IMG/VR virus record: IMGVR_UViG_3300045961_000086
Coordinates: 1-38,785 of that record
Source: a virus
Strand: one strand, 5' to 3'
DNA length: 38,785 nt
How positions within the stretch are numbered: the stretch's first letter is position 1; every line of letters starts with the position of its first letter. The notes below the pieces were generated by a model. The model ran no database searches. It saw only the letters and a program-made list of their open reading frames with translations, and was not told where the DNA came from. Positions 1 to 38,785 of this stretch are shown piece by piece. A program made the translations under genes and the position numbers.

Positions 1-3000
1 CACATTAGTCATACCCTCACCTTGTTTCTCTAACTCAATATAGTTTAAGAAATAAGCAAGTGATTTCATGCTGTATGGGTCTCCGGTTTCTAAAGCTTCT
101 TTAAGATCAGCTGTAGTAATTTCTCCGTTTGGTATATACTGATCAGATAATATTTGAGCAGCATAGTGATATAAGTCTTCACTAGCTACATTACCACTGA
201 ATCCATAAATACTTACAGGTATATCTCCTGGTTTTTCAGGCACTGTGGATATTCTAGAAATATACTGCATATCCAACTCACCTTTCTTAAGGCTATTAAG
301 AACTTGACTTACACTATAGTCAGTTACGTTTTTACCAATTTTAAAAGTATATACCTTATTTCTATCACCTTTAGCTAAGTCTTTTAATACATCTTTAAGA
401 TGCATAAGATTAGCTTCTTGTAGCAAAGTATCATAGTAATCTTTACCTTTAAACGGAGTTAGTACAGCATTTAAAGCTTTTGTTTTAGCTGAGTAATTAT
501 TATTAGGGTCAGATACAAAAGCATAAGCACTGTTGAAGTTTCTTTGTGCATTAATATATGCTGCAATCATTGGCTGATTTACAAAGTAGAATACAGTCTC
601 TTGGGGTACACCAGCCTCAATCATGTCATTAATAACATTCATGGCTTCTGGTACCATCTTAAGCACAAATGGAAACGGATTCTTAGCACGGTCTAGGATA
701 CCATTAAGGTTATGAGAATTAATATCTGTAATTCTATCACCAACAACATTCTTATCAGCACCTAATGAAATATGCTCTACTCCATTTATAGTAACTTTAT
801 TATGAGGGAATCTCATTTTAAAGTCAAACTCTATATCTGTTTCTTTAGTTCCTCCAATGATAGGATCCCATCTTAGCTTTTTATATTTAGCAGGGAAAAC
901 ATTACCAAGCATTTTATTTAATACGTGGTTCTTAGTTCTCTTAGCTTGGATACCTAAAGATCTTGCTAATGATAAGTTTGAGTCATGCTTATAAAGATTG
1001 TATCTTGCCTCAAGCATTTTGGTTGGACTGACTACATTCTTTTTACTATCAACACTTTTATTGCTTGGTAAATTATTTGGATTTCTAAATCTATTATAGC
1101 CAGCTGAGTACTTCTCTAAATCCTTTACATATCTTTCTACAAGGTATGTTTGATTAGGTTTAGTTAAGAATGCAAAGTTATCTGGCAGCATTAATACATT
1201 AATAGATGCTTTTAAGTATTCATTTTGTAAATACTTTTTCTGAATCTTTAATAACTGTTTACTTGTAGGTTGACCTTCCTTTAAAGTATTATTGTTCTCA
1301 GCTATTTTAGTCTGAGCATAAACTTCATCAAAGTTGTCAATCCCTTCTGTAATAAACTTACCTTCAGCATCAATGTTAGCTGACATAAGGAAAAGTTTAT
1401 CAGCATCAAAGTCAGCTCCTGATTTAGCCACAATTTCTGTTGGAAGAATTATTGTGTTACCAGATGCCGGGTTTAAGAAATGCCAAACCTCTAATGCTTC
1501 AATAGTATTAGTGGCATCATTAGGAATCCTTGGACCAAATAAAGATATAGAAAGTCTATTTTCTTTTAACCAGTTCTCATCTTTGATTAAAGCATTAAGT
1601 CTATCAAGAGTCTCAATTTTATTACCTTCATTGTCTTTTAGATTTAAAAGATGCTTATAGTTATCAGAGAATGAAATAGCAGCCTTTGCAAGAGATGTTG
1701 CTCTTCTTTTTCCAGTAGTGGGATCTATTTCACCTCTTCTATAGAAAGGTAATGTGTTTGTTCCAAGAAAAGCTTGGATATCTTTTGGATCTGTGAGAAG
1801 ATCAAACTGAGTATCCCAACCTCCATTTGTAAATGTAGTAGGTGCTTGTACTAGCGGCTCACCATTAGTAGTTTGTTTAATGAGTCTTTTATAGATAATA
1901 CTCATTAAGATTTTTTCTACACCGTCTGCTTCAGGATGTAAAGACAAGTCATTTAATAACTGACCATCTAAAGTAGTATTAATGATTTTAAGTAAGTGGT
2001 CTGGTACACCATTTGCTCCAAGTTCATCACGGATTACCTGTACAAACTTTTTAAGATTACCTTGGTATTTACCAACACCTTTATCATCTATTACATACTC
2101 ATAACCAATCTCATTAAGAAGTTCTTCTTTGAGTAGGTTTGAATAACCATCAACTATGTTTTCATAGTTATTTACAGTAGCTTTATTATCAGCATTAGTA
2201 ATTTCACCATCACTATATAGGTTATCTAGGTTAATTACCCTTGTCTGAGTTGCAATAGGAATTTTCTTCTTATGCTCATCATTGATGACAGTTACTTCTT
2301 TCAGACCTGCCAGATAAATTTCATTAGGTGTAATACCATCTAAGTTATCTGTTACTTCTTTAAAGTTTTTATCCTTAAAGATTTGATCCGGTTTAGCATT
2401 AACACCACCTTCAGTTACATATGTAGCTCCTTTAGATGCAGAGTTAAATGTAAGATACTGAATGTTATTCTTCATCATAAGCTCATGAAGCTTATCTAAA
2501 TTAGAATTAGTTCCAGCAAGGTTAGGAATTAAAGGAGATATTGCATACTTGTGCATTGCTGTAGTAGCAATAGGTGCATTACCAAGAGCCCCAAAATAGT
2601 GAAGTTTATATATTGGAAAGAACTGTTTTGCAACTTCTGGAGTAATCTGTTCTCCTGCTACAATTCTTTGATAAAGATTTTCTTGTGCAAGAGACCAACC
2701 TCTACCTATTTTATGAAGTGCTCTATAAGTATCAAGAGTCATTACTGCATAACCATCTGATTCCTCCATTTCATTAAATGGTTTAGCATCTGCTTCAACA
2801 AGTTTATTTGCTTCAGATTCAGACATTACTTTTTGATACTCTTCTTTCCAAGCTTCTTTAAGTTCATCTAAATAAATTGAACTTCTAACAGCATCTTGGA
2901 CAACAGCAGTTCTTATAGAACTTCTTAATTGAAGATTTGGAAGACCTTTAGATTTAGCATATGTGTTAGCATTAAACTTAGTATTAATGAACTCAAGTGA

Positions 3001-6000
3001 TGCATTATCAAATAAGAAACCATATCCTCCAGATGTTAAACCTGGGATACGTTTAGACCAGTCTTCTTTAGAGTGATCCCATTGTGAGAAGTCTCCAATA
3101 AATAGCATTGAAGTTTCAAACTTGTGGATCCAGTCATTATATAGATAAGCTTTTATTAGTTGATCAATTACATTACTTCTTTCTTCATCAACTAATGATT
3201 CTAATGGAGTAGTAATACCTGCTTTATCTAATAAACTTTGGGTAAGAACATCTCCTATAGCTTCTCTAAATTCAGCAAAATCTTGACTGGTTAAGTCATT
3301 AAAGTAATCTACAATATCTCCGTAGATATCATCCATTAACTCAGAACCTTTCAAGTAAGTTTCTAGTTCTTCTTCTAGTTGTTGTTCTGCTAAAGTGTAT
3401 AGTTTTGCTTTTGTCTCAGGTTTTAATACTGTGTCAAAGGCTGCGAATAATTCTCCAGCTACTAAACCTGGTTCAACTTCTCTATTGTATTTAGTAAGTC
3501 TTAGTAATTCATTTCTTTCAGCAGACTTAAATCTTTTAATTCTATCAAACTCAGTAGCAATATAACCAACCATGTAGTTCTTAATAGCATATTCCTCACC
3601 AGCAGGTGTGTTAAACATGTTAAGGTCCACATACAAATACTGATCTGGTCCTTTCTGAATTCTATTCTCAATAATGTTTTTAGAAATACCCCCTTCAATT
3701 CTTAAACCAAAAGAAGATTTCTTTTCAGAAGTTCTTGGGAGTTCTACAATTCCAGACTCAGTCATTGATAAGAACTCTTGTTGGTATTTACCAATTGGAT
3801 CTAAGTCAGTTGTATTTGTACCGTCAACATTCTCAATGTTTGTTCCTGATACAAATACTGGATTAAGAGATTTACCATTTAGTTTTCCCCCATTACCATT
3901 AACGAACAATGATGTAAGCAATTTAGATCTACCATTCTTAGTAAAGGTATTCTTAGCTGGACTCAAATAACTCATGTGTGGAATCTTTACAAGATCCTCA
4001 AATGATTTAGCAGAATTAATAGCATCCACTCTACCAAATAATGTAGAGTATTCCATATTTTCATATGCTCTGTTACCGTCTGCTCTAAGTACTCCTAAGT
4101 TAGCTGAGTCATAACCATACTTAGCTTGAAGATCAATAAGTCTTTTAACCTGAGTATTCTGGTTAATTTTAGCACCTTTAAATAAAGGAAGTACATTAGC
4201 TTTAATCTCTGCTCTAAGAGTAGCAATTGGATTTTCTCTAAATGTTTGTAAAGCTTCAACTTGATTTGTAGTAAGTTTTTTACCAGCTACATAGTCTCTA
4301 TCCAGATTGTTAAATGCATCAACTATTTTGTAGAAATAATCTAGACCATAATAGTCAAGTTTAGTACTTAATTCATCTTTTATAGCCTGAACATCATCAA
4401 AGTTTAAGCCAATAGCTTTAGCAAACTTGTAAACATTTTCGGGAGTATTGGTAAGGTTTTCTGCCGAACCAAAATCTTTTACAATGTTCTCAAGATCTAG
4501 TACAGATTTATTATCTGCAGTCTTTTTAAGGTATTTGGTCTTGGCAGAACTTTTAAAGTCACCTTCCCATCTTGCAGATATTGCTGAAGTATCTAAAGAA
4601 GCTTGAACAGTTTTAATATCAAAGCCTGTCACTTCTGTTCTAGTTTCCCCAAAAGGACTGACTTTAGTAGTTAGTTGTGGGAAAATTGACACCTGCCAGT
4701 ATTGTACTTTTGGTTTATTACCAAAGTCTTGCCAGAACATTCTGCTAATATCAAACTCAAATGAGTTAGTAATATTTGACGGGTCTGGGTATTTAGTTTC
4801 AAAGAGTTGTTTGATCTCTGGAAATTTAGCAGCTTCAGCTTTTAGTTTTTCATAAGCTTCTGCTCTATCAGCAATACCACCTATAGCCTTTGCTACAATG
4901 TTAAATGTTTTTCTGAAGTCAGCTCTTTCATAGAAACCAAGTCTGTTTTTAACTTTGTTCCCATCAACTACTTTAAATAAACTTTTAAGGATGTAAGTAG
5001 TTTCTTTGCTCATCATTTCCTGCAAAGATCTCTTACCTGTCTTATTAGCATCAAGTACATCTCCATCTCTGGCATCTGATTTACTTTCAATGTCTAGTTC
5101 ATCAGTTTGCTCACCATTCTCATCAACATAAGTGTCATCTATCTCATACTTCTTTCTAGCAATTTCATAATCACTATTCTCCATATGGTATTTAACTACA
5201 CCAGATTTTTCATCTCCCCAGTTATCAACTGCAGCTTGTAAAATTCTAATGTTGTCAAGAATTACTTCTTGTTCTTCGGTAACCTCAGGTTGTGGAAGTT
5301 GTTGTAATACTACTTCTGTATATTGTTTAGCTTTTCCAGCCTTATAGTTTTCAAGTTGTACATATGCATCTTCTAGTTTAGAAACAACCATAATGCTAAC
5401 AGCTTTTTTGTTAGCTTTAATTGAGTTGTGTTTGTAAAAGTCTGCAACAATTTTAATCTCATGCCATGATTCTCCCTTAACTCTATCACCACGTTTGTTA
5501 TCTGCAGTTAAGTTACCAAAGTCATCAATCTGAGATTTTAAGAATATGTACTTATCATCTCCTTTAGAACTCTTCATAATACCAACAGCATTATCCTTAA
5601 GTTCTTTTAAAGATTTAATGCTATTGAATTCTGGGAAGTTAGTGATCTTACCAAGCTTAGCTCTTTCAACCTCAAGTTTTCTTTCAAAATCTTTCTTAGC
5701 CTCATTATACATCCAAGCTCTTTTCTCTGGATCAACTAGCATTGCAATACTAGCAGACTTAGGACCAACTCCTATAGTCTTCTTAGCATTATCATATACT
5801 ATATCAATGAGCTCTGAGAAATAACTGTCAATTGATTCTGATACTAAGTCAGACTCTTGTTTACCTAAAATATCTTTACTTGGTCTTATTGTACTTGCTA
5901 TACCTCTGTCAAGTTCAGTAAATGTAATGTTATCAATTAAAGGTGTGTACTGATTAATTCTACCAAAGTAAAGGTTCTCAAACATCTCTTTAACCATTGG

Positions 6001-8913
6001 AGAAGACATAATATCTACACTGGTATCTTTGCTAGAGAATTTACCTTTAATAGAATTAAATACAGCTTTTAAAAACTCAAGTATCTTTCTAAAGATATTA
6101 GTTTTTTGTGGAGCTTCTTTAAATGGTTTTTGATTCTTAGCATAAGTTCTAAAGTCTTCGGCTAAGATTTCTTCTAACTCAAAATATGATTTATCAGCAT
6201 AAGGTGTATTACCTTTCTTGTCTGTATAGTTTCTTAATTCATCATAGAGCTTATACTTTTCATCCTTAGTTAGAAATAACTGTGAGAAAGCATGCCATGA
6301 TTCATGGTATACATCTACATAGGAGCCCTTAGCTGGATTAATTTGTATTGTGGCTAACTTAGTATTAGTAGGATCTAATAAAGTTGCTCCAGAGACTACA
6401 AACTTAGCGTAGATATCAGAGTTAACTAAGTTGGCTGCATGTTCTAAACCAACATATTTTTGTAAGATTTTTCCTGCTTGACTTTTTTCCCACCAGTTCT
6501 TTGCATTAGCCTGAACCTTTTTTGAAAGAACTTCACTTGCATAACCTTTTCTAAATAAATCACTAAGTCCAGGAATAGAATTAACATCTACATTAGAATT
6601 AATTACACTTGCAACAGTAGAGTTTGTATTTTCTGGTGCAGGTATTTCTGGATTAGCAATAGATTCTACAGTATCAATAGCTGCAACTACAGGATTTCTT
6701 TTTTCTTGAAACTGTTTGTTGCTACTTTCTCTAACATATCCTACAAGTTTATCACCTACATATACTTCAATGACATCATACTTGGTTTCAAATAATTCTC
6801 CAGTTTCTGAAGGAACTTCAAGTTTAGGCACAAGTTTAAGTGTAGCTGTAAGACCAAGTTCTCTTCCTGTAGCTAAAGCTTCTTCTGTTACTTCAGGAAA
6901 GTTCTCTGGACTAATTGTAGTTTCTTTATTGTAGAATCTAACTTTATTACCATCAGCTTCAAAGAAATCAAAACCAGTTGTAGTTGTGGTTGGCTTTGCA
7001 AGTCTACCAGTAATTACTTCCCCATTTTCTAATCTTTCTACAAGAGCATTCTTAATTACTTTTACATCAGAGTCATCTTGAATTGCTTTCTCTTGGTTAG
7101 TATTAGCATTGGTTTCATTAGCCTTTTGCAATCTATCTAGAATACCATCCTTTTCAGCAAAAGTTAATGAATAGTTATAGAAACCAGGGTCTAGGTTAGT
7201 AATGATGATTGGTGTATCAAAAGAAGTAATAAAATCTAAGTAAGGCTTGCTTTCTATTTCTTGAGTAGTTGTATTATATTTAAAGTATGTACCATTCTTT
7301 AAGTTTTCTTGGCTAAAGTGAATTACAGTAGGATTACCTTTATAGCCGGTAGCTAAAGCCTCAATAAAATTTTTTTGAATATTAGCAATTTCTGCAGGGG
7401 TTTTTTTGCTTAGAGCATTATTAGATAATGCAACATCTAAACTTGAGCCCATAAGACCAGTCTTCTCATATAATTTAAGAGTAATGGTCTCATTATCTGG
7501 ATTCATTAAAAACTTATGTCTTCTTACACTAGCCGAAATAGAATCTGGTATAAATTGATTAATATATGTCTGCTTAATACCAAACGGTATATTAGGATTT
7601 GTTATAAGTTGGGCAATCTCAGTTGCAAGTTCATTTGTAATTCCAGGTCTTTCAACTAAAAAGTTTTGACCATTGATTACAATCTTAGCTCTACCTTCTG
7701 CTTTACCGGATGTTACAATAGATAAATTGTTATATACCTCTTCTGTTATACCGGGAAAGCTGGTTATTTTATTTAAAGGGATTTTACTTGCTGTAAGATA
7801 TGATGGTATACCTGTAGTAATCCCTGTCAATGGGAGTTGGACAGGCTTAGTGTTTAATATCTCTTCTTTTAAGTTATAGAGCTGCTTAAAACTTTCTTGC
7901 TGATCCTTTGCAATTTGTTTTACAAATGCTTGATAATCTCCATCAATATCTTTATCATAAATTTTTTGAGCTATTTCTTCAGGAGTTTGAATGATGTTGC
8001 CTTTGTCATATACATCTGTAACTTCATACTTACTGCCCTTTAAACGGACATCTTTCATGAACTGATATACTAACTTACCTTTTTCTTTGTCTGTAACATT
8101 ACCCTTTTCATCAAAGTAAATAGGGTTACCTTTTTCATCACTTACTACAAGAATAACTCTATTAAATGCTTGAGTTACTCCTGGTTTAGCCAAACCTCTA
8201 GTAACCATGGTTCTAGATCTTGTTACCTCAGCTACGGTAGTTTTATCCATGTAAGGTGTATTCTCTTCATTAGCAAACTCATTTAAGTTATGACCAACAA
8301 GAGTAAGTGCTTGACCTTGGTAAACTAGTTTACTGATTTCATCTGACTGAGAGAAAGCTGCATTAATCTTAGATAAGGTATTAATAAGAACTTTCTTTTC
8401 TGGATCTAAGTCTTCAGGAAAGAGTGCTGTTTTACTTTTAGGATCTACTGTAACAAATGGAATCATTGTTCCTCCAAATACAATAGGTGATTTGAATCTT
8501 GGTGTGTGTTCCAACTCACCTTCTTCTTTCTGTTCTATCTCACCTTGTTTACCTTCTTCTTGTTTCTTAGCATCTCTAAGAGTCTGTAAATAATTAGCAT
8601 CTGCTAAATCAGTAATGATGTTAGAGAAATTATCTGGATTAGAATACTCTGCTGCTTTATTATATAGATTAGCAATGTAGCTTGAAGGATTAATTTTTCC
8701 TACAAAGTCTGTAATTAACTGAGACGCAATAATAGAAGGTACTGTCTGCAAAAAATTAGCAGCATTTTCCGGTGTTGAGTTCTTAGCAATCTTATCAAAA
8801 AGCTCTTTCATAAAAGTGTCAGGATTAAAATCCTGACCTTTTGTTGATAGTTCTTTGTAGACTCTTTTATATACTATATTGATTTGGTCTTTTGTTAAAG
8901 CACAAGTTATCAT
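1..8913 (-). CDS. Virion RNA polymerase, crAss-like (YonO-type), with zincin-like domain; 3' end outside window
   Basis: One uninterrupted frame of 2971 codons running off the left edge, so the C-terminus is missing. The start is the ATG at 8913-8911, which overlaps the preceding TAA by one base (TAATG). Residues 2462-2505 resemble the beta-prime catalytic core: R2462-I-P, then about 36 residues on SGADFDADKLF with D2501, D2503 and D2505 as the expected metal-binding aspartates. Further upstream, an SASKG stretch (K2161) and KKKIPIATQ (2215-2223) are candidate beta-like double-psi barrel lysines (inference). In phage phi14:2 a family member is packaged in the virion and transcribes early genes after ejection; the same role is inferred here. 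Residues 870-874 read HESWH, with E915 or E919 as a possible third zinc ligand, so a zincin-type metalloprotease domain lies N-terminal to the polymerase. I noticed only one cysteine (C4). The polymerase assignment is firm; the protease activity is a motif-level prediction. Confidence 0.9.
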   Translation of the reverse strand, partial: MITCALTKDQINIVYKRVYKELSTKGQDFNPDTFMKELFDKIAKNSTPENAANFLQTVPSIIASQLITDFVGKINPSSYIANLYNKAAEYSNPDNFSNIITDLADANYLQTLRDAKKQEEGKQGEIEQKEEGELEHTPRFKSPIVFGGTMIPFVTVDPKSKTALFPEDLDPEKKVLINTLSKINAAFSQSDEISKLVYQGQALTLVGHNLNEFANEENTPYMDKTTVAEVTRSRTMVTRGLAKPGVTQAFNRVILVVSDEKGNPIYFDEKGNVTDKEKGKLVYQFMKDVRLKGSKYEVTDVYDKGNIIQTPEEIAQKIYDKDIDGDYQAFVKQIAKDQQESFKQLYNLKEEILNTKPVQLPLTGITTGIPSYLTASKIPLNKITSFPGITEEVYNNLSIVTSGKAEGRAKIVINGQNFLVERPGITNELATEIAQLITNPNIPFGIKQTYINQFIPDSISASVRRHKFLMNPDNETITLKLYEKTGLMGSSLDVALSNNALSKKTPAEIANIQKNFIEALATGYKGNPTVIHFSQENLKNGTYFKYNTTTQEIESKPYLDFITSFDTPIIITNLDPGFYNYSLTFAEKDGILDRLQKANETNANTNQEKAIQDDSDVKVIKNALVERLENGEVITGRLAKPTTTTTGFDFFEADGNKVRFYNKETTISPENFPEVTEEALATGRELGLTATLKLVPKLEVPSETGELFETKYDVIEVYVGDKLVGYVRESSNKQFQEKRNPVVAAIDTVESIANPEIPAPENTNSTVASVINSNVDVNSIPGLSDLFRKGYASEVLSKKVQANAKNWWEKSQAGKILQKYVGLEHAANLVNSDIYAKFVVSGATLLDPTNTKLATIQINPAKGSYVDVYHESWHAFSQLFLTKDEKYKLYDELRNYTDKKGNTPYADKSYFELEEILAEDFRTYAKNQKPFKEAPQKTNIFRKILEFLKAVFNSIKGKFSSKDTSVDIMSSPMVKEMFENLYFGRINQYTPLIDNITFTELDRGIASTIRPSKDILGKQESDLVSESIDSYFSELIDIVYDNAKKTIGVGPKSASIAMLVDPEKRAWMYNEAKKDFERKLEVERAKLGKITNFPEFNSIKSLKELKDNAVGIMKSSKGDDKYIFLKSQIDDFGNLTADNKRGDRVKGESWHEIKIVADFYKHNSIKANKKAVSIMVVSKLEDAYVQLENYKAGKAKQYTEVVLQQLPQPEVTEEQEVILDNIRILQAAVDNWGDEKSGVVKYHMENSDYEIARKKYEIDDTYVDENGEQTDELDIESKSDARDGDVLDANKTGKRSLQEMMSKETTYILKSLFKVVDGNKVKNRLGFYERADFRKTFNIVAKAIGGIADRAEAYEKLKAEAAKFPEIKQLFETKYPDPSNITNSFEFDISRMFWQDFGNKPKVQYWQVSIFPQLTTKVSPFGETRTEVTGFDIKTVQASLDTSAISARWEGDFKSSAKTKYLKKTADNKSVLDLENIVKDFGSAENLTNTPENVYKFAKAIGLNFDDVQAIKDELSTKLDYYGLDYFYKIVDAFNNLDRDYVAGKKLTTNQVEALQTFRENPIATLRAEIKANVLPLFKGAKINQNTQVKRLIDLQAKYGYDSANLGVLRADGNRAYENMEYSTLFGRVDAINSAKSFEDLVKIPHMSYLSPAKNTFTKNGRSKLLTSLFVNGNGGKLNGKSLNPVFVSGTNIENVDGTNTTDLDPIGKYQQEFLSMTESGIVELPRTSEKKSSFGLRIEGGISKNIIENRIQKGPDQYLYVDLNMFNTPAGEEYAIKNYMVGYIATEFDRIKRFKSAERNELLRLTKYNREVEPGLVAGELFAAFDTVLKPETKAKLYTLAEQQLEEELETYLKGSELMDDIYGDIVDYFNDLTSQDFAEFREAIGDVLTQSLLDKAGITTPLESLVDEERSNVIDQLIKAYLYNDWIHKFETSMLFIGDFSQWDHSKEDWSKRIPGLTSGGYGFLFDNASLEFINTKFNANTYAKSKGLPNLQLRSSIRTAVVQDAVRSSIYLDELKEAWKEEYQKVMSESEANKLVEADAKPFNEMEESDGYAVMTLDTYRALHKIGRGWSLAQENLYQRIVAGEQITPEVAKQFFPIYKLHYFGALGNAPIATTAMHKYAISPLIPNLAGTNSNLDKLHELMMKNNIQYLTFNSASKGATYVTEGGVNAKPDQIFKDKNFKEVTDNLDGITPNEIYLAGLKEVTVINDEHKKKIPIATQTRVINLDNLYSDGEITNADNKATVNNYENIVDGYSNLLKEELLNEIGYEYVIDDKGVGKYQGNLKKFVQVIRDELGANGVPDHLLKIINTTLDGQLLNDLSLHPEADGVEKILMSIIYKRLIKQTTNGEPLVQAPTTFTNGGWDTQFDLLTDPKDIQAFLGTNTLPFYRRGEIDPTTGKRRATSLAKAAISFSDNYKHLLNLKDNEGNKIETLDRLNALIKDENWLKENRLSISLFGPRIPNDATNTIEALEVWHFLNPASGNTIILPTEIVAKSGADFDADKLFLMSANIDAEGKFITEGIDNFDEVYAQTKIAENNNTLKEGQPTSKQLLKIQKKYLQNEYLKASINVLMLPDNFAFLTKPNQTYLVERYVKDLEKYSAGYNRFRNPNNLPSNKSVDSKKNVVSPTKMLEARYNLYKHDSNLSLARSLGIQAKRTKNHVLNKMLGNVFPAKYKKLRWDPIIGGTKETDIEFDFKMRFPHNKVTINGVEHISLGADKNVVGDRITDINSHNLNGILDRAKNPFPFVLKMVPEAMNVINDMIEAGVPQETVFYFVNQPMIAAYINAQRNFNSAYAFVSDPNNNYSAKTKALNAVLTPFKGKDYYDTLLQEANLMHLKDVLKDLAKGDRNKVYTFKIGKNVTDYSVSQVLNSLKKGELDMQYISRISTVPEKPGDIPVSIYGFSGNVASEDLYHYAAQILSDQYIPNGEITTADLKEALETGDPYSMKSLAYFLNYIELEKQGEGMTNV

Positions 8914-11900
8914 TACTCACAAGTTAAATTATCTAACAATTCATTATCAATGTCTTCCATTGATTGTTTTTCAGCATCAGCCTTAGCTTTAGCAGTTGCT
9001 TCCGTATCCTTTAAGAAATCACCCAATACTTCACCAGAATATTTTACAAGATCCTTTTCATCTTTGCTTGGGTTATACTTTGGAGCACTTGGTGCTGCAT
9101 TAAGAACATCTTCTAACATATACTGCTCATTAAATTCATCTAGTCCTACTTGATAAGATTTAGGTTTTTTACCACCATCTTTTACCAAAGTGACCGTATT
9201 TGTAGCAGCATCATAAGAAACTACTCTTACTTTGCCCCCTAGTTTAATATACGGATTTTTTTGCTTTTCACTAGTAAAGATATTGGTTTTAGCAATATAA
9301 ATATCACCTTCCCTGATATTAGTTTCATCCATTACAGGCATCTCATTGTTAGCTAATTGCTCTTCTCTTTGCTTGATTAAATTATTAAGATAATTTATAT
9401 TTTCAGTAGTAATGATTAAATCATTTTTAATAGCATCAACTAATTGTTTACGGGCCTTCTCAAGATCCATTGCTGTTGTAATTTCTTTGGTGAGATCGGC
9501 AACAGTTTTTAAATCATCTAATGCATTTTCTAAACCTTCATCAGCAATGATTGTATCTCTTAATACTCTAAGATCAGTTATCTTAAGTTCTAATCTTTTC
9601 TTTTGCTCAGGTCTTACAGATTTATAAGAAGCTTGCTGCGATAAGTTATTGATTTGATCATTAGCTAATCTAATAGCTGTTCTTACATTACCTTTTCTGT
9701 AGGCTCCTTCAATATTAGATACAGTAGACATAAATTCTTTAGTTTCATTTAAGAATTTATTTTCTGCCATCAATGTAAAGATTTGTCTTTGGTAATCTGT
9801 AAGAGCTTTAATCTCTGCATTATCAGTACTTTGAGATTTTAAGAACTGAATTCTTTTTACTGCCTCATGAATAAGCTCGGAATATGCAGCCATTGTTGGG
9901 TATTTCTTCTGAGTATCTACTACTTCTTTAGTTGTAAGAATACCAGAATCATTTAATACCTTAACTGCTTCTTCTTGAGCAAATGAAGGAGCACTTGTGT
10001 TCTCTTTAAGTCTCTCATGGAAAGAGAATCTTTCAGCAAAGTCAGTATCTTTTTCTAATTGGTCAACAATAAATGGACTATTATCTGCCAAGTCTATGTT
10101 GGTAAAAGACACATTACTAGATAAAGGAACTAATGATGCTTTAAGAGATTCAATTCTATCTTGAGTTGCTTTTTCAGTAGCACTGTATTTATTTATGATG
10201 CCATCATATACATCTCTAGTTGTTACATTAACTTCTGGTTTAACTGAAGTTTGTTCTGATGGTTCTACTGGAGCATCAAATGGTGCACCAAATTCTTCAT
10301 CAGCATCCATACCTTCTTCAAATTCTCCAGGTCTTAAAGAAACTCTAGGGAAATCAGATTTTATCTTAAGTGGAAGTATCTTATCTAGTTGTTTTTTATA
10401 AGCATCAGGATACAAAGGAATAAACATAGCACTCTTTGTTTCTGTGTCGTCTACATCAAAGTCTACCTCTCCTCTTTCAGTAATAACATAGTTACCATTT
10501 TCATCTTTAGGGAAGATAAGTTGTTTGTAAATAGATTCTGAAGTAGGTTTACCTGCAGTTAAGATTTGGTTTGTTTCTTTATCACTAGTTCTTTCAACAG
10601 GTAATAAAGCTACCTTAGCTTTGTAGCCAATCATGTTTTCCAACATTCTTGCATAAGCTCCTTGCTGTAGTGTATAGTTTTCTCTTTTAGAATAATACTT
10701 ATCTGCTGGGAGTCTGTTTACTTTATTAAAGCTATTCCATTTGGATTTGCTTCCAGTTTTAAGGTCAACAATAAATACATTACCTTTTCTGTCAGCCATA
10801 ACAAGATCAATCTCTCCGGCAATTCTATCTTTAGTACCATCCTCTCTTGTGATATCAGAGTCATATACTACTAATCCTCTACCTACAATATAGAGTTCTC
10901 TGTCATCTACTTTTCTTTTAAGTTCTGTTAGATAACCATTTTCTCCAAATAAACTGTCATAAGCTTCTCTGGTAATTATCTTTTCATCAAACTCAGGCTT
11001 GATACCTTTTTCAAAGTAGTCTTTAGCATCATCTACATAATTACCTACAACTCTACTATCTTCATAAGATCTTTCAGCAGCAAACTTTTGAATAAGATCT
11101 AATGTAGTATCTGGAGTTTCAACATTAGTTTTTATCTTTTGACCATTAACTATTGTTAAATATTGATCTGCAATGTGTGGTGATAATACAAATTCTTTAT
11201 TCCCAAGACCAGCAAATACAATATAACCATCCTTCATTAAAGTTATTAGATCAGTTAGTGGAATATGATATTCACCTACAACACCATTTGAAAATGATTG
11301 TAATCCTCCTTCTATAGCACTTGTTGGTATTTGTTCTCCACCAAATTGTCCAGCTAAATCTTTTAAATTTTCAGTTTTACCTTTACCTTTAGTTAGACCT
11401 TCTTCAGAATCTGCAAATCTTGTTAAAACAACATCTCCATTTTGATTCATATTAAGCAATCCTTCACCAGCAAAAGTTCCATCTTCTGTTCCTAATATAA
11501 ATGAAGGATCTCCTGTTGCAAGCATTATATTTCTTAATGCTTGTTTTCTTGTTTCTACATCAGCTTTTTGTGTTTCTGTTGTTTCAGATTGCGCAGCTTC
11601 AAGAGCAATGATTAAATCATCCTTCTGCTTTCTAAGTAGATTGGATCTCTTAGTGTTATCATCTTTATCAGCAGCAGCAATCTTTTCGTCAAGCTTAATT
11701 AAATTCTGTTCAAGCTTATAGATATACTGTTCTTGATCAATCTGTGCTTTTGACTTTCCTTCAAGGTTAGCTACATACTCTTCAAGCTCATCATAAAGTG
11801 GACCATTGAATCCATCAAGTTTCTCAGCTCTGAGCTTAGCAACAAAATTCATAGCTGAGGTTTTATTTAACCCGTCTTTACCTATAGTTTTGTTATAAGC

Positions 11901-14900
11901 ATTTTCAATTGTATCAGCATCTTGATAAGTATAGTCTTTACTTTCTATGTCTCTAATAGCATTAGTTACACGTCTATGGATAAGACCTTTAATTCTATAA
12001 GCAGTGTCACCTTTCTTAAGTCCAGTAGTTGGGTCATCCTCTGTAAGAACATAACTTTCTTCAACTCCTTCTTGTTGCTTAATTAAGTTTTGTATAGCCT
12101 TAATAGCTTTTCTCTGTTCAGGTGTGTAACCTTTTAAGGTCATTGCATCAATGATCTTCTCAATGTTAGCACTGTCTTTATTGAATTGTTTAATTTGCTC
12201 AGTAAGTTTTTTCTTTTCTTCAGGATCAGTTGCTTCATCTTTAGCTGCTTGAAGAACTTTAATTCTGTCATTAATAAGATCTTGGTATACTCTTAGATCT
12301 TTAATAGACTTACCTTTAGTACTGAGTGTCTCTCCTTCAAAATTAAAAGTATAATCTTCTTGCTCTTCATCCGGAGTAGCAGTTTTATCCTTTTTAAATT
12401 GTTGTTCTACTCTTTCTTTTTGTTTGTTGTACTTATTAGTAATTTTTTCTACAGCTTTAGGATCCGGCTCACCTGTTTCAGGGTCTTTTGGTAAAGCATC
12501 TATCTCAGCTTTCATATCAGCATCTAGCTTATCTACTTTGCTCTGATACTCTTTGTTAACAAACTCTGATTTTTTAGGAGCAATTGTCTCCTTTAACTCA
12601 GCCATTTTAACAAAGTACTCTCTATAGACTTGGTTGTATTCCTCAGTACCTCTTTTAAATACTCTGTTCAATGGTGCATTAAAAATCTCAGATGGAGGAG
12701 TACCATTATTCACATAGTTCTCAAAGTCTTCAGTACTAATGAATAAACCGTCATCTGCTAAAGCATTAAGTAAACTATTAGCTTCTACTTTACTGATTTG
12801 GTCATATACCATTTTAGTGTAGTACTCTTCTCTATTATGGTAAAGTTTTTCCATCCAAGCAGAGTTTCTATCTACTAGATCAATAAAGTTCTCAGGATTA
12901 TTTAAAGCTTCAACATATTTAGCTGATTGCTTATATTCATCATTAAGTTTGTAGAAATCTAATAACTGTTCAAAGCCTGCATCTAAGTCTTCATCAAACA
13001 TAATTTCCTCTTGTTCTAAACCAAGAGTCTTTAAGTATTTGTGATGAGAGTTTCTTAAAGCTTCAACATATGGTAAAGCAAGTTCTTCATTTTCAATAGA
13101 ACCTAACTTTTGGTCCATTCTTTCTATGATCTGTGCCTGTGTAGGATCAGTTCCTAATTCTTTTTTAAGTTCTGCAATTATTTCTCCAGCATATTGACCA
13201 CGACTAAAGAATCTATTAAAGCCTTCATAAGCTTGAGAGAATTCATTTAGTGATGCAATTTTATCTTCTAGAGCTTTAATTCTTTTTGCATTAGGTTTTG
13301 GATTAGCTTTTTCAGCTTCTAGTTCTGTTTCAAAAAGACCTACTTGATTTATTAATGCATCTGGTTTAAAAATTGCAGCAGCATCTGTTGAATTAATTGT
13401 TGTAAATCCTTTGTTCTGAGTGTATTTATTTTTAATCTCAGACATTCTTTGTTTCACATCATCAAATGTTTCACTAAAGAATACTGCATTAGTTACAGCC
13501 TTATTCCATGAATGATATAATAAAGCTTTATTATAGAATTCAGGATCCTTTTCATCTAAGGTTGATGGATCAACTGGATTAGGAAATTTGTTTGCATAAG
13601 ATTCATACTTACCTTTTACCTTATCTAGTTTTTCAATAGATTGATCTATTCTTTGTCTGAACTTAGGAACATCATCTTGAGAGATTGACATGCTATCCAT
13701 AAACTCTTCATCAGTCATTTCTTTATATGAACCAAGCTTATCTTTAAATTGCTCTATGGTGCCAGTATTCATCATTAATGATACACTGTCTACAAAGGCT
13801 TGGTTTTCTGCATCTAGAGCTTCTTTCTTTGTACCAGTTCTTTTAATCTGAGCAGCAATATCTTGAGCACCTAAATTGTAAACTCTATCAGATAAAAACT
13901 CTGATATGTTAACATCATTTAGTTGATTAACTAATCCAAATGCAATTTGAGCCTTAGACTTCTTCCATTTATTATATGCTTCTTTATCAAATATTCTATT
14001 ATACTGAGTACTTAAAAATGGTATAGCACTATTTAATGGTGCTGCAAATGTTCCCATTAAGAAACCAGAAGCAAATGTTTCAAGTCCTTGAGCAGAAAAT
14101 TGTTTGCCTAGTTCTTCTCTAAAATAATCTCCTCTTTGTCTAGCTAATCCATCTTTAATGGCAGCTTTAGAATATTCATAACTTGATCTAGCATCAGAAT
14201 TAAATGTATCAATGTAGTATCTTTCATTGGCTCCGGCAATTACTTCTTGTAAGTTTTCTTGTAAACCTTCTGAAACATTAGCTTTAAAATAAGATACTGT
14301 TTTTAATCCTGATTTATAAAGAGGGTCTTTATACCAACTTTTGGCTAAGTTTTTAAGATTGTTTTTTTGAAACTCAAATGTTTTCTTAGTCTTATCATAA
14401 ACTACTTTACCCAAACTACCAAACTTACCACTGTCTACAGCTAAGATATCATCTGTTTTAGATTTAAGGAAATTGCGGATACCTCCTCTTGGACTAGTAA
14501 TACTGTCAAATGTAATTTTATTTGATAGATAAATTAGACCTGTGTTTAAATAAAGAGTACTTGTTGAAGCTTCCTTAGCTTGTTTTCTAAATTCATATTC
14601 ATCTTTGTCAGTAGGAGCTTGTCCTGTTGCTTCATAGTGTTTATCATATAAAGTATCAAACACTTTATTCTCAACCATACCAGCTTCAAGTCTAGCTTCA
14701 GACAAAGCCATGTTTAAGTTTCTGACATCTCTATAGAAACCACCTGCTGTTTTAGATATTTTAGCTAAGTTGGTTAGGTTGTCCATTTTAGATAAACCTG
14801 TTACGGCATCTAATGTATTTTCAAAAGGATTTACAACTCTTCCTATTTTACTAGTTAAAGCACCTTGGGATGCTTCCCAAAACTTTCTTGCTTCAGGAAG

Positions 14901-15785
14901 ATTGCTAAATGCTTTAAGACTTTGACGAACAGCTTTAGCACCATCTGTAATTAAACCAAAACCTTTAAAAGCTTTACTAACTTTATTTACATTATTTGCT
15001 GTTGTAAATGCAAAACTTGTTCCACCTGTAACAGGAGCTAATACTGCACCTGCCACTTCTTCAACAATAGCTTCTCCAATTATACCTGCAGTATAACCAA
15101 AGTTCATTAGTGTATTATTAAACAAACTGCCAAAGCCACCTTTAGTTGATTGACCAATAGCAGCAGCTTCTTCATACATTCTAGCATCTTCAAGATCAGC
15201 ACTTGTAAAATCTCCTTGAAGCATTTTTATCATACTCTTTGGACCACTGTAAAAACCATTTTTAAGCAATGGAACAAATGAGTGTGTAAGCATTCTATTA
15301 GCATCATCCCACCAAGTAGTAGCTGCATTAAAATTTGCTTCATTATTTTTTAATGGGTGAAATCCTACTTTATCAAAAGTCTTTTGACCATATGCTGCAT
15401 ATCTTTTATAGAAAGAGTTTCCAGATGGGCCAGCATCATAAGAATATATTCTTGAATATACATTTTTATCTTGATCAGCTTGATGAACAGCTTGAAAATA
15501 TTCTCCTAAAGCATCACCAAATTCTTGAGCACTAACTTTTTTACCTGGTCCAGGTTGATTTGGTTTAGCACCTACAACATTTTCTTTAATACTTGTATTA
15601 GGTAAGTTCTGACGACTTTGTGGGAATGCTGGATAATATACCTCTGGAAAATTAATTTTTTCAGGTCTAATTGACTTACCCTCAAAAGGAGATAAACCTG
15701 TACTATCAAGTACAGGTCTATTAATTTTTCCAAACTCTGGACCAAGTGAGTCTAGAGGATTAAATAATTCTTGCTCTTCTGCCAT
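8913..15785 (-). CDS. Giant virion cargo protein (2290 aa) with PD-(D/E)XK nuclease domain
   Basis: The protein belongs to the giant cargo type found beside the crAss-like polymerase. The N-terminal 200 residues carry an aromatic-rich pattern (FYKRYAAYGQ, GFHPLKNNEA, WWDDANR) that I associate with this family. Hydrophobic, glycine/alanine-rich stretches at about 213-255 and 568-590 could contact membrane. Long charged helical regions, likely coiled coil, cover about 1065-1450. Residues 1630-1740 look like a RecB-type PD-(D/E)XK nuclease: GEID with D1660, IVDLK with D1674 and K1676, then the QxxxY motif Q1707-Y1711. There is no cysteine cluster, which argues against a Cas4-type iron-sulphur nuclease. 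Residues 2152-2225 look like a small beta-barrel (SH3/KOW-like; weak). The only cysteine seen is at residue 2288. Its stop overlaps the polymerase start by one base, suggesting coupled translation. Likely packaged and ejected with the polymerase; substrate unknown. Confidence 0.8.
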   Translation of the reverse strand: MAEEQELFNPLDSLGPEFGKINRPVLDSTGLSPFEGKSIRPEKINFPEVYYPAFPQSRQNLPNTSIKENVVGAKPNQPGPGKKVSAQEFGDALGEYFQAVHQADQDKNVYSRIYSYDAGPSGNSFYKRYAAYGQKTFDKVGFHPLKNNEANFNAATTWWDDANRMLTHSFVPLLKNGFYSGPKSMIKMLQGDFTSADLEDARMYEEAAAIGQSTKGGFGSLFNNTLMNFGYTAGIIGEAIVEEVAGAVLAPVTGGTSFAFTTANNVNKVSKAFKGFGLITDGAKAVRQSLKAFSNLPEARKFWEASQGALTSKIGRVVNPFENTLDAVTGLSKMDNLTNLAKISKTAGGFYRDVRNLNMALSEARLEAGMVENKVFDTLYDKHYEATGQAPTDKDEYEFRKQAKEASTSTLYLNTGLIYLSNKITFDSITSPRGGIRNFLKSKTDDILAVDSGKFGSLGKVVYDKTKKTFEFQKNNLKNLAKSWYKDPLYKSGLKTVSYFKANVSEGLQENLQEVIAGANERYYIDTFNSDARSSYEYSKAAIKDGLARQRGDYFREELGKQFSAQGLETFASGFLMGTFAAPLNSAIPFLSTQYNRIFDKEAYNKWKKSKAQIAFGLVNQLNDVNISEFLSDRVYNLGAQDIAAQIKRTGTKKEALDAENQAFVDSVSLMMNTGTIEQFKDKLGSYKEMTDEEFMDSMSISQDDVPKFRQRIDQSIEKLDKVKGKYESYANKFPNPVDPSTLDEKDPEFYNKALLYHSWNKAVTNAVFFSETFDDVKQRMSEIKNKYTQNKGFTTINSTDAAAIFKPDALINQVGLFETELEAEKANPKPNAKRIKALEDKIASLNEFSQAYEGFNRFFSRGQYAGEIIAELKKELGTDPTQAQIIERMDQKLGSIENEELALPYVEALRNSHHKYLKTLGLEQEEIMFDEDLDAGFEQLLDFYKLNDEYKQSAKYVEALNNPENFIDLVDRNSAWMEKLYHNREEYYTKMVYDQISKVEANSLLNALADDGLFISTEDFENYVNNGTPPSEIFNAPLNRVFKRGTEEYNQVYREYFVKMAELKETIAPKKSEFVNKEYQSKVDKLDADMKAEIDALPKDPETGEPDPKAVEKITNKYNKQKERVEQQFKKDKTATPDEEQEDYTFNFEGETLSTKGKSIKDLRVYQDLINDRIKVLQAAKDEATDPEEKKKLTEQIKQFNKDSANIEKIIDAMTLKGYTPEQRKAIKAIQNLIKQQEGVEESYVLTEDDPTTGLKKGDTAYRIKGLIHRRVTNAIRDIESKDYTYQDADTIENAYNKTIGKDGLNKTSAMNFVAKLRAEKLDGFNGPLYDELEEYVANLEGKSKAQIDQEQYIYKLEQNLIKLDEKIAAADKDDNTKRSNLLRKQKDDLIIALEAAQSETTETQKADVETRKQALRNIMLATGDPSFILGTEDGTFAGEGLLNMNQNGDVVLTRFADSEEGLTKGKGKTENLKDLAGQFGGEQIPTSAIEGGLQSFSNGVVGEYHIPLTDLITLMKDGYIVFAGLGNKEFVLSPHIADQYLTIVNGQKIKTNVETPDTTLDLIQKFAAERSYEDSRVVGNYVDDAKDYFEKGIKPEFDEKIITREAYDSLFGENGYLTELKRKVDDRELYIVGRGLVVYDSDITREDGTKDRIAGEIDLVMADRKGNVFIVDLKTGSKSKWNSFNKVNRLPADKYYSKRENYTLQQGAYARMLENMIGYKAKVALLPVERTSDKETNQILTAGKPTSESIYKQLIFPKDENGNYVITERGEVDFDVDDTETKSAMFIPLYPDAYKKQLDKILPLKIKSDFPRVSLRPGEFEEGMDADEEFGAPFDAPVEPSEQTSVKPEVNVTTRDVYDGIINKYSATEKATQDRIESLKASLVPLSSNVSFTNIDLADNSPFIVDQLEKDTDFAERFSFHERLKENTSAPSFAQEEAVKVLNDSGILTTKEVVDTQKKYPTMAAYSELIHEAVKRIQFLKSQSTDNAEIKALTDYQRQIFTLMAENKFLNETKEFMSTVSNIEGAYRKGNVRTAIRLANDQINNLSQQASYKSVRPEQKKRLELKITDLRVLRDTIIADEGLENALDDLKTVADLTKEITTAMDLEKARKQLVDAIKNDLIITTENINYLNNLIKQREEQLANNEMPVMDETNIREGDIYIAKTNIFTSEKQKNPYIKLGGKVRVVSYDAATNTVTLVKDGGKKPKSYQVGLDEFNEQYMLEDVLNAAPSAPKYNPSKDEKDLVKYSGEVLGDFLKDTEATAKAKADAEKQSMEDIDNELLDNLTCE

Positions 15786-15796
15786 TATAGATTTTA

Positions 15797-18700
15797 TTAT
15801 CGTCCTAAATTAAATTGCGTAGCATTATAATCATCTACTTGATCAAATTGATCTAGAACATGTTGTCTATTCATTTCTAAGTTGTTACCTAGTACACCAA
15901 CATTTTGTACATAAGTTCTTACTGTTGTTTTACCGGTTGTAGCATCAAATATTGGTACAGTAATAACAGTACTATAATCTCCAGTACCTGATTGATTCTT
16001 TTGAATTGTATATGATTTTCTAGAATCTCTAGGATCTTGGTAAGTATATTTACCCATATGATCTACATATGTTTGTAAAGGTGATGAGTAAGATCCTGTT
16101 GCTAAGTCATTATCTAACTTATCACTATTCATAAAGAATGTAATACCTTTTGTAGCAGCATTAACATAATCTTGTTGGCTTAACAAGTTATCATTACTAT
16201 CCTTACTACTTCTATATTGTTTTAACCAAGCAGCAGATGGATAGAATGTAACGGCAGAAGTACCAGCCTTACCACCAGCAATAGGTGCTACAGCTACTTC
16301 AAACTGACCTAATTTAGATTTAGGATCTTGCATTGAAGCTCTTAATGCGTTAAGCATTGCAATGGCACCTGCATTTTTATCAGAATTAGCAGAATTAAAT
16401 GATGTACCACTAACTCCATCAAAACTTACTCTACCGTTAGATAAATCAAAGTTTGAGAATACATCCCCAGCAACATCATTAAAGATATACTTACTCTTTC
16501 CATACTTAGGATTAATACTAATTGCAGTAGCACCCATAGTAAATAATCCTGTACCAGGATCAACCATGCCCGGTGCTAATCCTGGCATTTTATTTATTTT
16601 ACTTTTAAGAACTTTTGCATCTGAGAAAGAACCATTCATAGCTTCAGTAAGCTTATCATAGTTAAATTGCTTAGTCATTGCTTTTTCAAACATACCCTCA
16701 TATAATGATTGAGGACTCATTTTATCAATGTTTGCAAAGTACTTTAAGAATGGTTTACTAATTGCATCCATAACCGGATTAAACCCAGTTGATTTATCAA
16801 TAGCTGCATTTCTTTTTGCTCTTGCTGCAGCATCTGCTTTCATATTTTGTATCAAAGCAAGATCTTTAGAATCTATTTTACCAGACTTTAATAAAGCTTG
16901 AGTAAATTCTTTTTCAGAATTCTTGTGTCCTTTTTCATCAAAAAGAAACTCAGCATATTTAAACCCTTTGCTTTTAAGATCTTTAACTACAGCTTTAGAT
17001 GCATCAATATTCCATTTTTCATTAAGCTTTAAATAGTTAGTATAATCATCAAACACTAAAGCAGACTTTTGTAATGCCTTATACTGTTCACCTTTTAAAG
17101 TAGATAAACCTGAATTTCTACTTACCCAACTATTAAATTTACTTTGGATTCTGCTAAGATCTTGGTGACCAATATCATTTTGTAAAAAGTAGTAACCATA
17201 CTTATTAAGCTTATCATTAAAGGTTTGTCTACTAATATTTTTATAATTAGAGTGACCAAGAATTTGACTAGCTTCTTTTTCAGTCATTTGCTTACTTGCA
17301 ACTAGCTGATCTACTACAGACAATAAGTTTTTGACATAAGGTATACCAACATTATTAGCTTGTTGTTTAGCAATGGTTTTACTTACTTTTCTAGCATCAA
17401 TCTCATCTGTTACACCACCAGAACCTTGATCTTTAATATAGGTATTTTCTATATTATCATAAGGTACTATCTCACCATTCTCATCTTTATAGTGAGTACC
17501 ATCATCTAGTTTCTTTTGATTACTCTGAGCTTTAACTTTAAATGCTTCAGTAAGTCTGGCTTGTTCTCCTGTAGCAGCAATTTCAGCCATTCTCATTTTA
17601 TGCTCTTGCTCATTAACAGCAAATGGATTTGCTTCAATATCCATATCAGCATTCTGGTATGCAAATATTTGAGCAGCCTCACCTAAGTCTTTTTGCATAA
17701 GCATAGATGCCATACCACTATCCACTTTCATTCTTAAACTTTTTAAATCTCCATATGGATTTTTAAAACCTGAAGAAGTAGAAGGTGTAGATGATTGACC
17801 ATCATCTAACATTTCTGCAGATTGTTGTGCTCTCTCAAGATTCTTTGAAAGAATGTCCTTATTCATTTTAAGATTTTCAAGCTGAGCTTCAGTATCCGGT
17901 CCAGCTTTACCGTCTTTAATCTGTTGTTCTAAGTCATTGATTTTTGCATCATATGCTTTAGAAGACTGTTGCATATTTTTATACCTCTGAACACTTTGTT
18001 GTTTTAAAACATTAAAGCTATCTTCAAGATACTTCATTTCAGCTGCATCTTCATTACCACCAAATTGTGCAGCATTACTTTTAGCATATGTTTTTCTATC
18101 TACATATGCCTGTGTAGCATACACATCTTGAACTCTTGGATCAGAACCTAAGGTAGCTTCAAATAAACCACTCAATGGTTCAATAAGATTTTGACCATTC
18201 TTAGTTTTAATAATCCATTCACCATTCTGACCACCAAATTCTACACCAGGAACTGTTAAGTTTGCCTCCTTAGCAATCTTCATAGCTTCCTTAACTGTAT
18301 TTACATAAGGTGTATAACTAGCATTTCCAAAATTGGCTGCTTCTGAAGCAGATGCTTTTTTAAATTCTTCTCTTTGAAACTCTAATGCTTGTACACCAGT
18401 GTCCCAGTACATTGCATTTCTTTCACCATCTGCAGAACCTTTAAAAGCCATTGCTTTATTAATTTGGCTTCTGTAGTTTTTTGTCCAAGCCATGTCCTTA
18501 ATGAGATCTTTATCCTCATAGAAAGGTTTAAATACTTGAGTAGCTTGGGTAACATTTTGTTCTAAAGATAAATCTAGTTGAGATACTCTCTTAAGATTAA
18601 ATTCAATATTCTTTAGATGCTCATCTCTTTTTTTGATATTATCATCCCGTGTAAGTTCAGCATTATAATACTGACCATACATGTTATTTAAAGCTTTCCA

Positions 18701-18817
18701 GTTAGTATCATACTGTGTTTGCTTAGTCTGAAGTATATTTCCGTAGAAATTTAAATCAGGCTGGAATGGCTGATAATCTGGAATATAATCTGTGACACCT
18801 TGTAAGTACGTTGCCAT
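15797..18817 (-). CDS. Conserved crAss-like virion cargo protein (1006 aa)
   Basis: Its N-terminus (YLQGVTDYIPDYQPFQPDL, followed by a helical region with LDLSLEQNV and FKPFYEDKD) matches what I remember of a large protein conserved next to the polymerase in crAss-like and related Bacteroidota phages. No enzymatic motif was recognised. Residues 272-336 are heptad-like and probably coiled coil, followed by a Ser/Thr/Gly linker near 345. The C-terminal third is richer in beta-type sequence and glycine. It contains no cysteine at all. The start ATG follows a 63-base AT-rich gap containing AAGAAG about 6 bases upstream. The gene ends 11 bases before the 2290-aa gene, in the same operon. The position suggests an internal capsid or portal cargo protein that leaves the virion during infection; this is inference from context. 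Confidence 0.75.
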   Translation of the reverse strand: MATYLQGVTDYIPDYQPFQPDLNFYGNILQTKQTQYDTNWKALNNMYGQYYNAELTRDDNIKKRDEHLKNIEFNLKRVSQLDLSLEQNVTQATQVFKPFYEDKDLIKDMAWTKNYRSQINKAMAFKGSADGERNAMYWDTGVQALEFQREEFKKASASEAANFGNASYTPYVNTVKEAMKIAKEANLTVPGVEFGGQNGEWIIKTKNGQNLIEPLSGLFEATLGSDPRVQDVYATQAYVDRKTYAKSNAAQFGGNEDAAEMKYLEDSFNVLKQQSVQRYKNMQQSSKAYDAKINDLEQQIKDGKAGPDTEAQLENLKMNKDILSKNLERAQQSAEMLDDGQSSTPSTSSGFKNPYGDLKSLRMKVDSGMASMLMQKDLGEAAQIFAYQNADMDIEANPFAVNEQEHKMRMAEIAATGEQARLTEAFKVKAQSNQKKLDDGTHYKDENGEIVPYDNIENTYIKDQGSGGVTDEIDARKVSKTIAKQQANNVGIPYVKNLLSVVDQLVASKQMTEKEASQILGHSNYKNISRQTFNDKLNKYGYYFLQNDIGHQDLSRIQSKFNSWVSRNSGLSTLKGEQYKALQKSALVFDDYTNYLKLNEKWNIDASKAVVKDLKSKGFKYAEFLFDEKGHKNSEKEFTQALLKSGKIDSKDLALIQNMKADAAARAKRNAAIDKSTGFNPVMDAISKPFLKYFANIDKMSPQSLYEGMFEKAMTKQFNYDKLTEAMNGSFSDAKVLKSKINKMPGLAPGMVDPGTGLFTMGATAISINPKYGKSKYIFNDVAGDVFSNFDLSNGRVSFDGVSGTSFNSANSDKNAGAIAMLNALRASMQDPKSKLGQFEVAVAPIAGGKAGTSAVTFYPSAAWLKQYRSSKDSNDNLLSQQDYVNAATKGITFFMNSDKLDNDLATGSYSSPLQTYVDHMGKYTYQDPRDSRKSYTIQKNQSGTGDYSTVITVPIFDATTGKTTVRTYVQNVGVLGNNLEMNRQHVLDQFDQVDDYNATQFNLGR

Positions 18818-18837
18818 ATTAGTTTCTTCTTAATTTA

Positions 18838-18843
18838 AATATA
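18838..18843 (-). promoter_or_regulatory. TATATT leader element, 1006-aa gene
   Basis: The minus strand carries AATTTTAATATATTTAAAT, with TATATT ending 20 bases before the ATG at 18817, next to overlapping inverted repeats. Confidence 0.3.
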
Positions 18844-18855
18844 TTAAAATTTTTT

Positions 18856-18879
18856 AAGTTTAATAAACTTATTAAGTTT
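18856..18879 (-). repeat. Overlapping inverted repeats in the 708/1006-aa gap
   Basis: Plus strand AAGTTT-AAT-AAACTT-ATT-AAGTTT: the central arm can pair with either flank, giving two mutually exclusive 6-bp hairpins with 3-base loops. It lies directly after the TAG TAA end of the 708-aa gene. It may be a weak terminator or mRNA processing site; AT-rich chance is possible. Confidence 0.4.
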
Positions 18880-18880
18880 A

Positions 18881-21007
18881 CTAAAAGGTAACTACCGGAA
18901 ATACAGAGTATACAAAACCACCATCTTTAAATGTGGTACCTCCAAATTTAGATTTACCAAAATAATTTTGTAAAAATATTTCTTGTGCTTTATCACTAAG
19001 TCCAGCTTCTTCTAAGCTTTGAGCATATGCTATAGAATCCATTGCTGCTTTACCTGGGTCAACAGTTTTGTCTGTAGGTGTATAGTTAACAAATCCGCCT
19101 GTTGTAGGATCTACTTGATAGTTAGGATACATCTGATTAAGAGCATCTGTCTTAGACCAATTGGTAAGAAGGTTCTGTGCTGCCATACGTTTGTTACCTC
19201 TACCTTTTCTAAAGGCATCAGCATATTGTTGTTTAGCAACAGCCATTCTATCATTGTACATTTGCTCAGCTTGAGCATCCATAGTTCTTTCTCTATTCTC
19301 TATATCATTTGTAGCATATTCATATTGTTGACCAGCTTGTTGATTCATAGTATCATATTGAGTTCCTATACCTGCAAACTGATTTGCTATTTGTCCCATT
19401 AATTGACTTTGTCTTGCACTAGCCGCTCTTGGGTCTCCTGCAAATTCTCCAAAGTATTTACCACCTGCAATTTGATTATATAAAGCAGTAGGATCATATG
19501 TAACTAGATTAGGTTTAACTAAGTCTACATCTGTACGTTGAGGTAGAATTTTTGGAATACTATACTGATCAATTGCAGCACCAGTTAATCCCATAACATC
19601 TTGTAACCATGGACCTGTTTTTTTGATAGGTTGATTCATACCATCAACTGCAACATCCCCTGGTTCTTCACCAGGACAGTTACATTCTTCTCCTTCTTGT
19701 AATGCCCATGTTACTTCTTCACCTGTTTCAGGATCTGTACATGTACAAGTATTTTGTGGAGGAGTTGCAGGAGGTGTTTCAGGAGGAGTTTGAGGAGGTG
19801 TAGTTGGTGGCTGAGGTTTTGTAGGATCTAATTGTCTTACACCAAAATAATTATCTACATAAGCATCCTGAAGTTGTTGTAAGACATTTTGATCTTGTAA
19901 CATATCTGAAGTAAACTTACCTGATCTATCTTGACTTAAACCTCTAAGAGTATTAGATTTCATACCTTTTGCAGTAAGACCGTGTGTTGTCCACATGTTT
20001 CTAATTGCATCAGGATTATTTTTCAATGACCATTCATAGATAGCTTTTTGAGCTTGACCTTCTGACATATTACGGATACCAGGTATATTAGATTCCCATT
20101 GTCCTAAATAATCATCTAAACTTTGTTGACGAGCACTAAATTTATTTGAGGTACCTGTTGGAGTAACATTACCTTGTTTTGTTTTAGCTTGCTCATATGG
20201 TGTAATAATACCTCCTGGTTGATACATTGGTGTACCACCAAAAGCATACTCTGGATAGAATCCTCCCATTTCCATTCCAAATGCTGCCATAGGAGCTCCT
20301 TGCATCATTTCTGGTGCCATTTGTTCCGGCATAGCAATAGGTGCACCACTTGGCATTTGTTGTGGTATTGCTGGTTGTTTTTCTTGTGGTAATAAGTCTT
20401 GTTCACCAATTCCTTTAGCTTCTAAAGCAGGTTTAGCAATTTCTGGAATACCTTGTTCAAATCCTTTTTTTGCTTCTTGTACTAAAGCTAAATCTCCAAG
20501 TTTAATAACAGCATTTTTAATCATTAACTCAGCTGTCTTTCTAGAAATTTTATCTGAATTAGGGTCTTTCAGAATTTTAAGATATTCATTAAGACCAAAC
20601 TTCTTAGATATTTCTGCAGGAGTATAACCACCTTTCTTAGGAGAAAGACCAAATCTTTTTAATACCTCAGGATCTTTTATTTTCATTGATGCTGTATCAC
20701 TAAAAATAAAACTTTCATCTGGGAGATTTAATGGAACTCCACCATTAGTATGTCTTGCTCCTTCAATTTTATAAAATGCAGGAATATTACCTGTATTAAC
20801 TACAGCAGTCTCTCCTCCTTCAGCTTCTAAGTTTGCTTCATTTCTAGGCACTTTAGTTAAAGTTTCTCTAACTTCAGGACTAGGAATACCGGATTCTTTA
20901 GAATAGTTTCCTCCACCCCAAGCTGAGATATCATTAGCTAATGATCCATCAACCTGATAACCAGTTCTAGCTTTAGGTACTGCTTTTATTTTAACTCTTC
21001 TTAACAT
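18881..21007 (-). CDS. Conserved cargo/structural protein with GG motifs and proline-rich linker (708 aa)
   Basis: The basic N-terminus (MLRRVKIKAVPKA) leads into a beta-rich domain around residues 60-110 (NLEAEGGETAVV, HTNGGVPLNLPDESF) of a kind I associate with crAss-like cargo-region proteins. A Met/Pro/Gly-rich stretch follows at about 215-265 with several Gly-Gly pairs after aromatic residues. Residues 392-420 form a proline-rich linker of PPxTPP type, followed by two CxC pairs (C421/C423 and C442/C444), the only cysteines in the protein and a possible metal-binding knuckle. The C-terminus repeats the motif as KFGGTTFKDGG. The gene starts 9 bases after the 1147-aa gene. It ends in TAG immediately followed by in-frame TAA, so its end would hardly change if TAG were read through. 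No function is assigned; virion cargo or scaffold is the likely class. Confidence 0.7.
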   Translation of the reverse strand: MLRRVKIKAVPKARTGYQVDGSLANDISAWGGGNYSKESGIPSPEVRETLTKVPRNEANLEAEGGETAVVNTGNIPAFYKIEGARHTNGGVPLNLPDESFIFSDTASMKIKDPEVLKRFGLSPKKGGYTPAEISKKFGLNEYLKILKDPNSDKISRKTAELMIKNAVIKLGDLALVQEAKKGFEQGIPEIAKPALEAKGIGEQDLLPQEKQPAIPQQMPSGAPIAMPEQMAPEMMQGAPMAAFGMEMGGFYPEYAFGGTPMYQPGGIITPYEQAKTKQGNVTPTGTSNKFSARQQSLDDYLGQWESNIPGIRNMSEGQAQKAIYEWSLKNNPDAIRNMWTTHGLTAKGMKSNTLRGLSQDRSGKFTSDMLQDQNVLQQLQDAYVDNYFGVRQLDPTKPQPPTTPPQTPPETPPATPPQNTCTCTDPETGEEVTWALQEGEECNCPGEEPGDVAVDGMNQPIKKTGPWLQDVMGLTGAAIDQYSIPKILPQRTDVDLVKPNLVTYDPTALYNQIAGGKYFGEFAGDPRAASARQSQLMGQIANQFAGIGTQYDTMNQQAGQQYEYATNDIENRERTMDAQAEQMYNDRMAVAKQQYADAFRKGRGNKRMAAQNLLTNWSKTDALNQMYPNYQVDPTTGGFVNYTPTDKTVDPGKAAMDSIAYAQSLEEAGLSDKAQEIFLQNYFGKSKFGGTTFKDGGFVYSVFPVVTF

Positions 21008-21016
21008 CTTATAAAA

Positions 21017-24000
21017 TTATAAATATTCTAACTCACCACCTTCAGCAAGGAATCTTTCTATTTCTTCTTCAGTCATATAAAGTTCATCACCTTCTGTAGC
21101 CCCACCATATTTAGAGAATGCACTATTACTTTTGTTGCCTTGGCGATCTGGTCTAAATTCACCATACTCACTAAAGTTGCCAGCAAATTTTCTTGCATCT
21201 GTACCAGTTAATTCTTCTTGTGTAAGAGCACCTTGATATTCATTACCTCTGTTCTCAAGGAATGAAGCACCAATATTACCGATAGCATTAGCAGCATTCA
21301 TTGCCATTGGATAGTTGACATTAAATGCATTCTTTACTTTATAGTCTACAGTATATTCTTCAGGTAAAAAATTAGCCTGGTCTTGAATATTTTTTCTACT
21401 TTGCATCATAAGTTCATTACCAACTGTCTGTGCAGATTTTGTTGGTAGTGGTTCAAATCTTTCATCCTGATCAATAGGAGAACCTACTTGATTACCTTCT
21501 TGGTAATTCATCATACCTCCATATTGAGCTCCTCTTAATCCACCTGTAACAGTAGGATTAATTCTCATACCTTGTAGATCTTTAAATCCTGGTGTAGCTA
21601 TCTTATTAAAAAATCCTGCTAAACCTTGATTAGGTGTTGTTGGATTAACTCTCATTTGAGAAAGAGGGTTAGTCTGCATAGTAGGCATAGTTTTTGGATC
21701 AATTCTCATTTGATTGAGAGGAGCTGTTTGCATTCTTTGCATTGGATTAGCTCTTTCATATGCTTGAGCTTGTTGCTCAGCAGTCCCAAATTCTTTTTCA
21801 CCTCTAGCTAGTTGTCTAGCATTTTGTCTTTCTCCTCTTCTAATTGCACTTGCTGCACCAAAACCTAAACCTTCTGTATTTGAAAATTTAGGTTCTTTAG
21901 TCATAGACTCTTGTGGAGACTTTGCTGTACCAGTTACTGAAGTTGTTCCTGTACCTCTTGGAGCTAACTGATTAGGATTACTGTAAGTAATACTATACTT
22001 TTTAGGAGCACCTCTCCAGTTAGATTTAGTTACATCAATTTTTGATATAGCACCTGTTGTACCATACCCGGCTGGATTAAATGTTTGACCTGACTTAGTA
22101 TATGGACCTCTTTGTACTTGATTCCAAGAACCAGCATACCAAGGAGCCATAGAACCATTATTAAACATAGCAGCACCAGGGTAACCCATCATAGGATTAT
22201 AACCAAATTGAGAATATGGATTAAACTGTTGTTGTTTTTGTTGAGCTTGATCCATTCCTTTCAATACATCAAGAGTTCTTGCATCTGATTGATACAATGG
22301 ATTAACTTGATTAATAGCTTTATCTGTATTACTTACAGTAAATTCAAATTGTTCTTCCCCACCATCTTGAAAATATGCATCACTTGTATCTTTAGAGTTT
22401 GTATAATTTACATCAGCTTGATTAATATAAGGTACTGAAGGATCATCACCTCCGCCATATACAAATTCTTGAAGCCTACCAAACATATCTGGTTGTGGAT
22501 TCATAACATTTCCACCAACAGCAAATAATCTAAACTGTGTTCCAGCAGGTGGATTTAATAATGGTTGTCCAGGGTTTAACATACCTTGACCCTGGTTTAA
22601 CATTCGTTGTCCAGGGTTTAACATTCTTTGTCCAGTATTAAGTAAATTTTGACCAGCAGTTGCACCTTCACCTAATAAACCAGCTGCACTAGGTAGATAA
22701 TTTACAAAGTGTGTGGGAAATAAACCATACTCAGCAGCATCTACAAATCCTGGAACACCAATTGCTTCTGGTCTACCATCTTCACCAAAGATATTTTCTA
22801 ACATTAATCTTCTTTTATCTTCTTCAGTGAGTTTTGGAACGGGAGTATTAGGATACATTCTTGAAGTAAGATCTTTTACTGCAGGACCTTGTCCCTCTTT
22901 TGTTGCTACTTTAGGAATATATGGTTTTAACATCCATTTGGCATTCTCCTCAAGATAATCAAAATTTTTATCCCCAGGTTTGATAATCATTGGTTTGTCT
23001 CCAGATTTTATAGGAGCTTTACCTTCATAGTGTTTAGAAGGATCACCTTTAAACTTAACATATGAACCATCATTTCTTCTTCTATAGTAATAACCATCTT
23101 TACCAGGTAGAGTAACTAATTGTCCTGATTTAGATTGCCCCGTATTTAAAATAGCTAAGGCATCTTCATTAGTTACAGTTTGCCACTTGTCACCATCTTC
23201 TTTTTTATATAACCAGTTACCATTGCTGCCTTCTACATAAGCATAAGGTCTACCAGGTATGTATTGAAAATATGAACCTTGTTTTGGTTTTGGAGTTTCT
23301 ACAATAGTATTATCTTCACCACCACCAGTATTTCCACCACCTGTACTACCTGTACCTCCTCCACCAGTTGTAGAACCAGTTGAGGTAGTAGCTCCAGACT
23401 GTTCTTCAGCTTTAGCTACCTCTTGTTTATTTTGAGCAGGTGTAGTTGCAATTTGTACGGTGCCTTTTTTACCTTCAGTTTTTCTTGCTGTAGCTTGTGT
23501 AATACCGTACCCATATGCTGCAGCAGCACCTGGGGCTCCAATAGCTTGTAAAGGACTTGCAAACTCAATAGAATATTCTTTTGGTCTACCAAACATTCCT
23601 GTCTTTCTTACATCAATTTTTTCAACTGGTGTAGTGGGAATTGCACCAAAAGGAATTCTACTCATTGACTTTTGCAACTGTCTTTGCTGTTTAGAAGTCA
23701 TACCACCATATTGAGCTTCTACTAAGTAATTCATCTGATCATGAAAGATATCATCTTCACCATGAGTGTATGCTGTAAAATCCCTTTCTTCACCACCCAT
23801 CTGTGCCATCATTTGATCATACTCTTGCTCAGCTTGTTTCTTTGCATTAGCCATAGCACTAGTATTCTTCACAGTATTAATGAATCCTTGTAAAGATTTT
23901 TTTCTTTGATCTTCACCAATTTGATCAACACCTGTAGACTGAGTTTCATCTTGACCACCCATTTGCTTTTTAACTAAAGCAAGTTTATCTTTTACATATT

Positions 24001-24460
24001 TAGACTTTTGACCACCATATGCAAAAGCTGGATTAGACATCATGTCTACATAATTTGGTGGAACAAATGCATCAATACCTGTAAAATAAGAAGGGTTACC
24101 AACTTGCATTCCCATTTGGGCCATTGTCATTTCATCAGCTTCTTCTAACTCAGACTGAGAAGCAATTTGATCTTGAAAAGCAGAAGCAGCATCAGCATCT
24201 GCCTGTCCTTGCATTTGTGCTTGAACATCATCCTGCTGTTGAAGAACTGTTTCATATACTGAATCAACAAATTGTTTTACTTCAATAGGATTATTAAACA
24301 TTTCTGAGTAAGTATTGTAAATACTCATAACAGTTTGTTCTTTAGCAACACCTTGTTGCATATCGGATTGTATTTGAGCTATCAGTGCTTGCTGAAGTTG
24401 TTGAGGATCCTGTACCTGCATTCCTTCTTGTGCTCTATAAAGTTTGACTCTTTTTTTCAT
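21017..24460 (-). CDS. Gln/Met/Gly-rich repetitive virion protein (1147 aa)
   Basis: The N-terminal 100 residues are helical and glutamine-rich. The rest is low-complexity and largely Gly/Asn/Gln/Met/Pro-rich, with no recognisable enzyme. Three kinds of internal repeat are visible: a 23-residue segment beginning KIDV present twice (281-303 and 807-829, 12 identities); five tandem GQxxLNP heptads (603-637); and PLxQMR[IV][DN]P units near residues 910-940. Aromatic- or acidic-Gly-Gly motifs (AYGGQK, AQYGGM, FVYGGG, FQDGGE, KYGGAT, AEGGEL) recur throughout, including at the extreme C-terminus. It contains no cysteine. The start ATG lies after a 58-base AT-rich leader with a TATATT element and no Shine-Dalgarno. 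Position between lysozyme and the other cargo genes suggests a flexible packaged or tail-lumen protein. The molecular function is unknown. Confidence 0.7.
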   Translation of the reverse strand: MKKRVKLYRAQEGMQVQDPQQLQQALIAQIQSDMQQGVAKEQTVMSIYNTYSEMFNNPIEVKQFVDSVYETVLQQQDDVQAQMQGQADADAASAFQDQIASQSELEEADEMTMAQMGMQVGNPSYFTGIDAFVPPNYVDMMSNPAFAYGGQKSKYVKDKLALVKKQMGGQDETQSTGVDQIGEDQRKKSLQGFINTVKNTSAMANAKKQAEQEYDQMMAQMGGEERDFTAYTHGEDDIFHDQMNYLVEAQYGGMTSKQQRQLQKSMSRIPFGAIPTTPVEKIDVRKTGMFGRPKEYSIEFASPLQAIGAPGAAAAYGYGITQATARKTEGKKGTVQIATTPAQNKQEVAKAEEQSGATTSTGSTTGGGGTGSTGGGNTGGGEDNTIVETPKPKQGSYFQYIPGRPYAYVEGSNGNWLYKKEDGDKWQTVTNEDALAILNTGQSKSGQLVTLPGKDGYYYRRRNDGSYVKFKGDPSKHYEGKAPIKSGDKPMIIKPGDKNFDYLEENAKWMLKPYIPKVATKEGQGPAVKDLTSRMYPNTPVPKLTEEDKRRLMLENIFGEDGRPEAIGVPGFVDAAEYGLFPTHFVNYLPSAAGLLGEGATAGQNLLNTGQRMLNPGQRMLNQGQGMLNPGQPLLNPPAGTQFRLFAVGGNVMNPQPDMFGRLQEFVYGGGDDPSVPYINQADVNYTNSKDTSDAYFQDGGEEQFEFTVSNTDKAINQVNPLYQSDARTLDVLKGMDQAQQKQQQFNPYSQFGYNPMMGYPGAAMFNNGSMAPWYAGSWNQVQRGPYTKSGQTFNPAGYGTTGAISKIDVTKSNWRGAPKKYSITYSNPNQLAPRGTGTTSVTGTAKSPQESMTKEPKFSNTEGLGFGAASAIRRGERQNARQLARGEKEFGTAEQQAQAYERANPMQRMQTAPLNQMRIDPKTMPTMQTNPLSQMRVNPTTPNQGLAGFFNKIATPGFKDLQGMRINPTVTGGLRGAQYGGMMNYQEGNQVGSPIDQDERFEPLPTKSAQTVGNELMMQSRKNIQDQANFLPEEYTVDYKVKNAFNVNYPMAMNAANAIGNIGASFLENRGNEYQGALTQEELTGTDARKFAGNFSEYGEFRPDRQGNKSNSAFSKYGGATEGDELYMTEEEIERFLAEGGELEYL
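22550..22654 (-). repeat. Five tandem 21-bp units encoding GQxxLNP heptads
   Basis: Inside the 1147-aa gene, residues 603-637 consist of five in-frame heptads (GQNLLNT, GQRMLNP, GQRMLNQ, GQGMLNP, GQPLLNP). The middle copies are also nearly identical at DNA level (shared TGTCCAGGGTTTAACAT), indicating recent slippage-type expansion. Confidence 0.85.
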
Positions 24461-24478
24461 ATGTGAGGTCTATAACTA

Positions 24479-24484
24479 AATATA
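24479..24484 (-). promoter_or_regulatory. TATATT leader element, 1147-aa gene
   Basis: The minus strand carries AATTTAGTATATTTAGT, with TATATT ending 18 bases before the ATG at 24460, in a 58-base gap after the lysozyme-fusion gene's neighbour boundary. Confidence 0.3.
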
Positions 24485-24518
24485 CTAAATTATAATTACT
24501 TGTTTAAACTTTAATTGT

Positions 24519-25988
24519 TTATTGTCCAGGTACATAACCAAGATCTTCTCTAATATCATAATTACCGGAATTATTAATTCTGTGCAATATATCTGATAAT
24601 GGAGCTTCATTAATGTGAGCATACTTTCTAAGTGTCTCCATTCTTTTTCCGGTAGGATCATTCATTGGTACAAAGTTATTTTGTGTTTGGTTACCTAGAT
24701 TAATATACCAATCACCACTATCTGCTACTTTATAAACTGCCCCAGGTCTATTATCATATGAGAATGTTTCATTGCTGCTAAATGTAGGTTTTGTTACCGG
24801 TTTCTTTGGAACAGGCTTTTTAACCGCAGCTTGTTTAGCAGCTGGTTTAGCAGGTAAAGCTTTAGGAGTTGTTACTGGTTTAGTTTCTTTTATAGTACCT
24901 TCAATAACAGATTTAGTCCAAGTATTTCTTTGAGTTAATGGTTTACCATTAGTATATCTCATATACTCCTTAAGCATTTTATTTTTGTCTCCTTTTACAG
25001 TTGCATCCATAAAATTAGGGAACTGATGAAGTACTCCATTGTATGCATAATCTACAAGCAATACTTTTCTACTTTCAGGTAATTTATTAAATGTACCTGC
25101 TCCATATTTTTTATCCACCATTGATTTAGCAATATTAGTATGCCTTGCTAAATCTTTTTTCTGTAATGCTAATACCTGAGCTGTTGTTAATCCAGAGGAA
25201 TAATTTTCTTTAGAAGATAACTTATGACCATACCCAATAGTTTTAGTACCTCCCTCTACACTATCATGTGGGTACCATTTGCCATTTTTATATCCGGCTT
25301 TGATAGAGTTTTCAAGTTGCTTTAACTGTTGCTCATAACTTGAAAATGTAACACTTCCTCCACCATCATAAGTATCAAGTTCTTCTACAATCCAACCTCC
25401 ATTTTTATATTCTTGTATTTCTTCTGGTGTAAGTTCTAATTCAAAACTACCCCCATCTTCATAATATGCTGGACCATTAGGACCTACAGTTCCATCTGCA
25501 CTTACCCAAGCATCTCTAGAGTCATCATAATAGGCACCACCATCTTGGTATTTTGATTTAGGATCAAATACTTTTCTTTTTTTAGATTTTGGTTTTTCAA
25601 ATAATTCATTTTCAGTAAATAATCTATTTGTTGCCTCCAAACTTTTAGAAAACTTTTTAGCATATGATTTTTTATTTTTCTTTGTAAGCTTTGGCATTTT
25701 AACCAGACCTCCCTTTTTCATAGGAATTTCATACACAGAATCTCCTGGAAATTGATATTCTTCTCCAGGTTGCATAAGTATTTCATTACCGAGATCATCT
25801 ATACCAAGAACTGGTTGTTCAACTCCTTGCATTGTGATTCTTCCACCAGCATTTGGAATTAAAGTATTCATACCTGGATAAGCCCACTGACCTTGAGATG
25901 AAACAATAAAACCTTCAGTAAATGCTTTTAATTCATTCGGTCCACCAGGCAATCCTTTCTGTGTAAACTTGCTAAAGTATTCTTCCAT
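24519..25988 (-). CDS. Virion-associated lysozyme (GH24-like) fusion protein
   Basis: A 489-aa multidomain protein. Residues 1-100 form a beta-rich N-terminal domain. A lysine-rich segment follows (about 91-147). Short acidic or aromatic Gly-Gly motifs occupy 147-211. The lysozyme-like domain is about 212-365: catalytic glutamate candidate E226 in QLENS, then EGGTKTIGYGHK with T250 matching T4 lysozyme Thr26 in its TIGxGH motif, and the helix ESRKVLLVDYAYNG expected in this family. The usual aspartate six residues before that threonine is absent here; D242 or E245 may substitute. A Pro/Ala/Lys linker (370-402) leads to a small C-terminal domain (408-489) that I cannot name. It contains no cysteine. 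Its start overlaps the stop of the muzzle gene (TAATG), so it is probably made and assembled with the tail to breach peptidoglycan on entry. Confidence 0.78.
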   Translation of the reverse strand: MEEYFSKFTQKGLPGGPNELKAFTEGFIVSSQGQWAYPGMNTLIPNAGGRITMQGVEQPVLGIDDLGNEILMQPGEEYQFPGDSVYEIPMKKGGLVKMPKLTKKNKKSYAKKFSKSLEATNRLFTENELFEKPKSKKRKVFDPKSKYQDGGAYYDDSRDAWVSADGTVGPNGPAYYEDGGSFELELTPEEIQEYKNGGWIVEELDTYDGGGSVTFSSYEQQLKQLENSIKAGYKNGKWYPHDSVEGGTKTIGYGHKLSSKENYSSGLTTAQVLALQKKDLARHTNIAKSMVDKKYGAGTFNKLPESRKVLLVDYAYNGVLHQFPNFMDATVKGDKNKMLKEYMRYTNGKPLTQRNTWTKSVIEGTIKETKPVTTPKALPAKPAAKQAAVKKPVPKKPVTKPTFSSNETFSYDNRPGAVYKVADSGDWYINLGNQTQNNFVPMNDPTGKRMETLRKYAHINEAPLSDILHRINNSGNYDIREDLGYVPGQ

Positions 25989-28900
25989 TATCTAAGAGAT
26001 ATTTGACTTTTGGTATTTACTATTTTTACTATCATATCAACATCTCCGGAAATCTCTTTATATAAATTGATATAATTTAAATAGTGTCTAAACTTCTTTC
26101 TTTGTAATTCAGGTTTATTATAATCAACAGCTAGTGAATTAATATCTCTTACATAGCCGTTTGGTTGGGTTAACCATAAAGGTTGATCATCATAATTACC
26201 ATTTAAAACAGTTGTACCAGGAATAACAGGACCTGTTGGTGGATAATTAGAACCAATAGGAAACTCTCCACGGTCTTTAGTAATATCCCAGAACTGATTA
26301 AATCTATACTTGTTCTCTTCTTTACTAAAGAGAATATCAAATGATTGTAAGTTAGATTGGTTTAGTTTAGGATATTCTTGGGATAAAGGTATACTGTTCT
26401 TAGGATAAATATTTAAGTTTAAGTATCCTGAAATTTGTTCTGAATTATAAATAACTGCACGGTCAAAGTTATGATCTAATACGTGGAATTGATCTACACA
26501 ATTATTTCTACTTCTTCTATAAGATTCTAGTATATATTCTACAGACTTCATTGTAGTAACTGTCTGACCAGTAATAACAGGTAGCTCTATTTCAAACGGA
26601 TAGTTTGTACCATAAAAATTACAGAAGTTATTACAGTCAATATTATGTTTCCAAATTCCATCATTTTGAATGGTTAAGAATGTAGTCTTAGAAGCCATTG
26701 TTAAACCAGGATGCCAATCATGGAATGATATAAAGAAATCATTCTTAGGGTCATAACTTATAGTCCAAGATGCATCATCAAATATTAATGGATCACCTAA
26801 CAAGAATGTTGCCCCTGGCATTGTATCTACAATAAAGTAATCTTTTTGCTTTTTAGCATCAATAGGTACATATGTTGTAATACCTACATATTCTGGTTTT
26901 AGCTTATAATCTTTTTTTGTAAAATAAATTACTGAGCTATCATTATCATATAATGACTGACAACCAATTCCTGCAACAGGATTATCAACATATGGATAAT
27001 CTGGAAAATCATCAGTAAGCTTGTAAGGCATAAAGTAGTTAAACCACCATTTCATACCTTGCTGTGAAATCTCTTTTAAAGAGCCGGCATACTGAAATAT
27101 CTTACCTTGGTTTTGTGAGATATAATAAATACCAGCTGGTGTAGAAATTATTGACAATCTATTTTGAGAAGAACCATACTCATATGGTTTATCTGCATTA
27201 ACAGCTGATTGTTGCGGTTGACTAAATAAACCTCCGTCACCAATAGTAACCTTAGTACCAAGATCTGTTTGTAGGGTATCTACACCTTGATACATAACAG
27301 GTGCATCATTCTTAAATGTTATGAAAAGACCATTTTTATTTATGGACTTAACTCCACTAATTTGAGAATTAAATTCCGTATAATTATTTACTAAATATAC
27401 AAACCAACTATCTTTAAATGATTCAGCTTGCACAGGTAAAGAATAATAAATTCTATCTGGGTAATAGGTATAACAAAGACTAGCAACTTCTGGATTATAG
27501 TATCTACTTTGTAAATTACCCGAAGATAAATACTGAGAGAACATTTTAGATATACTTAATGAATAATCATATCTGTATAAACTATCTTGAGTTATGCTAT
27601 CAGGATTCATATCAAACATTTTAGGAAGATTGGTGTATCTGTATGGGTCATAGAATTTTTCCCATTCATAATCACCTGCTTGTCTAAAATCTATGATGAC
27701 ATCACTCTCTACAAAAAAATCTATTACTGAAGAAGATGCTAAATAAAAATATGCATCCTTTGCTCTATATACTCCTGGATAACCACCTACTGTAGTATCA
27801 TTTGTGTAGTCATAATAGTTAGGTTGCCCAATTGCCGGATCTTTATAGTAATCTAAGTTATAGAACTTAGTGGGTTTCCAGCCTGTACCTGGAGTATTAG
27901 GAAATCCACCTGATATATCTGGAGTAGCATCTGACGAATCATATGAACTAGAATTAACCCAGAACCTTGGTTGATTAATATTTTGGTATAATAAATAATT
28001 ATACTCAGTACCATCTACACTATTATACAACCAGTCATAGAAAAAGAACATGTTATTCTTTTCTGTGTATCTATTTATATAGGTATCTCCACCAAAAACA
28101 ATTGGGCTTGAACCAATCATTTTTATTGTGTAATTTGCTGTATTACACACATATGGTCCAACAAATGGTAAAGTTGTATAATCAAATTTTTGTTCACAAG
28201 ATGTGGCAATAATTTGTTTGATACCATCTAATTGTCCATACTGATTACTAATTCTATTTTTAATTGCGGCATAGTGACTTGCAATTGGCATAGAAAAAGG
28301 AATATCTGGATTTTCAAAATCTGGAACATTTAACCCAAAAGCAGATAATACAGCTAGGGTATTAGCACTTACTACACCATCTTGTTGAATATGTCCAATG
28401 GTTGTAAGTGATTGATCTACATACTTACCAGATTCTCTAATAAAATCAGGACCGGTTAATTTATTACCATTGTAGTTTGGTCCAGCTTCTGTTCTAAGAA
28501 CTGCAGTAGATTGCCTTTGCAAATTATTAATACTATAACTATACTGTTGTCCTTGATAATATGGTACCTCTTGTACATTATTTTTAATGTAGAATTGATC
28601 ATCTACTGAGAATCTAAATAAACCATTATCAGAAGTATCTTGGTACGTAAGTTTTCTCATGTCAGAGTATTGACCATAAGAAAGCATTTGCAATGCGTAC
28701 TGTGTATAAGGTATAGAAGCTTTAATAATTCTTAAAGCAGTATCAAATCCTTCAGTAAAATAATATGCAAACATAGACAGGCCATAGAGTGCCTGAGATA
28801 CAGGATCTAAGTAACCCCATTTAGGAACAGTAATATTCCATGTTGTATTCCATGGTGGAATTGCCCCTGCAGCTGCAGCTGTATTTATTGCAGCCTCATA

Positions 28901-31390
28901 AGTATTTTGAATAGTTTGACTTGGAGGTGGTACAAACGGAGTTAAAGTAGCTAATCCATCAACTATTAAACCTCCATTGTTATAATATGTAGTTATTGCT
29001 GATTCATAAGTTTGTGTGGCTGCAGCTAATCCTGTTGATACCGGAGGTATATATAATGCAGTGTTAACAGCAGATGGTACTTCAGGTGTGTTATAAGTTC
29101 TAGTTCCTACTAGTGATAACACAGCTTCAGCAATACCTGTAAAGAATGCAGGAATAAGGGTAGCATCGGAAAGTAATTTAAACTTAGGATGCTTACTAGG
29201 TTCAATAAATTGTTGTTTAGAAACCCCTCTCATATAACCATAGAGTTTTAACTCACTGGCAGATAAGAATGGAGTTCTAAACATTAGATCCGGAGAATGA
29301 AATGTTATTATATCTTTAGGCATTCCCTGATTAATTACTTTATCAGGATCGTCTGGATCCGGTATTTTAATGTAAGGATCATTATAACTATAGTTATGAT
29401 CCGTTGCATTTGTAGAATTGTAGAAAGGTTTAATAGTATTAAAAGGATAGTTAGCATATAGACCTTTTCTATTGCCAACATTATTTCCTCTTATCTCATA
29501 AGTTCTAAAGTTATTGATTAAGCCTTTTGCAATAATAGTTTTATTACCTTCTCTTGAACCCCTTAAGATTTCATATCCTACAATACCGGGGATGTCATTG
29601 CCATCATTATCTTTTGGATATGCAATATTATCAAATACAACACCCATTAATCTTATTTTAAGATTATTAGGATCATTTAATGCATTTGGATTTCTTTTAA
29701 AGTGTAGTGTCTGATCTGTTAAAAGATTATCAGGAAATTTGTGATGTCTAATGTGTTCACCACATAAATCAAATTGTTTACCTGCTTGTGCAGTAGAACC
29801 AGTCCAACAATGACAACTAGCATTCCACACATTTGGTTGTGTAGTAGGATATCTTTCTGTTGACTCCCAGTAACCCATTTGACCTGTAGCAATTACTACA
29901 CCACCATCATCTGTTGTAGTACCTATTAAAGGGTTAGTTGAATCTACTCTAGCTGTATTATAAACTTCAAATACCTTATCATCTGCCTGAAGATTATTCT
30001 TATCTGTTATAGGATCAGTCTCTGAATTATAAGTTACTCCGTTAACTGTATAAGGTTGTGGTGCTCTTCCCGGAATATGATATGATGCTGTTTTATCTCC
30101 AGTATCATAAACAAATCTGATAAAGAAAGCATATACCTCATCTCTTAAATAACTTGGTTTACTACCACCATTAAGATAGTAGTCAGCAGGATACTCTACT
30201 GATACCCATTTAGATTTAATCTGATTTGCTAAAGGTTGGTAATTAAAATCCAATCTAGTTGTAGGACCTACTCTAAGCAAGTAATCATTTATTTCTGTTA
30301 TTTGATCACACTTTTCAAATACAGGAGTTTGTATTGGTAGAACTGTTAATGGAATACTATCCAATGATGGATTAATTTGATCTAGTTCTATTCTTGTAGT
30401 CTTAGTAGAATATAATCCTATTTTCTTTGCATAAGCTGAGTTATTTACATTAGCTACAATAACTAAGATAAATTCTTCAAAGTTTTCTGAGTCAGCTTCT
30501 ACATCAATAATTAAAGATCCTCCAACACTATTTGGTGTCCAGACAGGTTGTACATTACTTGGTGAAAAATAATCTGTTACTTTCTGACCTTTAATTGCAT
30601 AGGCTATTAAAGCAAAATAACTTCCATTTCTAATTTCACCACCTGAGTTACCTAAACGCATTGTAAGGCAAGGTGTTTCCATTAGTCTGGCCAATCTAAT
30701 TTTTGAACAGTTTAAAGAATTGTCTTTTATACATTCTTTACAGTAAATAGAATTATCTGTACAATCAGTAATTTGAGTACAGTCTTCATTCCATTCTACA
30801 CCTGGCCAAAGTTCATTATATCCAGCAGTTGTTGTATAATAGTTTACTAATGGTCCTGAACCATTCCATTGAGAATCATATGATGGCCAAGTTGCTGGAT
30901 CTCCAACATTTAAAAATCTATCAGGATTGTTTCCATCTGCCCAATATACTTGCCATGAGCAGTCTTCTTTAACTCTTGAAGATCCTGTTATTAAATATCT
31001 TTTATCAAATCCTAAACAAGCATCCTGTACAATAGGTCTGTAGATACATCTATCTTCCTCATATAAACCAATTTCAGACATTACAGGTTGACCCTGGGAA
31101 TTATGTCCTGCAGTAAATAAGATCCATTTATCAGAGTAAAGTTGAATAGCCCCAATAATATATTTACTAACGGCAATTGTAGGCATTGTTGCTCCAGTAA
31201 CTCCGCACAGAAAATTTGAGGCTTCATTAGATAATGTACCTAAGTTACCTTCAACAGTATTGTTTACAGCATTTCTGGCATGGGTCCACATACCCTCTTG
31301 CACATATGTTGGATCAGCATCTTTATTAAGACCTTTTACAAATGTATTTATTGCTCTTTCAGAACTATCCTGAATATTTTTTTTGGCCAT
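25988..31390 (-). CDS. Giant tail stabilisation ('muzzle') protein, P22 gp10-like
   Basis: The N-terminus (INTFVKGLNKDADPTYV, then MWTHARNAVN) is the typical opening of the crAss-like stabilisation protein, which occupies this position downstream of the ring proteins and forms the distal tail 'muzzle' in the published crAss001 virion. At 1800 aa it is in the expected giant range. The body is beta-rich with many Tyr/Asn/Pro/Gly residues, consistent with a propeller or fibre-like fold. Cysteines cluster in the N-terminal third (about residues 200-240, including a CxDNSIYCKEC stretch). A hydrophobic segment near 745-760 and an Ala/Thr/Tyr-rich region at about 770-850 may be a flexible or membrane-contacting insertion. 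It starts 2 bases after the 351-aa gene ends and overlaps the lysozyme gene by one base. The assignment rests on N-terminus, length and order. Confidence 0.8.
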   Translation of the reverse strand: MAKKNIQDSSERAINTFVKGLNKDADPTYVQEGMWTHARNAVNNTVEGNLGTLSNEASNFLCGVTGATMPTIAVSKYIIGAIQLYSDKWILFTAGHNSQGQPVMSEIGLYEEDRCIYRPIVQDACLGFDKRYLITGSSRVKEDCSWQVYWADGNNPDRFLNVGDPATWPSYDSQWNGSGPLVNYYTTTAGYNELWPGVEWNEDCTQITDCTDNSIYCKECIKDNSLNCSKIRLARLMETPCLTMRLGNSGGEIRNGSYFALIAYAIKGQKVTDYFSPSNVQPVWTPNSVGGSLIIDVEADSENFEEFILVIVANVNNSAYAKKIGLYSTKTTRIELDQINPSLDSIPLTVLPIQTPVFEKCDQITEINDYLLRVGPTTRLDFNYQPLANQIKSKWVSVEYPADYYLNGGSKPSYLRDEVYAFFIRFVYDTGDKTASYHIPGRAPQPYTVNGVTYNSETDPITDKNNLQADDKVFEVYNTARVDSTNPLIGTTTDDGGVVIATGQMGYWESTERYPTTQPNVWNASCHCWTGSTAQAGKQFDLCGEHIRHHKFPDNLLTDQTLHFKRNPNALNDPNNLKIRLMGVVFDNIAYPKDNDGNDIPGIVGYEILRGSREGNKTIIAKGLINNFRTYEIRGNNVGNRKGLYANYPFNTIKPFYNSTNATDHNYSYNDPYIKIPDPDDPDKVINQGMPKDIITFHSPDLMFRTPFLSASELKLYGYMRGVSKQQFIEPSKHPKFKLLSDATLIPAFFTGIAEAVLSLVGTRTYNTPEVPSAVNTALYIPPVSTGLAAATQTYESAITTYYNNGGLIVDGLATLTPFVPPPSQTIQNTYEAAINTAAAAGAIPPWNTTWNITVPKWGYLDPVSQALYGLSMFAYYFTEGFDTALRIIKASIPYTQYALQMLSYGQYSDMRKLTYQDTSDNGLFRFSVDDQFYIKNNVQEVPYYQGQQYSYSINNLQRQSTAVLRTEAGPNYNGNKLTGPDFIRESGKYVDQSLTTIGHIQQDGVVSANTLAVLSAFGLNVPDFENPDIPFSMPIASHYAAIKNRISNQYGQLDGIKQIIATSCEQKFDYTTLPFVGPYVCNTANYTIKMIGSSPIVFGGDTYINRYTEKNNMFFFYDWLYNSVDGTEYNYLLYQNINQPRFWVNSSSYDSSDATPDISGGFPNTPGTGWKPTKFYNLDYYKDPAIGQPNYYDYTNDTTVGGYPGVYRAKDAYFYLASSSVIDFFVESDVIIDFRQAGDYEWEKFYDPYRYTNLPKMFDMNPDSITQDSLYRYDYSLSISKMFSQYLSSGNLQSRYYNPEVASLCYTYYPDRIYYSLPVQAESFKDSWFVYLVNNYTEFNSQISGVKSINKNGLFITFKNDAPVMYQGVDTLQTDLGTKVTIGDGGLFSQPQQSAVNADKPYEYGSSQNRLSIISTPAGIYYISQNQGKIFQYAGSLKEISQQGMKWWFNYFMPYKLTDDFPDYPYVDNPVAGIGCQSLYDNDSSVIYFTKKDYKLKPEYVGITTYVPIDAKKQKDYFIVDTMPGATFLLGDPLIFDDASWTISYDPKNDFFISFHDWHPGLTMASKTTFLTIQNDGIWKHNIDCNNFCNFYGTNYPFEIELPVITGQTVTTMKSVEYILESYRRSRNNCVDQFHVLDHNFDRAVIYNSEQISGYLNLNIYPKNSIPLSQEYPKLNQSNLQSFDILFSKEENKYRFNQFWDITKDRGEFPIGSNYPPTGPVIPGTTVLNGNYDDQPLWLTQPNGYVRDINSLAVDYNKPELQRKKFRHYLNYINLYKEISGDVDMIVKIVNTKSQISLR

Positions 31391-31392
31391 GA

Positions 31393-32448
31393 TTAAAATA
31401 TTCTAGTTGCGTTATATCTTCTATAGTATGAATTGTCAGGAGAATAAGACTTAAACATGTCATAGTATCTACCATACATTGCTTTTCTATTAGCCAACCA
31501 TACTTGTTCAAGTTCTTTAAAGTTTGGTGTATTAACTAGACTAAGAGCATTAGTTCTTGCAATTTTTAATCTTTGTTCAACCAACTGCATTCTTTGTGCA
31601 ACATCTTCACCATTCATATAAAGATTCTCCATGATTCTTTGTTTTAATGCATACTCATAGTATTCATTAATTAAATCATGATCAGGTACTAAAAGTCCTC
31701 CATCCTCATCTTCCATTTGACCTTGGTAGTTAAGATATACAGTACCTGTTTCAAAAGTTGTAAAAAGGTAACCTCCTTTAATCCAACCTTGGTTTGCTAC
31801 ATTATAGTAAAGATTAGGGCAATCACATTCTATTTCTTGGCTGGCTTTCATTCTTAGTGGAATGAGGTTTTTCCAAACTCTTACATTAGATTGACTGATT
31901 ACTTGGATAAGTTCATACTTCTCTCCTTTGCAATTCATAAAGACTCTAGGTCTTGTACAAACATCTCCATAAGGAGCAAGAGGATCATAACTTGTAGGAA
32001 TGACACTTGGAGTACATGTGGTAGGACAAGTATTGCTTGGACATGCTGCAGTATGGTTACAGGGATTTGCGTTGCATACAGAGCAGTTTACAGTAGCTGG
32101 GGCACATAAGTCTACAGTAGATGGAGTTTCTACATAAGGTACTTCCTGAATATTTGTACCACCCATGTTACCACCATATCCTACTTGTTGTACAAACTCT
32201 CCACAAATAGCAGCAAAGTTAAATGTATAGAAATCATCTGGTAATTTTACTTTACCATGACACACATCTAATAAAACTTCTTTAGTTTGATTAACTCTTA
32301 GACCTAGTTCGTAGGTTACTCTTTTAGCAACTTTAATTAATTGCTGGGGCTCTATCATATTTTCAAGAGCAAAACTATTTAGGTCTACTGTTACATCTTC
32401 TAACAGTTGATCAAAAGTTCTATATTTAAGTGTGTAATTAAAGTCCAT
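31393..32448 (-). CDS. Ring / tail tubular protein (gp4-like adaptor), 351 aa, with Cys-rich insertion
   Basis: This is the conserved head-tail ring component found directly before the muzzle gene in crAss-like phages. The N-terminal helices (residues 11-60, with TYELGLRVNQTKEVLLDV and then VKLPDDF) and the C-terminal helices (260-330, YYEYALKQRIMENLYMNG) are typical of tail-tubular/gp4-type adaptors. A central insertion at about 110-165 contains seven cysteines from C115 to C145 plus C164, with Thr/Pro/Asn between them, and does not look like the surrounding fold. It could be a metal- or disulphide-stabilised loop on the outside of the tail. Its ATG overlaps the previous stop by one base, so translation is probably coupled. 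The specific ring number is not assigned. Confidence 0.75.
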   Translation of the reverse strand: MDFNYTLKYRTFDQLLEDVTVDLNSFALENMIEPQQLIKVAKRVTYELGLRVNQTKEVLLDVCHGKVKLPDDFYTFNFAAICGEFVQQVGYGGNMGGTNIQEVPYVETPSTVDLCAPATVNCSVCNANPCNHTAACPSNTCPTTCTPSVIPTSYDPLAPYGDVCTRPRVFMNCKGEKYELIQVISQSNVRVWKNLIPLRMKASQEIECDCPNLYYNVANQGWIKGGYLFTTFETGTVYLNYQGQMEDEDGGLLVPDHDLINEYYEYALKQRIMENLYMNGEDVAQRMQLVEQRLKIARTNALSLVNTPNFKELEQVWLANRKAMYGRYYDMFKSYSPDNSYYRRYNATRIF

Positions 32449-33110
32449 TACCTAAGTACATTTTGACCATCATCCAAGTTATCTTGTGGAATCTGCATCA
32501 TAGTTGTTAATTCTTTAATTGCAAATTGTTCTGCCTCAGCAAACAAATATTCTGGAGCTGCCATTTCTTGATCTTGTTTTACCAAACATTGATCAGTGTC
32601 ACATGTTTCTACAGTACCTTCAAATATGGCTTCCATTCTTATTGCTTCCCAATCAATATTAGGAAAGTATAAATAACCATTTAAGTACCAGAAGTATCTA
32701 TTCTTGTTGTATTTAAATGTTGTAGTTTTAGTCATAGAAACCCAGGTACCCGGTTCAGTTCTATATAACTCAATAGTACCATCAATTGAAGATACTGTGC
32801 GTATAATAGGTCCAAACATTCCATTAAGGATACTAGGCATTTTTTCTTTTGATCTTTTAAAATAACATCCGGAGTAAACACCTACACAGCCAGCCTCTAC
32901 TTTATCTACATCAATTAGTTCTATATAAGGCATAACCTGGAATATAGAACTCATTCTCATTAACCTGAATTGATTGTCTTCTCTTTTAATAAGAGCCTTA
33001 ATATATTTAAGAATAGAGTAATAGATTGTTCTGTCTGTTAAAAAAGGATCTTCTTTAACAGACTTTAAAACATTTCTAACTCTTGAGACAGCTTCTCCTA
33101 TTGTTGTCAT
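32448..33110 (-). CDS. Ring / tail tubular protein, 220 aa
   Basis: A conserved crAss-like head-tail ring protein. The N-terminal helical half (GEAVSRVRNVLKSVKED, TDRTIYYSILKYIKALIKR) is followed by a beta-rich middle (about 55-165) and a C-terminal helix (AEAEQFAIKELTTMM), an arrangement shared with gp4/tail-tubular adaptors. It sits between the IHF-like gene and the second ring gene. It overlaps the former by four bases (ATGA) and the latter by one base (TAATG), which points to coupled translation of a stoichiometric complex. No catalytic motif is present, and no membrane segment or signal peptide is visible. The family assignment comes from gene order and secondary-structure pattern; fold prediction would confirm it. 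Confidence 0.7.
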   Translation of the reverse strand: MTTIGEAVSRVRNVLKSVKEDPFLTDRTIYYSILKYIKALIKREDNQFRLMRMSSIFQVMPYIELIDVDKVEAGCVGVYSGCYFKRSKEKMPSILNGMFGPIIRTVSSIDGTIELYRTEPGTWVSMTKTTTFKYNKNRYFWYLNGYLYFPNIDWEAIRMEAIFEGTVETCDTDQCLVKQDQEMAAPEYLFAEAEQFAIKELTTMMQIPQDNLDDGQNVLR

Positions 33111-33688
33111 AGATCAAAATCTTTATATGTTTCTAATCCTTTTTCCTGTAATCTTCTACCTATAAATTTCTTATAAGCTTTTTCATATGCCTCTCGAACC
33201 TTTTTCTTAGATTCTACAGCCATATACATGTTCCAGTTTTCAGGATAAGTTTTAGCAACGGTTCTTTTAAATTCTCTACATGCAATGAAAGACCAAAATT
33301 CTCTATTCTTCATTTTGTGTCTTAATGCATAACTTGTAAAAAATATCTTTGCAAGTTTACCATCAGTATCCCAGTTTTTGTTTGTTACAGTAACTCCATA
33401 TTTATAAGATTTACCATAGTCAACATTTTGTTTTGTACTCTGCTCACATGTACCAATAAAAAGCCAACCTATATTTTCAGGGAATAGAACACCGTCTCTT
33501 TTTTCTATTGCAGTCTGAAACATTAGTTTATTATAACTTTTTACAATTTGTCTTATCTCACTTTCACTTAAATGTGAATACCTGGGATGCTTTATTTTAA
33601 ACTCATCAAAGAACTTTTTAGTAAATATGTTGTGGGCTTTTGGTCTAAACCTTGGAGCTTTAACATCTGGTTTTTTAAATTCCTTCAT
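33107..33688 (-). CDS. IHF/HU-like structural protein of the tail ring region, 193 aa
   Basis: The core at about 38-90 (SESEIRQIVKSYNKLMFQ, then VLFPENIGWLFIGT) has the helix-then-beta pattern of the protein annotated as an IHF-like subunit in crAss-like phages. In those genomes it lies just before the tail ring genes, as here. The C-terminal half is basic and helical (KSKKKVREAYEKAYKKFIG). The protein could bind DNA or, more likely given its place in the tail operon, be a ring component with an IHF-derived fold. The gene is first after the terminator at 33743-33772, with a 118-base upstream region that may hold its promoter. It ends in TGA overlapping the next ATG. Confidence 0.65.
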   Translation of the reverse strand: MKEFKKPDVKAPRFRPKAHNIFTKKFFDEFKIKHPRYSHLSESEIRQIVKSYNKLMFQTAIEKRDGVLFPENIGWLFIGTCEQSTKQNVDYGKSYKYGVTVTNKNWDTDGKLAKIFFTSYALRHKMKNREFWSFIACREFKRTVAKTYPENWNMYMAVESKKKVREAYEKAYKKFIGRRLQEKGLETYKDFDL

Positions 33689-33700
33689 ACTATATAGATT

Positions 33701-33706
33701 AATATA
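33701..33706 (-). promoter_or_regulatory. TATATT leader element, IHF-like gene
   Basis: The minus strand carries TTTTTAGTATATTAATC, with TATATT ending 12 bases before the ATG at 33688. The same element occurs in three other leaders in the window. Confidence 0.3.
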
Positions 33707-33726
33707 CTAAAAATAACTCACTTTAG

Positions 33727-33734
33727 CAAATATA
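33727..33734 (-). promoter_or_regulatory. Possible Bacteroidota-type -7 element upstream of tail operon
   Basis: The minus strand reads TATATTTG, matching the Bacteroidota -7 consensus TAnnTTTG, between the terminator and the IHF-like gene. No TTTG -33 element at the proper 19-21 base spacing is visible, so this is weak. A phage-specific promoter is equally possible. Confidence 0.3.
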
Positions 33735-33742
33735 CTGATAAA

Positions 33743-33772
33743 ACAAAACCCCCGCGAGTGCAGGGGTTTTGT
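33743..33772 (-). terminator. Intrinsic terminator closing the fibre block
   Basis: A perfect 10-bp stem (ACAAAACCCC with GGGGTTTTGT) and 10-base loop are followed on the minus strand by a T-rich run. It is placed 35 bases downstream of the 78-aa gene and separates the surface-protein block from the tail-ring operon. Confidence 0.85.
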
Positions 33773-33806
33773 CTTGTTGTCACAGAAACCAACAAACTGT
33801 AACTTC

Positions 33807-34043
33807 TTATAGTTGACAAAAGTATGCTGCTAAAGCTTGTAGAGCATCATTGACATTAGTATTAGTTGGAACAATTACGTCAGTACCACACATAATGTCT
33901 GGTCCAGTATATATTGTACACTGTGAATCAGTAACCGTATAACATGGTTCTGGATCAGGGCATCCTGCCGGAGTAGGACATGGTGCTGGACTAGTTAAAA
34001 AACTATCTTCACATCCACAATTAGAACATTTAGTTGTTGCCAT
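33807..34043 (-). CDS. Small cysteine-rich protein sharing the fibre N-terminal module, 78 aa
   Basis: Twelve residues after the start already contain four cysteine-rich positions (KCSNCGCED), followed by a Pro/Cys-rich linker (21-35). Residues 42-76 (CTIYTGPDIMC onwards, ending in a helix with LAAYFC) align with residues 18-52 of the adjacent 552-aa fibre-like protein (CVIWQGPDIPC onwards). It therefore looks like the attachment or trimerisation module made as a stand-alone protein. It begins 11 bases after the fibre gene ends and is the last gene before a strong terminator. The likely roles are a fibre cap, an adaptor, or a competitor for the same docking site; none is proven. Real coding status is supported by the paralogous module and tight spacing. 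Confidence 0.7.
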   Translation of the reverse strand: MATTKCSNCGCEDSFLTSPAPCPTPAGCPDPEPCYTVTDSQCTIYTGPDIMCGTDVIVPTNTNVNDALQALAAYFCQL

Positions 34044-34054
34044 ATTTTATAATA

Positions 34055-35713
34055 TTAAGGACAAGTTGTTGAAAATCCAGTTTCAGTATTACAAGGATCT
34101 AAGTATGCAATCATACCATCTAGACTAAGTTCAAATCCACCAATTTGATCTGGTTGAGCTGCGTCACAATCAAAGTCCCATGTTTGATTAAATGTATCTG
34201 ATAACAATGGAAAGTTTGCATTTGATGGTGCATTATGAATATCTGATCCAGTTCCAATATAGTTTGGTAGATATTCTCCAGATCTAATATTAGATGTTAT
34301 AAATCTAAAAGGACTATTACCTATTACAGATGATCCAATTGATGTTTCCTCAATATCAAGTATTGTTTGAATTTGAAGTTGTTTTGTAGATGTAATAAAA
34401 ATGTTTACTATACTAGTTAGTGCAGTTCCTGTAGCTCCTGCAATATTGATTTGTCTTGCAATCGGTTGCCAACCAGATCTATAAAGTCCATCAAAATTAT
34501 TAGAAGTAATTGAACTTGGTACTACAGCTGCACCATTATTGAATGTAATAGCACCACTAGAGTTTATAGAACATCCGCCAACTCCACTCCATGTTGTACA
34601 TCCTTGTATTGAGTTATAGGCATTTAGTGCAGTTAAAGGAACAACAGATCCCGGAGAAGCTGGATCTTCAAGTGGAATATACACATTACCTCTAAAGTGT
34701 ACTTGATTACCTATTCTTCTACACTGTGGTTTTGCCACACCTGAGTAATATGCAAATCCTTCTAAGTCAACCCAACCAGTATCTGTTATTTTTGCAGAAA
34801 TTACATTTGCTGAACTTGTTAAATCTATAGTAGATGTATTTGCTACACTTACAGAAAAAGATTGTAAGTAGTCATATATGTCACATATTACTAACCATAA
34901 ATTATTAATTGCATCTGCACTTGATTCTAAATCTGCAGTATCAACCCAAGATCCAGAATATGCTGTTGCAAAAGGAACCCCACTAGTAAGTGTATCATCT
35001 GAATCTGCAATACATTGAGATTGTACAGCAGTTACAATATCTGATGGCAACCCTGTAGCTGAAATTAATGCACAATATCCATTTGTATTATCATTAATTA
35101 AAGCATTTAGTATAACATCAATTTGGTATGAATTTCCGGCAAGCACAGATGAACTTAAGCTACAATCAACAATAATACTTGGAATTGTAAAAGTAGGGGC
35201 TGGTGCAGATTCTAATGCTGTAACTCTAGTATCTAAGTTTGTTATGCTTACATTGATCCCAGCAATTTGAGATACTAATGAACACACTTTAGTTCCAATT
35301 GCTTGAGCATACTCTGATACTGTCATTACAGTAACAGTTCCTACAACAAAACAAGGAGCTACAGTAATTAATGTTTCTGCTCCTGTTGTTTTAGTTGTTG
35401 TAATAGGACTTGTAGCTGGATCGGCCAAAGTATTTACTTCAGTTTGTAATGCACAAATCTGTTCAATTAAAAATTGGATAAGTGCTTGAAAATCATTTGG
35501 ACCACAAGCAGTTAAGTTGAAACATGAAAGATCATAGTTAGTTACATTTAATGTATCTAACACTGTACATAATTCTGTTGCAAGTTTAAATACAACATCT
35601 GATATTGTATCACCTGCACATAGTTTGATACAAGGAATATCTGGTCCTTGCCAAATCACGCAGTTACTGGAGACTGGACTACAAGGTGAGTTATCATAAT
35701 TAAGTGGCTTCAT
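34055..35713 (-). CDS. Fibre-like surface protein, 552 aa
   Basis: The N-terminal module at 18-52 (CVIWQGPDIPC, then CAGDTISDVVFKLATELC) is shared with the next gene and is probably the virion docking part. Helical Cys-containing segments follow (60-95). A heptad-like stretch at about 146-170 (SQIAGINVSITNLDTRVTAL) suggests trimerisation. Residues about 313-552 are beta-rich with Gly/Asn/Ser/Thr and include GNQVHFRGNVYIPL, a pattern common in phage fibre or collar domains. The composition and its place between head proteins and the tail operon suit a head or collar fibre. Receptor binding is not demonstrable from sequence. An AT-rich 33-base leader with a TATATT element precedes it. Confidence 0.65.
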   Translation of the reverse strand: MKPLNYDNSPCSPVSSNCVIWQGPDIPCIKLCAGDTISDVVFKLATELCTVLDTLNVTNYDLSCFNLTACGPNDFQALIQFLIEQICALQTEVNTLADPATSPITTTKTTGAETLITVAPCFVVGTVTVMTVSEYAQAIGTKVCSLVSQIAGINVSITNLDTRVTALESAPAPTFTIPSIIVDCSLSSSVLAGNSYQIDVILNALINDNTNGYCALISATGLPSDIVTAVQSQCIADSDDTLTSGVPFATAYSGSWVDTADLESSADAINNLWLVICDIYDYLQSFSVSVANTSTIDLTSSANVISAKITDTGWVDLEGFAYYSGVAKPQCRRIGNQVHFRGNVYIPLEDPASPGSVVPLTALNAYNSIQGCTTWSGVGGCSINSSGAITFNNGAAVVPSSITSNNFDGLYRSGWQPIARQINIAGATGTALTSIVNIFITSTKQLQIQTILDIEETSIGSSVIGNSPFRFITSNIRSGEYLPNYIGTGSDIHNAPSNANFPLLSDTFNQTWDFDCDAAQPDQIGGFELSLDGMIAYLDPCNTETGFSTTCP

Positions 35714-35730
35714 ATTTCTTCTATTATTAT

Positions 35731-35736
35731 AATATA
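35731..35736 (-). promoter_or_regulatory. TATATT leader element, fibre-like gene
   Basis: The minus strand carries AATTTTTGTATATTATAAT, with TATATT ending 17 bases before the ATG at 35713. No Shine-Dalgarno is evident. Confidence 0.3.
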
Positions 35737-35746
35737 CAAAAATTTA

Positions 35747-37639
35747 TTAAGACTGGCAAGTACCTGAAGAGCATCCACATCCTGAACCTCCACCACAGTT
35801 ACATCCTGTATTACATCCACAACTTGGTGTTGCACATGTATAATCAGGATTGACCAATGCTTTTAAATCTATCAATTGCTTTTTAATGATGTACTGTTGA
35901 TCTTCTTCAGGACAACAATTTGATATACCATATCTAAGTTCTAGTACTTGTTTGTATAATGCTTCTGCAGCTTTACAAGAAATTTCTTCATATTTCCAAG
36001 TAGAACAGTATGGAGTATTATATCCTGGTTTTAATGATCTTCTTGGATATACTGGAGGAGGACAAGTATGAATATTATCTACTAATGTGCAATCACCAAA
36101 GTATTCAACATAATCTGTAGGATAAGATGTAAGCCAGTGAGCCATACATATTCTTTCAGATCTTTGACCGGCAAGCAATGTGATTGTTTGTACAGTACCT
36201 TCACAATCTAAGTAATCATAATTGTGAGTTACAGTATCATGATTTTTAACTCTTGAACATACACATGAAAAACTTGTAAGACATTCATTACATGTTTCAA
36301 ATTCATTTGAAATATCTCCAAGAACTCCAGCTCCTACACTTGTTTGTGAAATTGCAACAGTCCAACAAGTAGTTGGGCACCATTCAAGAATGATTATACT
36401 ACCTACATAATCAGAAAGATCAGTTGATGTAATTATATCAGCCTCAGTATCTGTACAATCAGTAAGAACATAATAAGTTGTTTTACATGCTTCACAATCT
36501 AAAAATGAATTCTGTACAGTAATTGGAACATCAGATGGAATTGGATTTGGATATTCTTCTACAATCCAACATCCAGGACAATCTGTTTCAACATTAATTA
36601 CTTGACCTACAAATTCACTAAGATCTGATGAGGTATAAATTATTGTACCTAAGTCATCACAGTTAGTGAGTAAATAATTTGGTGCAGGATTACAGTCATT
36701 GCATGAATCATAAGCTTGTAATACAACAACATCAATAGCACAATCACAATTTATAACACTATCAACTACCCAGCAGTTATCATAACCTTGAATTTGAACT
36801 ACTTGACCAAGAGTTGCAAAAGGAGCTAATGATTGAGCAGTAGTATAAATTGGTTCTTTACTATCAGCACAATCTAGTAATTGAAAGCATTGACTAGGAC
36901 ATAATCCATCTGTACACTCTCCATTTGCAGTTATAATAAGTTCGGGACCTGGTCCAGGATTAGTTTGTGGATAAGCCTGAGTACAGGCTTTCCAGTAACC
37001 ATTGACCATAGTATTTATTGTATTCCCGTCACAATCTATATATGAAAGCTTTGTAGTACCAATGATCTCATAGCACTTACATCCACAACCTTCACATGCA
37101 CCATCTTCAAGTACTGTAACCGCATTTGAACAATTTTGTGAAGGGGCTACAAAGAAACAAGTATATCCAAAATCTGCATCTACTTGAATAGATGCATAAC
37201 CACCAACATAAGCTGATAAATCTGTATCAGTTGTAACTATAGGATATTGACCTTCACATGAATACAAATCATAACATGTAGGTGTACAAGATGGACAAGT
37301 AAAACCTTCATCTTCACCGCCACATGGTGTTTCATAATTTGTTGTACTATCCCAAGTATAGTTACTTGGGGTATTAGTAGGAACCATTTGAAGATACCCA
37401 TATAAAGGTCCTGTAATTGGTTGACCTGGGCCAGCAGTTCCTCTTGTTATTTTATAACACTGTTGTGTTAAAGGAATATATGTACCGGATATAGGATCAT
37501 AACCTATTGCACCACTACCCTCATATATATTAATTCCAAGATCTGGAGCTACAACAATATTTCCATCAAAAGAAAAATATACTGTTGCACCACCACAACA
37601 AGGTTCAAATGCATAATAGGCAATAGAGAATGTAGTCAT
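35747..37639 (-). CDS. Cysteine-rich tandem-repeat surface protein, 630 aa
   Basis: About 53 of 630 residues are cysteine. Four repeats of roughly 65 residues (122-185, 251-316, 322-385, 389-453) share a Y-x-L-x-x-C start, a TDLSxYVG-like centre, a C-W/F-x-V step and a closing CxxC. A second, shorter unit (187-219 and 459-498) has a Y-x-DC[DE]G core. The tail at 545-600 is helical with CC at 575-576, followed by a metallothionein-like terminus (602-628: CGC, CNC, CGC pairs). No enzyme motif or signal peptide is seen. It is likely a head-exterior or fibre-associated virion protein whose small domains are held by disulphides or metal. It starts 2 bases after the zinc-ribbon gene ends. Confidence 0.65.
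   Translation of the reverse strand: MTTFSIAYYAFEPCCGGATVYFSFDGNIVVAPDLGINIYEGSGAIGYDPISGTYIPLTQQCYKITRGTAGPGQPITGPLYGYLQMVPTNTPSNYTWDSTTNYETPCGGEDEGFTCPSCTPTCYDLYSCEGQYPIVTTDTDLSAYVGGYASIQVDADFGYTCFFVAPSQNCSNAVTVLEDGACEGCGCKCYEIIGTTKLSYIDCDGNTINTMVNGYWKACTQAYPQTNPGPGPELIITANGECTDGLCPSQCFQLLDCADSKEPIYTTAQSLAPFATLGQVVQIQGYDNCWVVDSVINCDCAIDVVVLQAYDSCNDCNPAPNYLLTNCDDLGTIIYTSSDLSEFVGQVINVETDCPGCWIVEEYPNPIPSDVPITVQNSFLDCEACKTTYYVLTDCTDTEADIITSTDLSDYVGSIIILEWCPTTCWTVAISQTSVGAGVLGDISNEFETCNECLTSFSCVCSRVKNHDTVTHNYDYLDCEGTVQTITLLAGQRSERICMAHWLTSYPTDYVEYFGDCTLVDNIHTCPPPVYPRRSLKPGYNTPYCSTWKYEEISCKAAEALYKQVLELRYGISNCCPEEDQQYIIKKQLIDLKALVNPDYTCATPSCGCNTGCNCGGGSGCGCSSGTCQS
36281..37276 (-). repeat. Four ~65-residue Cys-rich protein repeats
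   Basis: Encoded repeats at residues 122-185, 251-316, 322-385 and 389-453 of the 630-aa protein share the order Y-L-C, TDLSxYVG, CW-V, CxxC. Copies 3 and 4 are the most alike. DNA identity looks low, so the duplications are old. Confidence 0.7.
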
Positions 37640-37641
37640 TG

Positions 37642-37830
37642 TTAAGTTGTTTTGTATCTATCTTTTCCCCAAACTTGATTAGTTTGGGATACTTTTACCA
37701 TTGTTTTTCTTTGCTTTAGTCCAGATTCATAAGATGTTAAACATCCTGAACATACTGTTTTACCATCTGATGCTGTTCTTTTCTGACATCCACATGATAG
37801 TTTCTTTTTGCAGTTTGGGCAATTAGCCAT
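37642..37830 (-). CDS. Small zinc-ribbon protein, 62 aa
   Basis: The first thirty residues contain CPNC (C4, C7), CGC (C13, C15) and CSGC (C27, C30), a spacing typical of a treble-clef or zinc-ribbon knuckle. The remainder is basic and short. It sits between two structural genes with a 21-base gap upstream and a 2-base gap downstream, which supports it over the alternative overlapping frame at 37737-37928. Small zinc-ribbon genes of this type occur in the structural block of Bacteroidota phages. Its role may be assembly or a minor virion component, but this is uncertain. Confidence 0.65.
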   Translation of the reverse strand: MANCPNCKKKLSCGCQKRTASDGKTVCSGCLTSYESGLKQRKTMVKVSQTNQVWGKDRYKTT

Positions 37831-37851
37831 AAGTTGTTGGTTTTAAATAAG

Positions 37852-38394
37852 TTAACAATTAATACAATCCATTTTATTAAGGAGCTTCCAAGCATAATTA
37901 TAAAGTGACATTCCTTTTTGAGGTTCATGACAAAACTCTACTTTAGACTTAGCAGCTTCTAAATACATTTTAATGAGATTAAGTTCTTCTAATTTTTGCT
38001 TAATCTTAAATGGCGGATCACAATCTGCCATATCTAATCTACAAAGAATATTGTAGTATCTATTTAATGCTTTAGTAATTCTCATATGATTGTATTCTAC
38101 ATATACTACATCATTAGGAGAAACACTGTATTTTATAATATAAATACCATCTGGAATATCTACATATTCAGTCCCACAGTTTGTTGTTTGCAGATTAAGA
38201 TCACATGCTGTAATGTTTTCAATAAAACCTGAATTAACATCTAGTTGTACAGAATACTGAAATCCTGGAACAGTTATATTTAACTGCTCACATACTACAG
38301 GAATTAGATCTGTATAGACACTTGTATCCATTACAGTAAGAATACAAGGATTCATTACAGTTGGAACTTCTAAACTTAATACGTGATTTGCCAT
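37852..38394 (-). CDS. Conserved structural-block protein, 180 aa, function unknown
   Basis: Residues 1-105 look like a beta-sandwich domain (MANHVLSLEVPTVMN, then GFQYSVQLDVNSGF and YIIKYSVSPNDVVYVEY). Residues 105-180 are helical with cysteines, including NILCRLDMADCDPPF, and the protein ends CINC. The helical half resembles in style the helical Cys-containing part of the 630-aa protein (545-600), so the two may contact each other or be related. It is the first gene after the terminator at 38405-38445. A head decoration or connector role fits the location, but no family was recognised with confidence. Confidence 0.6.
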   Translation of the reverse strand: MANHVLSLEVPTVMNPCILTVMDTSVYTDLIPVVCEQLNITVPGFQYSVQLDVNSGFIENITACDLNLQTTNCGTEYVDIPDGIYIIKYSVSPNDVVYVEYNHMRITKALNRYYNILCRLDMADCDPPFKIKQKLEELNLIKMYLEAAKSKVEFCHEPQKGMSLYNYAWKLLNKMDCINC

Positions 38395-38404
38395 AGTTAT
38401 TTAA

Positions 38405-38445
38405 TAAAAAAAGGGGATAGGAGTTTGTAACTCTTCTCCCCTTTT
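38405..38445 (-). terminator. Intrinsic terminator after the partial head gene
   Basis: On the minus strand AAAAGGGGA pairs with TCCCCTTTT, with a second inner pairing of GAGTT with AACTC, and the hairpin runs into a T tract. It lies between the stop at 38466 and the ATG at 38394 in a 71-base gap, so it probably ends or attenuates the capsid transcript. Confidence 0.8.
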
Positions 38446-38465
38446 AGATTTTGAGTTTAGTTATC

Positions 38466-38785
38466 TTAGTTACAAGAAACTACATTGTAAGGATTGTACG
38501 GAGGAAGTGCAGGGAAGTTAATTGCAACTCCACATGTAGTATTACAAGAGAATGCAGGATCTTCAATAACACAATCTGAACAACCATCTAACCAGTTTGT
38601 CACATCTGTTACAAATGAAGACATAGCAGCTGTAGAGAAAATAGTCAATGCATATTGATCATTATCAAATACACCAGATGGGTTATTAAAACGTGGTACA
38701 TTATGAATAAGTACATATCTGTAGTAAAGAGCACTACGGTCAATAGCACCAACCATTTGGTTACCTTGAGTAATCTCACGGATAC
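38466..38785 (-). CDS. C-terminal part of a structural protein (5' end outside window)
   Basis: The frame is open to the right edge: upstream of the internal Met at 38756 it continues as IREITQGNQ, so this is the end of a longer gene rather than a 96-aa protein. The visible part is beta-rich with ALYYRYVLIHNVPRF and a Cys-containing end (CSDC, CNTTC). A strong terminator follows directly, as is common after highly expressed capsid genes. Gene order would allow the major capsid protein or another head protein, but the fragment does not decide it. Confidence 0.6.
   Translation of the reverse strand, partial: IREITQGNQMVGAIDRSALYYRYVLIHNVPRFNNPSGVFDNDQYALTIFSTAAMSSFVTDVTNWLDGCSDCVIEDPAFSCNTTCGVAINFPALPPYNPYNVVSCN

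Follow-up and report, generated by a model that had tools for sequence, protein, structure and literature searches.

Terminal cysteines at the chain junctions of the virion RNA polymerase of crass-like phages suggest a disulphide-coupled ejection cargo

The RNA polymerase (RNAP) complex packed in the virions of crass-like phages has cysteines at the ends where one protein chain is followed by the next. In 30 genomes, a cysteine is found at 46 of 46 linked N-termini and at 47 of 47 linked C-termini (93/93), and at none of the outer ends, which are the N-termini of the first protein, A (0/30), and the C-termini of the last one, C (0/29; 0/59 together), a terminal cysteine being one within the first 8 or the last 12 residues. 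These genomes come from four named families and further groups and are not independent of each other, 10 of the 30 being from the family of the DNA described here. Protein A is a 2290-aa protein (gp47 in crAss001, gp67 in phi14:2), B is the polymerase (gp50, gp66) and C is the next RNAP-associated protein (gp49, gp65), all assigned by gene order and homology. From the placement of these residues we infer a disulphide bond at each junction, so that, judging from the protein sequences, the complex is quite probably an ordered chain A-B-C, which would be ejected in that order and come apart when it is reduced in the cytoplasm.

The window, which is the whole stretch of DNA that was analysed, is a linear IMG/VR record of 38,785 bp, and its minus strand carries all the main genes:

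1..8913, minus strand: protein B, the catalytic virion RNA polymerase, a 2971-aa fragment with GADFDADK at residues 2499-2506 and 1 cysteine (C4)
8902..8904, minus strand: N-terminal junction cysteine C4 of B (MITCALTKDQ); a cysteine lies at 3-5 in family members with an intact B N-terminus
8913..15785, minus strand: protein A, an RNAP-associated giant of 2290 aa with 1 cysteine; weak PD-(D/E)XK match, homologues found
8919..8921, minus strand: C-terminal junction cysteine C2289 of A (...NLTCE), the sole cysteine in 8/8 homologues and always in the last 4 residues
15797..18817, minus strand: cargo protein of 1006 aa with 0 cysteines, as in 16/16 homologues
18881..21007, minus strand: cargo protein of 708 aa with 4 cysteines in two CxC pairs; homologues have 0, 2, 4 or 8, never an odd number
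19676..19747, minus strand: CxC...CxC segment C421-C444 of the 708-aa protein (C421, C423, C442, C444)
21017..24460, minus strand: cargo protein of 1147 aa with 0 cysteines, from the cysteine count and homologue comparison
24519..25988, minus strand: lysozyme-domain protein of 489 aa with 0 cysteines, which opens the cysteine-poor block (Phage_lysozyme below the cut-off, E 0.0024; phrog_13211, E 8e-8)
25988..31390, minus strand: muzzle protein of 1800 aa with 21 cysteines (1.17%); crAss_MUZ PF25731, E 5e-33
31393..32448, minus strand: tail ring protein 1, 351 aa, 13 cysteines, with a cysteine-rich loop at 115-145; CrAss_Ring_1 (PF24228), E 5e-9
32448..33110, minus strand: tail ring protein 2, 220 aa, 4 cysteines; CrAss_Ring_2 (PF25702), E 2e-22
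33107..33688, minus strand: 193-aa protein with 2 cysteines, in the place of the crAss001 IHF-like gene
33807..38756, minus strand: cysteine-rich exterior or fibre block (proteins of 78, 552, 630, 62, 180 and 96 aa; 3.6-11.5% cysteine), with cysteine numbers mostly kept in relatives

The polymerase gene runs off the contig end, so the C-terminus of B and the next gene lie outside the window. The 2971-aa fragment matches the catalytic RNA polymerase gp66 of phi14:2 (E 4e-9) and has DFDAD from residue 2501, and the aspartates of this DxDxD motif are invariant in an alignment of 8 sequences from several families. DFDAD is shared by the window and its relative L082, and several other relatives have DFDGD at the active site, with the aspartates conserved. 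The muzzle, the adjoining tail rings and the DxDxD virion RNAP, which are the structural module of a Crassvirales-type virion, are all present, and the window belongs to an uncultured crass-like group. Capsid, portal and terminase are absent from the 38.8-kb fragment and are found in the relative G005 (Crass_capsid, E 2e-32; portal, E 9e-90; TerL, E 6e-62). Twenty-three muzzle relatives were fetched; the closest annotated genomes are Leptolyngbya phage Lbo-JY46, Cellulophaga phi4:1 and csAssE-Sib, none of which is classed in Crassvirales in its record. A family search with the 193-aa protein gave no match.

The original prediction placed a switch in cysteine content at the one-base overlap of the muzzle and lysozyme genes, which is a real overlap, and read it as the border between outer proteins and ejected cargo. 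Left of position 25988 there are 6 cysteines in 8611 residues (0.07%), the number it had estimated: 0 in the 489-, 1147- and 1006-aa proteins, 4 in the 708-aa protein, arranged in the two CxC pairs it had described, and 1 in the 2290-aa protein. The full count for the 2971-aa polymerase frame is likewise 1. Its C4 in the polymerase is correct and its C2288 in the 2290-aa protein is replaced by C2289. To the right, cysteines number 142 in 4162 residues (3.4%), with 21 in the 1800 residues of the muzzle, 13 in the 351-aa, 4 in the 220-aa, 2 in the 193-aa, 9 in the 78-aa, 20 in the 552-aa, 53 in the 630-aa (exactly the figure it had proposed), 6 in the 62-aa, 9 in the 180-aa and 5 in the 96-aa protein. 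The two sides differ with a Fisher p of about 2e-61, and the chance of at most 6 cysteines in 8,611 residues at a background of 1.1% is 8e-33.

Cysteine clusters had been ascribed to the fibre, 78-aa, zinc-ribbon, ring and muzzle proteins. A clear enrichment is found only in ring protein 1 and the fibre-side proteins (3.6-11.5%), and the muzzle, at 1.17%, lies within the 0.8-1.4% of the family's non-structural genes. Depletion in the cargo and enrichment on the fibre side are separate causes of the step. The use of disulphides by outer proteins, also proposed, agrees with the tail hubs and rings of crAss001 as described in PMC10172136, where rings 1 and 2 are disulphide-bonded to the tail hubs; the cysteine-rich insert of ring protein 1 (residues 115-145) may be such a docking site. 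The 630-aa protein (window 35747-37639; 8.4% cysteine) ends in a C-terminal run of CxC motifs (GCNTGCNCGGGSGCGCSSGTC), and its relatives keep 30-65 cysteines.

Depletion of the cargo is found in related phages across Crassvirales. Among proteins of at least 100 aa, the cargo has 7 cysteines in 7478 residues in crAss001 (1.59% in non-structural genes), 6 in 6990 in phi14:2 (1.11%), 4 in 6996 in phi4:1 (1.48%) and 9 in 6675 in cr108_1 (1.82%), and in seven window relatives the values are 0.03-0.19% against 0.7-1.15%. In most genomes crassvirus cargo lies about 10-30-fold below the non-virion genes, and counts per protein are constant in relatives, as in the 1006-aa (none) and 2290-aa (exactly one) homologues listed above. 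The depletion follows the fate of the protein and not its position on the map, as gp49 and gp50 of crAss001 lie on the opposite strand and are depleted.

Tryptophan and histidine are also mildly depleted (log2 -0.2 to -1.4), which, with the low cysteine content of scaffold and capsid proteins, would suit a by-product of composition or fold in long helical, Ala/Gln/Asn-rich proteins, the terminal cysteines then being due to chance. This explanation is extremely improbable: cysteine is the outlier, being the most depleted amino acid in 11 of 11 genomes (log2 -2.4 to -5.0), and the terminal placement, 93/93 against 0/59, refutes it for the terminal pattern.

The ejection proteins of other phages show the same poverty, with 1 cysteine in 2,261 residues in T7 gp14/gp15/gp16, 0 in 1,309 in P22 gp7/gp20/gp16 and 0 in 4,294 in N4 gp50/gp51/gp52, while early and middle genes of N4 are at 1.5%, with 13 in 673 in its two-subunit cytoplasmic RNAP. 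The proposal that ejected proteins avoid cysteine therefore holds in Crassvirales as in T7, P22 and N4, and the near-absence of cysteine from these ejection proteins suggests a general constraint on threaded proteins. As a predictor of cargo, however, cysteine poverty alone was rejected, because capsid, scaffold-like and portal proteins of the window's family are equally poor (major capsid protein, 538 aa, 0 cysteines in G005; portal, 917 aa, 1-2 cysteines, 2 in G005); the crAss001 capsid and portal have 0.4% and 0.6%. Poverty thus marks the capsid and its contents and not ejection alone, and it is strongest in the cargo. The step is real, weaker than claimed as a cargo predictor, and its first explanation is already known for N4.

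In the window's family, cargo proteins other than A-B-C, which are probably channel-forming, never have an odd number of cysteines (0 of 66), and those present mostly lie near each other, which is consistent with small local loops. This pattern fails in some other families, as crAss002 and cr127_1 have cargo with a single cysteine. In Lbo-JY46 and Fpv-type phages (L078:33834-35858, L102:5968-7770, L103:5974-7770), a cargo protein encoded upstream of A has one cysteine, at position 5 (MKKKC), without an obvious partner, and the Intestiviridae post-muzzle cargo (L076:10852-13125, L110:2548-4221, L111:1337-2236) has a conserved C-terminal RCGG motif, whose lone cysteine lies 8-11 residues before the C-terminus. 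T7 gp6.7 (L119:865-1131) and gp14 (L119:9729-10319), annotated as ejected or internal virion proteins, have a lone cysteine each, at position 2, which is possibly a related coupling or lipid site.

The residual cysteines, which the original prediction passed over, are the most informative part of the cargo. In protein A, one lies among the final few residues; B carries them at position 3-5 and at the C-terminal end, and C carries one at position 3-6; in non-structural proteins a terminal cysteine is found at 10 of 202 N-termini and 30 of 202 C-termini. The chain interiors have 106 cysteines in 189,893 residues, a third of which come from a single genome whose sequence was joined over an intron. 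Gut phages have some unpaired internal cysteines in B and C (for example 7 in p-crAssphage B+C), which counts against the coupled chain. The A|B junction of the window has C2289 and C4 on its two sides, and the B|C junction, past the contig end, was found in the relative G001. In G004 the N-terminal cysteine of B sits behind a frameshift. For crAss002, G010 and L095 a start codon further downstream was taken, protein C of csAssE was read through a frameshift, and cr108_1 and cr131_1 were joined over presumed introns. In csAssE-Sib (L079, L081), the annotation assigns the N-terminus of C to a protein of its own (WOZ57322, 281 aa), which overlaps C in another frame, probably because of a frameshift.

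Overlaps of 1-16 bases are common between the A and B genes and between the B and C genes, and the terminal cysteines could for this reason be a nucleotide signal at gene borders, serving translational coupling, recoding or overlapping reading. There is next to no likelihood in this reading, as the rule holds in crAss001 and DAC17, where A lies kilobases away from B and C and on the other strand, and around inserted genes (L156), uses both TGT and TGC codons, and leaves nothing at junctions upstream of A; a translational coupling or codon signal is refuted by these observations. The opposite-strand A genes and the use of both codons show that the rule acts at the protein level.

The rule is also kept when chains are fused or split. 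In Suoliviridae, Fpv-type phages and cr108_1, A+B is a single protein with a C-terminal cysteine and C has an N-terminal one, while in Intestiviridae, Crevaviridae and Lbo-JY46 (its fused order based on gene position) B+C is a single protein with an N-terminal cysteine and A has a C-terminal one, so natural fusions keep only the pair of the remaining junction. Matches of B fall in the second half of A+B and in the first half of B+C, and matches of C at the end of B+C. L125 (4732 aa, L125:6206-20404) and L145 (4895 aa, L145:6305-20992) have A+B+C as single chains with 0 cysteines, whose C-termini align to separate C proteins (E 1e-18 to 3e-152); these cysteine-free giants are an independent parallel to the single-chain virion RNA polymerase (vRNAP) of N4. 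In four window relatives, a protein D (244-307 aa), homologous to the last ~115 aa of B (E 1e-5 to 1e-18), is the separate C-terminal domain of B and has exactly two cysteines, at residue 3 and at the last residue, which are invariant at 28-51% identity; the chain order is sometimes A-B-D-C. The split point moves, as a zincin-like motif found in A in crAss001 and cr127_1 belongs to B in the window family; wherever the cut lies, its ends carry the cysteines. L150 has a new split within the polymerase and a new cysteine pair, and L169 and L178 have four-link chains. An intrachain N-to-C disulphide in B was considered and is unlikely, since A, C and the fused chains have one terminal cysteine each and the rule still holds.

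An alignment of the core shared by eight families was too diverse for a pattern search, and a Suoliviridae alignment was used instead to scan diverse contigs outside the set from which the rule was formed, giving 67 loci, of which L130 gave no usable junction. When neighbouring large cargo genes were scored automatically, cysteines were present on each side of 51 of 63 presumed junctions, and on neither side of 76 of the 77 cargo junctions further upstream. Most of the 12 misses are not inter-chain junctions on inspection; they are due to genes downstream of C, B/C frameshifts or introns (with uninterrupted relatives), an inserted gene and a likely wrong start. One real failure is L168, where the D link has both cysteines and its A+B partner has its sole cysteine at -62. 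Similar-looking proteins of 609 and 740 aa (MKKQNIEVEG and MKNINVEAEG; L168:18285-20114 and L156:13708-15930) stand between chain links and have no terminal cysteine. The weak matches L186 and L189 (E 5e-4 and 1e-3), which may not be homologous, have 11-12 internal cysteines and no terminal one. Among all ORFs of 120-1500 aa, a search for exactly two cysteines, one per end, gave 11 proteins, all middle links by position, where 1.15 of the 229 two-cysteine proteins would be expected to have that placement by chance.

In the proposed mechanism, each C-terminus would be coupled to the N-terminus of the next chain by one disulphide between terminal cysteines, formed either during export or in the virion once it is mature. 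The chain would leave N-terminus first, with that of A leading, as one string threaded through the portal and tail, and the reducing cytoplasm would free the subunits, which would refold into the transcribing enzyme. Cysteines elsewhere in the cargo would be purged, which would avoid knots, blocked unfolding and cross-linking of packed proteins. We regard it as rather likely that gene products are joined in this way into a covalent train, with single disulphides in place of peptide bonds, which is threaded through the tail and uncoupled in the cytoplasm, and that phages swap freely between fusion and cysteine coupling. A string with the N-terminus of A in front would fit the ejection model of crAss001, in which gp45 is inferred to be ejected N-to-C and constrictions below 50 angstroms require partial unfolding (PMC10172136).

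The same model of crAss001 has room for, e.g., six copies of each RNAP protein, and such packing of several cargo copies together, with the short conserved contexts at some cysteines (MxxCP in C proteins, LLxxLxC in A proteins), would suit terminal cysteines that are independent tags of each chain, such as docking or packaging motifs, like-with-like disulphides, or metal or lipid ligands. Such tags are an unlikely explanation, as they leave the 0/59 outer ends unexplained and do not account for new splits that gain cysteines on both ends or full fusions that lose them all; pairing of unlike rather than like chains is argued from this presence and absence alone. Structure models by AlphaFold were poor for both D (pTM 0.30, N-terminal pLDDT 33) and C (mean pLDDT 56.6).

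The time of coupling bears on a further alternative, in which the bond is transient, made in the periplasm by DsbA-type oxidation of the emerging chain or during enzyme assembly, with free thiols in the virion. The cytosol in which virions are assembled is reducing, some hosts are anaerobic, and an argument from periplasmic oxidation is in print for N4-like phages; on the other side, tail proteins of crassviruses are oxidised in purified virions (PMC10172136). We hold this alternative to be improbable, and it is otherwise compatible with the disulphide-coupled chain, as it alters when the bond is formed and not whether. The hosts are often anaerobes, in which extracellular oxidation may be slow, and this counts against the coupled chain. 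A motif scan of the window's relatives found no thioredoxin-like CxxC proteins; annotated thioredoxins are present in gut crassviruses.

Avoidance of cysteine by ejected proteins is not new, as N4-like vRNAPs have none and the same explanation, passage through the tail or periplasm, was published for them (PMC2784036, PMC3715699, PMC3915230). The crassvirus polymerase resembles N4 gp50 (Schitoviridae) as a giant, capsid-packed and ejected RNA polymerase that avoids cysteine. While N4 gp50 is one 3,500-aa chain of T7-like fold, without junctions or terminal cysteines, the crassvirus RNAP has a DxDxD two-barrel active site and usually 2-4 chains, with cysteines at each junction. In the window, A and B are separate, with one cysteine each and a different active site from the single-chain, cysteine-free N4 type, so its RNAP is similar to N4-like vRNAPs in cysteine avoidance and is not a member of them. 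The ejected proteins of T7 and P22 are nearly cysteine-free like crassvirus cargo and have no junction cysteines, the one in T7 gp14 being at position 2.

The homologous cargo block of crAss001 is gp45-gp50, for which PMC10172136 proposes partial unfolding on ejection, and gp47, gp49 and gp50 were found in virions by mass spectrometry. That paper reports disulphides only in the tail barrel and hubs, and a term search of it found neither the word cysteine nor a covalent chain. No report of junction cysteines was found in the literature searched, a scope outside which the phi14:2 RNAP structure paper (Drobysheva 2021) lies, and as far as that literature shows, the junction-cysteine rule is new.

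If the proteins are coupled, crAss001 virions are predicted to hold a reducible species of ~694 kDa (gp47 + gp50 + gp49; 262 + 277 + 155), with the computed linked peptides CNS-S-S-CITTNSTIEELAAK (M 1812.823) for A-B and ICGANTLYEL-S-S-CAIIPQVR (M 1992.017) for B-C. The finding addresses a question in protein-injecting phages, which is how giant proteins leave in order and in equal numbers through a channel that is too narrow for them. If true, the code of junction cysteines would predict which proteins travel together, their order, their direction and the exact peptides, and multi-protein delivery with redox release could naturally be designed on the same principle. For the viruses that are most abundant in the human gut, it would give a concrete and testable answer to this question.
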